Shown here: positions 1-64,000 of the stretch, piece after piece
Layout of the letters: each line of letters starts with the position of its first letter
Numbering within the stretch: the stretch's first letter is position 1
NCBI GenBank assembly: GCA_918797485.1
Contig: CAKKNE010000004.1
Span: forward strand, 5,084,001 to 5,148,000
DNA: 64,000 bases
From: Pelagomonas calceolata
Taxonomy: Eukaryota; Sar; Pelagophyceae; Pelagomonadales; Pelagomonadaceae
Direction: 5' to 3'
The notes under the pieces: model-generated
The model's database searches: none
What the model was told of the DNA's origin: nothing
The model's input: the letters and a program-made list of their open reading frames with translations, nothing else
Made by a program: the position numbers and the translations under genes

Positions 1-407
1 AAGAGCACCATGCCGCGCGAGGGCCGGGTTTAGCGAGCGAGAGACCGAGCTCGATGCGGATGCGGCGGCGGGCGGGATGACCGGTTACCCGCCACCCGAC
101 GCGCCCACGCGTACGCCGGCCGTGGCGTGCAACCCGCACTTGCCCGCGGCGCAGCGCGCCCGCTGCCCCGGTCCCGCAGGCGAGTCCAGGGATCCCGCTG
201 GTCGCCCTCGACGGGCGCGTTTGGGCCCGACGGCCTGCCAAGACGGCCTGCGCTTTCGTGCGCTTGGTGGGAAGCAATCGAAGCAACAGGTACGGAGGCA
301 ACTGCGGATCTTAACTCTCGCCGCAATCGTACGACCGTCCGCGACGGGTTACTGTGGCGGCGACGGCGTGTGATGGTTTTTGGTCGGGTATGGTAGGTTT
401 GGGTATG
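1..407. other. intergenic sequence, no gene recognised
   Basis: Short open frames exist on both strands here, but none has recognisable domains and their composition looks non-coding. A neighbouring gene may end to the left of the window. I see no tRNA-like fold, terminal inverted repeat or introner end. Confidence 0.4.
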
Positions 408-415
408 TATAAAAG
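408..415 (+). promoter_or_regulatory. TATA box of the C78 peptidase gene
   Basis: TATAAAAG lies 64 bp upstream of the ATG at 472. A start site about 30 bp downstream would give a leader of roughly 30 nt. It stands out because the surrounding DNA is strongly GC-rich. No other gene in the window has so clear a TATA element. Confidence 0.6.
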
Positions 416-471
416 TACCTAACAACGCGCTTTTAGGGCGCAGCTTGCCAGCGCCGGCGACGGAAAACGGC

Positions 472-1722
472 ATGAATACCCAGGTCATCGATTTGACATC
501 TGAGGAGAGCTCGAGCACGCAGCGGTTGACCTCGTTCGAGGCGTCGACGGAGGCGGCCGCGGTGACGCCGGACACGAGCGGCGACGCGGCGCTGGCCGAG
601 CGCCTCGCACGCAAGGAGTCCGCGCGCGCGAAACCGAACGGCGACGCGCCGGACACGAGCGGCGACGCAGACCTCGCGGCCAAACTCGCGGGCAGCGGCC
701 CCGCGGACACGAGCGGCGACGCGGACCTCGCGGCCAAACTCTCGGGCAGCGGCCCCGCGGACACGAGCGACGACGCGGCGCTCGCCGCGCGTCTCGCGGG
801 CCAGGCGGACCGCACCGCGGGCGACGCGGCCTACGCCGCGCGGCTGGCCGCCCGCGACGCCCGCACGGAGGGCGACGCGGCGCTGGCGAGGCGCCTCGCC
901 GCCCGCGACGCCCGCACGGAGGGCGACGCGGCGCTGGCGAGGCGCCTCGCCGGCGCGGACGACGCGAAGAGACGCCGCGTCGAGCCCGCGCCCGTCGCCG
1001 CGCTCGCGTCGATCCGCCGGTTGCTCGGCGCGGATCCCGCCGACCTGGCGCGGCCCGACGAAGCCGTCCGGCTCTACCCGCAGCCGGACGGCTGGAGTTG
1101 TGGCTACCGCTGCCTGCAGACGCTCGTGTTCGCGCTGCGGCGCGCCGGCGCCGAGTACGGGACGGCCCTGGCGTCGGCGGGCCTCGCGGAGCCCGGCGGC
1201 GTCGCGTCGGTCTCCGCCGTCCAGGCGGCGGTCGAGCGCGGCTGGACCCGCGGCTTCGACCCCACGGGCGCGCAGCAGACGCGAGACAGGCTGCGCGGGC
1301 GCTTTCCGTTCGTGGGCTCGCGCGAGTGGATCGGCTGCTGCGAGGCGTGCGTCGCGCTGCGGAGCGCCGGCGTCCGCGCGGACGTCCGGGGGTTCGACGG
1401 GCGGCGCGACGGCCTGGCCGCGCGGCGCCTCGTCACGTACCTCGCAGACTACTTCAAGAACGTCGTCGGCGTCGGATCCGACGACGTCTGGGGCGCGTCG
1501 TGCCTGCCGCCGGCGCTCGTCTGCTTCGGCGGCCACAACCGCTGCGTCGTCGGCGTGTCGCGCGACCGGCTCGTGCTCCTCGACCCGAAGTGGCGCGAGC
1601 CGCGCCTCCAGTGCATGGCGCCGGCGGACCTGGCGCGCCACGCGCGCCAGTGGGAGTGCCTGGTCGTGCGGCCGGGCGTCGCCACGCGTCCGCTGCCGAC
1701 GGAGCCCGGCGATCCGGCCTGA
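472..1722 (+). CDS. ZUFSP/C78-family ubiquitin (UFM1-type) cysteine peptidase with SIM and MIU-like repeats
   Basis: Predicted 416-residue protein in one exon. The C-terminal half has the C78 peptidase signature: GWSCGYRCLQ with the nucleophile Cys210, the WIGxCEAC segment, GGHNRCVVGV with His355, and LLDPKW with Asp371. These motifs are characteristic of ZUFSP/ZUP1 (Lys63-linked deubiquitinase) and the related UFSP UFM1 proteases. The N-terminus begins with VIDLTSEE, a textbook SUMO-interaction motif (acidic residues after V-I-D-L). Residues about 33-164 hold seven copies of a D-x-x-(L/Y)-A-x-(R/K)-L-(A/S) repeat resembling MIU/UIM ubiquitin-binding helices. The C2H2 fingers of animal ZUP1 are absent. 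I chose ATG 472 because the frame upstream has only non-ATG starts and a TATA box fits. ZUFSP-like activity is preferred over UFSP because of the ubiquitin-binding-type repeats; this is an inference. The gene is convergent with the RING gene that follows. Confidence 0.8.
   Translation: MNTQVIDLTSEESSSTQRLTSFEASTEAAAVTPDTSGDAALAERLARKESARAKPNGDAPDTSGDADLAAKLAGSGPADTSGDADLAAKLSGSGPADTSDDAALAARLAGQADRTAGDAAYAARLAARDARTEGDAALARRLAARDARTEGDAALARRLAGADDAKRRRVEPAPVAALASIRRLLGADPADLARPDEAVRLYPQPDGWSCGYRCLQTLVFALRRAGAEYGTALASAGLAEPGGVASVSAVQAAVERGWTRGFDPTGAQQTRDRLRGRFPFVGSREWIGCCEACVALRSAGVRADVRGFDGRRDGLAARRLVTYLADYFKNVVGVGSDDVWGASCLPPALVCFGGHNRCVVGVSRDRLVLLDPKWREPRLQCMAPADLARHARQWECLVVRPGVATRPLPTEPGDPA
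850..951 (+). repeat. two perfect 51-bp tandem copies inside the C78 peptidase gene
   Basis: Bases 850-900 and 901-951 are identical and encode the last two MIU-like repeats (ARDARTEGDAALARRLA). Identity extends to third codon positions, so this duplication is recent. The older repeats upstream have diverged. Confidence 0.9.
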
Positions 1723-1858
1723 CTCGGACGTAATGTGGTTGGGTGTGTACTAAATAAGAGATCTAATGTGGGTTCCAAATCAGGGCACTGGCACTGCCAG
1801 TGGCATGAAAAATGACTAAGACACGGACTTGGAATGAAGTCAAGTCACATTAAACAGG
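1723..1858. terminator. convergent 3' region with a short perfect hairpin
   Basis: This 136-bp spacer separates two convergent stop codons. It contains CACTGGCA-C-TGCCAGTG at 1786-1802, an inverted repeat with 8-bp arms. No canonical AATAAA is present. It presumably carries both 3' ends; a role for the hairpin is a guess. Confidence 0.35.
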
Positions 1859-3912
1859 CTAGGCGTACTGCATGCGCGGGTTCGGCAGCACGGAGATTGA
1901 GAGCGGGATGACCTGCCTGCAGTTGGGACACGTCGCCGATTCGCCGACGCGGTCGCCCTCCGTAGACAACCGCTGCGCGGCCGCCAGCCAGTCCGAAAGA
2001 CACCGCGCGTGGAGGGTCGTACCGCAGCACGCCATCACCTTCGTGTTTTCCAACGCCAAGAGCTCGAGGCAGCAGACGCACACGTCGTCCGGCGCGACGG
2101 TCAACACCCTCGCGGGCGACGGCCGCGTCAAGCCGCCGTCGTCGGCCTCGTCGTCGTCGTCGTCGTCGGACCCGAGCATTTCCCAGGTAGTAGGCGTCGC
2201 CTCGGGCGGCGGAGGCGGCTCCGGCGCCGCCGGTGCGCCGCGCGGGCCGCCGCGAACGACCTCCCGAGGTCGCTCCGCGTCGCACGCCTGGCAGACCGTC
2301 GTGCCGGGCGCGTTCACGAGCGTGCACCGGTCGCAGGTCCACGACGTGGGTGACGGTGGCGCGCGCGCGGGCGGCGGCGGCGCCGTCGGCGCGGGCGCGG
2401 GCGGCGGCGGCGCGGTCGCGGCGTGCTCGCTCAGGAGCGGCTGCGGCGGCCGCGCGCCGGGCAAGCGGCGGCAGCTCAGGTACCGCACCGCGCCGTCGGC
2501 GTATTCTTCCGCGCGGAGCCCGTAGAGCGCCGCGACCTCGGCGGCGCGGGTCGAGTCGGCCCGCGTCGCGCGCGCCGGCAGCGGCACCTCGCCGTCCGCC
2601 TCGCAGCACCGCGCCAGCTTCCGCTCCAACGCGCGCAACGCGCCGCCGCCCCCGGCCAAACCGTCGACGTGGGTCGCGAGCGTCCGCTGCGCCCAGAGGA
2701 CCTGTGTATGAATCAACATTTCACGGCCTTCGACTCACCGGTTGATTTTTCGCACGGCAGAGGACCAGCGCCGGCGGCCACGCGACCGTTTGCGCGGCGC
2801 GCTGTCGATCGACGCCGAACGCGTCCGCGAGGCGCCGGTTCCGCGCGAGCAGGCGGTCGTTCGTCGACGGCGCGGCCCGGGGCCGCGGCCTGTGCGGAAA
2901 TCAAAATTTTACGGCGCGTTCGTGCTGAATCATCGCGTCGTCCTCCACGCCATCGACGCGACGCCGGCTCGACGGCGTGGCGATGCCGGCTCCTCGCCGC
3001 TCGACCGAGCCAGGACGGCCGCGCCATCGCCGAGAAACGACTTAGTGCACCCGACGCACTGGTTGATTTCCACACAGGCCGCGGCGGCGCCGAAAAAAGC
3101 CCGCGCGGGGCGGCTTGGGCGCGGCGCGCCCAGAAGGCGGCGTCGTCCCGGCGCCGCGTCGCGCTCTCCAGGACCGGGTACGACTCGGCGCTGTCCGGCG
3201 GCGGCGGCCGCGGCGCCGCGCTCGGCGCCGCCTCCTGGAAGACGCCGACGTCCGCATCCTCGACCACCAGACCGCCGCCGCCCCGTTCCGCCCGCCGCGC
3301 CGCGTCCTCCGCCAAGCGCACCTGCCGCGCGCCCAGGCTCTCCGCGTCGCCCCCGAACAAGGCGGCGAGGACGCGGCGCGACTCGGCCCGCAGCCTCTCG
3401 GACTGGAGCCTCCGTTGCGCGTCGTCGTCGCGCGAGAGGTCCAACGCGCGCGCCACGGTCGCGTCCTTCGCGCGGCCGTGCTTCTCGAGGTGCGCGTCCA
3501 ACGAGGCGCACGTCTCCCGCCGCAGCGGCCGCCGCGTGAGCGGATTCGCGAAGACGTTCGAGGAGACCAGGTACGCCGCGAGCACGCGCGCGTCGAAGAG
3601 CATCTTGTGGCCGTCCTCGTCGATCTCGAAGGGCTCGACGCGCAGCCGGTTGAGCGGCTCCAACGAAATGGGGTCCGTCTCCGACGCCGCGAGCTCGCGC
3701 CACCACTGGCCTTTGCGCGTCGGCGCGGCCTCGCGCCACCACCGCGTCACCTCGGCTTTCGCTTTTTGGGCGTCGCCGCCCTTTGCGAGCGCCACCAGCG
3801 CGGCGTCGGGCACGTGCGCGGGAGCGATCCGGCGCAGCGCCGCGATCGCCGCGGGCGGCACCGTCCCGCCCCGCTTCTGCGCCCCGCGTTTTTGCGCAGT
3901 TTTTGCGGCCAT
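1859..3912 (-). CDS. U-box-like / R3H-like / RanBP2 zinc finger / RING protein, probable E3 ubiquitin ligase
   Basis: Exons 3912-3086, 2889-2766 and 2701-1859 join to 1,794 nt (597 residues). Both introns are introner elements, and removing them restores one frame. Residues about 74-127 contain ETDPISLEPL and FANPLTRRPL, which resemble the fold of a U-box. Residues about 340-375 look like an R3H nucleic-acid-binding domain, although the expected His is Glu. Residues about 435-465 form a RanBP2-type finger (WTCDRCTLVN, then TVCQACD). The C-terminus has a RING-like CVCCLELL...CCGTTLHARCLSDWL...CPNCR. Two ubiquitin-transfer-type domains with an RNA-binding-type domain between them is an unusual order. 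I read it as an E3 ligase; its substrate is unknown. ATG 3912 is preferred to an upstream non-ATG extension. It shares a divergent promoter with symplekin. Confidence 0.75.
2702..2757 (-). mobile_element. introner element A (56 bp, minimal copy)
   Basis: On the minus strand the element starts CCGTGCGAAAAATCAACC and ends GTTGATTCATACACAG, degenerate terminal inverted repeats of the same family as the other seven copies. It is flanked by perfect 8-bp duplications GTCCTCTG at 2758-2765 and 2694-2701 (plus-strand coordinates). The upstream duplicate supplies the GT donor and the element supplies the AG acceptor, so the intron is 2702-2765 (64 bp) and excision is exact. Almost the whole interior has been lost. 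Confidence 0.85.
2890..3077 (-). mobile_element. introner element B (188 bp, subfamily 1)
   Basis: Terminal repeats are CTGTGTGGAAATCAACC at the sense 5' end and TTTGATTTCCGCACAG at the 3' end. The perfect 8-bp target duplication GCCGCGGC lies on both sides and is itself palindromic. The intron is 2890-3085 and uses a GC donor from the duplicate with the AG of the element. Using the GT inside the terminal repeat would leave 10 extra nt and shift the frame. The interior has CACGCCATCGA-type inverted motifs shared with elements D and F. Confidence 0.93.
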
Positions 3913-4298
3913 GAAAAAATCTATGCGCTGTGGAGCAAGCACAGGGTTCACAGGTTGCCTCCGCAAAGGCGAAAGGTGCAAGCACTTGCGCTGGCAGCGG
4001 GCCGGGCGATTGGTTATCTGTAGCAGACCCCCAAAGGCTGTCAGGCGTTGACAATCAGCACAGCCGCGCGCGAAGCGGTTCGCGCGGCGTGAAACTTGTG
4101 TTATGTGTGTTTCTAGGGTAGATAGACGTCCGCCTCCCAGGTCCTGCCACAGCTAGCGCCGTAAGGCACTAGCATCACCGGCGCTTTTGCGACGCAGCCT
4201 TGGACAGCCCAAATTCTTGTCGCTGGGTTAACTTGCCAGCCCAGAACGCTTTGTCTAGCCAGCCACCGCGCGGGGGCGTATTGACGGGCCGAGCAATA
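3913..4298. promoter_or_regulatory. divergent promoter between the RING gene and symplekin
   Basis: The 386-bp spacer separates two outward-facing start codons. ATTGG at 4009-4013 is a CCAAT box in minus orientation, about 100 bp upstream of the RING-gene ATG. No TATA box is obvious on either side. GC is lower than in the flanking coding DNA. Confidence 0.5.
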
Positions 4299-7200
4299 AT
4301 GGAGGCCGTCTACCGCCAGGCGCGGGCGGTCCTCGACAAGGCCGCCGCCGCGACGAACAAGGACCAAAAGACCGCGCAGATCTCGCTCCTCGTGGAGCTC
4401 TGCGCGTACCGCGGCGACAGCGCCCTGGTGGCGGAGGTGGTCGAGGGCGTCGCGGGCTACGCGGCCGACCGCTCGGCGAAGGTGCGCAAGGCCGTCGTCG
4501 AGTTCGTGGACGCGGTCGTCGCCAGGGGGAAGTTGCAAGTCACGGACGAGTGCGCGTCGACGGCGCTCGCCACGTGCTGCGTGCTCGCCGTCGACGAGAA
4601 CGAGCCGGTCGCCGCGGCGGCGCTCCGCGGCGCCGCGAGGCTGCTGGGCGACGAGCGGTTCGCGGCCGCGACCGTCGACGACGCCAGTCGCGAGCGCTTG
4701 CGCAACGCGGTCGACCCGTCGCACCGCCGGACCGCGACGGGCAGGGACGACGCGGTCCAGTCCGACGCGCACCGGGACGCGGCGCTCGCCGCCGTCGTGG
4801 CGCTGCTCGTCCGGGACGCGGCGGCCGACGGAAAGCGGCCCTCGAAGGCGACGAAGGCCGACGCCGCGGCGCTGGCGGCCCGCGCGGAGACGGGCGACGC
4901 GGCGGCCCTCGACGCGGCGGCCGCGGCGCTCGGGCGGCAGTTCGCCAAGTGCCACCGCGAGCTCGTGGCGGCCATCCTGGCGGCCCTCGAGAAGGACTCG
5001 TCGCACAGCCGCGCGGCGTGCCGGGCCCTCCACGCCGCGGAGCTGGAGCGGACGCGGTCGTCGACGGGCGCGGCGCCGCGCGGACGTCGACCGGGGGCCG
5101 CGCGGGGGGCGTCGCGCGTCCCGGGGACGCGGCGAGACGCCCCGGCGCCCGCGCAGGCGCGATCGCCGCGGCCGCCAACAAGTTGGAAGCGGCGCTTCGA
5201 CGCGAAAAGCTCGGCGGGGCCGCCGACGACGCGCTGCGGCGCGCGCGGCAGGGCCAGCCCTTCGAGAGCGAGGAGCCCCCGGCGAAGAAGCGGCGGCGGG
5301 ACCCGCGGACGCGCCGGGAGCGCAAGCTCAGCATCGACTACGACGACGTGGGCGACGACGCCATGGAGGTCGAGGAGGAGGACCTCGAGATGCCGCCGCC
5401 CGCGGAGCCCCCCAAGGACGACCGCGCGCTGTCCGCGCAGGCGGCGGGGCGGCTCGTGGCGGGCGCGCGGGGCCCCCGGGCGGCGGCGGCCCCCGTCCCC
5501 GACGCGCACCGGGCCCGGCTGCGCGAGGGCGCGGCGGCGCGCTGCCTCGCCGCGCCGGCCGAGACCGTCGCCGGCGAGAAGCGGTTCGAGACGCGGGACG
5601 CGATCGTCGCGCGCCTCGCGCGCGGCGAGGCCTGCGACCAGCCGGAGGGCGTGGCGCGCGTCCTGCGCCGGGCCGTGGCCGACAAGAAGAGCCGGCGGGA
5701 CGGCCTGGAGCTCGGGCTGCGGGTGCTGTTCGAACTCTACGCGCGCGAGAAGCGCGGCGCGGCCCGCGACGCGTACGACCGCTGCCTGCTGGCGCTCCTC
5801 GGGGCGCTCCGGGACGGGCTGGACGCGGAGGAGCGCAAGCTCCTCGCGGAGGCGGCCCTGGGCGCCCCCCGGCTCCCGGACGCGGCGATCGCGTTCCTCG
5901 GGGACCTGTGCGAGTCGCCGGACCACGTGGCGCTCGGGCTGGGCGCGCTGCGGGACGTGGCCACGCGGCGCCCGGCGGCGCGGGACCGGTGCCTGCGGCG
6001 CGCGCTGGAGCTGACGCGGCGGCCGGACGTCGCGCCCGAGGTGCGGGAGAAGGCCGTCCGCCTGGCGACGAACCAGCTGTGGCCCAACGCGGCGCTGCGG
6101 GAGACGGTCGTGGCCTTCGCGCGCGCGCGGCTCGAGACGGCCGCGCGCGAGGGGCCCGAGGGCCGCGCCGGCGACGGCGGCGACGCGCTGGCGGCGGCGC
6201 GCCGGGAGCTCGCGCTGGTCGTCGCGCTGTGCGTCAAGGACGCGTCGCTCGTGCCGGACGTCGTGCGGGCCGCGGCGGCGACCGCCGACGCGCCCGACGA
6301 CGCGCGGCGCGCCACGACGCGCCAGGCCTGCGAGGCGGAGCTCCCCAAACTGGCGCCAGCCCTCGCCACGGTCCACGGCGCCAAGCCGACGCTCGAGCAC
6401 GCCGCCGACGCGCTCGGGGGCGACCTGTCGCCCCGGCGGCGCGACGCGACCGAGGCGCTCCTGCGGTCGCTGGTGGCCGCGCTCGCGACCGGGCGCGGCG
6501 CGCGCGCGCCCCAGCTCTGGGAGGGCGCCGTCGCCGTGCGCGCGCGGGCGCGGCGGGAGCGGGGCAGCGCCGAGGAGGACGACGGGGTGGAGTTCCTGAC
6601 GCCCGCGCTCGGCGCGGCGACGGCCGCGGAGGTCGAGGCGGCGCTGCCGTCCCTGCTGCGGCGGCTCGACGACGCGCAGCTCGGCGCGGCGTTCCGGCGC
6701 GCGGTGCAGACGCACGCCGCGCGCGCGCGGCGTCCCGACGCGCGCGCGCTTTTTTTTTGTTTTTCCCCGCCGGTCCGCGACGCGCCGCCCGGTCCGCGCG
6801 CAGGCCAAGGCGTCGAAGTCGACCACGGACCTGGGGGCCGCGGACCTCCTGGTGAAGCTGCACCGCGTCCCGGCGGGCGCCGTGCCCGTCAAGCGCCTGA
6901 ACGAGGCGCTCAACGTCTGCCTGAGCCTGCGCGACGTGTTCGGGCCGCTGGCGCTCCGGGACGCGCTGGACCGCATGACGCCGCCGCAGGGCTCGGGCGC
7001 CGAGGGGCTCGCGGGCGTGCCGAAGGCGTTCCTGCGGACGTGCATCCTGGCCGTCAAGACGCACCCGGCGCAGCTCGCCGGGCCGGTCGCGCGGCGCGTG
7101 CTCCCGCGGCTGGTCGACGTGGGCGTCTGGCGCGACGCGGACCTGTGGAAGGGCTTCCTCATGTACTGCAAGATCCTGGGCGCCGGCGCGGGCGCCGGCG

Positions 7201-7370
7201 ACGACGCGTGCTTCGCCGCGGCGCTCATGCTGCCCGCGCCGCAGCTGCAGAAGCTCCTGGCGTTCGCGCCCAAGCTGAAGCTGCCGCTGAAGCGGCACGC
7301 GGAGAAGCTCGTCAAGGCGCGCGACACGGACGGGGTGGTGGCGGGGTGCCTTAAGTTGCTCGGGCTTTGA
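4299..7370 (+). CDS. SYMPK: symplekin (Pta1-like) scaffold of the mRNA 3'-end processing machinery
   Basis: Symplekin holds together the CPSF/CstF cleavage-polyadenylation complex and histone pre-mRNA processing factors in the nucleus. The N-terminus (from MEAVYRQARAVLDKAA) is a HEAT-like helical repeat region. The C-terminus matches the conserved symplekin C domain: LLVKLHRV, ALNVCLSLRDVF, FLRTCILAVKTHP, VWRDADLWKGFLMYC and LPAPQLQKLLAFAPKLKLPL. Three frames are used. My model joins 4299-5085, 5157-6703 and 6804-7370 (2,901 nt, 966 residues). The second intron (GT at 6704, AG at 6803, with a T-rich tract near 6750) is well supported by homology across the junction. The first intron is supported by the frame change, but its donor is uncertain. 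Neither intron has introner ends, so these are ordinary spliceosomal introns. Confidence 0.88.
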
Positions 7371-7947
7371 CGTTCAGAGTGTGTAGGCTGGGCAGGCGAG
7401 GACCTGCGCGGCGGGATTGGTCCCGGGGATTCGGTCGCGTACCCGTCGGAGCGTTCCCGCGCCTAACAAGAGCGGTGCGCGCGGTATCGTTTTTGCCGCC
7501 CGTAAATCACTACTCACGCGTCACGAGTAGAGCGATCCTAGTCCGAGCGCACCTCTGGGTACCGCCGCCGACACACGCGCGGCCTACAGAACTCGAAGCC
7601 CTGCGCGGCCGTGGATAGGCGGAGACGCTTTTGGCTAGTGTCTCTCTCACGCTACATACTGCAACCCGCGACCGGGAGCGGTCCTCGATCGGTACGGCCT
7701 GATGGCAGGCGTCGGAAGGCGTCTCGCGGAGGCCGGGTTGCAAGATGGTTGATCATCGAGGAGCAGCCAGAGCACCCAGATCTTAAGCGTCGACACCACC
7801 AGCACTCTGCGCGGACAGTTTTGCTCTCCAACCAGCGCGCGCGCTGTCTTCGATACGCTTACAGAGTGAATCCCACGCCGCGCGGCGGCCTCCAGTGCCA
7901 CACAGAGCTAAGACAGAGGCTCAGACGGCGGCCTCTCAGTGCCAGAG
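7371..7947. other. intergenic, 577 bp, no gene recognised
   Basis: It holds the 3' region of symplekin and the promoter of the next gene. CTACTC and GAGTAG around 7510-7530 form a small hairpin. I looked for tRNA and snRNA features and found none convincing. Confidence 0.4.
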
Positions 7948-8457
7948 ATGGACTCCCCGCTCTCGCCCGCAGCCCGCGTCGCAGCACGAGTAGTGTTCGC
8001 CGGCCTGCCGCCGGCCTGGCTCTCGACCTTTGACAGCAGCTCGTCGCTCGACGACGACGACGACGACGACGAGGCGCTCGACGGCTACGACGAGGACCCG
8101 TTCGACGCCGACCCGCGGCGGGCGCGACGGCAGTACCAGTTCTACGCGCGGCGGCGCAGCGCGCGGCTCTCCACGTACAAGGAGTGGGTCGGCGCCGTCC
8201 GGCGCGCGAGCCGCGAGCGAGCCGCCCGCGAGGCCGCCCGCGAGGCCGCGCCGCTCCAGCGCTGGCGCCTGCCACCGCCCCGACGGCTCCGGTACCGGTC
8301 GGGGCAGAACGCCTTCACGGCGTTCAGCTGCCTGGCGGTCGCGATGGGTCTCGCGGGGGCGCCGTACGACCCCTTCGAGGAACGCTACCCGGACCGCAAG
8401 CACAGAGAAGCGTCCTGGCAGAAGCTCGCCGCGCGCTACGTGTCGCCGGTCCTCTGA
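7948..8457 (+). CDS. small acidic/basic hypothetical protein
   Basis: Predicted 169 residues from ATG 7948; a GTG nine bases upstream is also in frame. A run of seven Asp near residue 32 is followed by basic helices rich in Arg and Ala (about residues 50-105), then a moderately hydrophobic C-terminal third containing GQNAFTAFSCLAVAMGLAGA. No family is recognised. The GC-rich third positions and the absence of a better gene here favour coding. It is convergent with the helicase gene. The antisense strand is also open, so coding is likely but not certain. Confidence 0.5.
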   Translation: MDSPLSPAARVAARVVFAGLPPAWLSTFDSSSSLDDDDDDDEALDGYDEDPFDADPRRARRQYQFYARRRSARLSTYKEWVGAVRRASRERAAREAAREAAPLQRWRLPPPRRLRYRSGQNAFTAFSCLAVAMGLAGAPYDPFEERYPDRKHREASWQKLAARYVSPVL

Positions 8458-8749
8458 AAAACTCCGTGCGCCGCGCGATGCGGCACACGCTTCTCCTCTT
8501 TCCTCACGCGCCGCGCCCCGAAAGGCGCGCCGCCGTCTCCGCCGCTGCTCGCAAACCACCATCCCTTGTCTCCTTATGTTAAGAATTTATGATACTATGG
8601 GAGCCATCTGTGCCAGCCCGAGTCACTGGCACACCGCGAACGTCACCGCGACGACGACCGAGCATCACTGGCAAGCTACGTTAGAAAGATTAGGTATATA
8701 CGAACGAGCCCTCCCCCCTCTCCGGCCGGGGAGCGGAAGCACCACACTC
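8458..8749. terminator. convergent 3' region with a hairpin
   Basis: The 292-bp spacer lies between two convergent stops. GTGCCAG and CTGGCAC at 8610-8632 form a 7-bp-arm inverted repeat with a 9-nt loop. The arms resemble those of the hairpin at 1786-1802, which is also in a convergent spacer. No function is demonstrated. Confidence 0.35.
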
Positions 8750-11700
8750 TCACTCCTGCGCGGCGACGGCCGCCGACGCCTCCTCCTCGAGCGTCGCCAT
8801 CGTCGCGAGGTCGTCGCTCGAGTCGACGCGCTCCCCGAGGATCGCGTTCTCGTCGACGTTCGCGTTGATGTCGTCGCTGAGGATGTACTTGACGCGCGTG
8901 AAGCACTTCCGCAGGAGGGGCGACAGCGCGATGAACTCGCCCCGCAGCTGCAGGCAGTTGTGCATCTTCAGCAGGACGTTGCCGACGTGCCAGAGGCGCT
9001 TCTTGAGCACGTGCCGCTCCAGCGACGAGATGGCGGACGCGGGCGGCATGCGGCGGTCCTTGGCGATCTCGAACACCGACCCGTCGAGGTCCGCGTGCGC
9101 CGGCAGGCGCAGCGCGTCCCGGTCGCCGGCGAGGGCCTCCGGCACGCCGTCGAGCCGCGCCTGCGACGCCGCGACGATCTTCTCCCACTTGGCCCAGTTC
9201 TCCTGCCGGGCGGCGTCCTTCTGGATCCACGTGCACTGCGCGAGCGGCGTCGCGCCCTCGCGGCACGGGTGGCGGTCCACGATGTGCAGGAACGCGGCGA
9301 AGAACGCGATCTGCACCGCCTCCGAGCCGGCGTCCTCGGTGGCCTTCTTGAAGTTGAAGCGGTTCTTCACGAACTCGCCCATGAAGTCGGGCAGGGCGTG
9401 GGCGAGGGCCACGCTCTCCGGCAGGTAGTCGCGCAGCTCCCACACGCAGCACAGCTTCGGCCGGACGTCGGTGTTCTGGTCCGCCTCGGCGTCGCCGACC
9501 CAGAGGTCCAGCTTCTCGAGCGCGGCGAGCGCCTGCGCCACCGTCGCGTCCGACTCCGCCGCGGTCCGCCGCGCGCCCGCCGCGTGCTCCGCGAGCGAGG
9601 CCGCGCACAGCCGCTGGAGCATGGGCCGGTCCGCCGTCGCGCACAGGGCGTTCGCCGCGCACGCGTCGGACAGCGCGAGCGGCAGGGCCATGGTCGCGAA
9701 GTGCGGCGTCTTGCCGACGATGCCCGGCACCGTGCCGACCATGAGCCGCCGGATGCGCGGCCAGGTCATGCCCAGGTAGACGAGGTTGCCCTGCGTGTCG
9801 AGGCCCCGCCGGCCCGCGCGGCCGGCCATCTGCTGCGCGAGCAGCGGCGTGAGGAGGCCGCCCTCGTCGCCGCAGAACATCACGGTCCGGAAGGGCATGT
9901 TCACGCCGTACGCGAGGCTCACGTCCGAGAACACGATGGCCAGCTTGCCCTGCTGCGCCAGGCGCTGCACGACGCGCCGGTACACGGAGAAGGCCGCGTC
10001 CTCGATGTAGATCGCGAAGCCGCGCCGCAGCGCCCGCACGAGGATGTGCGTCGGCTTGAGCTCCTCGCGGCCCTGCGTGTCGCGCTTGAGCTCGAGCAGG
10101 ATGTCGTCGATCTCCTTGGCCGAGAGCCGCGACGTCGGCGGCGCCAGCACGAACTCGGGGTGCGGCGCCGAGACGTCGACGAAGGCGTCGCCGCCGTCGT
10201 CGAAGCCGTCGCGCGCCGCCTCCTCGGCCTCCTTCTCGTTGCGCGCCGCGTTCTTCTGGCGCTGCTCGGCCTCGCGCTGCTTCTCGTCGGCCTTGGCCTG
10301 CAGCTCCGCCGAGTACTCGGGGTACCGGGCGTCCTGCGCCTCCTCGAGCTCGACGAGCAGGCTCTTGAAGAGCGCCAGGCAGCGGAACGAGTCCAGGTGG
10401 AACGCGAGCGCGGGGAACAGCAGCTTAGACCGCATCTGCGTCGCGACGTTCAGGATGGAGAACCGGCCCGTCGACGCGGCGGCGTCCGCGCCCTCGGCCG
10501 CGCGCAGGTGGTCCGGCACGAACGAGTCGAGGAAGGCCGCCAGCGCGTCGGGGTCCCGCGCCGCCTCGTCGTAGAGCCGCTGCTTGAGGGCGCCCTCGTA
10601 GGCCTTGGCGCCGTCGAGCGTGATGCGGCTCCGCGCGGACGCCGCGGCCTTGAACGCGTCGGACTTGGGGTCGTCGCGCGGCGCGCGGCCCGTCCGCTTC
10701 TCGATGGCGGCGAGCGCCTCGTCGCGCGCCGCCTCCTCCCGCTTCGCCGCCTCGCCGAAGAACGTCGCCGGCTTGAGGCCGGCCGTCCCGTCGTAGGCCT
10801 TGGCGAGGGCCTCGTACAGGCTCTTGGAGTCGGCCGGCGTCATGGCGAAGGCGAGCTTCTCGTCGCCGAGGAGCTGGGGCACCTTGAGCGCCGCGCAGGG
10901 GTGCAGCGCGGCGAGCTGGCCGCGCGGGTCGAGGACCAGGTTCTGCACGTTGATGAAGCGGCCCGCGTGCTCCACGAGCTCCACGGCGTCGCCCGGCGCC
11001 GCGTCGTCGCGCACGCACTGCCACCAGTCCCGGAGCTCGGACGCGTTGCCGATCGTCGCGGAGAGCGCCAGCGTCGGGCACGTGACGTAGCGCACGAGGC
11101 GCTGCAGCGCCGCGCCCTCGTCGCCGTCGAGCGCGTGCACCTCGTCGAAGACCGCGTAGTCGAAGTCGAAGCCGCCGTCGAGCTGGGCGTAGTCCCAGCG
11201 CGTCGACGTGCACTCCTCGCCGACCTGGCCCCGGATCTTGACGAGCGAGCTCTCCAGCGCGAGCGGCGTGCCGACGACGACGCGCGACCGGTCCTCGGAC
11301 GGCCGGTAGGCCAGCTGGTTCGTGGCCAGGGCCACGCGCGCCGACCCCTGCAGGAGCTTCTCGAACATGGCGGCGACCTGCCACACGAGGGGCTCCGTGG
11401 GCACCACGAACAGCACGCGCTCGTTCGCGACGCACGTGTACGTCGAGATGACCGTCTTGCCCGACGACGTCGGCGCGCACACGACGGCGGACTTGCCGTT
11501 GTCGATGTGCCGCAGCACCTTCTTCTGCCACGCGTCGAGGCGCCAGCCCTTGAGGAAGCGCGAGAGCGGCGGCAGCCGGTCGTGCATGCGCGCGAGCTGA
11601 AATTCCGCCAGCTCCAGCTCCTTGCGCAGCTTCTTCGCCGCGCGCACCTCCTTCCGGAACTCGTGGACCAGCGCGGCCGCGGGCGTCGCCGGCTTCGCCT

Positions 11701-13028
11701 TCTTCTTGTCGTCCTTGCCGCCCTTCTTCTTGTCCTTGTCCTTGCCCTTCTTCGCCGCCTCGCCGCCGTCGCCGGCGTCGCCGTCGCGGAGCGCCTGGTG
11801 GTACAGCGCGTTCGCCTCGACGGCCCACAGCACGTCCAGCACGGCGGGCTGGTCGTCGTTCGCGAGCTCGGCCTCGAGGACCATCAGCAGCTGCCGCAGC
11901 TTGCCGAGGGGCGTCGCGAGCTTCGTCGCCATCAGGACGCCGCCCAGCTTCTCGCGCCGCTTGTTGTTCTTGGACGCGTTCTCGAGCTTCTCGAGGTCCG
12001 CGCGCACGTCCTTCTCCTCCTGCTCGAGCTTGTTCTTGGCGATCATCTCCTCCTTCTTCGTCGGCTTCTTGGCCTTGGGGGCCTTCTTGCCCCCGCTCTT
12101 CTTCGCGGCGATGGCGTCCGCCTTGGCCTCGGCGGCCTGCTCGGCCACGCGCTCCTTCTCCTTCTCCCACATGACGCGGGGGTCGAAGGCCGTGTCCGGG
12201 GCGAGGTTGCGCAGCACGACCGGCATGCGCGACTTCGTCTCCTTCTTCGTCTCGCGCCGGTTGATCCGGGTCCAGACCGTCTCCTGCGGGTACGACTGCC
12301 AGTACACGTCGATGGTCCGCGCGGGCACGTCGGGGTTCGCCTCGCCCGGCTCCTCCGCGGCGGGCGCGGCGCCGGCCGCGGCCGGCGCCTTCTTCGCGGG
12401 GGGCGCGGGCGCCTTGCGCGCGTCGACCGAGCCGAAGCCGCCGCCGCGCACCTCGCGCGTCTTGTAGGGCTGGGCCGGCTTCGGCGGCGGCGGCGCCGCC
12501 GCCGCCGGGGACTTGCGCTTGGGCGGGGGCATCGGCGCGCCGTAGCGGGGGTCCAGGCTCTTCGCGCCGCCCTTCATGCCCTCGCCCTTCTTGGTCTTGG
12601 CGGGGGGCATCGGCGCGCCGTAGCGGGGGTCCAGGCTCTTCGCGCCGCCCCGCATGCCCTCGCCCTTCTTGGTCTTGGCGGGCGGCATCGGCGCGCCGTA
12701 GCGGGGGTCCAGGCTCTTCGCGCCGCCCTTCATGCCCTCGCCCCTCTTGGTCTTGGCGGGGGGCATCGGCGCGCCGTAGCGGGGGTCCAGGCTCTTCGCG
12801 CCGCCCCGCATCGGCGCCGGGGCGTCGCTCCTGTAGCGCGGGTCGAGCGACTTGGCGCCGCCCCGCATCGGCGCCGGGGCGTCGCTCCTGTAGCGCGGGT
12901 CGAGCGACTTGGCGCCGCCGCGCATCGGCGCGTCGCCGCCCGAATCTCCGCCGCCGCCCCGCATCGCCTGGCGGATCGCGTCGGCGCCGGCGCCGCCCCG
13001 CGAGCCGAACGCGCGCGGGCGCTCGCTC

Positions 13029-13062
<34 letters not shown>

Positions 13063-13159
13063 GACGCCACTTCGTGTCCGTGTCCGATCGCGTCGGGCCG
13101 GCGTCCGCCGCCGCCTTCATCTCACGGGTCAAGCCCGTTTCTTCGCCGTAGTCATCCAT
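8750..13159 (-). CDS. DDX60-like Ski2-type DExH helicase
   Basis: Single-exon protein of 1,469 residues. Helicase motifs occur in order: Walker A APTSSGKT (about residue 562), VVPTEPLVWQ, VVVGTPLALES, DEVH (about 672), LSATIGN (about 702) and QMAGRAGRRG (about 1110). The phrasing around Walker A, the SATIGN motif and the tail after motif VI fit the DDX60 branch of superfamily 2 best. In animals that branch acts in RNA surveillance and antiviral responses; its algal role is not known to me. Residues about 79-207 carry six copies of GGAKSLDPRY, preceded by a Gly10 run. Residues about 290-490 are Lys/Glu-rich and probably coiled. The long N-terminal region typical of animal DDX60 is replaced by this low-complexity section. 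The antisense strand is open for 1,860 codons, a composition effect. Confidence 0.8.
12541..12925 (-). repeat. six-copy tandem repeat coding GGAKSLDPRY in the helicase N-terminus
   Basis: Two unit types are present. Copies 1-2 end in RSDAPAP and copies 3-5 end in GAPMPPAKTK(K/R)GEG; copy 6 degenerates to GAPMPPPKRKSP. Within each type the DNA copies are nearly identical, so the array is evolving by recent unequal exchange or slippage. Confidence 0.9.
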
Positions 13160-13716
13160 GGCTGCGGCCGCGTCGCGCCGCCGGTCCGGATTGGAGCCCG
13201 AGAGCTCGCCGCCGAACTGGTGCGCGGACGCGGTCGTCGAGCCCAGCTGAGCTCGATGCTAAGGGAAGCTTTCGTGCCGCTTGCTCTTCGGCACGCCGAA
13301 AGCTACCCAAGAGCTGATGCGAGAAGCGCCGCTAGTCTCGCGAACGCTGCGCTCACGCCCTGGTGCCAGCACCAAAGCCTTGTGTTTAGCCTCGCCGGAG
13401 GAGTCGACTCGACTCGACAGTCTAAACGGAACGCTCTATCCGCCCCGGAGCACTCCCCGCACGGTTGTCCGCACGGGTCGGAAGGCCAGCGCGCATTTTC
13501 GCCGCACGAGGAGCCGCGGTCGCGCGCGTCGAGCGGCATCAACTGGCATTCGATCGCCCCCCCACCACCACGAGGCGAGAATACACCCGCATCCCCGCCA
13601 CTACCGTCCTAGTCCTCAGCACAAGCACACCGCGCGCCAGTTCGCCAATTCGCGCCCGGCGGCGAGATTCGCCGAGGAGGCGAGTGGCCCCGCGGGATCT
13701 CGTAAAGAACAGCGGC
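13160..13716. other. intergenic, 557 bp, helicase promoter and RING-gene 3' end
   Basis: An imperfect inverted repeat at 13268-13304 (AGCTTTCG...CGAAAGCT, with TGCCG/CGGCA inside) lies about 110 bp upstream of the helicase ATG. The overlapping palindrome GAGTCGACTC lies near 13400. Open frames through here have no recognisable domains and I do not call a gene. Confidence 0.4.
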
Positions 13717-14334
13717 TTACGCCACAAACACGAGCGCCAGCACCGCGACCAGCAGCCCCATCGACCACAGCTGCAGCCCAAAGTCCTCTGGCCCCGCGCG
13801 CCGCCGCCACAACAACCGGCGGAACTGCAGGCCGAACAGCGAGGGAAAGGCCGCGTTCGCCGCCCGGCCGTCCACGAGCGACGGCAGGGGCGGCGGCAGC
13901 GAGGTCGAGCGCGGCGGCGTCCGCTCGGGCGAGTCCCACTGCCGCGGACTGCTCCGCGCGACGGGCGAGGGCGTCCTGGAGCGCGGCCGCGGCACGGGCG
14001 ACGGGGGCCGACCCCGCAGCTCCGACGCGTAGAGAGGGGTGACGTCGCTCTTGTTCACGCGGGCGCTGCATACCGGGCAGCGACTGTGGCCCGCGTCCAG
14101 CCATCGATACAGGCACGACCAGCAGTACAAATGCCCGCACGCCGTGACGACCGCTTCGATCGCCTCGTTCTCCATGCAGATGGCGCACGCGTAGCGCGAG
14201 GGCTGCGGGCGCTGAGGCGTCGCGGGGGCGGACATCCTCCCGCTGTCCGTGGCTTGCGAGAACTCCAGGCTAGCCGAAGCGTCGTTGAGGTTCTTCTTCT
14301 GAGACTGATGGACCTCCTGAGCTCCGCTCGGCAT
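13717..14334 (-). CDS. RNF5/RNF185-like tail-anchored RING E3 ubiquitin ligase
   Basis: Protein of 205 residues. The RING (about residues 48-90) reads CAICMENEAIEAVVTACGH, then LYCWSCLYRWL and CPVC. The Cys-Gly-His-Leu-Tyr-Cys-Trp string and the following V-T-P-L-Y are typical of RNF5, RNF185 and plant RMA1, ligases of ER-associated degradation. A Pro/Ser/Arg-rich linker follows (about 105-160). The last 20 residues (GLLVAVLALVFVA) are hydrophobic and form a C-terminal membrane anchor, as in the family. The N-terminal 45 residues are low complexity. It is divergent from the next gene with only 142 bp between start codons. Confidence 0.85.
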   Translation of the reverse strand: MPSGAQEVHQSQKKNLNDASASLEFSQATDSGRMSAPATPQRPQPSRYACAICMENEAIEAVVTACGHLYCWSCLYRWLDAGHSRCPVCSARVNKSDVTPLYASELRGRPPSPVPRPRSRTPSPVARSSPRQWDSPERTPPRSTSLPPPLPSLVDGRAANAAFPSLFGLQFRRLLWRRRAGPEDFGLQLWSMGLLVAVLALVFVA

Positions 14335-14476
14335 TTGTACCGAGCTAGCGGCTTGAGATACTAGTCACGCCCTGCGCGCGCTGTCGGCGCAGACAGTTGT
14401 TCCCCCTTGGCTTCAGAGAACTCGAGCCAACTATTTGCGCCGGGCAGCGCTGCGTTTTTCCAGAGGAATCGCCACC
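14335..14476. promoter_or_regulatory. short bidirectional promoter
   Basis: Two outward-facing start codons are 142 bp apart, so their transcription start sites must lie very close together. No TATA or CCAAT element is evident. Confidence 0.5.
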
Positions 14477-15292
14477 ATGGTCAAAGTGGAGCAGCACCAG
14501 CTCTCCGCCGCCTGCCGCGTGCAGCAAGAAAATCCGAAGAAGGGCGCCTCCGCCGACCGCTACGACCGCTACAAGGCCGCGCGCACGCTCCAGCAGGTCC
14601 TCGACCTGGGCGGCAGCCGCGGCGACATCGCCAACGACATGGTGCGCGGCTACATCCAGTGCGAGGACCCGGCGACGCAGGAGGCCATCCTGATGACGGC
14701 GAACGAGTCCGAACGCAGGAGGCTGCCCGCGCACCTGCAACGGAAGCTCCCGCCGAGCGGCCAGGCGCCGCCGAAGCGGCCGCCGCCGCCGCACGTCCCT
14801 CAGCCGCGCCCGAAGAAGGTCAAGAGCGCGCCCAAGCAGCCCGGCTTCATCCTCTACACCAAGGTCGAGTCCGGCGTCCAGCACTGGGACCAGCGCTGCG
14901 TCGAGGGGCTCTCGGAGGACGCCGCGGCCCGCGTGCGCGCGGAGACGATGGCGGCGGCGAAGAAGCGGGACCTGCTCAAGATAATGTCGCAGAAGGTGTA
15001 CGCCACCGTCGACGAGGCGAACGCCGCCGCCCTGGAGACGGTGGTGGCCCTCGTCGAGCGGCTCGCGGACGAGGACGGCACGCCCGTCGCCACCGACGGC
15101 GCGCTGCACGTCGCCGAGGACTACCTCGTGCCGAACGAGAACACCATTCGGAACTCCGCGACCAAGGACGGCGACCGGGGGGAGCTGCTCTTCCGGACGC
15201 GCGTCTCCTTCGTGGCGGACGTCCGCCGGGCGGGCTTCGAGAACGTCGTCCAGACGGTCATCACGGGGAAGGCGATGTACCAGTCCGGGTAA
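14477..15292 (+). CDS. conserved-looking hypothetical protein, 271 residues
   Basis: ATG 14477 sits in GCCACCATGG, an optimal Kozak context, which fixes the start. Residues 1-85 are mainly helical (DRYDRYKAARTLQQVLDLGGS, then ERRRLPAHLQRKLP). A Pro/Lys-rich linker follows at about 90-125. The C-terminal half contains a long helical stretch (AAARVRAETMAAAKKRDLLKIM) and an alpha/beta-looking end (GELLFRTRVSFVADVRRAGF, VVQTVITGKAMYQSG). There is no signal peptide or membrane segment, so a soluble intracellular protein is likely. I do not recognise a family. Confidence 0.7.
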   Translation: MVKVEQHQLSAACRVQQENPKKGASADRYDRYKAARTLQQVLDLGGSRGDIANDMVRGYIQCEDPATQEAILMTANESERRRLPAHLQRKLPPSGQAPPKRPPPPHVPQPRPKKVKSAPKQPGFILYTKVESGVQHWDQRCVEGLSEDAAARVRAETMAAAKKRDLLKIMSQKVYATVDEANAAALETVVALVERLADEDGTPVATDGALHVAEDYLVPNENTIRNSATKDGDRGELLFRTRVSFVADVRRAGFENVVQTVITGKAMYQSG

Positions 15293-15652
15293 GGAGCATG
15301 TTGTCCGACTTTGTGCATTCCTCCGGCGCTCACCCGGGCCCGGGCGAGACTTGGCCTAGTACTAGAGGTACTGATAGACTAAGGCCTTTTCCTTATTTTT
15401 AAATTTGCTTTGCTTAGAGCTAGGCCGCCTAGCCACCACGAAAATGTGCCAGTTTGAACACTCGGGGCGACGGCGTATGGGGGACGGGTGGACGGGCGTG
15501 CGGTCACGCAGGGAGGCGTCGGTCGCGGTGGCTAGGCAGTCCTGAGGTCTCGGGGGGGGGGCGGCCCGGGGCGCTTGTTGTGGTCGCTCGCGCGCGGGCG
15601 GCGTCTCGGGCCAGCACGCCGTCGGCGCGGCGATAGGAGTCACACTACACAC
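15293..15652. other. convergent intergenic region, 360 bp
   Basis: It separates the unknown protein from the GH105-like gene. It contains an AT-rich patch (TTTTTAAATTTG near 15400) and a G9-type run near 15550. No gene, RNA or introner end is seen. Confidence 0.4.
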
Positions 15653-17466
15653 TTACGTCTTCACATCCACCGCGGCGAAGTCGTCGTCGAAGAACCTCGG
15701 CTCGTCGATAAACGGCGTGCTCGGCGTGCGCCGCTTTCGGCAGAGCCGCGCGGTCACGAGCCCTAGCAGGGCGGCCGAGCCGATCGCGACGCCCGCAAAG
15801 CCGGCCGACACGGACGCGTCGTCCGGCGCGTCGTCCTGCGCGTCGTCCGGCGCGGGTCGTGGGGGTGCTGCCGCTGAAACCATCGACGAAGGACTCGTCG
15901 GCGCTCGCGTCGCCGGGACGTGCGCCGTCGGCGCGCGCGTCGGAGCCGGCGTCGGAGCAGGCGTCGGAGCCGGCGTCGGCGCGGGCGTCGGAGCCGGCGT
16001 CGGAGCAGGCGTCGGCGAAGGATACGCGAGCCGCGGGTCCGGCTCGGGCTCCGCGGGCGCGCGCGCGATGCGGGCGAGAGCGAGCACCGCCGCCCCGACG
16101 TAGTCGTTTTTTCGCGCTTTGAGGGGCTCGAGGTCGAAGTAGTAGTCGCGGGCCTTGATGGACGAGCCGCGACTCGACGAAGCCAGGCCGCGAGCCTCGA
16201 CGTACTCGGGAAGGGCAAGGGCGGCCCGGGACAAAGGCTCCTCGAGGTGTTTGGGCAGGCCGCCCCTGTTGTAAAGCCCCGCGAGCGCCGCTATGATCAA
16301 GGAGCTGCCCGAGGTCTCGATCTGCGCGGAAATCAAATGTCGCAGCGCGTCTCCTCCCACGGCCCAATCATGGGTGGCGGTCTCGATTCCTCACCGCTCG
16401 ACGGAGCCAGCACGGCCGCGTCATCGCCGCGAAATGACTTCGTGAAGAATTATTGGGTGCACGCGACGCACTGGTTCATGTCCACACAGGTCTCGACGTA
16501 GTTCCTCTCGTCGTTGGGCGCGTCGAGGACTTGCCACCAGAGGCCGCTCTCGGGGTCTTGAAACGCGACGACCTTGTCCAGGTACTCCACGAGCGTCGCG
16601 TGCGCCTGTCGACAGGCGTCCGGCGGCGCCGCGCCGCGGGCGTCCAGGCGCAGGAGCGCCCCGAGTGCCAGTTCCAACCCGGCCGCGGCCCAGCCGCACG
16701 CCCGCGACCAGCGGGCCTCCGACGCGACTTCTTCGTCCAAATCAAATCCGTGGCTCAAGTTCCCGAACACGGCGAGGAACCCCTGGGTGACGTTCGCCAG
16801 GGTCGTCGCGATGGCCACGGCGTCGCGGGGCTCGACGTCGTGGTGTTCGACCAGGGCCGCCGCGTTCAGCACGCCCATGAACACGTCGTCCGACCAGGCG
16901 ACCCGGTGCGAGTCCCTCGCATAGTCGTCGTTCCAGCCCGCGCCGCCGCCGCTGCCTTCCGATGTCCGTACCGACGTCCGTTGCCGGTAGAAGGAGGCGC
17001 CGCCACGCGGGAGCGCCGTAACGAAGCCTCGCTCAGCGTCTCCGCCCATGGACGCGTCGGGCACGAGCTGGTAACCGAGCACGATCGAGCGCGCTCGGTC
17101 CAGGTCCACCGTGGCGTCGAACAGCGGCGGGACCAGCAGCGCCGCCGCGGCCGATAGCTTGTCGCCGAGGCTCTCCCCCACGAACGAGGCGTAGTCCTCG
17201 CCGCCGCCGCCGCCTCTCAAAAACTCGAGGACCGCGCCGTCGCCGGCGGCGTACGACGTGCCCTGCAGGCTCGCCGCGTCGGCCCCGGCCTCGCCGAGCG
17301 CCCAGACGCACAGCGCGCCCTCGTAGTTTGGCTCTTCAGAGAGGAGGTCTTCGACGGCGCGCGACGCCTGCAGCGTGGCGAGGGCTGCCCTGGCCTTCGC
17401 GAGGGTCGCGTTAGGTATTGCTGCTTGCACGCCGGCAAGCAGCCACAGGGCGGCTCGCAGCAGCAT
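15653..17466 (-). CDS. GH105/GH88-like unsaturated uronyl hydrolase with C-terminal membrane anchor
   Basis: Exons 17466-16498 and 16321-15653 give 1,638 nt (545 residues) after removal of introner C. Residues 1-16 are a signal peptide. The alpha/alpha-barrel has motifs of Pfam Glyco_hydro_88: WSDDVFMG, RWSRACGWAAAGLELAL (about residue 252), GLWWQVLD (about 304), then, only after splicing, NYIETSGSSLI, where family members have a Glu-x-Ser/Thr motif. GH105 enzymes hydrate and cleave unsaturated rhamnogalacturonyl or related uronyl disaccharides from polysaccharide lyase products. The enzyme domain is followed by a T-P-A-P repeat linker and a hydrophobic segment (about 492-510) with a basic cytoplasmic tail. 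This suggests it is displayed outside the cell or in the endomembrane lumen. The substrate is unproven. Confidence 0.8.
15940..16017 (-). repeat. TPAP coding minisatellite in the GH105-like gene
   Basis: 12-bp units alternate between encoding TPAP and closely related PTPA registers, forming a rigid extracellular stalk between the catalytic domain and the membrane anchor. The near identity of the units suggests length polymorphism. Confidence 0.8.
16322..16489 (-). mobile_element. introner element C (168 bp, subfamily 1)
   Basis: Sense ends are CTGTGTGGACATGAACCAG and CATTTGATTTCCGCGCAG. Target duplications are GTCGAGAC (donor side) and ATCGAGAC (exon side), 7 of 8 identical. The intron is 16322-16497 with GT-AG ends. 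The interior matches element B for most of its length (GTGCGTCG, GGCGATGACGCGGCCGT, GAGCGGTGAGGA). Confidence 0.93.
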
Positions 17467-17504
17467 GACGTGGATGATGTGGCTGCCCTAAGCTGTCTTG
17501 CGTG

Positions 17505-17529
17505 CTCTCTCTCTCTCTCTCTCTCTCTC
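17505..17529. repeat. (CT)n microsatellite
   Basis: An uninterrupted CT tract of about 12 units lies 40 bp upstream of the GH105-like start codon, in its probable 5' leader or core promoter (GA on the sense strand). A second short CT tract lies near 17592. Confidence 0.9.
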
Positions 17530-17640
17530 ACGAAGCGCTGGGTCCATACTACCTGGGCCACTGGTCCTGGGGGTGGGCACAATAAGCTACTCTCTCTCTC
17601 CCCCGATGCATAGGAGCAGTTATTGTGAACAACCTGCAAC

Positions 17641-19060
17641 TTACACAACAACTCGCCGCCGCGGCGCCTCAGACGTCTCCGCGGCGGAGGATGCGTTCCA
17701 GCCGCGCCGCGCGCGCGGGCAGCCCACCGGCCGCGCCGTCGGCCGCCAGCCCAGGGCCTCCAGGACGAGGGTCAGTTCGTCGTACAACAGGCCGTGGAAG
17801 TGCATCGCGTCGCCGGGCAGGTTCTCCTCGCAGCGGCCGTCCGTGAGCGCGAACGCGTCGACGACGTCGACGTCGGGCAGGGCCGAGCGCAGCCGCGCGT
17901 TCAGCGCCGCCGACGCGTCCCGCCCGCGCAGCCCCGCCGCGCAGTGGCGCGCGGCGTCGACGTCGCCGAAGCGGTCGCGGAGCCACGCCGCGCAGCCCGC
18001 CGACGCGGCCACGCGGCCCCGCCGCCGCGCCTCGTCCGCGACCCGCCGGAAGTCGCGCGTGAAGGCGGCGTCGCACTGCGAGTGCGTCGTCGACGCCACG
18101 ACGGTCGCGCCCGGCGCGTCGCGCGCGTACTGCCCCGCGGCCCGCCGCAGCGCGGCCTCGTAGCCGACGAAGCCGGCGTACGACGTCCACGCCGCCGGCG
18201 CCGGGGCGAACGGCGTCGGCCACTGCAGCCACAGGCCCGCACCTACGTGGCAATCAAATTTCGGGCGCCCCACGCCATCGACGCGACGTCGTCTCCGTAG
18301 CTGCGTCTGCTCGATGGCGCGGAGGCTTCACGCCGTCGACGCGACGTCGTCCCCGCGACCGCAGCGGCTCGATGGCGTGGAGGCTCACGAAGGTCTCCGC
18401 AATAGTTCTCAGGACAGCCGAAGTCACCGCTTGATTTCCACGCAGGCCCGCGCCGAAGACGACGGCGTCGACCGGCCCGCCCAGCGCGCCCGCCGCCCGG
18501 CCGACGGCCCGGGGGTCGACGTCCGTGCTCCCGGCGTACGCGGCCGCGACGTCGGGCCTCAGCAGCAGGGACCCGGCGCAGCCACACTCGCGCGTCGCGC
18601 GAAAGGCGGCCTCCTCGGCGCAGCCGCACTCGCCGCGACGCCGCCTCGCGCGCGCCGCCGGCGCGGCGAGGCGCCCCGCGCACGTCGCCACGGGCTGCGC
18701 GCCCTGGTCGTCGCCGCGCTGCCGCACGTTCATCGCGAGGCACAGCGCGTGGAACAGGTTCCGCATCGTGCTGTCGCCGACGAAAACGACGCCAAACGGG
18801 CGGCGCCGAGCCCGCCGCGGCGGCCGCGCGGCCCGAAAGCGGCCCTCGAAGCGGCAGAGGCCCTCCCGCAGGAGCGGCATGCTCGCGAGCATCTCGTCGT
18901 TGACCAGGAAGCGCGGCTTGCGCGCGCGCGGGTTGCCCTCCCAGTGGCGGCGCAGCGCGTGTCGCGCGCGCTCCGACAACGCCGCGACGTCGGCCTCGAG
19001 GAAGAGCTCGGCCCGGCCGGCGGCGCCGAGTAGGACCGCCGCGAGAGATTGGAGGAGCAT
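17641..19060 (-). CDS. PC-esterase/TBL-like SGNH-fold protein, secreted
   Basis: Exons 19060-18454 and 18242-17641 give 1,209 nt (402 residues) once introner D is removed. A hydrophobic N-terminus (MLLQSLAAVLLGAAGRA) looks like a signal peptide. GVVFVGDSTMRNLFHALC (residues about 88-105) has the Gly-Asp-Ser nucleophile motif of SGNH hydrolases in the form seen in PC-esterase and trichome-birefringence-like acyltransferases. GDAMHFHGLLYDEL (about 345) fits the C-terminal Asp-x-x-His motif. VVFGAGLWLQWP is created at the splice junction. The family adds or removes O-acetyl groups on polysaccharides or glycoproteins. A role in surface glycan modification is plausible beside the GH105-like gene, but the substrate is unknown. 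Confidence 0.7.
18243..18445 (-). mobile_element. introner element D (203 bp, subfamily 2)
   Basis: Sense ends are CTGCGTGGAAATCAAG and AATTTGATTGCCACGTAG. Duplications GCGCGGGC and GTGCGGGC differ at one position. The intron is 18243-18453 with a GC donor. The interior is strongly similar to element F, with repeated CACGCCATCGAG and its inverse, and GCAGACGCAGCTACGGA. Confidence 0.93.
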
Positions 19061-19144
19061 GTTTGCTGTGCCTTCCGCTTAATCTGACCTTGAGGCGCAG
19101 GACTGTAGTTTGCTGTGCCTTCCGCTTAATCTGACCTTGAGGCG
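19061..19144. repeat. 37-bp perfect direct repeat upstream of the SGNH gene
   Basis: Copies at 19061-19097 and 19108-19144 are identical and 10 bp apart. The first copy abuts the ATG at 19060, so the duplication lies in the leader or core promoter. Confidence 0.9.
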
Positions 19145-19420
19145 GTTTGGAACTCGTAGCAGTGGCAGAAATGTGTAGGATGTGAGAAAAATCAATTATA
19201 TTGAAATCAGCCAGACTGCCAGCTCCCCTCGCCGGGCGGCCGACCTCTTTTTTTGCGGCATGCGAGGGATGCCTAGTGTCTTACAGGCCGCTAGCGCACG
19301 GGGCTTTAAGCTTTAGCTTTTGGACTTGCTTTGAGCGCTGGGTTAAGCAGTGGGAGAGGGCGCAATAGCAAGCGCACGGAACGCGTGAAGTCCGAGGAGA
19401 CAAACACAAAAACCTCGGCA
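19145..19420. promoter_or_regulatory. divergent intergenic region, 276 bp
   Basis: AT-rich around 19185-19215. A motif TGTCTTACAG followed by CTAGC-x-CAC at 19278-19300 recurs at 21905-21926 in another intergenic region. No TATA box is certain. Confidence 0.4.
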
Positions 19421-20665
19421 ATGCGCCGCGTCCCGGACGCCTACGAGGAGAACGTCGCGCCAGGGTCCACTCCGCGCAAGCAACAGACGCGCACGCAAAC
19501 GCCGGCCACGATCCTCCATCCGACTCAACAGCTGTCCCAGCCGCTCGCGCCGGCCACGATCCTCCATCCGACCCAGCGAGTTAATACCCCAGACACCGAA
19601 CTGGTGCCGACGCAGCTGGCGCCGACGCAGCCGGCGACGCCGCAGCGCGACCGGGCCGCGCGAGCGCTCTCGTTCGGCGCCGCGACGCCCTTCGTCGCAA
19701 AAAACTCGAGGGAGGGCTCCGCATCCACGCGCCTCTCGTCGGCGACGCCCAGCCCCACGCCGCCTGCGCCGCCGCCCGCCGCCGAGGACGACTTGGCGGC
19801 CTCGCTGAGCGACCGCCTGCGATTCGCGTCGCCCGGGGAAGACGTCACCTCGCCGGCGTCGTCAGAGGAGGAGGAGTCGGGTAGCTGGCTGCCGCGCGCG
19901 AAGCACTCGCCGGTGGTCGCGCCGGAGTCGCCGCCGTCGGCCGCCGCGGAGCCGTTGTTGACCCCGCCGTCGCCGCCGACGCCGTCGCCACGCCCGGCGC
20001 AGCGGCCACCGCGGTCGCTCGCGCGACGGCTGAGGACCCTCGAGCGTTCCGGCTCCGGCGCAGCTGTCGGAGCGCCGCCCCTCGCGAAAGGCCGGATCGC
20101 CAAGGCCGTGGCCGACCTCATCCGCCGCGACGAGGAGGACGCGGGGCCGACGCTAGTGCTCGCCGCGTCTGGACCGGCGGCGGATGAATGGATAGCGGCG
20201 CTGACGCTCGCTCTAGGGCCGCACTGCGACGTCCTCAAGCACGCGACGACTGCCGCGGCCCTCAGGCGCAACACGCCCGCTCGCCTAGCGCGGATGACAT
20301 GCGTCGTCGCCACCTATGCCCAGGCGTCGCGCGCGGACCCGCGGGAGGCGCGGACCGCGCCGGCGTCCGAGTGGCTTTCCTCGGCGCGGCCCGTCGCGCA
20401 AGCGCAGGACTCCGTGCTCCATCGCCTGACCTGGCACAGGGCGGTCTACGACGAAGCCCACTCGTTGCTCGGCACGTCAAAACGAGCTCGAGCGGCGGAG
20501 ACGCTCGACGCAAACTTTTCGTGGGCCGTCTTCGGACCCGTGACATTGGACCAGCTGTCGCGCAAGCCCGCGCAGCTCCGGGCCTTGGCCGCACTCGTCA
20601 AGTATCCTCGCGGGGCGCCCCTCGCGCGGCTCCTCCTCGAGAGGACGGTTCGCCTCGACGACTGA
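19421..20665 (+). CDS. degenerate SNF2/RAD5-like ATPase-lobe protein, probably catalytically dead
   Basis: Predicted 414 residues from ATG 19421; 30 codons upstream are open but start with TTG. Residues 1-220 are disordered, rich in Pro, Ser and Thr, with many Ser/Thr-Pro sites and two ATILHPTQ copies. From about residue 225 the sequence resembles the first ATPase lobe of SNF2-family helicases: TLVLAASGPAADEW (motif Ia position), CVVATYAQAS, and WHRAVYDEAHSLL with a DEAH box followed by a 'SWAVFGP' segment where active enzymes have a TGTP motif. I see no Walker A (GKT) and no second lobe. It could be a pseudo-ATPase scaffold, a gene fragment, or the 5' part of a gene I cannot extend. The reading frame is intact. 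Confidence 0.6.
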   Translation: MRRVPDAYEENVAPGSTPRKQQTRTQTPATILHPTQQLSQPLAPATILHPTQRVNTPDTELVPTQLAPTQPATPQRDRAARALSFGAATPFVAKNSREGSASTRLSSATPSPTPPAPPPAAEDDLAASLSDRLRFASPGEDVTSPASSEEEESGSWLPRAKHSPVVAPESPPSAAAEPLLTPPSPPTPSPRPAQRPPRSLARRLRTLERSGSGAAVGAPPLAKGRIAKAVADLIRRDEEDAGPTLVLAASGPAADEWIAALTLALGPHCDVLKHATTAAALRRNTPARLARMTCVVATYAQASRADPREARTAPASEWLSSARPVAQAQDSVLHRLTWHRAVYDEAHSLLGTSKRARAAETLDANFSWAVFGPVTLDQLSRKPAQLRALAALVKYPRGAPLARLLLERTVRLDD

Positions 20666-20713
20666 TTCTAAGTCTGCGGCGTGTGTGTTCAATCCGGTCA
20701 TCCGCCGCTCTGA

Positions 20714-20866
20714 TACGGTGCTAGGACTAGTGCCCTGGGCTGGGGGGAGACACCATGCGTCGCCGATTCCGCGTCTTTCGTGTCAGTCGATGTTACGGTG
20801 CTAGGACTAGTGGGCGGAGCCCCTGGGGGGGAGACACCGCGCGTCGCCGCGTCTTTCGTAACAGGC
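20714..20866. repeat. imperfect tandem duplication, about 80 bp per unit
   Basis: Unit 1 is 20714-20793 and unit 2 starts at 20794. Both begin TACGGTGCTAGGACTAGTG and end near CGCGTCTTTCGT. Unit 2 carries small deletions. The beginning of unit 2 recurs inverted at 22112-22139. Confidence 0.85.
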
Positions 20867-21057
20867 CCGCGCTAGTAGGTCTTTGATGTAGCCCCACTTT
20901 TTTTTTTGGCTTTTGGCTAATTTCCTCCTAGCTCTTGCTCAGCTTGAACATAGCGCTGAGCTGCTGCGCCTGCGTTTTCCCTGTGTTTTCTCGTCGCGCT
21001 TGTTTGCAAAGCAGAAGAATTCGTCTGCCTGCTTTCACGCGGCCACACATACTCTAC

Positions 21058-21852
21058 ATGGACAAGCCGCTTAGCGCGCCGCGAGGCCCGGACGACGGCG
21101 GCAAAAAGCAGAAGCGGCCGCGCGAGGCGTCATCCGGCCGGGAGGGCGCCGATAAGCGCGGGCGTCGGGACGGCCGGCGGGACGGCGGCCGCCGCGGCGG
21201 GGGCCGCGGCGGCGGGGGTGGGGGGCGCGGCGACGGCCCGCGGCACCGCGGCGGCCGCGGCGGGCGCATCGGCGGCACCGGGCCGCGGCGCGCGCCCGAC
21301 CGCGACACGGTGCGGTTCAGCTACAAGTGGGCGGTCACGCCCGAGAAGCAGCGCGTGCCGACCGGTGCGGAATCAACCAGTGACAGAGGCGCAGTCGCGT
21401 CGCTGCGAGCTCACGGGATGGGACCAGTTCGACCTGACCCGATCAAGAAACGCGGTGCCGGACGACCCGACCATCGTCGACGGCCAAGCCTACGGCTACC
21501 ACGTTTGATTTCCGCGCAGGTGCTGACGGTGCGGGCGTTCGGCGCGGAGCTCATGAAAATCGGCAGCGGCGGCAGCCTCGAGATCTCGTCGGGCGGCTTC
21601 AGGACGTGGAGGACGTTCCAGGCGCTCAACATGGTGCTGGCGCCGGTGGGCCTCGAGCTCGAGGCGGACCCCGAGGGCCGCGGCGCGGGCTACCGCGGCG
21701 GCAAGTGGTCGCTGACGTCGAAGAACGGCTGGACGCTGCCCTTCGAGGACGACATGAAGCTGAGCGCGTTCCCGACGCGCGACTGGAAGCGCATCCTGCC
21801 CCAGCTCGAGAGCCTGCCGGAGGACGTCGAGTTCGTCGTGGCGAAGGACTAG
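21058..21852 (+). CDS. RGG/GR-rich nucleic-acid-binding-type protein
   Basis: Exons 21058-21354 and 21520-21852 give 630 nt (209 residues) after removal of introner E. Residues about 15-85 are basic and then Arg/Gly-rich with RGG, RGGG and GGRGG motifs, which in other proteins bind RNA and are methylated on arginine. From about residue 90 a folded domain follows: TVRFSYKWAVTPEKQR, VLTVRAFGAELMKIG (junction), FQALNMVLAPVGLELE, KWSLTSKNGWTLPFEDD. I do not recognise this domain. The first in-frame ATG is at 21058. The splice junction falls inside the folded domain, so the introner cannot simply be translated; unspliced RNA would insert about 55 codons. Confidence 0.7.
   Translation: MDKPLSAPRGPDDGGKKQKRPREASSGREGADKRGRRDGRRDGGRRGGGRGGGGGGRGDGPRHRGGRGGRIGGTGPRRAPDRDTVRFSYKWAVTPEKQRVPTGAESTSDRGAVASLRAHGMGPVRPDPIKKRGAGRPDHRRRPSLRLPRLISAQVLTVRAFGAELMKIGSGGSLEISSGGFRTWRTFQALNMVLAPVGLELEADPEGRGAGYRGGKWSLTSKNGWTLPFEDDMKLSAFPTRDWKRILPQLESLPEDVEFVVAKD
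21363..21519 (+). mobile_element. introner element E (157 bp, divergent subfamily)
   Basis: Ends are CGGTGCGGAATCAACCAG and CGTTTGATTTCCGCGCAG. Duplications GTGCCGAC and GTGCTGAC match at 7 of 8 positions. The intron is 21355-21519, GT-AG. The interior shares no clear stretch with subfamilies 1 or 2, so only the termini unite it with the others. The whole element is open in the host frame. Confidence 0.88.
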
Positions 21853-22273
21853 CGTGCCGGGTTTTATATTAGGTGCCCAGAGTTGTGCGGCTTCCGTTTT
21901 GCTAATGTCTTACAGTCACTAGCACACTCTTCTGCTACAAGGGGTTCTTAGATGTATACTCCAAGTATATTTAGTGCGCTTAGTGGTGAACCGCAAAGGT
22001 CGCCGCGGCGAGCGACTGAGACGCCGCACCGCTTGTTGGCCGCGCCCTTGGTAGTATATGACTTTCGGCCCATTTTACACCAAAACGGACGCTCACGGTG
22101 GCTCACCCGGGGGGGTTCCGCCCACTAGTCCTGGCACCGCAACAACACTATAAGGTAATGCTTCACTGGGACGGGCCAGGACGACGACTCAGACCCGGGG
22201 AGGGCCCACGAGCTTGTACTAGGAGGACACGACCCCGTATTACGATACGGGTGGGGGGGGGAGGGGCGGGGAC
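21853..22273. other. convergent intergenic region, 421 bp
   Basis: It lies between the RGG gene and the Myb gene. It holds the TGTCTTACAG motif at 21905, a small TATAC/GTATA inverted repeat near 21953 and the inverted copy of the 28-bp repeat at 22112-22139. No gene is seen. Confidence 0.4.
22112..22139 (-). repeat. inverted copy of the 20796-20823 repeat
   Basis: Read on the minus strand this segment starts CGGTGCCAGGACTAGTGGGC and matches 20796-20823 at 26 of 28 positions. The two copies face each other across the RGG-rich gene. Confidence 0.85.
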
Positions 22274-23884
22274 TCAGAGCCAGCGGGCGACGCACACCGG
22301 CGACTCGACGAAGCGCGGCGCCGGCGCCGGCTCGGGGAAGACGTCCATGAGGAAATCGACGTGGCGCTTGCGCACGGCGCCGTCGCGCGGGACGGGCAGG
22401 TCGAACTCGGTCGGCTCGAGCGGCACGGGCGACGCCGGCGCGAGCGTGCGCGAGCCCGGCAGGCAGGCGGGCTCGAGCGCCGGGCAGGGCGGCAGCGGCG
22501 CGGCCGGCGGCGCGTACGCGGCCAGGACCTCGAGCGGCGACGCCTTGCGCTTGATGAGGGAGGCCGGCCGCGGCGGCGGCCGCGCCGCGGCGGGCCGGCA
22601 CGCGGGCGACGCCGAGAAGGGCGACGCGGGCGACACGGGCGTGAGCGAGCGCAGGGACTCGTCGTCGTCGTCGTCGTCGACGGCGAAGGCGGCGCCGTCC
22701 TTGTAGGCGAACTCGGCGAAGGGGCTCGGCGGCCGCGACGCGCCGTCGGTCATGTCCGCGAGCGTCCGCGGCGTGAGGAGTGCGGAGAGCAGCGCCGCCG
22801 CGGCCTCGGCCGACTGGTCGGCCGGCGGCGGCGCCGGGGCCTGGGTGGCGCGGGGCGGTTTCGCGGGCGGCCGTCCCGGCCGCGACGGGCGACGACGCGG
22901 TCGGCGCCGTTCGACGCGAAGGCGCCGCGCGGACGCCGCGGCGCGCCCGGGCGCTGCGGAGCGAGGCGCGGCGCGTCGTCACGCTCGAGCCGCCCCAGGA
23001 CGGCGCGCGGCCGACGGCGCGGCCGCGGGCGGGCGCGGCCGCGCGGCGCGGCGCCGCGGGCCGCGCCGCGCGGCGCTTCGCCGGCGCCGACTTCTTGGCG
23101 CGCGCGGCCTTGCGCTTCTGGGAGTACCTGCGCGCGCGGGGGGGGCGTCGTTTCCTGGTCCGGGCGGCGTTTTGCCGCATCCGTAATCCCGTCCCCGCCC
23201 CGAGATATTCGGCGGCCCGCGATTCGACGACGACGGGCCGTCGAGGTCCCTCGGAGAGGACCAGCGACGCCGCGACCCCGGAGGACTCTGAAACCGTCGT
23301 TGCGGTCGGAATCGACGGACGCGCCCGCGCCCGCGCCCCGCCCGGAACGGGGCTTCCGAAACCCGGCGTTCCCACCAAAAAAGCTCGAATGTCCACGCGC
23401 CGGCACCGCGCCAGTAGTTTTTGACCGCGTTGTCGGTTCTGCCCGGTAGCCTGCGCAAAGGGGGCGCGGAGGTGCGAAAACCGGGGACCGGCCGCGCGGA
23501 GCCGAGGGGCGGGATGAACCTCGAAACGGCGTCGTTTTTCGAAGGGCGCGTGGCTCGCCGTGGACGCGGCGATAACTACCGCTTGGCGATGGTCGCCCAC
23601 TTGTTTCCGACCTCGGCCTGGCTCTCGCGGATGATCCGTTCCTCGGCCTCGGTCCAGGGGCGCGTCGTGATCTTGGGGTCGAGGCTGGCGACCCAGCGCG
23701 CGCGGCACTGCTTGCTGGTCTTGGGGCGCCCCGGGAAGGCGTCGCTCACGTCGCGCGCGACGTCGGTCCACGCCCGCTTGCCGTGACTCGCCACGGCGGC
23801 GCGCACCGCGTCGTCCTCGGCCTCGGTCCAGGATCGCGCGTCGAGGAGGGGCGGCGACGTTCGGCCGGTGCGAGTCGTCGCCAT
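22274..23884 (-). CDS. R2R3 Myb-domain transcription factor
   Basis: The two Myb repeats are clear: RSWTEAEDDAVRAAVASHG...CRARWVASLDP and RPWTEAEERIIRESQAEVGNKWATIAKR, completed after splicing by LPGRTDNAVKNYW. This is the DNA-binding fold of c-Myb/plant R2R3 factors, so the protein should act in the nucleus. My model joins 23884-23580, 23450-23412, 23127-22887 and 22840-22274 (1,152 nt, 383 residues). Intron 1 (GT-AG) is fixed by the Myb consensus. Intron 2 needs a GC donor and gives NYWYSQKRKAARAKK, a typical Myb continuation. Intron 3 (46 bp) is the least certain. The C-terminal half is basic and then Pro/Ala/Ser-rich with an Asp run, a possible activation region. None of the introns has introner ends. 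ATG 24178 is in frame upstream, but that stretch looks like leader. Confidence 0.78.
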
Positions 23885-24240
23885 GTGTTTTGAATTCAAC
23901 GGGAACTTTTTGCGAGGCGCGCGCTGCAAAATGAGAGAGGGCCGGCAGAGAACTTTGACTGAGGGTTTGAGCGCTGGTCGCGCCCTTGCGCGGGCGAAGA
24001 GAAGTAGTTGAGAGGCGAGCTTGTAGCGGCCGCCGAATCGAGAGAGAGAGCCGGGGCGTAAAAAGAGCAGATATGCAAATCTGGGCAAAAAAAACCCGGA
24101 ACCACCGCTCCAAACTGCCTCGAGAGGTCTCGCCTCGTGGGCGCTTATTAAAACGGGGGAAAGGGATTGTCTCCCCATAAAACGCCGCCCGAGTCTAGCG
24201 AAAACCGTGACAACAACAACTTAAAACGAACACAACTCAA
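23885..24240. promoter_or_regulatory. upstream region of the Myb gene
   Basis: 356 bp between the Myb start and the stop of the next minus-strand gene. It has lower GC, an AG-rich tract near 24040 and an A-run near 24087. It is also open in frame with the Myb protein up to ATG 24178. No defined element is recognised. Confidence 0.4.
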
Positions 24241-25594
24241 CTATGCCGGCAGCAGCGGCGACGTCGGCGACGCGGGCGCCCGCAGGTCTGGCCGCTTCGG
24301 CCGCCCCTCCCGCGCCTGGGGCGCCGCCGGCGCGGGCGCCGCTTCCGTGGGCTCGTCGCGCAGGCGCCGCCGCTCGCGCGCGACGCTGGCCCGCCGCGTG
24401 ACCTCGGTGTAGGACACGACGCCGACCATCGCCACGAAAAGACCCAGCAGGTTCTTCGCGTTCGTCTCGAGGCCGAAGACCACGACCGAGAAGCCGATCG
24501 TGGCGATCGTCTTGACGTGGCCCAGCACCTGGTACGTTAGCGGGCTCGTGCGGCCGAGCACGTAGTAGTTCGACACGTTCGCGGCGAGCGCGAGCCCGCA
24601 GGACCTGTGTGGAAATCAAATTTCGGGCGCCCCACGCACGTGCTTTCCGTAGCTGCGTCTGCGCGATGGCGTGGCGATTCCACGCCATCGACGCGACATT
24701 GTCCCCGTGGCCACGTCGGCTCGATGGCGTGGAGGCTCACGAAGTCCACGCAATATTTCTCAGGATAACATAACTCACTGGTTGATTTCCACACAGCGCA
24801 GGACCAGAGGACGTCGCCCCGGAGGTCGGCGGTCCAGTCGAGCGCCGCCAGATGGGCGACGTCGTCGCACAGGGGGGACGCGGCGAGCATCGCCAGGGCG
24901 ATCAGGGGCGACGTGTGGTAGAGCAGCTGGTTCGAGTCGACGCGGAGCCGCCGCTGCGACCTGTGCGCAAACCAACCAGCGAGTCGGGCGCACTCCGCGC
25001 CGCCACAAATTTGATTGGCGCGCTGGTTGCCGACGAGGCGGTGGCGCGCTGCGCGAGCACCGTCGCGACGACCGCGACGGCGCCGTAGAGCGTGCCGAGC
25101 GGCGTCACGGTGTGGTCGTGGACCTCGGCGACGTAGAGCCCGCCCACGAGGGGCACGAGCGTCGCCAGCGTCGCGCCGTCCGGGAACCGGTCGCCCGCCA
25201 GGTACTGCGTCGCCAACGTGCAGGGGATGCAGGCCAGCTTGGTCATCTGGAAGAAGCCCACCGAGTTCTGCTTGAGGTTCAGGTTCATGAAGGCCATGGC
25301 CAGAAGGCTGGCGCCGGCGACGCGGACCACCGTCCGCCGTTCGCAGGCCTTGTACGCGAAGACGCCGCACCGCAGCATGACCCGCATGCCCGCGGCGGTG
25401 AAGGCCATCTGGCAGCTCGTGAGAAAGATAATGTGGTCGAACCGGTGCTGCGCCACGAGCCATTTGTTGACCAGCACCACGGCGCAGCTCGACAGCAGGT
25501 TCGCGAAGACCGCGAGCATGAGCGGCACGCGCAGCGCCGTGCCGAAGACGCCCGTGCGCTTGCGGTTTTCGTCGAGCCAGGCGCGCGGACGCAT
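24241..25594 (-). CDS. SLC35E/TPT-family nucleotide-sugar or sugar-phosphate transporter
   Basis: Exons 25594-25035, 24960-24805 and 24604-24241 give 1,080 nt (359 residues); both introns are introners (G and F). The protein is a multi-span membrane protein of the drug/metabolite transporter superfamily. It has LLSSCAVVLVNKWLV in the first helix, QMAFTAAGMRVML, NLNLKQNSVGFFQMTKL, LVPLVGGLYVAEVHD, SNQLLYHTSPLIALAML and, across the second junction, LAANVSNYYVLGRTSPLTYQVLGHVKT. The last motif is typical of SLC35E3-like and plant triose-phosphate-translocator-like carriers. Such proteins exchange nucleotide sugars or phosphorylated sugars across Golgi, ER or plastid membranes; no plastid-type leader is evident, so Golgi/ER is more likely. 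ATG 25594 is the first in-frame ATG. Confidence 0.85.
24605..24796 (-). mobile_element. introner element F (192 bp, subfamily 2)
   Basis: Sense ends are CTGTGTGGAAATCAACC and TTTGATTTCCACACAG, 15 of 15 complementary at the tips. The 8-bp duplications GTCCTGCG are identical. The intron is 24605-24804, GT-AG. It is the least degraded copy of its subfamily here and so probably the youngest. Confidence 0.95.
24961..25034 (-). mobile_element. introner element G (about 66 bp, short, reversed, old)
   Basis: The whole 74-bp intron is GTCGGCAA plus the element and ends GCGCACAG. Read on the plus strand the element runs CTGTGCGCAAACCAACCAG...AATTTGATTGGCGCG and aligns with subfamily 1 (GAGTCGGGCGCAC, CGCGCCG). 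It is therefore inserted in the opposite orientation to B, C and H relative to transcription. The target duplication has decayed to GTCGGCAA against GTCGCAGC. Confidence 0.8.
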
Positions 25595-25620
25595 CGTTTG
25601 AGGCGCGCGCAAGACGACGG

Positions 25621-25693
25621 CTCTCCTTCGCAGCGGCGCCGCGCCGCCGGGTGCTTTTCGACGCCTCTCCTTCGCAGCGGCGCCGCGCCGCCG
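25621..25693. repeat. 29-bp perfect direct repeat upstream of the transporter gene
   Basis: Copies at 25621-25649 and 25665-25693 are identical (CTCTCCTTCGCAGCGGCGCC and the following nine bases), with a 44-bp period. They lie 27 bp or more upstream of the ATG at 25594. Confidence 0.9.
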
Positions 25694-26093
25694 ACAAGTG
25701 CTTTTACAGTACGCCCTTGCTTTCAGCAGCAGGGGTCCTGCCTAGCGAGGATTCTCGCTAATTTCGAGCACATTCAAGTAGGGGACAGAGCAGGCTGCAA
25801 GGCTAGGCCTTGTCCGTACTAACATGCGGTCTTAGCTATGCATCGTGCCTGCTAAAAAAATAAATTTTGCTCTAAATCGGCTAATTCCGGGTTTTTCCGG
25901 GTTTTCTAACATGAAACCAGTCATTTTTCCATTGCTACGGCCCGCGCAAGGGGTGCCCCGAGAGTGCTCACTCGTCCACCTGGCGATTTTTGGGGAGCCC
26001 GCCACGGGAGCCAACACGATGATTTGAGCACGCTACGTGGCCTCGTCACATATAGACGGAAGACTGTCAAACGTGGTGTATCGCCCAGGGCCT

Positions 26094-26099
26094 CACGTG
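26094..26099. promoter_or_regulatory. G-box CACGTG
   Basis: The palindrome lies 60 bp upstream of the sigma-factor ATG. G-boxes are bound by bZIP/bHLH factors and often confer light response in photosynthetic eukaryotes. Function here is inferred from position only. Confidence 0.4.
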
Positions 26100-26158
26100 C
26101 GCAACGCGGAAACAAGAGCTCGCGACCGCTCTATCAAGTTGGCTGACTAAGACACAGC

Positions 26159-27632
26159 ATGTCGACGAAGAAGACGCCGGCGCTGCGCAGCGCCTGGGCT
26201 CTGATGCTCGTCGTGCCGCTCGCCGCCCTCGTGCCGCCGGGCCGGCCGCCGCGCACGACGAAGCTCGACGCCGCGACGCTCGCGCGCCGCCGCGAGCGGC
26301 GCGAGGCGCTCAAACCGCTGCTGACGTGGCCCGAGGAGCAGCGCCTCGGCCGCGAGTGCCGGCGGCTCGCGGCCCTCGAGGACGTCCGCGCCCGGGAGGG
26401 CGCGCGGCTGCGGCGCGCGCCCACGCGCGGGGAGTGGGCCGCGGCCGCCAACTACTCGAGCGAGGCCGCGCTGCGGGCGGACCGCGCGCGCATGCGCGCG
26501 TGCCGCGACGAGCTCATCGCGCGGAACCTGCGCCTGGTGCTCAGCGTCGCGGGCCGGTACAAGCCGCAGCCCGGCCTCGAGTTCGACGACCTCGTCGCCG
26601 AGGGGAACTTCGGGCTGGCCAAGGCGGCGGCGCGCTTCGACCCCGGGCGGGGCTTCCGCTTCTCGACGTACGCGGTCTGGTGGATCCGGCAGGCGATCTC
26701 GCACGCCGTCGGCCACGACGCGCGCGCGATCCGCCTGCCGGCGCACGTGCACGACAAGCTGCGGCCTGCGTGGAAATCAACCAGTGCGTCGGGTGCACCC
26801 GACAATTCTTCACTACGTCGTTCCTCGGCGACGACGCGGCCGTCCTGAACGCGCCGTAAAATTTTGATTTCCACACAGGCTGCGGCGCATGCGGCGCCTG
26901 CGCGAGGAGTACCGCGAGGCCCACGGGCGCGACCCCGACGACCGGCACGTCGCGGCCGCGCTGGGCATTGATCACACAAAGGTCCGCGCGCTCGGGCGCG
27001 CGGCGCGCGAGGTGGCGTCGCTCGACGCGAGCGCCCTGCTGCGGGGCGGCCCGCGCAAGGGCTCGGGCGCGGCGGAGCGCTTCGCGCCGCGCGCGGCGGA
27101 CCTGCTCGCCGACGAGACGCAGGCGCCCGAGCGGCACGCGGACGCGGCGCTCGCGCGCGACGCGCTGGCCCAGGTGCTCGCCGAGGGCCTCGGGGCCCGC
27201 GAGCGCGACGTCGTCGCGGCGCGCTTCGGGCTGGACGGGCGGCCGCCCAGGAACCTGGCGCAGATCGGCGCGGCCTACGGCCTGACGCGCGAGCGCATCC
27301 GGCAGATCGAGCGCGCCGCGCTCTACAAGCTGCGCATGCCGCACCGCGCGCGCAAGCTGGCGCCGCACGCCGACCTGCCCGCGGCGCCGCGGCGCCGCGC
27401 GCCCGCGGCGCCGGGGCCGCCGGCCGCGGTCGCGCGCTGCGCCTGCCGCGACGTAGCCGTCGGCGACCGCCTCGTCGCGGCCGACGACGCGGGCCGCGCA
27501 TGCGTCGTCCGCCAAATCAAGAAGGGCGGCTGGCTCGTCGTGAGCTGGGAGGACGAGCCGGGGCGAGCGTTCGCGCGGCCGTCGGCGTTCCGCCTGCCCG
27601 ACCGCAAGGCCGCGCCCGGCGGGGAGTCGTAA
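26159..27632 (+). CDS. plastid RNA polymerase sigma-70 factor, nucleus-encoded, with C-terminal extension
   Basis: Exons 26159-26757 and 26879-27632 give 1,353 nt (450 residues) after removal of introner H. Region 2 is complete (NLRLVLSVAGRYKPQPGLEFDDLVAEGNFGLAKAAARFD, then RFSTYAVWWIRQAI, about residues 123-180). Region 3 is restored only by splicing (VHDKLRRMRRLREEY). Region 4 has the helix-turn-helix LAQIGAAYGLTRERIRQIERAALYKLR (about 325-354). The N-terminus is hydrophobic (SAWALMLVVPLAALVPPG), as expected of the signal part of a bipartite plastid leader in complex plastids, but the usual Phe after the cleavage site is not seen. After region 4 come a Pro/Ala linker and a 60-residue beta-rich tail (VGDRLVAADDAG, CVVRQIKKGGWLVVSWEDEPG), which bacterial sigma factors lack. 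Role: promoter recognition by the plastid-encoded polymerase. Confidence 0.88.
26766..26878 (+). mobile_element. introner element H (113 bp, subfamily 1)
   Basis: Ends are CTGCGTGGAAATCAACCAG and TTTTGATTTCCACACAG. The 8-bp duplications GCTGCGGC (26758-26765 and 26879-26886) are identical. The intron 26758-26878 uses the duplicate's GC as donor and restores LRRMRRLR of sigma region 3 exactly. The sequence is an internally deleted relative of element B: both ends and GACGCGGCCGTCCTG match, and the middle third is missing. Confidence 0.95.
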
Positions 27633-27885
27633 GAAGTCTGTTGCATGCTTACTCGAGAAACTCGTCGCCGCGTTCCTCGCCTTGTAGTTTACCGTGGCGG
27701 CCGCCGGCGCTGCTGCCCGGGATCACTAGAAGACTAATATAAAGTGCGCACGGCACGCTTACCCGGAAGGGGGGAGCGCGCGCGCGCGGGGCAAGGTCAC
27801 GCCGATGGGGGGAAGGTGACGGCGGCGCCGCGCCCGGGACCGATTCCGGGGGCGGCGGCCGGGCCACCGGGAAGGGAGGCGGCGT
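27633..27885. other. convergent spacer, 253 bp
   Basis: It separates the sigma-factor stop from the stop of the giant gene. No hairpin, RNA gene or introner end is seen. Confidence 0.4.
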
Positions 27886-30800
27886 CTACCCCGCCGGGGC
27901 GACGGCCGAGAGCTGCGCGCCGGTGCACGTCGTGCCCTCGTTCTCGCAGAACGCGGACGTGCCGACCGAGTTGCGCGCGGCCACGCGGACGTAGTAGCGC
28001 CGGTCCGGCGTGAGGCCGCTCACCGTCACGCTCGTGCTCGAGGTCGTCACGGTGTGCGTGTCGGTGCCGTCGAACAGGGGCGACTCGGACGCGGTAATCT
28101 CGTATTCAAGCAAGGCTGCGCCGCCCGTCGACTCGGGCAGCGCCCCGCCGAGCGCCACCGGGCACTCCGACGGGTTGGCGGCGAAAGCTGCACATGGGAT
28201 GCCGTGGTGAGGGACGCGCGGGTAGAGCCACGCGACGTCGACCTCGCCCTCGCCGCCGGGGGCCGCGCTCAGCGAGCGCGGCGCCCCGGGTATGACAAGC
28301 GAGGGCGCGGCCGACAGCGTCGCCGACGCGGCCCCGTAGCCGGCCGCGTTGATCGCCGAGACCTTGACGTAGTACGTCGTGGACGGGCTCAGCTCGTCGA
28401 TGGTGTACGAGAGCGCCACGGTTGCGTCGACGTCGACCGTGCCCTTGTGCGGCGAGGCGCTGAGGCTGTTGAAGCTCGAGCTCGTGTCCCACTCGACGCG
28501 GTACGCCGTGATGCTGTCGCCGCCGTCGTCCTCGGGGTAGCCGTAGCCCAGGGTGAGCATGCTGTCGCTCGTGACGCCCAGCACGACGTTGGACGGCGCG
28601 CCGGACTCCTCGTAGGGCGCCGCCGACGACGGCGCCGACCCCTGCGGCGTGCCGCAGCCCTGGCCGTTGCAGGCGGACACGCGCACGTAGTACCGCTGCC
28701 CCTTGTCGAGGCCGGAGACGGTCTTGTAGAACGGCGAGCCGCCGTCCAGGTAGGTGACCGCGACGCTCTTGACCTCGCCGAGGAAGCTCGCCGAGGTCGC
28801 GTACTCGACCTTGTACGACGTGATCTCGTCGCCGCCGTCCCACGTGGGGGAGCTGAACTGCGTCCGCAGCTGCGACGCCGAGACGGTCGAGAGCACGACG
28901 CTCGTGGGGGGCCCGGGCGTCGTCATCGGCTTGCTCGGGGCGCCGGCCGCCTGCGGGAGCGAGTACCCGACGCTGTTGACGGCGGTCACGCGCGCGTAGT
29001 ACTGCTGGCCGTTCACGAGGCCCGAGCCGTCCGACGGGACGACCAGGGTCGTGCCCGTGCACGACGCGTACGTGTCGCCCGACTGCACGAGCGTCGCGGT
29101 GAGCCGGGGCGCGTACCGGCCGCCGGAGCTGCCGACCGTGCCGTTCGCGTCGCGCAGGGAGTTGTCGTTGATCGACACGACGAAGTCGTTCGCCGCGCTC
29201 TCGGGCGCGGCGTCCAGGAAGGTGACGTACCACTCGTAGCCGCCCGCGTCGTCGGGGCCGTACCGGGCCACGTCGACGCCGAGGTCGAGCAGCTCGTCCA
29301 GCGCCTCGAGCTTCGCCTCGACCGAGCCGGACGCGCCGAGCCGCCCGCCCGGCGCGCAGTAGGCCCCGTCGGTCTCGCAGAAGATCTCCGACGTCGTCTC
29401 CGTGCCGCGGCCGCCGTGCACGCGCGTCAGCGCCGCGTTGCCCTTCGTCGTGCCGATGAAGGGGACGTCGTTGCCGGTGTCCCGGTCGGTGAGGTTGAAC
29501 CAGGCGCTCTCGGCGTCGATGGCCCCGCCCTGCATCCACTGCGTGGGGAACTTGGCCCGGTACACCTGGCCGCCCCACTTCTGCTCCGCGAAGGTCACGA
29601 GGTCGCCGTCGAAGAGGATGCCGGCGAGCGAGCCCGACGCCGTCACGCGGGCCGAGTTGTTCGCGACGCTGAACGTCCGGCATTCCAGCGACCCGGCCGT
29701 GCAGAGCCGCTCCGACGCGTAGATCTCGTCGCTCGACAGCGCGACGGCGTCGTAGGGGATCGGGTCCGTCGTGTAGGCCACGGCCGCCTTGGACACCTGG
29801 AGCTGGAACGTGCCGCCGACGATGGGCGACGTCGCGCCGACGCCCTCCGACGCGACCTTCCACACCGTCGGCTTGTTGGCCGTCGGGCAGTAGAAGTCCT
29901 CCCGGATCGGGTCGTCGAACGTGTCCGTGGGGTCCAGCTCGACGCGGTAGTGCGTGACGGTCGCGCCGCCGTCCGACTCGGGCTCGCCGAAGCTGATGGT
30001 CAGCGAGTCGGCGTCGCCCGGGTTGACGCCGACGGACACGTCGGTCGGCGGGTCGGCGATCTGCTGCGGGACCTCCGTGGGGGCGGCGGTCCGCGCGGGG
30101 CCCGCGCCGAACGCGTTGACGGCCGCGACGCGCACCGAGTACGCGACGCCCGGCTCGAGGTCCGTGATCGTGTACGCCAGCGCGTCGGCGTCGACGAGGG
30201 CGGAGCCGTAGCGCGCGGGCGCCTCGCCGACGACCGAGTCGTCGGCCTTGAGGCCCGTCACGTCGTCGACGGCGTTCTCCGCGCCCGTGATCGACGAGTC
30301 CGCCGCGCCGCCCAGCGCCGGGTGGTAGAGGTACTGCGCGTCCTTGAAGAGCGTCGGCTGGTCGCCGACGTGCGTCGCGAACGTGATGCTGTACTCGACG
30401 CCGCGCTCGCCCGCGCTCGGCGCGTACGGCCGCTCGGAGACCGCGACCTGCTTCACCGTCGGGAGCAGCTCCAGCGCCTCCGCGAGCTCCGCGGCCGTCG
30501 CCCGCGCGCTGACGTAGGGCGAGTAGGCCGAGCCGTCGAAGCCGAGCCGGAAGAAGCCGCGCACGGGCTGCGTCTCGTTCGTCGAGGCGTCGACGTCGCC
30601 GTAGATGCGCAGGACCTGGACCTCGGCGCGGCCGCCGGACCGCGCGCCCGGGCGCACCTCGGAGACCTCGACCTCGAGGTCGTCGCCGATGCTCGCCTCG
30701 GGGATGTTGATGGGCACGAGGTCGCCCTCGTTCAGGCCGCCCGGCGCGCAGTCCGCGAAGGTCACGGTCCAGGCGTAGCCGTGGTAGTTGTTCGTGCTCG

Positions 30801-33800
30801 CCCGCGTCACGCGCACGTCGCCCGCGACGTACTCGTGGTCGAAGGGCGCGTCCGTGGCGTGGCCGAGGTTGACGAGCGCCGACCGGAGGCGCGACGCGGC
30901 GGCGTTGTAGTTCAGCTTTGCGGTCGTGACGCCGTGGGTCGTCGCCGACCGCCCGTTGGAGAACTGCACGACGAAGCCGCTCTCGGAGTCGGGCGTCGTG
31001 CCCGCCGCCCACGTCGCGCGGATCTGCTGCTCCTCGCAGACCGTCTCGGCCGTGAACCACTCGACGAGGTAGCCCGTGATCGGGCTGCCGTTGTCGCCCG
31101 CGAGGCTCGAGTTCGTCGCGTTGCCCGGGGCGAGCCACGAGACGTCGAGCTCGGTGATCGGCGCGCCGCTCCGCGTCAGCGCCGTCGACACCGCGAGGGC
31201 GTCGCAGGCGTCCGGCGCGGCGGCCGGCGCCGTCGGGTCCGCCGCCACGCCCCACGGCGACGGGCCCACCTCGTTCACCGCGGCGACGCGCGCGTAGTAG
31301 ACCACGCCGCTCTCGAGGCCCGTCAGGTACGTCACGGCGGGGCCGCCCTCGTGGAGCACGTTCTCCGCCGCCGCCGCCGCGGTGACGTTCACGCGCCGCA
31401 GGTTCGTGCCGAAGCTGAGCGACGTGTCGTACTCGACCAGGAAGTGCGTCAGGTTCGAGCCGCCGTCGCTCACGGGGAGGGCGAACCGGAGCTGGAGCTT
31501 GTCCCGGCCGGCCAGCGCCAGCCGCGCCCCGGTGGGCGCCAGGGGCACCTGGTCCGCCGTCACGCCGGAGATGGTCTCGGACCACCGCACGGTGTCGACC
31601 TCGGCGAGCGGGTCGTAGAGCTCGTTCCGCGCCGCGATGCGGAAGTAGTACGTCGTGTTCACCACGAGGCGCGCGACCACCGAGTCGTAGGGCGGCGTCC
31701 CCGCGATGGGCGCGCCCTGGATCAGGCAGCTGCCGAACTCGGCCGTGTCGCAGTGCGCCGCGTCGCCCTCGGCGGCGTCGAACGTGTCGGCCGTGTCCCA
31801 GTGCAGCGTGTACCCCACGATGGTGCCGGAGGCGGTGGGCGGCGGCGACCAGAAGACGCGGATCTCCGACCCCGAGAGGACCTCGAGGGAGAAGCTCCCG
31901 ACGGCGTCCGGCACGCGCTGCGGCGTCGCCTCGGCGACGTCCGACCAGGGCCCGGGGCCCAGCGGGTTCACCGCGCGGCCGCGGACGTACACGGTGCCGA
32001 AGGAGGGGAAGCCCGTCGCGTAGAGGCACGCGGCGCAGCCCGCCGGCCGCACGCCGACCGACGCGTCGACCGGCACGAGCGCGTGCTCGGGGCTCGAGAT
32101 CGGGCGCGGCGCCCCGTTGCCGAGGAACCGCACCTCGTACTCGTAGCCGCCGGCCCAGCCGCGCACGGCGAGCTCGTCGCCGCTCGCGCCCTGGTACGAC
32201 GTGTCCACCGCCGACGAGTGGGCCTCGGCGAGGTGGAGCGCCGTCGGCGCGCCGGCGGCGTCGTAGCTGTCCGCCACCGAGTACCAGGCGCCGCCGACCG
32301 TGATCAGGTCGGACGCCTGCGGCGCGTCCTCCGCCGTCAGCCCGGGGCAGGTCAGCACGGGGTGGCCCGTCTCGCCCCGGCACGTCGCGAGCGCGTCGAC
32401 GCGCGCCGCGTACGTGCGCTCGACCGCCAGCGCGCCGACGCCCGGCAGGGCCTCGAGCGCGTGGCGCACGGCCCGCGCCGTCGCGTCGGCGCCGAGCAGC
32501 GGCGTCGTGGCGCCGCCGTAGCCGAGGCGGAAGTGGCCCGCGACGGCCGGCGTCTCGAAGCCGCGCGCCTCGAAGGCGCCCGACGCGATGCGGACCATCT
32601 GCCGCGTGTAGTCGGCCGGCATGTCGTACTCCGTCACGTCGGCCTCGAAGGAGGCCGTCGACGACGTCTGCAGCTCGACCTTGTCGACGGAGGCGCCGCA
32701 CGCGCCGCGCGTCACCTGGCTCTCCGAGCACTCGCGCGGCACGTCGTACGAGATCGAGATGGCGTCGCCGCGCGCCTCCGAGCCCTTGAGGACCTCGGCG
32801 ACGTGGATCGCCGCGCCGGCGCCCGTGAGCCGCGCCCCGACCGGCCGCAGCTCGGGCACGTCGCCGCGCGCGGTCGTGAACGTGATCAGGAAGGACTTGC
32901 CGCCCTCGGAGGACGCGTCGTCGCGGTCCGAGACCTCCACCGACCCCACGGCCCCGATGGCCTCGAGCGCCGCCGCGACGTCGGCGGCCGCCGCGTCGTG
33001 CGGGAGCGTCGTCGTCGAGTAGCCGTCGACGGTCTCGAGCGAGTACTCGCCGCCGAGGACGTTGCCGTCCCGGACCGTCGTCACGGCGACGGCCGCGCCG
33101 GACCCGGTCAGCGAGCTCACGACCTCGAGCGGCGGCACGTCGCCGGCGCGGTCGAGGAACGTCACGGTCCACGCGTAGCCGTCCTGCGCGTCCGGGCCCG
33201 ACCGCGTCACGGCGACGGACCCGGCGTCCGTCAGGGAGAGCGCCGCCGCGAACTGCGCCGCGGAGGCGTCGGACGCGATGGGCTGCGACGCCGCGACGGT
33301 CATCGCGCCGGCGATCGAGTTGCCGTCGATGACCGTCGACACGGCGCACGACGCCGCCGACGCGACGAAGGCCGCGTCGCCGCGGCAGGCCAGCGTGGGC
33401 AGGTCGCCGGGCGGGTCCCGGTACGTCAGCGTCCACGTGAGGCCCTTGCCCGTGTCCGTGATCTCGACGGCGACCTGCACGTCGCCGATCACCGGCAGCT
33501 TCTCGAACTCGCGCTTGAGCTGCCGCACCGTGACCGGCGAGTCGTCCGCCGCCCGGAGGTCGAAGCCGCCCCGGTCCGGGTTCGTCACGTTCAGGAAGGC
33601 GTCGACGCCGTCGCGCCACCCGAACGGCGTCAGCACGCCGTAGACCTCGGTCGCGAAGAGGTCGGTGCACGCGGTGTCGCCCGTCACGGCGCCCACCTCG
33701 ACGTACGACGCGTTCAGGCCGTACCGGTCCGGCGGCTCGGCGCGCAGGCCGTAGCCGTCGAAGTAGACGTCGAACGCGTAGCCGTAGTGGCTCGCGGCCG

Positions 33801-36800
33801 ACGCGTCGCCCCGCCGCACGACGCGCACCGAGTCGAACATGCGCATGGAGATCAGGGCCTCCTGCACGTCCTCCGCGGAGGCGTCCCAGGCCAGGCACGT
33901 CGAGTTCCGCGCGAAGCGGCCGCCCGTGTTCGGGCCGCCGCGGTCGACGGTGACGCGGAAGGCGCCCTCGACGATCTTGGCCGTGGCGCCGACCACGATC
34001 GTCGCCTTGGCCGTGTGGGTGCCGAGGCCGCGCACGCCGTAGCGGTCCGGCGCCGGCGCGACCGTCACGTTCGCGCCCGCGGCCTTGCCGGCGTAGCCGT
34101 AGACCTCGGCGGCGCAGAGGTGCGCGCGCGGCGGGGGGATCTTCCCCTGGAAGCCGTCGTAGGAGATGGTCCAGGAGTAGCCGTAGTTCGACGACGCGGC
34201 GCCCGTGCCGCTCCGCGCGACCGCGACGTCGTCGGCCGACGCCGCGAAGCCCGTCGCGACGATGGCGGCCGCGACGTCCTCGGCCGGCGCGTTCCAGGGG
34301 ATGCAGGCCGTCGTGAAGTTGTCGTAGATCATGGGCCCCTTGTCGTTGTTGGCGCGCGGCAGCGTGAGGTTCAGGGCCCACGCGCCGCGCGTGACCGTCG
34401 CGAGGGCCTCGAAGGCCACGACGTCCGCGTCCGGGAAGTAGACCGAGAAGTTCCCGGCCACGACCTGGCCGTAGGCCGCCTCGATGGTCACCTCCTGCGT
34501 CTCGAAGATCTCGTCGGCCGTCGCCGTGAAGACCTGGACCTCGTCGACGTGCGTCGCCGCGAGCGTGAGCGCCTGGACCTCGTCGGTGTGCTCCGCCGTC
34601 GCCAGCGCCAGGCCGACCAGCTTCGGCGGCGGCGCGGCCGGCGCGCCGACGGCGGCCGGCGCGCTGAAGTTGCCGTAGCCCAGCGCGTTGCGCGCGGCGA
34701 CGCGCACCGAGTACGGCACGCCCGTCTTGAGGCCGCCCAGGGTGATGCCCGTCGCGGCGGAGCCCTGGACCACGTCGTCCACGACCGTCGCGCGCACGCC
34801 GTCCGCGAGCTGCGTCGCGTCGACGCTCATGGGCGGCTGGTCGCCGAGCGCCTCGTCGAACGCGACCGACACGTAGAAGCCGCTGACCTTGTAGACGCCC
34901 AGCTCGGTGCCGTTGGCGCCGCGGTAGGCCCCGGGCCGGAACGCGTCGTCCGGCCGGCCCAGCGGGAGCTGGGCCGGGAGGAACGCGTCCGTGCGGTGGC
35001 CGGCGCCCGCGCGCACGACGGCCGTGCTCACGGTCTCGGCGCCGTCGCCGGCGCGGTCCATGGCGAAGTTGCGCGACCACGGCGACGCGCAGTCGCTCAT
35101 GTTCACCTCGACGCGCGGCGCGTCCATGACGCCCACGAGGCCGTCGAAGTAGATCGAGTAGACGAAGCCGTTGGGCGCCTCGATGGCGTCCGTCGACCGC
35201 GTCACCGTCGTGGCGCCGGCCACGCCGAGGTGGTGCTCGATGAGGTAGTTGAGCTCGAGCTCGACGTCGGCGTCGCGCGCGTTCCACGCGAGGCACGCCG
35301 ACGTGTTGCCGTAGGGCAGCTCGCGCTGCGCGCGGGCGCCCAGCCCCGCGGCGCCGATCGAGACGCGGTAGGCCGGCGTCCCGCCCTTGGCCCAGCCGCC
35401 GCCGTCCGCGTCCTTGACCGTGATGGTCTGGACCGCGACCTCGGGCTCGCGCACCGCGAAGTACTGCGGCACGAGGAAGCCGTCCGCGTGGCCCTCGCCC
35501 TCGAGCAGGACCTTGGAGCCCAGCGTCAGCTCCAGCGGGTCGGCGCCGCCCCGCGCCTTCATGGACCCGGCCACGGACGCGCCGGGCTTGAGCGTGTCGC
35601 CGCACGCGTAGAGCTGGACGACCCACGTGTCGCCGACGGCGTGGCCGACGCCGCTGCGGAAGCGGAAGTAGACGCCGTCCTCGTCGAAGACCCCGGGGTT
35701 CGAGGGATGCTCCGAGCGCTCGATGGGCACCCAGGCCGTCCGGGCCAGCTGCGCCGCGTACGTCTTCCGGCCCTCGCCCTCGACCATGCGGCTGAAGACG
35801 TAGGTGTCGTTCTTCAGCAGCGTGCCGTTCACGTCGTAGACCGCCGGGGCCGTGATCTCCAGCAGGTAGGTCGCCACCGCCGGCACGCGGCTCGAGTCGT
35901 AGACCTCGAACTCGGCGTCGTCGAGGCCCGCGGCGTTGCCCCGGGCGTTGTAGTAGACCGTCTTCTCCTGCAGGGTCATGCCGTTGTGCACGGCGAAGAC
36001 CGCGGGCAGGTCGCCGGACATGAGGTCGCCCACGTAGTCCAGCTCGTAGGTGTAGCCCCAGGCCGTGCTCCCGTCGCCGAAGCCGCTGCGCGCCACGGTG
36101 ATCTGCGGGTGCGCCACCGTGAGGTTGCGGTAGGTCATGTTCAGCGCGTCCTGGATGCGCTCCTCGAGCACCTCCGCCGGGACGCCCCACTCGAAGCAGG
36201 AGCCGCCGTAGTAGTTCTGCTGCGCGCCGACCGTGTTCGCCGTGACGTGCGTGAGGTGGTTGAGGAAGAGCGAGAAGTAGCGGCCCGTCGCGGGCTTGTC
36301 CGTCTCGGCCTCGGCCGCCAGCGTGAGCAGCTGCACGGACCGCGAGCCGCCCTCGCGCGTCGTGGTGACGCGCGCGTCGCGCGCGCGGCCGCCGACGTGG
36401 GCCCACGAGGCCGCGCACTGGCCCGACGCCTCGTCGACGATCTCCAGCTGGTCCGCGTTCGCGAGGTGCGGGCCGACGAAGGCCACCTCGTAGGCGTAGA
36501 CGTCGCGGCCCCGCGTGACGGTCTTGACGGCGAACGCCGGCGCGCCGGCCAGCGACTTCCAGAGCTTCTTCCCGGCGCCGCAGCCGTCGGACGGCCGGAT
36601 GACGCCGCCGGTCGCGTCGCAGTCCACGGCCCGCTCCAGCTCGAGCTGGGCGGCCGTGCCGTGCGTCGCCGTCGCCGCGACCGTGTAGAGGCGGAACGCG
36701 TCGACCGACCCGCCGATGCGGACGCGGTCGCCGGGCGCGAGGAACTTCGCGACGTCCGCGGAGAGCTCGACCGTCGTCGAGTTGTGCACCGTCGTGGCCG

Positions 36801-39800
36801 TCGCCGCCAGGAGCTGCTCCGGGCCCGCCGCGTCCTGGCAGCCCGCCTCGGAGCCGACGGCCACGACCTCGATCTGCGGCGCGTTCGCGCCGAGGACGCT
36901 GGACGTGGCGCCGCCGTAGCCCGAGGCCGCGCGCGTGTTGTCCGGGCCGCGGAAGGTGAAGACGTAGGCGTAGCCGTGGCCGTACCGCCCCTCGCCGTCG
37001 CCCTCGCGCGCCACGGCGACGTGGCCCGCGTCGTTGGCCACGCCGTCGTTGTTGAAGTCGAAGGCCAGCGCGTCGAACGCCGCCTCGACGGCCGCCGCCG
37101 ACGCGCCGTAGGCGATGCACGCCGTCTCCCGGAACTCGCCCTCGTGCGTGACGCGGAGCTTGAAGAGGCCCTCGGTGTTGGCGTCCGCGTAGTAGACGTC
37201 GTCGGCGACGACCTGGACCTCCGTCCGGCCCAGCGTCGCGACGCCCAGCCCCGACTTGCGCACGGACACCGCGTGCTCGACCTTGAAGAGCTCGACGTCG
37301 TCGACCGAGAAGTGGACCTTGGCGGAGATGTCCTCGGTCAGGCGGAGGGCCAGGCCCTGGTACAGGACCTCGGCGACGGTGAAGACGCCGTCCGTGCCGT
37401 TCACCCGGACGCGGTCCCCGGGGAAGACCTTGCCGTCGAAGCGCGGCCGCCGGTCGACGTGGTCGTCGAACTCGTCGCGGCGCCAGAAGCGCGACGCGTT
37501 CGAGGCGAAGAGGAGCGTGCCCGCGTAGTGGTTGGGCGGGTCGTCGGCGTCCCGGTTGATGGGCCGCAGGTCCACCGTGACGTCGAGCTTGTGGTCCGTC
37601 AGCGACGGCAGCGCGTTCAGCGCGGCCTCGACCGCGGCGCCGTCGGCGCCCCAGTCGAGGCAGGGCGTCGTGAAGCGGCCGTACCTCAGGCGGAAGTACG
37701 CGCCGGACAGCGCGCCCCCGTCCAGGGCCAGCGCGATCTCCTGCCGCTCGGTCACGCCGCCCTGGACGACCGTCTGGACGCCGATGTCGAGGCCCGTGAA
37801 GTTCGACCCGGGCTGCTGCCTGTTGCCCCAGTCCTTGTGGCCCTGCTTGAAGCCCACGGGCCAGAGGCGGTTGCACGTCGACGAGATGAGCTCGAGCTGC
37901 GGCACGTCGCCGACGCCGACGCCCGAGTAGCCCGTCCCGAAGTAGATCGAGTAGAGGAACGCGTCGCCGTGCGCGCCGCGGCCCGACCGCGACACCTCGA
38001 CGCCGCCGCTCAGCGCGTCGAAGCCGTTCAGCGCCGCCGCGACGTCCGCCGCCGACGCGCCGAACTTGAGGCAGTCCGTCGTCTGCGCCGAGCCCGAGTA
38101 CATCATGCGCAGCCGGAAGAGGTCCAGCGACGCGTTGACGTGGTCCGGCGTCACGTCCGCGGCCACGTAGAGGCGCTGCACCTCGGCGCCGGAGCGGATC
38201 ACCTCGTGCGTCTCGCCGCCGACGCGGACGAACGCGCCCGTGGGCGCCGTCCGCACCAGCGACGCCTGGGGCGTGCCCACGACCGGCGAGTCCTCCTTGT
38301 AGGCCAGCAGGCTGCCCAGCCGCGTGGCGCCGTCGGCGGCCGCGCCCCGCGCCGCGAAGCCGCCCCGGTCGCCGCCGAGCCGGAAGACCTCGCCCGGGTT
38401 GAGCGCGTCCGCCAGCACCGTCTCCAGCGTCCCGCCCGCGCCGAAGGTCCCGTCGTACCGCAGCGACGCCGTCGCGCCGTCCCGGTCGACGGTCGCCCAG
38501 ACGCCCTCGACGCGCTGCAGCGCGACGTCCGACCGCGCGACGCGCAGCTCGCCGACGGTGTCCATCTGCTCGAGCACGTACTCCATCTCGTCGTGCGCCT
38601 CCTGCCACTCCATGGGCTCGGACCACGCGCCGCGGACGCCGAGCGCGAACGCGCCCGCGAAGGGCGTCGAGCCGGACCGCAGCACCGTGTTCACGACCTG
38701 GGGCACGTTGCCCTGGAGGCCGTGGCCGTCGACCGTGATCGAGTCCAGGTTGCCCGCGCCCGGCGGGAACGTGAAGCCGCGGTACGCGCCCGGGTTCTTG
38801 GTGAACTTGACGCGCCACTCGAGGCCGCCGCGCTCGCCCTCGGGGGCGACGGCGACGGCGCCCCAGCCGCCCGACGCGGCCGAGGGGTAGGACAGCCGCT
38901 CCACGGCGACGCCGCCCACGGTCAGCATCTCCTCGAGCTTGCGCTCGAACCGCTTGGCGGACTCGTTGTACGCGACGCTGCGCGCGCCGAACGGCGCCTC
39001 GAAGTCGATCTCGAAGGCGCCGGACATGCCCTCGCTGCCCTTGGTCGTCTCCCAGACCGTCGGCACGTACACGACGCCGTTCGTGGCCGGGTCCTGCGTC
39101 ACGTTCAGGTCCACGACGTCGCCCGACCCGGGCGGCACCTGCTCGTGGTTGTAGACGAAGGTCACGCGCCACTCGACGACGCCGTGCCGGCCGTAGACCT
39201 CGCGCGAGACGTTCACGACGCGGCGGCCCAGCGACGTCGTCTCGAGCCACTGCTTGACGGAGCCGGCGCCCTCGCCCGGCGCGTTCCACTGGAGCTGGCT
39301 CGCGCCGAGGGGGTCGTCGCCCAGGGCCGAGAGGGACCCCTTCGGGTCGTCGCCGCCGACGTGGAAGCGCGTCAGGTTGCCGCGCGTCACGACGCCGTCG
39401 ACGCACCCCGAGAAGGTGCAGTTGTTCGGGTTCGTGCGGCCGTCGACCTCCGTCCGCGCCGTCACGTTCTGCAGGTCCGTCTCGAAGGGGTTGCAGCCGC
39501 CCTTCTGGTAGTGCCGGAACCGGTCGGCGTTCGCGCCGGAGCCCTTGGCCGTGTAGTTGAACTGCAGGCCGTCCGCGGACTCGGGCGGCGCGACGTCGCC
39601 CGCGCCCCGGAACGACACGCGGTACTGCCAGGCGTTGGGCGCCTCCGTCTCCGAGAAGTGGCGCGACACCGACACGTTCGCCAGCGCCCGCCGCACGAAG
39701 GCGCGCGCGGACGCCTTGCCGATCCGGGCGAGCGCGTGCCGCACCTGGGCGTCCGTCGCGTCGTAGGGCAGGCAGTCCTCGAAGAACTCGCCCGCGAAGC

Positions 39801-42800
39801 CGATGCGGTAGGACGCGCGCGCGAAGTCGTCGCGGTCCGTCCAGGCCTTGGCGGCGTGGTAGCTCGACGCGTTCGAGCCCCAGCCGGCGTACTCGGGGTC
39901 CCGCACCGCGAAGGACTGCACCTCGTCGCGGCCGGGCGGCGCGGTCCACTTGTCGGCCACGTCCAGGAGCGTGACCTTCTGGCAGTCGTAGGCCGCGCCG
40001 CCGCTCCCGGCGCTGCAGTCGCCCGCGAGCTCCGACGCGTCGAAGCCGCCGAACTTGGGCACGTCGCCGGGGCTGTTGCACCGGTCCTCGACGGTGTCGC
40101 GCTGCTCGCAGTCGCCGAAGCGGCCCTCGCCGCTCGCGCCCGCGTCGCGCAGGAAGGTCACGGTCCACGTGTGGCCGCCGTTGTTGGCGCCCTCGTTGAC
40201 GGGCGACCGCGTCACGAGCACGTCGCCGACGTTGGGCATCTTCTCGAGGATCTCCTCGACGCTCGTGCCGTCGCCGCCGCTCTCGAGGACGCCGGCCTGC
40301 GCGTTGTGCCGGATCGGGTCCGACGTGTAGCTGCCGCGCATGTTGATGATGTCGTGGCCCGTCGTGTCCAGCGTGACGCGGAAGGACCCGCCGAGGGGCT
40401 CCGTGCCCTTGACGTACTCGGCGACGCTGCACGCGTCGGCCGGGAGCGCGCCCGACGACGAGTACATGCCGCTGTCGACGCAGGAGATCGGGGGCATGTC
40501 GCCGCAGTTCTTGCCCCACTCCTTGCTGACGCCCGTCGCCCACGTGTCCGTCCACGTCGTGGCCTCGCCGACCCAGTTGCCCGCCATGGAGCCGTCGTCG
40601 GCGTGGACCACGGTCGGGTCGCGCCACGACGCCGAGTCGAAGGTGATGGACCAGACGTAGCCGCCCACCTGCGTGCCGCCGCTCAGGTCGGGCCCCGTCG
40701 TCATCGGGCCCGAGCGCGACACCTTGACCTTGGACGGGCTGATGGACGAGAGCATGTTGAGCTGGTTCTCGACGTCCTGGGCCGAGGCGTCCGTCGCCAG
40801 CATGCCCGTCGTGTAGCCGCCGAAGCGGAGCTGGAACGAGCCGTAGAGCTGCGCGCCCTCGAGGTCCGTGACCGCCGTCGCCGCGGCGCCCGGGCCCTGG
40901 AGGAGCGTGGACGTCGCCGTCAGGAGCGGCACGTCGCCGCCGACCTCCGCCGACCGGTACGTGATCGAGTAGGAGTAGCCCGCGGCGCGGTTCGGCGACC
41001 CCGACCGCGCGACGTCGACGACGTCGCGCCCGGCGAACAGCTCGGCCTCGAAGAGCTCCTTGAACTCGGCGGCCGTCAGCGCCGTGTAGTGCGACGTGTT
41101 GATCACCGGCAGGTTGTTCTGCGCCGAGCAGAGGTCGCCGAGGCACAGGCCGTACGTGCCGCCGACCTGGCCGCCGTCGCGCGCCTCGCCCGTCGAGTCC
41201 TGCGCGAAGGTGAACGAGTCCGAGACGCCCTGGAACGTGTCCGCCGCGCCCGAGTTCTCGTCCTCGACCTCGACGACCACGGCGCTCTTCCCGACGTCCG
41301 GGTGCGGCGGCGCGAGCGGGTTGAGGCCGAGGCCGGACGTGCCGTAGGTGACAGTCGTGTTCGCCTCGACGCCCATCTGCGGCACGTTGCCGACGGCGCT
41401 CAGGAACGTGACCGTCCAGGCGTAGCCGCCGGCCCAGCGCGTCTCCGTCGACGGGACGTAGGGCGTCCGCGCGACGTCGACGAGCCCGAAGGCCTTGGAG
41501 GCGCCGTCGTCGGCCTGCACCCGCTCGAGGATCTTCTCGAGCCGCGCGGCCTCCTCGTTCCAGCGAATGGCCGTCGTGTTGTAGAGCTTGGGCTTCTTCA
41601 CGCGCTCGTTCGGGAACCGCGTCGAGAGCGCGAAGTCGCCGTCGGCCAGCGAGCCGTCCTGCAGCGTCGTGACGTTGCAGATCAGGGCCGACGCCGGCTG
41701 GCCCGCCGACGACGACGACATGAACGCCGTGTCGCAGCGCATGGGCTTCAGGTCGCCGGGCTGGCCGAGGAACGTGACCTCGACCTCGAGGCCGACGTGC
41801 GTCTTGTTCATCCACACCGCCCCGGGGTCGGAGACCGCGAGGAGGTTCGCGGCCGACTCGATCGTCGGCACCGCGCGCAGCGACGACGAGAACGTCGCCG
41901 CCGACGAGTCCACGGGGATCACCGACGTCTCGCGGACGCGGTCGACGGAGCACGCCTGCGACACGCCGGAGGCCAGCGTGGGGTCGCTGTAGAACGTGCC
42001 GACCTCCGCGTCCGTGGCGTCGGCCGTGGACCCGGTCCACGGCGCGGACAGGCTGACGTTCGCGTAGGGGTAGGCCAGCTCGTCGCGGTCGAAGATCGCG
42101 TCGATCTGCACGTAGGCGTCCGTCGCGCCGCCGACGCGGATCCAGTCCCCGACGTAGATGTCGTCCCGCAGGCCCCAAAGCTTCGCCGAGTCGGACCCCG
42201 CGACGAGGTTCACGACGTCGAGCTTCTGCGTCCGGGCCTCGCACTCGTACGAGAGCTTGATGGAGCCGTCGGGCTGCGCGCCCTCCTGCACCGTGAACGC
42301 GTCCTGCTTGTCGAGGTACAGGGCCCCGATGTCCTCGGGGCAGCTCGGCGAGCACGACGCGTCGCAGCACGTCGCGAGGGTGCCGACGATGCCGGCGCCC
42401 AACGGATATGCGCCAGTGGTCGCGCCCGTGCCGTCGTTGGCCTCGTAGCCGCCGGTCACGTGGACGGTGGTCGGCTCCTTCGAGCTGACGACCAGGGCGG
42501 GCACGTTGCCGCGCAGGTGGCCGCCCGTGAACTCGACGCGGTACTCGACCTTGTAGACGCCGCCAATATCGTTTTGGCCGCCGACGAACTCCTTCGTGAG
42601 CGTCACGTTGAAGCCGCGGTAGCCCTCGTCGCCCGTGGCGCCGGGCGTCTGCGGCCCCTGGGCGTCCTCGATGAACTTCACGCCGTTGATCGTCATGCCG
42701 TTCAGGTGCTCCTCCATCTTGTCCTGGCCGATGAGCGCCCCCGAATCGAATAAATTAAATTCCTTGGCGACGCAGTCGTTGGCCGGGTCCGCGTCGCAGG

Positions 42801-45800
42801 ACAGCGTGCCGAGCGACGGCATGTCCTCGTCGACACCGCGCTGGCAGAAGTTGACGCCCTCGGCGCTGCCGCAGTCCGCGATGTCGAACTTGACGCTGAT
42901 TTTTTCCAGCGCCGGCACGTTGGCGAGCTGCGCCTCGAGCGCGGCCTTGGTCGCGGCCACGGTGCCCTGGTTCGTGTTGCAGTCGAGGAGGTAGAACCCA
43001 AAGGTCTGGACCTCGTCGACGCGCTTCACGGCGTAGGTGATGCGCTGCTTCTCGGGGACGGACGCGACCGTCGACCGGACGATCTGGACCTCGTCCTGGA
43101 ACGTGGCGGCCAGCGTCAGCGTCTGGACCTCGTCGACGTCGTTCGCCGTCGTCGTCACCGTCTGGACCTCCGGCGTCACCTCGTCGGCGGACGTCGTGAT
43201 GGTCTGGATCTCGTCGATGCCGTCGATGTTCGTGCGCACGGTCTGGACCTCGTTCTGCACCCAGACGCTGCCGCGCACGGACTGGACCTCGGAGTGCACG
43301 TCCGCGTCCAGCCCGACGAGCTGGTACTCGGACACGACCGGCGCCAGCGCGACGTCGGGCGTGCCGAAGGCCTCGTCGGCGTCGAACTCGACGCGGAACG
43401 CGTCGATCGTCGCGCCGCCGTCCTTGGGCGGCACGGACCAGGCCGCGTAGATCGACTCGGCGTCGACCGCCGGCGCGATCGCCTCGCTCGGCGGCGTGCC
43501 CGGCACGCCGTCGAGCGTCGTCGCGTACGCGGGCTCCGTGGCCGCCGCCGGCGACGCGCCCTCCGCGTTGAAGGCCGTGACGCGCACGTAGTACGTCTTG
43601 CCGCGCTCGAGCACGCGGCTCTCGACGCCCGTCAGCGGGTCCCGCCCGCCGATGAGGTAGGCCGTCGCCGAGGCCGGCACCATGACGCGCTCGGCCGGCG
43701 ACGAGAAGTCGTCGCGCACGTCCCACTCGACGGCGTACTCGGCGATCGCCGCGCCGCCGTCGCCGCCGTACTCGCAGCCCGGCGTCGCCGACGGCGCGCC
43801 CCACTCGACCTGGAGGCCCACGCCCGACGTGACGTCCAGCGTCGGCGCCCGGGGCGGCCCCGGCGTCCGCACCGTGCCGACGGCGCTGCTCGGGCTCGTC
43901 GCGGCGAACGGCGAGTAGTCGTAGCCGTTGTAGGCCGCCACGCGCACGAAGCGGGGCACCGACGCGGACACGGCCGCGATCTCGATGTCGTAGCACTCGG
44001 TCTCCGCGCCCGGCGTCGCCGCGACGCTCGCCTCGTAGCCCGACGTCTTGATGTTGCGGAAGTCCTCCGACACGTCCCACTGCACGAGGTAGCGGACGAC
44101 GGCCTGGCCGCCGTCGCTCGCCGGCGGCGCCCAGGCGACGCGCAGCGCCGTCGGCTCGAGGGCGTACAGCTCCGCGGTCCGCGGGACCGAGGGCGCCTCG
44201 ACGGGCGCGATCGCGCCCGTGACGATGGGCCCCTCCTGGCCGAGCATGCCCGCCTCGGCGATGGACTCGCCGTACCACGCCTCCGACCCGTCGCCCGAGC
44301 CGTCGATGCCCGGGCCCGTGTAGGCGCCGCGGCCCTCGTCGGTGATCGCCGCGACGCGCACGAAGTAGCCCGTGCCCGAGTCCAGGCCGGCGATGGTGTG
44401 CTTGATGGCGGCGCCCGCGACGACCTCGCTGCCGTAGTCGGCCGGCGTCGTGCCCTGCTCGAACGTCGCCACGCGCGCGGCGGCGTCGGGGCCCGTGAGC
44501 ATGTCGTCCAGCGGGTAGATGGGCGGCACGTCGCCGCGCGGGTGCCAGAACTTGACCTCGTAGTTGTAGCCGTTGTTGTTGACCGTGCGGACGACGTCCA
44601 CGTTCGAGATGGTCGTGAGGCCCTCGAGCGCGGCCTCGACCTCGGCGGCCGTGGCCTCGCACGAGAGCGGCGCCGTGGTGTGGCCCTCGAAGCCCAGGCG
44701 GAAGGTGCCCCGCAGCGGCGCCTGGCCCGGCCGCACGCGCTGCGCGCGCAGCGTCGGCGCCGTGCCCGCCCAGAGGTCCGACTCCCGCGCGTCGAGGAGC
44801 GGCCGCGGCCCGACGAAGCCCACGAACTCGATCGTCCACTCGTAGCCGTGGTCCCAGCGGTAGAGCTGCGCGCCGCCCGTGTCCTCGGAGATGTCCGAGC
44901 CCCGGAAGTTGAGCACGCTGGCGGCGTCGTCCGCCGTGCTCTCGCACTCGGCGCCGTCGACGTCGGGGTCCGTCTCGCTGTGCACGCGCAGCTCGATCTT
45001 CGTGGTGGTGCCCATCTTGAACTCGCCGACGCGGAGGACCTCGCCCGCCAGCATGATGACGCTCCGGCCCTCGTCCTCCAGCGCGGCGGCGAGCGCGTTC
45101 CCGTTGCCCTCGTTCAGCTTGATCGTGCACCCGCCGTGCCCGATGTAGCCCTTGTAGCCCCGCAGGGCCCGCATGGACAGGCGTCGCGTGACGCGCACCT
45201 CGCCCGACGACCCGAGCCGCTCCAGCGCCTCCTTCACGGAGCCGGCGCCCTCGGCGGGCGCGTCGACGGGGATCGGGTCCGTCGTCTCGCCGCCGATGGA
45301 CAGCGTGAAGTGGCCGTTGAGGCCCAGCTCGTCCGCGCCCGTCGTCACCGTCTGGACCTCCGTCACGCCGTCGCTCGCGGAGAGCGTGACGACCTGCGTC
45401 TCGGGCGTGCCCGGCTCCGAGTACCACTCGACCTCGTAGCCCTGGATCTTGGCGCCGCCGTCGTCCGACGGCGGGGACCAGCGCGCGATCAGCGACGTGC
45501 CGGAGCCGACGGCGACGCTGACCTTGTTCGGCGCCGAGGCCTGCGTCTTCGGGACGGCCGCGACCTCGGCCGAGACGGGCCCGTAGCCCGCCCGGTTGTA
45601 GGCCGTGACGCGCGCGTGGTACTCCCGGCCCGCCGTCAGGCCCGAGAACGCGTACGCGAAGGCGTCGCTGCCCGCGACGCGCTCCGTGACGTGGACCTCG
45701 GCCGTCGTCTCGCCGAAGTTCGTCGTGCCGACCATGAGGTTGGCGTCGGCGGCGCCCTGCGTCAGCGTGTGCCGCTGGTGCGTGAACGTGACCGTCCACG

Positions 45801-48800
45801 CGCGCGTGTTCAGGTTCGTGTCGAGGTCCTCCATGCGGACGTTCGTCGCGAAGATGGTGTCGAGGGCCTCGAGCCGCGCCTTCACCTCGGCGGCCGTCGC
45901 GCCCACGGCGATGGGCCCCGTCTCCTGGCCCTCGAAGTTGAGCGTGAAGGAGCCCGTGACGGGCGAGAGCGACGCGAGGTAGACGGTCTGGACCTCGTAC
46001 GAGAAGCCGCCCGGCAGCACGTCGCAGTCGCCGTCCTGCAGCGTGGCGACCTCGATGCGGGCGTCGTCGCCCACGAGGTACGTGTCGTCGGCCGTCAGCG
46101 GGCCGACGTCGCCGTAGACGCCGACGAAGACGACGCGCCACGTGTAGCCGCGCGCCGCGCGCGAGCGCGTGACGCGCACGGGCGGCACGCCGACGTCCCA
46201 GACGCCCGTCAGCTTGGACACGGCGTCGGCCACGTCCTCCGCCGCGACGTCGTACTTCAGGGCCTTGGTCGTGCGGCCGCCCCAGCTCAGCGTGAAGGTG
46301 CCGCGCCGCTCGGCCTCGGGCGCGCGGAAGTGCGTCGTCACCGTCTGGACCTCGTGCACGAAGGCGACCTCGTCGACGACGTACGCCGGCGACGCCGCGT
46401 CGAAGGCGCTGCTGTCGTCGAGCTCGACGCGGTAGGCCGTGACCGTCGCGCCGCCGTCGAGGTGGGGCGGGCGCCAGGCCAGCGACAGGCTCGTCCCGGA
46501 GTAGTGCTCGCCCAGCACGACCGCCGTCGGCCGCGACGGCACGCTCAGGCCGGGCGTCACCGTCCGCTCCTCGGACGGCGGGCCGAAGCCGAGCGCGTTC
46601 CGCGCGCTGACGCGGAAGCGGTACTCGTGGTCCGGCGAGAAGGCCAGGTACTGGGGCGGGTGCCGGCCGGGCGCCACGCCGTTCCGCACCGTGTCGACGT
46701 GGATCGACGTCCGGTTCGACGAGCTCGCCCAGGCCGAGACCCAGTCCGCGTGCACGAACTGCGCGTCGACCTCGAGGGCCGTCGCGCCGGCGTGGCGGCC
46801 GCCCCAGAAGGTCAGCGTGTACACGTAGCCGAACTCGGACGCGGCGTCGCCGCGGCCCGTCCGCTTGACGTCGACGCGGTCGACCTCGTTCAGCTTCTCG
46901 AGCGCGGCGCGCACGTCGTCCTCGGACGCGCCCCAGGCGATGGGCTCGGTCACGGTCGCCGCGGCCTCGCCGTCCGCCAGGTACCGGTCCGAGTGCGCCA
47001 GGCTCAGCGTGAAGTTGCCGCGGACGCCCTGCCGGTTCGCGGCGCACTCCGCGGACGCGCAGCGCAGCGCGACCGTCTGGACCTCGGCCGGCGCGCCCAG
47101 GATCTCGTCCCGCGGCGCCGCGCCGAAGGGCAGGCGGTAGCGCAGCTGCGCGCCCGTGCCGCGCCAGTTCTTCTGCGCCGTGGCCCGCACCGTGTTGATG
47201 GCGTCGAGCTTGCGCGCGCCGCCCGGGTCGGCGGCCAGCGGCGACGCGAAGTCCTTGAAGACCATGCAGTACTCGTAGCCGTTCGCCCAGCCGAAGGCCG
47301 TCGCGCCCTCGGCGCCGACGTCGAACGCGCCCCGGAGGAGGAGGGACGCTGCGTCGACGCGCCGGGCCACGTAGCGCTGGCGGCCGATCCAGACGTCGTC
47401 GCCGTCGGCCAGCGCGCCGCGGAGGTCCGCCGTCGTCGCGGCCGTCACGAGGTACGGGAAGACGTTCACGGTCGGCGTCCCCGCGTCGACGTCGACGTGG
47501 AGCTTGCGGTCGAGCAGCAGGCAGTCGGCGCCGCAGCCGAAGGCGTCGACGTCCTCCACGGCGTACGTCTGGCCGTCGACGACGATGCGCGTGCCGTTCA
47601 CCGCCGAGCCCGGCCCGTCCGCGGCGTCCGACGCGTTGAGCAGGTCGTGGCCGCCGGGGTGGAGGTAGACCACGCGCGAGTAGTCGAGGCCGCCGCTCAC
47701 CCGGGCCGCCGTCGGCGACGCCTGCCACACGGTCGTCGCGGGCGCGAAGCTCACGCGGCCCGGCAGCGCGGCGCGCGAGCGCGTCGTCGACCCGATGAAG
47801 GCCTGGTAGAGGCCCTGCACGTCCTTCGCCGGCGCCTCGCCCGCGTTCAGGTCGTACTGGTGCACGCGGTGGAGCTGGACGTCGCCGCGGAACAGGTCCG
47901 ACGGCGCGAAGGGCGTCGAGAGCCCGAAGACCGTGACGCCGCCCGCCGCCGCGACGTTGAGGCGGTCGAGGCCCAGCGTCAGGTTGCCCCGCACGAAGCG
48001 GTGCAGGTCCTTGATGCGCGGGTAGTAGGTCACGTCCGTGATGAGGCGCGTGGGCCCCGCGTCGTTGTCCCACGCGTCCGTGGCGTTCGACAGCCGCAGG
48101 GGGTCGCCGGCCGCGACGGCCGTCGACGCGTCCCCGAAGGCCACGGCGTAGGCCGCCGTGCCGTTCGGCAGGTAGACCGGGAGCGAGAGCGCGCCGTCGG
48201 CCGCGCCGAGCATCGCCGCGCGCGCGACGACGTCGAGCGCGTGCAGCTCGGCGAGGACCTTGCCGTGCGTCGCGTCCCAGCGGATGTCGCCCGTCTCCTG
48301 GCCGCCCACCGACAGCCGGAACGTGCCGGCCATGTCGCGCGCGTCGGCCATCGTCGACACGTTCACGACCGGGTAGACGTTCGCCGTCGCGTCGCCGCCC
48401 GTGAGCTTGGACGCGCCCGCCGCGAGCTGGTCGACGCGGCCGGCGGCCGGCGGGAAGGTCACGGCGAAGGCGACGCCGTAGGGCGCGTCGGCGTGGTCGT
48501 GCTTCGTCACCTCGACGCCCGGCACGAGCTCGCTCAGCAGCGCCTCGAGGTCGCGCGCGTGGCCGGCGACGGGGAAGCCCCGGATGACCTCGCCCGCGAA
48601 GTAGAGGTCGAGGGCGCCGCCGAGCGCCGTCGTCGCCTCGGCGACGACGACCTGCACGTCGCCGTTGCCGCCGGCGCACGTCTCGTGCGAGCCGATGGGC
48701 ACGATCGTCGCCGTGACGTTCGACTTCGTCAGCGTCGCGTCGCCCGTCTGCTTGACGCTGAACTCGGCGCAGCCGCCCATGCCCAGGCCCGTGGCCGCGT

Positions 48801-51800
48801 ACGACGTGCCGAAGGACTCGGCGGGGACGCGCAGCTGGGGCCACGCGCCGTCGACGTAGCTGCCCCGGAAGAGGATGGAGTACTCGAAGGGGAAGCCCGT
48901 CCGGTTCTGCGCCTCCGTGGCGCGCACCTGGACGGAGCCGGCCGGCACGAAGGGCAGCGCCTCGAGCGCGGCCTTGAGCTCGACCGCCGAGGCCTTGTAC
49001 GAGATGCACGCCGTCTCGTGGCCGCCCAGCTCCAGTTTGTAGCCCCCGGCGTCGACCCAGGCGTCCGCGTAGCCCTGCTGGGGGTCCACGGCCGCCAGGG
49101 TCAGGATCTGGATCGCGTCCCACGAGTCCAGCAGGCCGGCGTAGTGGCTGCCGCAGCGCCCGCGCGGGACGTCCGGCCCGCCGTCGGCGCGCCAGCTCCC
49201 GTCGCGGTTGCCGTCGGCGTCGGTGTAGACGACGAGGCTGCCGTAGTTCGCCGGGTACGAGACGCCGACGGCCGTGTTGTTGCGCACGGCGCCGGTGATG
49301 TTGCAGTCGAGCGGGTGGTCGATCGACTGGAGCTCGCCCACGTTGACCGCCACGCCGTCGATGTCGCCCACGTCCTGCAGCAGCTTGACGGTGTAGGTCG
49401 CGACGTTCTTCGTCGCCGACCGCGTCACGCGCGTCGCGCCGACGTTCGGCAGGGCCCCGAGCGCCTCCTGCACGACGTGCGCCGGCGCGAGCGGGCCCAT
49501 GGGGTGCGTCGTGAACGACCCCACCGAGACGGACCACCGCCCCTGCAGGTCGGCGAGGCCCCAGGGCCCGGCCTCGACCTCGAGCGTCCACGTCTCCGAG
49601 GACCTGGTGAAGCTCGACGCCGTCGTCCACTCGACGAGGTAGGCCTCCACGGGCAGGCCCCGGGCGTCGGCCTCGCCGTAGGACACGCGGACGCGCGAGT
49701 CGGACGCCGGCGCGAGCGCCAGGTCGGGCACGGGGCCCGGGATGCTCGCCGCCGCGAACGAGAACGGCACGACGCCGGCGCCCTGGCCCTGGGCGGCCGC
49801 CTCCACGCCCTTGGCCCCCCGCAGGGGCTCGTTCGTCCACTGGCCCGCGCCCTCCGAGTTCACGGCGCGGATGCGCGCCGAGTACGCCTTGCCCTCCTCG
49901 AGGCCCGTCGCGAGCGCGGCGTACGCCGGGTCCGCGCCCTCGGCGACCGTCTCCACCGCCAGCCGGACGCCGGTGCCCGTCAGGGCCGGCACGGCGATGA
50001 GCGGCGGCACGTTGCCGAGCTGCGACGCGAACTCTACCGTCCAGACGGCGCCGTAGGTCGCGCCGTTCTCGACGTTCGGCAGCGTCGTCTTCGTCGTCTT
50101 CACGCGGCCGACGCTGGCCAGGTTCTCGAGCTGCGTCGCGAGGTCCTCCGCCGTGGCGTCGAACTCGACGACGACCGGCGTCCACGCCCGGAAGACGGTG
50201 CCGGCGACGGCCGCCGTGTCCTCGAACGTCAGCGTGAAGGTGCCGTCGATGTCGTCCTTGGCCGCGGTGAGCGAGATGGACTGCACCTCCGCCGTCCCGC
50301 CCGACGCCGTCGCCGCGTACGTCGGGTTCTCGAACGACGGCGACAGGCCGCGGCGCTCGACGCGGGCCTCGGCGTACGTGTAGTTCCGGAGGTAGTTTGT
50401 TTTCTCCGTCGCCTCGGTGGGGTCCTGCACCGCGCTGACCAGCGTGGGCCAGTCCTTTTCCGCGCCGCCGCGCGCGGGGCCGTCGACCGTCGCCACGACG
50501 CAGCCCGAGTGGCCGAAGCGCTCGCCGTAGAGCGGGTAGTAGAAGCTCGACAGCGAGTCGGCGGGCGCGATGGCGCGCCGCGCCGTGTTCCAGGCCGGGT
50601 ACTTGGCCGCGACCTTGCGGTTCCACGCGCCGATGCGGTCGTTGTGCAGGGTCCTGTTGCCGTGGTAGGCGAGCATCCAGCCCGTGCCGTTGAAGCGGAG
50701 CGAGAAGGGCGTGCCGATCTGCTCGAAGACGCTGCGGCCGTTCTCGAGCAGGCCCGTCTCGACGTAGGCGCCGTTGTACAGCTCGACGTCGCACCCGCCC
50801 AGCGTCACGTAGTTGGCCGACTGCGCCGAGGCCGTGAGGCAGGGCGCGTCGGGGCACCGCGACGCCCCGTCGAGGCTCGTGAAGGTCACGGACCAGGTGT
50901 AGCCGTTCGTCGGGTTCGGGCCCCAGCGGCTCACCTCGACGGAGCCGAGGCCCGGGAGCGACTCGAGCGCGGCCTTCATCTCGCGCGCCGAGGCGTCGTG
51001 CGGCACGAGGACGTGCTGCCGGCGGTACGCCGAGGCGTTGCGGCCCCGCCGCTGCACGCCGGCGAGGCCCGTCGAGCCGTAGAGCGCCTCCTCGGTGCCG
51101 GGGAACCGGACGTTGCCGCCCCGCCCGTAGACGAGCGACGTCTCCCGGTCGCGCACGCGCCCGGACCACGACGACGCGTTCGACGTGAAGCCCGAGCCGA
51201 GCCGCGTCTGCTCGACGTACACGACGCACGCGGCGCAGCCGGCGAGGTGGTAGTCCTCGATGTCGAACGACTCGCCCGGGCCCGTCCGCCCCTGGCCCTT
51301 GTAGGCGTTGGCGGACGGGTAGGGGCGGCCCGGCGCGACGCGGTGGACCTCGTCGCCCAGCCGCACGAGGTCGCCCGGGTTGAGCAGCCCCGTGAGGTTG
51401 TACTCGACCGGCACCGTCACGCGCGTGCTCCCGGCCCGCACGGACGCCGTCACGATCTTCTGGGGCGCCGGGTCCCAGAGGGCCAGGTCCGGCGCGCCCG
51501 TGAAGTCCCAGGCGACCTCGAACTTGCCGCTGATGGGGCCGCGGTACTCGAGCCCGCCCTTGCGGTAGACGCGCGCGCCCGTCCGGATGGTCGCGACCTC
51601 GGGCACGGCGCCGGGCTGGAAGGCCGGCCGCGCGCTCGTCGCCGACGTCGCCACGGCGACCTGGGCCGGGTCGTAGGGCGCCGCGCAGGCGCCCGCGGGG
51701 CGCACGTACAGCGCGTCGACGTGGCTGTTGGACGTGTAGGCGCCGTCGTAGGTCACGGCGTAGCTCACGACGCCCGTCGCCGGGTCCTTGCTCTTCGCCA

Positions 51801-54800
51801 CGGACACGCCGTCCACGTAGGGCAGCTCCTCGAGGCGCAGCTCGAGCGTCGCCGCCGGCGCGTCGACGGCGACGCACGCGGTCGTGGCGTTGCCGCTCTC
51901 GAGCCGGTAGGACCCGGAGCCGAGCGAGGCCTCGGGGCCCAGCACCGGCGTCAGCGTCACGGTCTGCACCGCGGGCTGCCGGCCGCTGAGCTGGACCTCG
52001 TAGAGCGTGACCGCGGCGCCGTTGTTGCCCTCGGGGTACGCGAGCGCGGGCGGCCGGAAGTCGACGCGCACGGAGTGCGCCGCGAGGGCCGCGCACGCCT
52101 CGGAGTCGGCGCAGGCGCCCTCCGTGACGCCCGTGCCCAGCGCGGCGCGCTCGACGACGTCGGGCACGTCCGCGCAGAGCGCCGACGCGACGTTCGACGA
52201 CCACGGGCCCACGAGGTACTCGTCGTCGCCGCGCGCCTCGAAGGCGACGACGTGGCTGCGGCGCCAGTCGCCGGACCAGGCCGGCTTCGTCCGCGCCGCG
52301 ACGCGGAAGTAGTACTGGACGCCGGGCTTGAGGTCCGCGACCTCGTGCGCGAAGTGCGCGCCGACGGCCTTCGAGCCGAAGACGGGGAGCGACGGCAGCG
52401 ACGCGTTCACGGCGCGCCCCGCGTAGTCCTCCGTCAGCTCGAGGCAGGTCCCCTCGCTCGGGCAGTTCACGCGCTCGCCCGCGGCCGACTTGAAGAACGC
52501 GTCGCCGTTGACGGCCTTGACCTGGTAGTGCGCCCCGTCGACGTTGATGAAGTCGCCCGCTTCGAGGTCCGCCGCCGCGCCCACGGGCAGGACGAGCCGC
52601 GAGCGCTGCGCCGCGTCCGTCGACTCGGGCGACGCGTACACGACGTCGCCGAGCGTCCTATCCACAGACGCCGCCGAGACCTCGACGCGCCCGAGGGGCC
52701 CGACGTCGTAGCACTTGAAGAGCGAGTTCAGGTAGCCCAGCATCGTGCCCGGCCGGTAGCCCTCGACGCACTGCGAGGCGAACGACGGCGACGTGTCGTA
52801 CTCGAGCACGAAGGAGTCGATCGGCGCGCCGCCCGAGCTCAGCGGCTCGTCCCACCCGACGAGGACCTCGTGGTCGCCCGTGTGCGTCGCCGTGACCGAC
52901 CGCACGGCCATGGGCGCCGTCACCGCCGGCTGGAGCGGCGCGAGGCCCGTCGCGGCGCGGGCCTCGCCCGCGCCCGCGGACGTGTACGAGCTGACGCGCA
53001 CGTGCCACGAGCTGCCGTCCGAGATCGCGTCCGTCAGGAGCGCCTGGTAGGTCATGCGGCCCACGCGCTCCTGCGCGACGCCCTTGACGACCTCGTCGGC
53101 CCAGTGGTTCGTCGAGACGTAGATGGGCGGCACGTCGCCGCGCGCGCTCCCGAACTCGACGGTCACGTTCTGGCCCGAGCAGGGCAGCCACGTCACGTTC
53201 GCGCCGTCGAAGCGCGCCGTCCGCGGGCACTCGTCGCACGTGAGCGTCACGTCGCCCGCGACGGCCTCGATGGCCTCCTCGAGCGACACCTGCGCGTAGA
53301 CCTCCTCGCCGTCCTTCCCGAGGAGCCGCGTCCGGTCCGACTCGCCGACGGGGCCGCGGTGCAGCGCCAGGCCCGTGCCCTCGCCGACGTCCCGGAACGC
53401 GAACGTGTCCGGGAACGTCAGCTTGCTGGGCTTGCGCAGGTACAGCGTCTGGGTGTAGTCGCCGCGCACCTGGAGCGAGAAGCTGTCCGAGTTCTGCGAC
53501 CCGCCGGCCCGCCCGCCGTTGGCGTCGCAGATGAAGGTCTGCACCTCCTGCCGCGACCCCGTCAGCGTCGCGACCGCGGACACGTTGCCCGCGGCGCGCT
53601 GGCAGTCCGTGCCGAGCGGGTCGTTGCCCAGCCCCTCCTTGGTCGCGCAGCTCAGGAGGTTCACGCCGTCCACGGAGAGCTTGTGGCCCGCGACGGCCTG
53701 GTAGGGGCTCGCGTACCGCGTGTGCTGGTCGCCCGGGTACTGCACGGCGTCGAAGGTCACGAGCCACGTGTAGCCCTGCGGGTCGACGCAGTCCGTGGCC
53801 GCGTCCGGCGCCGGCGAGCAGCGCATCGTCCGCGTGACCGTGACGTCGTCGACCGTGCAGAGCGCCTCGAGCGCCGCCTCGACGGCGGCGGCCGACGCGT
53901 CGTACGGCAGCGCCTGCGTGTCCTGGCCGTCGAAGCTGAGGGCGAAGAAGCCGCCCAGGTAGCGCTCGCCCGTCGTCTCGGCGACCGTGACCGACTGCAC
54001 GTCCGCCACGCCGCGGCGGTCCGACGCGAACACGCGCACCGAGCCCGCGGCGTGGCCCTGCGCGCCCGAGTCGAAGGTCGGCGCCGGGTCGTACTCGACC
54101 TCGAACGACGTGACGGGCGCGCCGCCGTCGTTCTCCGGGCCGACCCACTCCACGAGCAGCTCCGTCGGCGAGACGACCTCGGCGCGCACGAGCGCCGGCG
54201 GGTCCGGCTTCTGGGTCTGCGGCGTCAGGCCGACCGGCGACGTCGTGCGGTAGGCGCCGACGCCGAAGTCGTTCCGGGCCGCCACGCGGACGTAGGTCGG
54301 GCCGCCGCCCGAGGGCGCCGGCACGAGCTTCTCGGCCACGGGCGTCACCGTCACTGTCGGTTGGATCGCCGCCTCGAGCCCGTCCTCGTTCGCGCCCAGG
54401 CCCAGCAGCGGCGAGAACATGAAGCGCGTGTCGTCGCGCGACTCGAGCTCGGCCGTGAACGTCACGTACCAGGCGTAGCCGTTGCTGCCCGTCTCGACGA
54501 CGCGCTCGACGTCGACGGTGCACACCTGCTGGAGCGCCTCCAGCGCGTACTTGACGTCGTCGGCCTCGGCGTCCCACGGCAGCGGCGCCGTCGTCTGCGC
54601 GCGCCACACGGGCACCGTCGACGTCTGGAGCGTCTGGACGGACCCCGTCGCGTTCGTGCCGAAGACGTACGAGGCGTCCTCGGCCTCGGCGTCGTGGCAG
54701 CCGTCCCGCCCCAGCGACACGACGGCGAGCTCGGGCACGTCGCCCCGCACGAGGTCGCCGACGAAGGTGACGAGGTAGCGGACGCCCCAGTAGTCGTCGC

Positions 54801-57800
54801 CGTACTCCTTCTTCATCTCCATGCGCGTGACCTCGACGTCGTCGATGCCCACGAGCGTCTCGAGCTCGGCCTCGACGGCCGTCGCGTCGTCGTCCCAGAC
54901 CATGCAGCCGGGCTCGCCGCCCGCCTCGGTCGCCGCCGTCGTCTCGTCGCCGAACTTGAGGCGGAAGCCCGAGGCCGAGACGGACCCCGCGGTGAGGTTG
55001 CAGTGCTCCGGGAAGCCGGCGCCGAGGGCCGGCTGCATGGCGTCGCAGTAGATGCGGACCTCCTGCACCTCGTAGGCGGCGTGCCGCAGCGCCTGGGCCG
55101 TGAGGCCGGCCTCGAGCATGGCGTCGTCGGCTTGCGCCAGCGGGACCGTCGTGTCGGAGAACTCCTTGGCGGGGTCCGTCGACACGCGGAAGGTCTCGCC
55201 CGTGCGCGGGTGGCCGACGCGGATGTAGTCGCCGCGCTTCAGGCCGTAGGCGCGCCAGTCGATCGAGGCGTCGCCGCCGCGGTTGCCGCGGCGCGGCGCG
55301 AGGGCCGCGTCGCCGATGGCCGGTCCCACGGCGCCCGAGAGCGACGTGTCGAGCTTGTAGAGCGGCGCCTGGCGGAGGTCGTCGCCGCGCGGCCCGCCGT
55401 CGTAGTACGCGGGCGTCCACGGGTCGTCGGCCCGGCACAGCGGCAGGGTCTTCGGGCCGTAGGCCGCGTAGTAGTACGTGTCGACGGTGCTGTCGGTCTT
55501 GAGGGCCTCCGTCGGGTAGGACAGGGACTGCTTGCCGCCGCCGGTCACGTTGTGCTCCACCAGGTCCGACTCGACGCAGACGCTGAAGGCCTGGCCGCCC
55601 ACGCGCAGGTAGTCCCCGCGCGCGAAGTACTTGGACAGGTCGAGGCGCTCGTCGAGGCCCGGCGCCGGCCGCGACCGCGTGACGACGGACCCGCCGTGGT
55701 CCACGTTCACGAGCGTCCGGTTCGGCGCGTCCCGCCCGCGGCCCCACCACTTGGTCTCGGCCTCGTCGAAGAGGACCCACGAGCCCTCGAAGTCGCCCAC
55801 CGACAGCGAGAACTGGGCGCCCGCCGTGAACGGCCGCGTGTGCGCGTCCGTCTCGATGCGCTGGACCGTGTAGTCCACGGCGTACTCCTGCACGAGCGTC
55901 GAGCCGTTCGGGAACGCCGCCGACTGCGACGACTCGACGACGTACGCCGTCACGGCGTCGCCGTTCGCGTCGGCGTCCTGGGCGTACTGCACGCGGAGCA
56001 GGTCCTGCGTGTGCCGCGACAGCTTGACGAGCGTCCGGAGCTCGGACGGCTCCTCGGCGGGGACGCCCGCCGCGACGCGGCTGGCGGCGCCGGCGCCCTG
56101 GTCCGTGAGGGCCGTCACGCGGAAGCCGTACTCGGCGCCGGTCGTCAGCGAGAGCATCGTGACCTCGGTCGCGTCGCCCGCGACCGTGACGTTCGTGTGG
56201 TTGTGCGGCACGACGCCCTTGTACTGCTCGACCACCTGCAGGTAGGGGGCCGAGACGCCCCGGTTGTCGTCCATCGCAGAGCTCAGGCGCAGCCCGAAGG
56301 CGTTGGCCACGAGCGGCGGCAGGTCGCCGACGTCCGTCAGGAACGTGACGGCCCAGACGTAGCCGTTGACGCGGCCGGCGTTCGGCGCCGGGTCCGTCGC
56401 CGCCGCCCCATGGAGGCCGTTGGCGGGGCTGGCGTTGGCCGGGTCGGCCGACGAGTCGTCGTCGAAGACGCGCGAGACGCGCACGTCGCCGAGGCTCGCG
56501 AGCGCGTCGAGCGCGCCCTCGACGTCGGCCGCGGACGCGTCCCAGGCCAGCGGGATCGTCGTGTCGCGGTGGTAGAGCGTCGCGCCGATCGCCGTCGCCC
56601 CGGTGTAGACCTGGTCCACGTAGAGGTGCGTGCTGTTGAAGACGCGGTTCTCCGCGACCGTCAGCGTCTGGCACGCGTCCGCCGCGGCGCAAACTTTAAT
56701 TTCGTCGCGGCGCCCGAGGTGCGGCGTCAGGTCGACGGACGTGCGCAGGTACTGCCGGCCCTGCGTCGCCGCGACCGTGCCCGGGAGCGGCTCGTCCACG
56801 TCGCCGAACGCGAGCGTGAACGTGCCGCCCGTCGCGTTGGTCCAGCGGTTGGGGACGTCGACGCTCGTGTAGGTCATGACCTTCTGGACCTCGGCGTGGC
56901 CGTAGAGCGAGCCCAGCGCGCTCGGCACGGCCTGCTTCGTCATGCGCTCGACGACGTAGCCTGATACGCTGCCGCCCGGCACGGTCGCCGGCTGCCACGC
57001 GACGCGCACGGAGTGCGCCGACGCGGGCGTCGCCGTCACGGCGCCCGGCGCCGCCGCGAGGCCGCGCACGAGCAGCGACGACGGGAGCGTGTCGACGAAC
57101 GAGCCCATGCCCTTGGCGGCGTTCTCGCAGGCCACGCGCACGTGGTAGTGCTGGCCCTCCGTCAGGCCCTCGATGCGGTAGCGCGCGCCGACGACGCGCA
57201 GCTCGCCCGCGAACTGGTGGTTGCCGTTGGCGGCCGAGCCGTAGGACGCCGCGCGCGCGTGGCCCGGCTCGACGAAGATCTGGGAGGACGCGCCGTTGAT
57301 CGCCGTGGCGTAGAGGTCGCCCGACCGGACCGTGAAGAGGTACGCGATGTCGTCGTCCGGGAAGGTGACGTAGAACTTGGCGCCCGCCTCGAGCGCGCGC
57401 CCGTCGTCGTTCTTGCCCGTGAACGTGAAGACGCCGTCGTCCGCGTCGAACTGCGTGACGCAGTCCGCGCAGCGCCAGTCCGCCGCCGCGACGACCGCGC
57501 GGCCCAGCGGCTCGCCGCCGGGGCCGCCGGCGAAGTCCGGCCGCGTGTCCCACTGCACCTCGAAGTTGACGACGGCGTCGCCGCCGTCGAAGACCGGCGC
57601 GCCGACCTCCACGAGGATGGCCGTGGGCGACGCGAGGTACGCGTTGGGCGCCTCGACGAAGCCGCCCGGCGCCAGCGCGCCGGGCAGGCCCGGCGCCTGG
57701 CGCGGCACCCGGACGACCGGCGGCCGCGTGAGGCGCCGCTGGCCGTAGCCGAGGCGGTTCCCCGCCGCGACGCGCACGTGGTACTCGACGCCCGGCAGCA

Positions 57801-60800
57801 GCGGCGGGTGCGAGCCGCGCGCCGGCCCGCCGATGGCGTAGGCGAAGTCCATGCCGTCGCCCTCGCCGACGGGCACCTCGACGAAGCGGTAGTCGCCGTC
57901 CCGGGGCAGGTGGGCGGCCTCCGACGCGTTCCGGTGGATGGTCACGTTGAAGTGCACGAAGTTTGCCTGACCCTTGGTGCCGCGGCCGCCGAGCTCGACG
58001 ACCGTGGACGCGTCCGTGTGGTACGTGAGCCCCTCGTCGAAGGGCTCGAGCATCGACATGTTCCCGATCACGTCCACGAACGTGATGTCGTAGTTGACCG
58101 ACGACGGGTCCCCGATGTCGGGGATGCTGACGTCGACCTCGCCCACGTTCGGCATGTTCTCGAGGATCGTCTTGACGTCGTAGGCCGTCGCGTTGCCCAC
58201 GAAGATGCGGGCCGACGTCGCGAAGGTCTTCACGACGGCGCGCTTGTCGTTCGTCGTGTTGAGCGAGAGGCGGATCGTGCCGTCGAGGCTGCCCGCGTTC
58301 TCGCCCGGCTTGCGGACGCGCACGCGCTGCACCACCGGGGCGTAGGCCGACCAGGGGATCTTGGAGTACTCCACGAGGTAGGACGTGACGCGGTCGCCGC
58401 CGTCGCCGTAGAGGTCGACGGAGTCGTTCCGCGGCGGCGCCCAGCGCACGAGGAGCTGCGAGCCCACGTCCTGCACCGTGTGGTCGTTGCCGTCCAGCGC
58501 CTCCAGGGACGGCGCGATCGGCGGGTCGGCCGACGTCATGGGCGTCGCCTCGAACGTCTCCGTCACGTCCGAGTAGCCGAGCGAGTTGTGCGCCGAGAGG
58601 CGCACGTAGACGCGCTGGCCGCGGCAGTCCGCCCCGTTGGCGCAGGTCAAATTCCACCACTGCTCCAGGTTCGACGAGTGCGGGTAGGGCGCGCCCTTGA
58701 CCGCCTCCTGCGACCCGTCGATCGTGTCGACGGACGTGCGGTTGTTGGCCACGACGACCGTCTGGTAGTCCTTGGTGAAGCGGTCGTCCATGGCCCACTC
58801 GACGCGATATTTGTCCACCGGCGCGCCGCGGCGCCCGCCGTTCTCCCACGAGACCATGAGCGACGCGGCCGTGAACGACTCGGGGCCCTCGAGCCCGTCC
58901 GTCACCGAGAGCGGTCCGCCGAAGCGGACGCGGCCCAGCCGCGCCGACGTCGACCGGCCCGCATTCTGCGCCAGCGACACCAGCGGCGGCTTCGGCACCG
59001 CGCGCGCGCGGATGATGTAGCTGTACGGCGGCGCGCGGCCGTCGTACGCGTCGATCTGCCGCAGCGGGTCGGCCAGGAGGAACACCTTCGCATCGTCCGC
59101 GATTGTAGCGGCGTCCGTTCCGTCGGCGCCACGCTCTACAGTCAGATCGTTAGTAGCAACGCCAGTCACTTTCAGAACCTCGTTGCCGATCAGGATGTAA
59201 GAGGGATTAGTAATACCATGCGAAGGATCTACCTCAATAGTGGTATCAGTAGCAATGTAAGTTGCACCGGGGTTGTTGATAGCTGTCTCGACCCCGGCCT
59301 TGACGTACTCGAGCGCCGGCGAGTGGTCGCCGGCGTTTTTGCCCTCGGAGCACTCGACGACGCCCTCGTAGGGGCACGTCGCCACGGCGCGGCGGCGCCC
59401 CTCGTAGGTGTCCTTGATGTCGTGCTGCACGTACCAGGACGGGATGCCCCTGGGGCCGCCGGCGCGCTCGTACGTGTACCACGCGGGCGGCGCCGCGCCC
59501 TGGCGGTTGATCGCGCGCACGCCGACGGCGTAGTAGTTGCCCGCCGTCAGGTTCGTGATGCGGAACTCGCGCGCGTCGGGCCCGACGAGCCGCGACCACG
59601 AGCCGCTGTACGGGAAGTCGTGGTCGGTGCTGTCGCCGAGCGGCGCCGAGCCGCGCTGGAACTCGGCGTTCGTCTTGTTCCACTCGACGGACCAGCCCGT
59701 GAGCGCCGCGCCGTGCGCGTCCTCCACGTCGCCCCAGGTCACGCGCAGCGACGTGGGCGAGTCGCGCTCCGCGAAGACGCGCGCCCACTCCGTGAGGCCG
59801 GGCGGCGCCGCGGCCGCGATGGCGCCCCGCTGGTCCTGGTAGTCCTGGGAGCTCTCGACCGGCGCCGCGGCGCCGACGCCCACGTCGTTCACCGCGCTCA
59901 GGCGCAGGAAGTAGGGCGTGCCCGGCGTCAGGGCCTCGGACGAGTGGTCGCGCGTCACCGAGTGGAAGACGTTCGTCGTGCGCACGTTCTCCAGGAGGCC
60001 CAGGGCCTTGGACTTGGTGAAGTTCGAGCAGACCCACGGCAGGCCGTGGTCCGCCGCCGTCAGGCGCGACACGATCTCCAGCTTGGAGACGGGCCAGCGC
60101 GAGAAGGCGCCGCCCGTGAACGTGACGCGGTAGCGGTAGCCGCTGCCGACCGTCGTGTTCGAGTCGCGGGACACCTCGACCGTCTCCTCGAAGGGCAGGT
60201 CGTCCATCTGCTGGCGGATGTGGTCCCGGACGTCGGCCGCCGTCGCGTTCTGCCGCAGGCACGTCGTCGGCGGCGCCACGACGTAGGCGTCGACGACCAT
60301 CTTGCCCGTGTGCGCGTCGACGTGCGCGCCCTGGCCCAGCGTGAAGGCCGTGTGCAGCGTCACGTTGCCGCCGCGGTCCGAGAGCGCGTCCTCCTGGAAG
60401 CCCGACGTCTGGTTGATGCCGTAGAGCTTGCCGTCGACGCCGCCGATGCGCACGAAGGAGCCCTTCGTCAGGACGTCGCCGCCGTAGGCGTAGTTGTCGC
60501 CCAGGTCCGAGACGTTGACGAACTCGGCGCGCGACGTCCCGGGGTTGACGACGAGCCGCGTCCGCGGCGACGAGGGCCCGGCGTAGAGCAGCTTGTAGGA
60601 GCCCCCCGTGAGCGGCTCCGAGCCCTCGGAGTAGACGCGCACGGACTGCACCTCGGCGCCGAGCTCGAAGGAGCACGGAACGCCGGCGCCGACGTAGCCC
60701 GAGACGCCGTCGGCGCCGTAGCCCTCGCACTCGAGGGCGACGTCGTCGCCCTGGAGCGCGCGCCAGTCGTACGAGTGCGTCGCGTCGTCGGGGAAGCTCG

Positions 60801-63800
60801 ACGACTCGGACCACTCGATGCGGTAGTTGCCCGCCTTGGCGGGCTCGTTGCCGCCGTGCGTCGTTTGCGCGAAGCCGTTCAGGTCGACGCGCGGCTGGTT
60901 GAAGACGACGCGCAGGCGGTCGGGGTACTCGCCGGGCGAGACGGACGCCGAGGCGTTCACCGGCGGGCCCAGGAGCTGGTCGGCCGGCTGCGCGCTCGCG
61001 GGCGTCGAGACCCGGGCGTCGCCGTAGCCCTTGGCGTTCCAGGCCGACACGCGCACCCAGTAGCTCCGGCCCGGCGTGAGGCCCCGGATCTGGAACTGGT
61101 GGTCTGAGAGGACCGTCAGGCCCCGCGCCGCGCTGGCGTTCACGGCGACCTGGCCGGCCGTCGTCGACGGCACGCTCGCGAAGCCCGCGCCGAGGTCGCT
61201 GATCGTGCTGAACTCGGGGTTCGAGTCCCACTCGACGAGGTACTTCTCGACCTTGTGGCCGCCCGACAGCACCGGCGGCGCCCAGGCCACGCCGAGGTTC
61301 GTCCGCGACACCGAGAACAGCTTGACGCGCGTCGGCGCCGAGGGCTCCCGGTACGCGGGCTTGATGGCGTAGCCGTCGGCGGCCGGCGCCGCGGCCAGCG
61401 TCACGTTGATCCCGTCGAACTTGGCGTCCGACTTCTGGCCGTAGCGGGCCTGGTAGTTCGAGATCTCGAGCGCCGCGTCGCGGTCGCCGCCGAACTCGAC
61501 CTCGTAGCCGAACTTCGTGTCGACGAGGTCGTAGACGTCGCCCATGTTCGCCGTCGACGCGTAGTCCGACGAGTCCCAGCGCCGCACGAGGACGGCGCCG
61601 CACTCGAGCTCCGTGAGGTCCATGATCGCGGCCGCGACGTCCGACGCCGTGGCGCCGGCCGCGATGGCCGCCGTCGACTCGGAGTTGCCGCGCGCGGACA
61701 CGTGCAGCATGAAGTCCGTGGAGCCCTTGCCGACGTCGATGCGGTAGACGGGCGCGTCGGCGCGCGACGCCGCCATGCGCGGCTCCGAGTAGCCCGCCGC
61801 GTTGTGCGCGAGCACGCGCACGTAGTAGGCCGTGCCCGTCGTCAGGGCCTCGAGCACGTGGGCGTAGCGGCCCTGGTCGTGCTCGAGGTCCTCGACCGGC
61901 ACGCGCGCGAAGCCGGTCGAGTCGTCGAAGCTCTCGTCGAGGTCGTACTGCACGAGGTAGTGCGTCACCGGGGCGCCGCCGTCGTCGTCGGGGGCGGCCC
62001 AGGACACGGCCAGGGACGTGGGCCCGGCGACGCTCACCTTGGGCGCGACGGGCGGCGTCGGCGCGACGTCGGCGGGCGCCGCCGTCAGCGCCGCGACGGC
62101 CGGCTCCGACCACGCGTCGGCGGCGTGCGTGTACGCCGCCACGCGCGCGTAGTGGGGCCGCCCCGCGGCGAGCCGCCCGTCGCCCACCGACACCCAGCGC
62201 GGGAGCCCGCCCTTCTGGGCCTCGGTGACGTTCGCGAACGGCGACGTGCCCTTGAGGTGGCCGTGCGCGCCGACGGCCTCGTTGAACTGCGTGCCGCCGC
62301 CGCCCGTGTCCACGAGGAGCGACGGCACGTCGCCCAGCGCCGCGTCGAACGTCACGCGCCAGACGCGCGCCGCGTGCTGCACCGGCTCCGTCGTGCGGTG
62401 CTCGACGTCCCGCACCGAGACCATGACGGGGCCCAGCGTCTTCAGGTCGTCGAGGGCCGTCGCCATCTCCTGCGCCGAGGCGTCGGCGTAGATCTTGTTC
62501 GACGTCTGGCCGCCGTACGACAGCCGGAAGTAGCCGTTGACGTCGGCGGCCTTGGCGCCGACCGCGACCTCCTGCACCTCGGGCCGCATCGCCACGTCCA
62601 CGGACCCGAGCGGGCGGCGGTAGATGCCCAGCGTGCCCTCGTCGAAGGCCGGCGCCAGGCCCCGCGTCACCTCCTCGACCTCGGCGGCGACGGCCGCGCC
62701 GCCGGCGTCCCGCAGCGCGTCGACGGAGACCGCGAGGGCGGGCACGTCGCCGACGTTCGTCCGGAAGACGACGTCGTAGGACGCGGCGCCCTTGGTCACG
62801 TCGACCTCGCCGATCGTCGGCAGCGCCTCGAGCGCCGTCTTCAGCCGCTCGCCGGACGCGCCCGCCGGGATCGGCGGCGTCGTGGCGCCCTGGAAGGCGA
62901 GCGCGAAGGCGCCGACGATGTCCGTTGCCTTGAACTTGACGCGCTGGACCTCGTGCACGGCCTCGCTCGAGTCCCACTCGACGCGGTACGCCGTGACGCG
63001 CGCGCCGCCGTCGTCGACGGGCGGCGTCCACGTGACGTTCAGCGACCCCTCGCCGAGCGGCTTGATGGCGACCGTGCGCGGCGGCGACGGCGCCGCCGCC
63101 GGCGTCAGCGACGCGGGCGTCGCGTGCGCCGGGAGGCCGTAGACGCTGCGCACGCCGTTGTACATGGCCACGGACACGGCATAGGGCTCGCCGGCCTCCA
63201 GGTCGTCCAGCATGAAGACGTACTGGCCGTCGGCGTCCCGCTCGAGGTCGCTCAGCCGCACCTCGGCCTCGCCCTTGAGCGGCGAGTCCATGGCCGGCAC
63301 GCGGCCCGCCACGACGACGCTCACGGCCACGCCCGTCGTGGCCTGCTTGTTCGGCGAGGCGTAGAGGCGCGTCGAGTCCGCCTGCAGCGGCGGCACCGTG
63401 CCCAGCCGCTCGAGGAACACGATCGTGTACTCCTTGCCGTCGGTCGCCTGCGCCGCGCCGACGAACAGCTCGCCCGTGCCGATGGCCTCGAGCGCGGCCT
63501 TGACCTCGGCCGCGGACGCGCCGGCCTCGAGGTAGGGCGTCGCCACGAGGCCGTCGGGCGAGTCGTACTTGAGCGCGAACGAGCCGCGGAGCGACGCGTT
63601 CTTCGCGTACGCGAGGACGGTCTGCACGCAGAAGCCGTCGTAGCGGTGCACGAGCGTGTCCGCCGTGAGGGACGCGTCCGTGCCCGTCATCGTCGTCGCC
63701 GCGGCCGACCCGTCGAGCGTCGCCGCGGCGAGCTCCTCGACGAGCTTGTAGTTCGAGGCCAGCGACCGGTTCATGGCGCTCACGCGGAGCGAGGGCAGGT

Positions 63801-64000
63801 CGCCGAGCCAGTCGTCCGCGCCCGCCGCCGCCTCGAAGGTCACGTACCACGCGTGGCCGTAGCCCACCTCCTCGCGCGTCACCGTGACGTCGCCCACGGG
63901 CGCCAGCGCCTCGAGGGCCTCCTCGACGACGTCGGCCGCCGCGTCGTGGGGCAGCGGCCCCGTCGCGTGGTTCTCGAAGGCGAGCTTGAAGCTGCCCTGC
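27886..64000 (-). CDS. giant fibronectin type III / beta-module repeat protein, N-terminus outside the window
   Basis: One frame stays open from the window edge to the stop at 27886: at least 12,037 residues, no intron. I count about 27 FN3 domains (pattern 'W-x-P-x-x-D-G-G-x-x-(V/I)-x-x-Y-x-V-E-(W/Y)' ending 'Y-x-V-R-V-x-A-x-N-x-x-G-x-G'). About 45 copies of a roughly 95-residue module are interspersed. It starts at an E-V-Q strand, continues 'G-x-F-x-L-x-F-x-G-x-x-T', a helix 'A-x-x-V-x-x-A-L-x-x-L', then 'V-x-V-x-R', 'G-Y-x-W-x-V-T-F' and 'G-D-x-P-x-L'; I cannot name this family. A third small module has 'G-D-x-(V/I)-R-(I/L/V)-G'. FN3s alternate with the 95-residue modules from 64,000 to about 43,300, are absent from about 43,300 to 34,750, and form a run of nine at the C-terminal end. 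Many Cys and N-x-S/T sites suggest an extracellular or surface adhesin-like protein; the end has no membrane segment. Confidence 0.85.
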   Translation of the reverse strand, partial: QGSFKLAFENHATGPLPHDAAADVVEEALEALAPVGDVTVTREEVGYGHAWYVTFEAAAGADDWLGDLPSLRVSAMNRSLASNYKLVEELAAATLDGSAAATTMTGTDASLTADTLVHRYDGFCVQTVLAYAKNASLRGSFALKYDSPDGLVATPYLEAGASAAEVKAALEAIGTGELFVGAAQATDGKEYTIVFLERLGTVPPLQADSTRLYASPNKQATTGVAVSVVVAGRVPAMDSPLKGEAEVRLSDLERDADGQYVFMLDDLEAGEPYAVSVAMYNGVRSVYGLPAHATPASLTPAAAPSPPRTVAIKPLGEGSLNVTWTPPVDDGGARVTAYRVEWDSSEAVHEVQRVKFKATDIVGAFALAFQGATTPPIPAGASGERLKTALEALPTIGEVDVTKGAASYDVVFRTNVGDVPALAVSVDALRDAGGAAVAAEVEEVTRGLAPAFDEGTLGIYRRPLGSVDVAMRPEVQEVAVGAKAADVNGYFRLSYGGQTSNKIYADASAQEMATALDDLKTLGPVMVSVRDVEHRTTEPVQHAARVWRVTFDAALGDVPSLLVDTGGGGTQFNEAVGAHGHLKGTSPFANVTEAQKGGLPRWVSVGDGRLAAGRPHYARVAAYTHAADAWSEPAVAALTAAPADVAPTPPVAPKVSVAGPTSLAVSWAAPDDDGGAPVTHYLVQYDLDESFDDSTGFARVPVEDLEHDQGRYAHVLEALTTGTAYYVRVLAHNAAGYSEPRMAASRADAPVYRIDVGKGSTDFMLHVSARGNSESTAAIAAGATASDVAAAIMDLTELECGAVLVRRWDSSDYASTANMGDVYDLVDTKFGYEVEFGGDRDAALEISNYQARYGQKSDAKFDGINVTLAAAPAADGYAIKPAYREPSAPTRVKLFSVSRTNLGVAWAPPVLSGGHKVEKYLVEWDSNPEFSTISDLGAGFASVPSTTAGQVAVNASAARGLTVLSDHQFQIRGLTPGRSYWVRVSAWNAKGYGDARVSTPASAQPADQLLGPPVNASASVSPGEYPDRLRVVFNQPRVDLNGFAQTTHGGNEPAKAGNYRIEWSESSSFPDDATHSYDWRALQGDDVALECEGYGADGVSGYVGAGVPCSFELGAEVQSVRVYSEGSEPLTGGSYKLLYAGPSSPRTRLVVNPGTSRAEFVNVSDLGDNYAYGGDVLTKGSFVRIGGVDGKLYGINQTSGFQEDALSDRGGNVTLHTAFTLGQGAHVDAHTGKMVVDAYVVAPPTTCLRQNATAADVRDHIRQQMDDLPFEETVEVSRDSNTTVGSGYRYRVTFTGGAFSRWPVSKLEIVSRLTAADHGLPWVCSNFTKSKALGLLENVRTTNVFHSVTRDHSSEALTPGTPYFLRLSAVNDVGVGAAAPVESSQDYQDQRGAIAAAAPPGLTEWARVFAERDSPTSLRVTWGDVEDAHGAALTGWSVEWNKTNAEFQRGSAPLGDSTDHDFPYSGSWSRLVGPDAREFRITNLTAGNYYAVGVRAINRQGAAPPAWYTYERAGGPRGIPSWYVQHDIKDTYEGRRRAVATCPYEGVVECSEGKNAGDHSPALEYVKAGVETAINNPGATYIATDTTIEVDPSHGITNPSYILIGNEVLKVTGVATNDLTVERGADGTDAATIADDAKVFLLADPLRQIDAYDGRAPPYSYIIRARAVPKPPLVSLAQNAGRSTSARLGRVRFGGPLSVTDGLEGPESFTAASLMVSWENGGRRGAPVDKYRVEWAMDDRFTKDYQTVVVANNRTSVDTIDGSQEAVKGAPYPHSSNLEQWWNLTCANGADCRGQRVYVRLSAHNSLGYSDVTETFEATPMTSADPPIAPSLEALDGNDHTVQDVGSQLLVRWAPPRNDSVDLYGDGGDRVTSYLVEYSKIPWSAYAPVVQRVRVRKPGENAGSLDGTIRLSLNTTNDKRAVVKTFATSARIFVGNATAYDVKTILENMPNVGEVDVSIPDIGDPSSVNYDITFVDVIGNMSMLEPFDEGLTYHTDASTVVELGGRGTKGQANFVHFNVTIHRNASEAAHLPRDGDYRFVEVPVGEGDGMDFAYAIGGPARGSHPPLLPGVEYHVRVAAGNRLGYGQRRLTRPPVVRVPRQAPGLPGALAPGGFVEAPNAYLASPTAILVEVGAPVFDGGDAVVNFEVQWDTRPDFAGGPGGEPLGRAVVAAADWRCADCVTQFDADDGVFTFTGKNDDGRALEAGAKFYVTFPDDDIAYLFTVRSGDLYATAINGASSQIFVEPGHARAASYGSAANGNHQFAGELRVVGARYRIEGLTEGQHYHVRVACENAAKGMGSFVDTLPSSLLVRGLAAAPGAVTATPASAHSVRVAWQPATVPGGSVSGYVVERMTKQAVPSALGSLYGHAEVQKVMTYTSVDVPNRWTNATGGTFTLAFGDVDEPLPGTVAATQGRQYLRTSVDLTPHLGRRDEIKVCAAADACQTLTVAENRVFNSTHLYVDQVYTGATAIGATLYHRDTTIPLAWDASAADVEGALDALASLGDVRVSRVFDDDSSADPANASPANGLHGAAATDPAPNAGRVNGYVWAVTFLTDVGDLPPLVANAFGLRLSSAMDDNRGVSAPYLQVVEQYKGVVPHNHTNVTVAGDATEVTMLSLTTGAEYGFRVTALTDQGAGAASRVAAGVPAEEPSELRTLVKLSRHTQDLLRVQYAQDADANGDAVTAYVVESSQSAAFPNGSTLVQEYAVDYTVQRIETDAHTRPFTAGAQFSLSVGDFEGSWVLFDEAETKWWGRGRDAPNRTLVNVDHGGSVVTRSRPAPGLDERLDLSKYFARGDYLRVGGQAFSVCVESDLVEHNVTGGGKQSLSYPTEALKTDSTVDTYYYAAYGPKTLPLCRADDPWTPAYYDGGPRGDDLRQAPLYKLDTSLSGAVGPAIGDAALAPRRGNRGGDASIDWRAYGLKRGDYIRVGHPRTGETFRVSTDPAKEFSDTTVPLAQADDAMLEAGLTAQALRHAAYEVQEVRIYCDAMQPALGAGFPEHCNLTAGSVSASGFRLKFGDETTAATEAGGEPGCMVWDDDATAVEAELETLVGIDDVEVTRMEMKKEYGDDYWGVRYLVTFVGDLVRGDVPELAVVSLGRDGCHDAEAEDASYVFGTNATGSVQTLQTSTVPVWRAQTTAPLPWDAEADDVKYALEALQQVCTVDVERVVETGSNGYAWYVTFTAELESRDDTRFMFSPLLGLGANEDGLEAAIQPTVTVTPVAEKLVPAPSGGGPTYVRVAARNDFGVGAYRTTSPVGLTPQTQKPDPPALVRAEVVSPTELLVEWVGPENDGGAPVTSFEVEYDPAPTFDSGAQGHAAGSVRVFASDRRGVADVQSVTVAETTGERYLGGFFALSFDGQDTQALPYDASAAAVEAALEALCTVDDVTVTRTMRCSPAPDAATDCVDPQGYTWLVTFDAVQYPGDQHTRYASPYQAVAGHKLSVDGVNLLSCATKEGLGNDPLGTDCQRAAGNVSAVATLTGSRQEVQTFICDANGGRAGGSQNSDSFSLQVRGDYTQTLYLRKPSKLTFPDTFAFRDVGEGTGLALHRGPVGESDRTRLLGKDGEEVYAQVSLEEAIEAVAGDVTLTCDECPRTARFDGANVTWLPCSGQNVTVEFGSARGDVPPIYVSTNHWADEVVKGVAQERVGRMTYQALLTDAISDGSSWHVRVSSYTSAGAGEARAATGLAPLQPAVTAPMAVRSVTATHTGDHEVLVGWDEPLSSGGAPIDSFVLEYDTSPSFASQCVEGYRPGTMLGYLNSLFKCYDVGPLGRVEVSAASVDRTLGDVVYASPESTDAAQRSRLVLPVGAAADLEAGDFINVDGAHYQVKAVNGDAFFKSAAGERVNCPSEGTCLELTEDYAGRAVNASLPSLPVFGSKAVGAHFAHEVADLKPGVQYYFRVAARTKPAWSGDWRRSHVVAFEARGDDEYLVGPWSSNVASALCADVPDVVERAALGTGVTEGACADSEACAALAAHSVRVDFRPPALAYPEGNNGAAVTLYEVQLSGRQPAVQTVTLTPVLGPEASLGSGSYRLESGNATTACVAVDAPAATLELRLEELPYVDGVSVAKSKDPATGVVSYAVTYDGAYTSNSHVDALYVRPAGACAAPYDPAQVAVATSATSARPAFQPGAVPEVATIRTGARVYRKGGLEYRGPISGKFEVAWDFTGAPDLALWDPAPQKIVTASVRAGSTRVTVPVEYNLTGLLNPGDLVRLGDEVHRVAPGRPYPSANAYKGQGRTGPGESFDIEDYHLAGCAACVVYVEQTRLGSGFTSNASSWSGRVRDRETSLVYGRGGNVRFPGTEEALYGSTGLAGVQRRGRNASAYRRQHVLVPHDASAREMKAALESLPGLGSVEVSRWGPNPTNGYTWSVTFTSLDGASRCPDAPCLTASAQSANYVTLGGCDVELYNGAYVETGLLENGRSVFEQIGTPFSLRFNGTGWMLAYHGNRTLHNDRIGAWNRKVAAKYPAWNTARRAIAPADSLSSFYYPLYGERFGHSGCVVATVDGPARGGAEKDWPTLVSAVQDPTEATEKTNYLRNYTYAEARVERRGLSPSFENPTYAATASGGTAEVQSISLTAAKDDIDGTFTLTFEDTAAVAGTVFRAWTPVVVEFDATAEDLATQLENLASVGRVKTTKTTLPNVENGATYGAVWTVEFASQLGNVPPLIAVPALTGTGVRLAVETVAEGADPAYAALATGLEEGKAYSARIRAVNSEGAGQWTNEPLRGAKGVEAAAQGQGAGVVPFSFAAASIPGPVPDLALAPASDSRVRVSYGEADARGLPVEAYLVEWTTASSFTRSSETWTLEVEAGPWGLADLQGRWSVSVGSFTTHPMGPLAPAHVVQEALGALPNVGATRVTRSATKNVATYTVKLLQDVGDIDGVAVNVGELQSIDHPLDCNITGAVRNNTAVGVSYPANYGSLVVYTDADGNRDGSWRADGGPDVPRGRCGSHYAGLLDSWDAIQILTLAAVDPQQGYADAWVDAGGYKLELGGHETACISYKASAVELKAALEALPFVPAGSVQVRATEAQNRTGFPFEYSILFRGSYVDGAWPQLRVPAESFGTSYAATGLGMGGCAEFSVKQTGDATLTKSNVTATIVPIGSHETCAGGNGDVQVVVAEATTALGGALDLYFAGEVIRGFPVAGHARDLEALLSELVPGVEVTKHDHADAPYGVAFAVTFPPAAGRVDQLAAGASKLTGGDATANVYPVVNVSTMADARDMAGTFRLSVGGQETGDIRWDATHGKVLAELHALDVVARAAMLGAADGALSLPVYLPNGTAAYAVAFGDASTAVAAGDPLRLSNATDAWDNDAGPTRLITDVTYYPRIKDLHRFVRGNLTLGLDRLNVAAAGGVTVFGLSTPFAPSDLFRGDVQLHRVHQYDLNAGEAPAKDVQGLYQAFIGSTTRSRAALPGRVSFAPATTVWQASPTAARVSGGLDYSRVVYLHPGGHDLLNASDAADGPGSAVNGTRIVVDGQTYAVEDVDAFGCGADCLLLDRKLHVDVDAGTPTVNVFPYLVTAATTADLRGALADGDDVWIGRQRYVARRVDAASLLLRGAFDVGAEGATAFGWANGYEYCMVFKDFASPLAADPGGARKLDAINTVRATAQKNWRGTGAQLRYRLPFGAAPRDEILGAPAEVQTVALRCASAECAANRQGVRGNFTLSLAHSDRYLADGEAAATVTEPIAWGASEDDVRAALEKLNEVDRVDVKRTGRGDAASEFGYVYTLTFWGGRHAGATALEVDAQFVHADWVSAWASSSNRTSIHVDTVRNGVAPGRHPPQYLAFSPDHEYRFRVSARNALGFGPPSEERTVTPGLSVPSRPTAVVLGEHYSGTSLSLAWRPPHLDGGATVTAYRVELDDSSAFDAASPAYVVDEVAFVHEVQTVTTHFRAPEAERRGTFTLSWGGRTTKALKYDVAAEDVADAVSKLTGVWDVGVPPVRVTRSRAARGYTWRVVFVGVYGDVGPLTADDTYLVGDDARIEVATLQDGDCDVLPGGFSYEVQTVYLASLSPVTGSFTLNFEGQETGPIAVGATAAEVKARLEALDTIFATNVRMEDLDTNLNTRAWTVTFTHQRHTLTQGAADANLMVGTTNFGETTAEVHVTERVAGSDAFAYAFSGLTAGREYHARVTAYNRAGYGPVSAEVAAVPKTQASAPNKVSVAVGSGTSLIARWSPPSDDGGAKIQGYEVEWYSEPGTPETQVVTLSASDGVTEVQTVTTGADELGLNGHFTLSIGGETTDPIPVDAPAEGAGSVKEALERLGSSGEVRVTRRLSMRALRGYKGYIGHGGCTIKLNEGNGNALAAALEDEGRSVIMLAGEVLRVGEFKMGTTTKIELRVHSETDPDVDGAECESTADDAASVLNFRGSDISEDTGGAQLYRWDHGYEWTIEFVGFVGPRPLLDARESDLWAGTAPTLRAQRVRPGQAPLRGTFRLGFEGHTTAPLSCEATAAEVEAALEGLTTISNVDVVRTVNNNGYNYEVKFWHPRGDVPPIYPLDDMLTGPDAAARVATFEQGTTPADYGSEVVAGAAIKHTIAGLDSGTGYFVRVAAITDEGRGAYTGPGIDGSGDGSEAWYGESIAEAGMLGQEGPIVTGAIAPVEAPSVPRTAELYALEPTALRVAWAPPASDGGQAVVRYLVQWDVSEDFRNIKTSGYEASVAATPGAETECYDIEIAAVSASVPRFVRVAAYNGYDYSPFAATSPSSAVGTVRTPGPPRAPTLDVTSGVGLQVEWGAPSATPGCEYGGDGGAAIAEYAVEWDVRDDFSSPAERVMVPASATAYLIGGRDPLTGVESRVLERGKTYYVRVTAFNAEGASPAAATEPAYATTLDGVPGTPPSEAIAPAVDAESIYAAWSVPPKDGGATIDAFRVEFDADEAFGTPDVALAPVVSEYQLVGLDADVHSEVQSVRGSVWVQNEVQTVRTNIDGIDEIQTITTSADEVTPEVQTVTTTANDVDEVQTLTLAATFQDEVQIVRSTVASVPEKQRITYAVKRVDEVQTFGFYLLDCNTNQGTVAATKAALEAQLANVPALEKISVKFDIADCGSAEGVNFCQRGVDEDMPSLGTLSCDADPANDCVAKEFNLFDSGALIGQDKMEEHLNGMTINGVKFIEDAQGPQTPGATGDEGYRGFNVTLTKEFVGGQNDIGGVYKVEYRVEFTGGHLRGNVPALVVSSKEPTTVHVTGGYEANDGTGATTGAYPLGAGIVGTLATCCDASCSPSCPEDIGALYLDKQDAFTVQEGAQPDGSIKLSYECEARTQKLDVVNLVAGSDSAKLWGLRDDIYVGDWIRVGGATDAYVQIDAIFDRDELAYPYANVSLSAPWTGSTADATDAEVGTFYSDPTLASGVSQACSVDRVRETSVIPVDSSAATFSSSLRAVPTIESAANLLAVSDPGAVWMNKTHVGLEVEVTFLGQPGDLKPMRCDTAFMSSSSAGQPASALICNVTTLQDGSLADGDFALSTRFPNERVKKPKLYNTTAIRWNEEAARLEKILERVQADDGASKAFGLVDVARTPYVPSTETRWAGGYAWTVTFLSAVGNVPQMGVEANTTVTYGTSGLGLNPLAPPHPDVGKSAVVVEVEDENSGAADTFQGVSDSFTFAQDSTGEARDGGQVGGTYGLCLGDLCSAQNNLPVINTSHYTALTAAEFKELFEAELFAGRDVVDVARSGSPNRAAGYSYSITYRSAEVGGDVPLLTATSTLLQGPGAAATAVTDLEGAQLYGSFQLRFGGYTTGMLATDASAQDVENQLNMLSSISPSKVKVSRSGPMTTGPDLSGGTQVGGYVWSITFDSASWRDPTVVHADDGSMAGNWVGEATTWTDTWATGVSKEWGKNCGDMPPISCVDSGMYSSSGALPADACSVAEYVKGTEPLGGSFRVTLDTTGHDIINMRGSYTSDPIRHNAQAGVLESGGDGTSVEEILEKMPNVGDVLVTRSPVNEGANNGGHTWTVTFLRDAGASGEGRFGDCEQRDTVEDRCNSPGDVPKFGGFDASELAGDCSAGSGGAAYDCQKVTLLDVADKWTAPPGRDEVQSFAVRDPEYAGWGSNASSYHAAKAWTDRDDFARASYRIGFAGEFFEDCLPYDATDAQVRHALARIGKASARAFVRRALANVSVSRHFSETEAPNAWQYRVSFRGAGDVAPPESADGLQFNYTAKGSGANADRFRHYQKGGCNPFETDLQNVTARTEVDGRTNPNNCTFSGCVDGVVTRGNLTRFHVGGDDPKGSLSALGDDPLGASQLQWNAPGEGAGSVKQWLETTSLGRRVVNVSREVYGRHGVVEWRVTFVYNHEQVPPGSGDVVDLNVTQDPATNGVVYVPTVWETTKGSEGMSGAFEIDFEAPFGARSVAYNESAKRFERKLEEMLTVGGVAVERLSYPSAASGGWGAVAVAPEGERGGLEWRVKFTKNPGAYRGFTFPPGAGNLDSITVDGHGLQGNVPQVVNTVLRSGSTPFAGAFALGVRGAWSEPMEWQEAHDEMEYVLEQMDTVGELRVARSDVALQRVEGVWATVDRDGATASLRYDGTFGAGGTLETVLADALNPGEVFRLGGDRGGFAARGAAADGATRLGSLLAYKEDSPVVGTPQASLVRTAPTGAFVRVGGETHEVIRSGAEVQRLYVAADVTPDHVNASLDLFRLRMMYSGSAQTTDCLKFGASAADVAAALNGFDALSGGVEVSRSGRGAHGDAFLYSIYFGTGYSGVGVGDVPQLELISSTCNRLWPVGFKQGHKDWGNRQQPGSNFTGLDIGVQTVVQGGVTERQEIALALDGGALSGAYFRLRYGRFTTPCLDWGADGAAVEAALNALPSLTDHKLDVTVDLRPINRDADDPPNHYAGTLLFASNASRFWRRDEFDDHVDRRPRFDGKVFPGDRVRVNGTDGVFTVAEVLYQGLALRLTEDISAKVHFSVDDVELFKVEHAVSVRKSGLGVATLGRTEVQVVADDVYYADANTEGLFKLRVTHEGEFRETACIAYGASAAAVEAAFDALAFDFNNDGVANDAGHVAVAREGDGEGRYGHGYAYVFTFRGPDNTRAASGYGGATSSVLGANAPQIEVVAVGSEAGCQDAAGPEQLLAATATTVHNSTTVELSADVAKFLAPGDRVRIGGSVDAFRLYTVAATATHGTAAQLELERAVDCDATGGVIRPSDGCGAGKKLWKSLAGAPAFAVKTVTRGRDVYAYEVAFVGPHLANADQLEIVDEASGQCAASWAHVGGRARDARVTTTREGGSRSVQLLTLAAEAETDKPATGRYFSLFLNHLTHVTANTVGAQQNYYGGSCFEWGVPAEVLEERIQDALNMTYRNLTVAHPQITVARSGFGDGSTAWGYTYELDYVGDLMSGDLPAVFAVHNGMTLQEKTVYYNARGNAAGLDDAEFEVYDSSRVPAVATYLLEITAPAVYDVNGTLLKNDTYVFSRMVEGEGRKTYAAQLARTAWVPIERSEHPSNPGVFDEDGVYFRFRSGVGHAVGDTWVVQLYACGDTLKPGASVAGSMKARGGADPLELTLGSKVLLEGEGHADGFLVPQYFAVREPEVAVQTITVKDADGGGWAKGGTPAYRVSIGAAGLGARAQRELPYGNTSACLAWNARDADVELELNYLIEHHLGVAGATTVTRSTDAIEAPNGFVYSIYFDGLVGVMDAPRVEVNMSDCASPWSRNFAMDRAGDGAETVSTAVVRAGAGHRTDAFLPAQLPLGRPDDAFRPGAYRGANGTELGVYKVSGFYVSVAFDEALGDQPPMSVDATQLADGVRATVVDDVVQGSAATGITLGGLKTGVPYSVRVAARNALGYGNFSAPAAVGAPAAPPPKLVGLALATAEHTDEVQALTLAATHVDEVQVFTATADEIFETQEVTIEAAYGQVVAGNFSVYFPDADVVAFEALATVTRGAWALNLTLPRANNDKGPMIYDNFTTACIPWNAPAEDVAAAIVATGFAASADDVAVARSGTGAASSNYGYSWTISYDGFQGKIPPPRAHLCAAEVYGYAGKAAGANVTVAPAPDRYGVRGLGTHTAKATIVVGATAKIVEGAFRVTVDRGGPNTGGRFARNSTCLAWDASAEDVQEALISMRMFDSVRVVRRGDASAASHYGYAFDVYFDGYGLRAEPPDRYGLNASYVEVGAVTGDTACTDLFATEVYGVLTPFGWRDGVDAFLNVTNPDRGGFDLRAADDSPVTVRQLKREFEKLPVIGDVQVAVEITDTGKGLTWTLTYRDPPGDLPTLACRGDAAFVASAASCAVSTVIDGNSIAGAMTVAASQPIASDASAAQFAAALSLTDAGSVAVTRSGPDAQDGYAWTVTFLDRAGDVPPLEVVSSLTGSGAAVAVTTVRDGNVLGGEYSLETVDGYSTTTLPHDAAAADVAAALEAIGAVGSVEVSDRDDASSEGGKSFLITFTTARGDVPELRPVGARLTGAGAAIHVAEVLKGSEARGDAISISYDVPRECSESQVTRGACGASVDKVELQTSSTASFEADVTEYDMPADYTRQMVRIASGAFEARGFETPAVAGHFRLGYGGATTPLLGADATARAVRHALEALPGVGALAVERTYAARVDALATCRGETGHPVLTCPGLTAEDAPQASDLITVGGAWYSVADSYDAAGAPTALHLAEAHSSAVDTSYQGASGDELAVRGWAGGYEYEVRFLGNGAPRPISSPEHALVPVDASVGVRPAGCAACLYATGFPSFGTVYVRGRAVNPLGPGPWSDVAEATPQRVPDAVGSFSLEVLSGSEIRVFWSPPPTASGTIVGYTLHWDTADTFDAAEGDAAHCDTAEFGSCLIQGAPIAGTPPYDSVVARLVVNTTYYFRIAARNELYDPLAEVDTVRWSETISGVTADQVPLAPTGARLALAGRDKLQLRFALPVSDGGSNLTHFLVEYDTSLSFGTNLRRVNVTAAAAAENVLHEGGPAVTYLTGLESGVVYYARVAAVNEVGPSPWGVAADPTAPAAAPDACDALAVSTALTRSGAPITELDVSWLAPGNATNSSLAGDNGSPITGYLVEWFTAETVCEEQQIRATWAAGTTPDSESGFVVQFSNGRSATTHGVTTAKLNYNAAASRLRSALVNLGHATDAPFDHEYVAGDVRVTRASTNNYHGYAWTVTFADCAPGGLNEGDLVPINIPEASIGDDLEVEVSEVRPGARSGGRAEVQVLRIYGDVDASTNETQPVRGFFRLGFDGSAYSPYVSARATAAELAEALELLPTVKQVAVSERPYAPSAGERGVEYSITFATHVGDQPTLFKDAQYLYHPALGGAADSSITGAENAVDDVTGLKADDSVVGEAPARYGSALVDADALAYTITDLEPGVAYSVRVAAVNAFGAGPARTAAPTEVPQQIADPPTDVSVGVNPGDADSLTISFGEPESDGGATVTHYRVELDPTDTFDDPIREDFYCPTANKPTVWKVASEGVGATSPIVGGTFQLQVSKAAVAYTTDPIPYDAVALSSDEIYASERLCTAGSLECRTFSVANNSARVTASGSLAGILFDGDLVTFAEQKWGGQVYRAKFPTQWMQGGAIDAESAWFNLTDRDTGNDVPFIGTTKGNAALTRVHGGRGTETTSEIFCETDGAYCAPGGRLGASGSVEAKLEALDELLDLGVDVARYGPDDAGGYEWYVTFLDAAPESAANDFVVSINDNSLRDANGTVGSSGGRYAPRLTATLVQSGDTYASCTGTTLVVPSDGSGLVNGQQYYARVTAVNSVGYSLPQAAGAPSKPMTTPGPPTSVVLSTVSASQLRTQFSSPTWDGGDEITSYKVEYATSASFLGEVKSVAVTYLDGGSPFYKTVSGLDKGQRYYVRVSACNGQGCGTPQGSAPSSAAPYEESGAPSNVVLGVTSDSMLTLGYGYPEDDGGDSITAYRVEWDTSSSFNSLSASPHKGTVDVDATVALSYTIDELSPSTTYYVKVSAINAAGYGAASATLSAAPSLVIPGAPRSLSAAPGGEGEVDVAWLYPRVPHHGIPCAAFAANPSECPVALGGALPESTGGAALLEYEITASESPLFDGTDTHTVTTSSTSVTVSGLTPDRRYYVRVAARNSVGTSAFCENEGTTCTGAQLSAVAPAG
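42999..43290 (-). repeat. array of eight EVQ-type strand repeats within the giant protein
   Basis: Eight consecutive 13-14-residue units begin EVQSV, EVQTV, EIQTI, EVQTV, EVQTL, EVQIV, EKQRI, EVQTF. Elsewhere EVQ opens each 95-residue module only once. A shorter run of three lies near 34,490-34,600. The units may stack as a beta-solenoid-like spacer between the FN3 half and the module-only half. Confidence 0.8.
59095..59285 (-). other. low-GC, foreign-codon island inside the giant gene
   Basis: Bases 59161-59280 have about 47% GC while flanking coding DNA is near 70%. On the sense strand the codons change to ACT, GCT, GAT, ATT and GTA, which the surrounding gene hardly uses. The frame is unbroken. 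The encoded segment (TTIEVDPSHGITNPSYILIG, NEVLKVTGVATNDLTVERGA, DGTDAATIADDA) resembles the 'I-x-I-G-x-E-x-(M/L)-x-V ... L-T-V-x-R-G-x-x-G-T-x-A' module common in phage structural proteins. Confidence 0.75.

Follow-up and report, generated by a model that had tools for sequence, protein, structure and literature searches.

Eight short insertions that interrupt six genes of the alga Pelagomonas calceolata belong to a family of roughly 1,850 elements, about one per 17.5 kb of the genome. We conclude, with a probability of about 95%, that these elements are introners, that is, short nonautonomous MITE-like DNA transposons (203 bp at full length) that duplicate 8 bp of target sequence and are spliced as introns. 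The elements share one structure, their removal restores reading frames, their target sites are biased toward GY (GT or GC) on the sense strand, and they are enriched in coding sequence. Coding sequence and comparison with homologues indicate that they are probably removed by splicing. The eight insertions lie in a stretch of 64,000 nucleotides (here called the window; contig 4, positions 5,084,001 to 5,148,000) from an assembly of 32,445,274 bp in 8 contigs.

A preliminary description of the window had listed eight insertions with common terminal inverted repeats (TIRs), and the eight start positions and the final end (26878) all proved correct (Table 1). The repeat CTGYGYGGAAATCAA has 16 matches in the window at up to 3 mismatches, compared with 1.8 expected, and none of 100 shuffles reached 16. 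Inverted terminal repeats are indeed present in all the elements, but those of the elements at 2702 and 24961 are clearly degenerate. The 8-bp duplicates reported for seven elements were recovered; they are identical at 2702, 2890, 24605, and 26766, whereas those at 16322, 18243, and 21363 differ at a single base. In the eighth element (24961-25025), the duplicate has decayed to 9 versus 8 bp (GTCGGCAAC versus GTCGCAGC in gene orientation). Every upstream duplicate was also said to start with GT or GC. This is true in all eight cases on the gene's strand, and only when read so, because six of the elements sit in minus-strand genes; the start is GT in five elements and GC in three (2890, 18243, and 26766). 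The downstream TIR had been described as ending in AG, and we found CAG at the acceptor end of all eight elements. Element 24961 is inverted relative to the other seven. The local density, eight in 24 kb, exceeds the genome mean, and the cluster was not picked beforehand. A de novo search of the window for other TIR/duplication pairs returned mostly GC-rich noise.

Table 1. Introners of the window and the genes that they interrupt (coordinates are those of the window)
Feature	Position	Strand	Intron	Details
Introner	2702-2757	-	Intron 2 of gene A, 2702..2765	56 bp + 8-bp duplicate; degenerate TIRs; donor GTCCTCTG, acceptor CAG
Introner	2890-3077	-	Intron 1 of gene A, 2890..3085	188 bp + duplicate GCCGCGGC; GC-AG intron
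Introner	16322-16489	-	Gene B intron, 16322..16497	168 bp; donor copy GTCGAGAC, exon copy ATCGAGAC
Introner	18243-18445	-	Gene C intron, 18243..18453	203 bp (full-length size); donor GCGCGGGC
Introner	21363-21519	+	Gene D intron, 21355..21519	157 bp + duplicate GTGCCGAC
Introner	24605-24796	-	Intron 2 of gene E, 24605..24804	192 bp; donor GTCCTGCG
Introner	24961-25025	-	Intron 1 of gene E, 24961..25034	65 bp; decayed 9-vs-8-bp duplicate, donor GTCGGCAAC
Introner	26766-26878	+	Gene F intron, 26758..26878	113 bp + duplicate GCTGCGGC; GC-AG intron
Gene A	1859..3912	-		597 aa without its two introners; scores just below the Pfam cutoff for both a RanBP zinc finger and a RING-like domain
Gene B	15653..17466	-		545 aa; glycosyl hydrolase family 88 (GH88)
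Gene C	17641..19060	-		402 aa; no Pfam family
Gene D	21058..21852	+		209 aa; no Pfam family
Gene E	24241..25594	-		359 aa; triose-phosphate transporter family (PF03151)
Gene F	26159..27632	+		450 aa; sigma-70 factor

Removal of each element together with one duplicate was claimed to restore a continuous frame, and it does so, yielding six uninterrupted genes. The insert in gene D has a length that is a multiple of three and contains no stop codon; hence, frame alone is no proof of splicing in that gene. Alignment with homologues was gap-free over the introner junction for gene B, compared with YteR, and for gene F, compared with bacterial SigA; the sigma factor encoded by gene F is probably targeted to the plastid. 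A paralogue of gene E on contig 1 consists of a single uninterrupted frame, and its alignment with gene E is gap-free at both junctions.

Two other features of the window were recorded. An uninterrupted 11,962-aa frame occupies positions 27886-63774 of the minus strand; a scan of two 5,000-aa pieces of its product identified several fibronectin type III domains, and no introner occurs across its 36 kb of coding sequence. Imperfect tandem repeats (GGACACGAGCGGCGACGCG...) lie at 578-1000, within a reading frame at 472-1722.

Further copies with the same ends, on which the preliminary description had made its introner reading depend, are abundant. The exact TIR occurs 1,786 times in the genome (901 + 885), and the reversed pattern, used as a control, does not occur. 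At up to 2 mismatches there are 1,966 + 1,901 matches and 163 for the control, for a net total of about 3,700 ends and hence the element number given above. Full-length loci from contig 1 gave a consensus of 203 bp, or 211 bp with one duplicate, from which full-length copies diverge by 2 to 10%. This consensus is predicted to fold into a strong whole-element hairpin (-95.8 kcal/mol; z, -5.2), in which a terminal stem of 15 bp, formed by the terminal repeats, would place the two splice sites close to each other. According to the main text of the genome paper for strain RCC100 (PMC9481584), the assembly comprises 32.4 Mb in six nuclear contigs plus one contig each for the plastid and the mitochondrion, and there are 0.45 introns per gene; the authors linked a peak in intron length near 210 bp to the introners of Aureococcus. 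The 211 bp of element plus duplicate fits this peak and, set against the published intron number, the elements would make up roughly a quarter of all introns.

To avoid circularity, we collected elements for a frame test by their TIRs only. The sample consisted of 58 paired elements from contig 1 and the eight in the window, for a total of 66. Another 17 exact TIR ends on contig 1 had no recognizable partner or duplicate and were excluded; some of these may be decayed copies, and others could mark longer elements. We called the frame on each side and, for the 58, the gene strand by means of codon statistics that had been trained on the window's own genes; these calls neither used the duplicate nor assumed removal of the element. 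After removal of the element and one duplicate, the frames joined in 63 of 66 cases (33% expected by chance), with an insert length that is a multiple of three in only 13 (53 were not). At random sites (20 stretches on six contigs), codon frames were continuous in 73.6% of cases, which would correspond to a coding share of about 63% if continuity is assumed to be 97% at coding and 33% at noncoding sites. Frames joined at 56 of the 58 contig 1 elements, significantly more often than at random sites (P = 8e-6), and the copies therefore lie in coding sequence more often than its share of the genome would predict. The two duplicates differed at no more than one base in 48 of 58 copies, compared with 2% after shuffling of left and right duplicates; the share of 48/58 is somewhat inflated, since the pairing of elements had favored matching duplicates. 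The check by TIR and 8-bp duplication that the preliminary description had proposed came out in favor of its reading: nearly all copies sampled by TIR show the duplication, a GY on the sense strand, and restoration of the frame. One could still regard the elements as ordinary MITEs that inserted at random and came to lie in or near overpredicted reading frames by chance, given that the TIR, the 8-bp duplication, the deletion derivatives, and the internal hairpin are all typical of MITEs. Randomly placed MITEs would not account for frames that join in 63 of 66 copies rather than in 74% (random sites) or 33% (chance), or for a GY that is strand specific, and we consider this explanation extremely improbable.

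The strand specificity is seen at the target duplicate. On the sense side, the duplicate started with GY in 63 of 66 elements, whereas the background frequency in these genes is 17%, and where GY was present at one side only, that side was the gene-strand side in 44 elements and the other side in 3. We then asked the same of the 1,786 exact ends, with no use of gene calls. GY was present at the far end of the duplicate in 1,114 cases, RC at the near end in 1,152, and both in 556; the combination is rarer than the 718 expected under independence, and at least one of the two was present in 95.7%. Assuming equal numbers of both orientations, these counts solve to a GY frequency of 0.94 (0.92 to 0.96) at one side and 0.33 (0.30 to 0.37) at the other, and the former agrees with the sense-strand share in the sample. 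The antisense-side value is higher than the background of 0.18, indicating a mild, symmetric preference for G-Y-N4-R-C targets. A palindromic target preference as the only source of GY was rejected, since GY and RC are negatively associated genome-wide. When scaled to the antisense side, with GT set to 1, retention was about 0.14 for GC and 0.006 for other dinucleotides, values that rest on small counts (43, 13, and 2 against 5, 11, and 42). The elements are oriented 40 versus 20 relative to the gene (P = 0.013 for bias), with the GY bias in both orientations. We also looked for stronger decay of the donor-side than of the acceptor-side TIR and did not see it (18 versus 16).

These data bear on where the donor lies. 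In a different arrangement, the donor would be inside the element, at the GT in positions 5 and 6 of CTGTGTGG, and the mRNA would gain 12 bases (4 from the element and 8 from the duplicate), or four amino acids. This GT is in place in 53 of 58 copies, the same geometry is shown for an Aureococcus sp. introner family in Fig. 2F of PMC9860276, and the frame test is unable to exclude it because 12 extra bases keep the frame. However, an internal donor gives no reason why GY should stand on the sense side in 94% of cases genome-wide or change sides with the gene strand (44 to 3). It would also lengthen the sigma factor and GH88 by four residues each, in conserved regions whose alignments with solved homologues are free of gaps. 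Aureococcus sp. family 4 in PMC9860276, which adds 12 bp, does not fit the Pelagomonas elements. We therefore regard an internal donor as very improbable.

A second question is whether the bias reflects the loss of unspliceable insertions or the choice of target by the transposase, for example through coupling to transcription. Some intrinsic preference exists, as antisense-side GY is about twice the background (0.33 versus 0.18). However, the TIR is the same at both ends, and the bias tracks the gene strand and not the orientation of the element, being present in both the 40 and the 20. Moreover, GT is retained far more than GC even though GC is twice as common in coding sequence, a pattern expected from the preference of the spliceosome. 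Target choice as the source of sense-strand GY thus appears unlikely.

The introner reading suggests how each insertion would become an intron. A transposase would move the element by cut-and-paste transposition, with G-Y-N4-R-C targets mildly and symmetrically preferred. As the element carries one repeat at both ends, the outward-read copy, TTGATTTCCACACAG, stands at the right-hand end in either orientation and would supply the acceptor CAG. The same repeat would also provide a putative YTRAY-like branch site, TTGAT, and a short pyrimidine run. The donor would come from the target rather than from the element, with GT, or more rarely GC, at the start of the upstream duplicate; the second duplicate would stay in the exon, so that the mRNA would be unchanged. 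Insertions lacking sense-strand GY presumably could not be spliced; copies of this kind are nearly absent, and selection against them is the most likely cause. The 15-bp stem formed by the terminal repeats counts against this scheme, as it would bury the proposed branch site.

We searched the genome for a source of mobility using Pfam domains and found no autonomous partner or transposase with introner ends. Searches with MULE and Merlin/IS1595 domains gave no match, nor did those with KDZ/Zisupton and P-element-like domains, for which control genomes were likewise silent. The hAT dimerization domain identified one single-copy element, with ends unlike the introner TIR, and was also silent in the control genomes. 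Since the controls were silent for KDZ, P-element-like, and hAT domains, absence of those families is not proven. The 8-bp duplication is a feature that hAT transposons have in common with the introners, and the G-Y-N4-R-C preference resembles the targets of hAT and P elements. The hAT TIR consensus begins with YARNG; the introner TIR begins with CTGYG and thus departs from it, and the sole hAT copy found has a TIR (CAGGGCAGCAG) unlike that of the introners. In this hAT element (L032:3550-7200; contig 4, 4499549-4503199), the 8-bp duplicate (TTGCTCGC) and the 20-bp TIRs (CAGGGCAGCAGAAGGGCAAG) are both perfect; the element contains a reading frame of 721 aa and is flanked by inverted, diverged copies of one coding segment (L032:2900-3060 and 7700-7850). 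Two introner-TIR-like ends at this locus (L032 2972 and 7776) belong to the inverted duplicated segment and were set aside. Among viral contigs, end P had no match and end Q had one chance match, without a partner, in an AT-rich contig. A fuller reading, which we offer tentatively as possible, is that the element makes introns in either orientation and persists almost only at sense-strand GY; that the genome is a direct readout of selection on donor quality (GT, 1; GC, ~0.14; other, <0.01); and that the transposase which spread the elements is gone or of an unrecognized type.

The introners of Aureococcus anophagefferens, a member of the same algal class, are reportedly DNA transposons with TIRs and direct repeats in the 2016 account by Huff, Zilberman, and Roy; the duplicate is said to provide one splice site and the element the other, with a size of about 210 bp. 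The TIRs, the duplicate-borne splice site, and the size are shared with Pelagomonas; the Pelagomonas count, in contrast, was made blind to gene annotation. The preliminary description had recognized this pelagophyte architecture, and the TIRs, the 8-bp duplication, the 63 of 66 copies with sense GY, and the 63 of 66 with joined frames support assignment of the elements to the introners of this type.

The elements also match the type in Fig. 2B of Gozashti et al. 2022 (PMC9860276), in which the donor is co-opted from the duplicate and the acceptor lies on the element, and a raised share of GC donors is found in some families there, as here. The Symbiodinium example in that study has 4-bp duplicates, compared with 8 bp here, and Pelagomonas does not appear by name in its text. 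Introners are already known in pelagophytes, and their presence in P. calceolata is indicated by its genome paper (PMC9481584), the main text of which does not give the element sequence, TIR, duplication, or strand analysis reported here. What we add is an annotation-blind census, a sense-strand requirement for the donor with an estimate of its strength, and enrichment in coding sequence relative to a matched random-site control.

How spliceosomal introns originate is an old question, and in this abundant ocean alga about 1,850 introns are visible as transposon insertions. The strand-specific target bias separates what the transposon contributes from what selection keeps. A count of the ends needs no gene annotation and so permits a direct estimate of how strongly selection acts on new introns.
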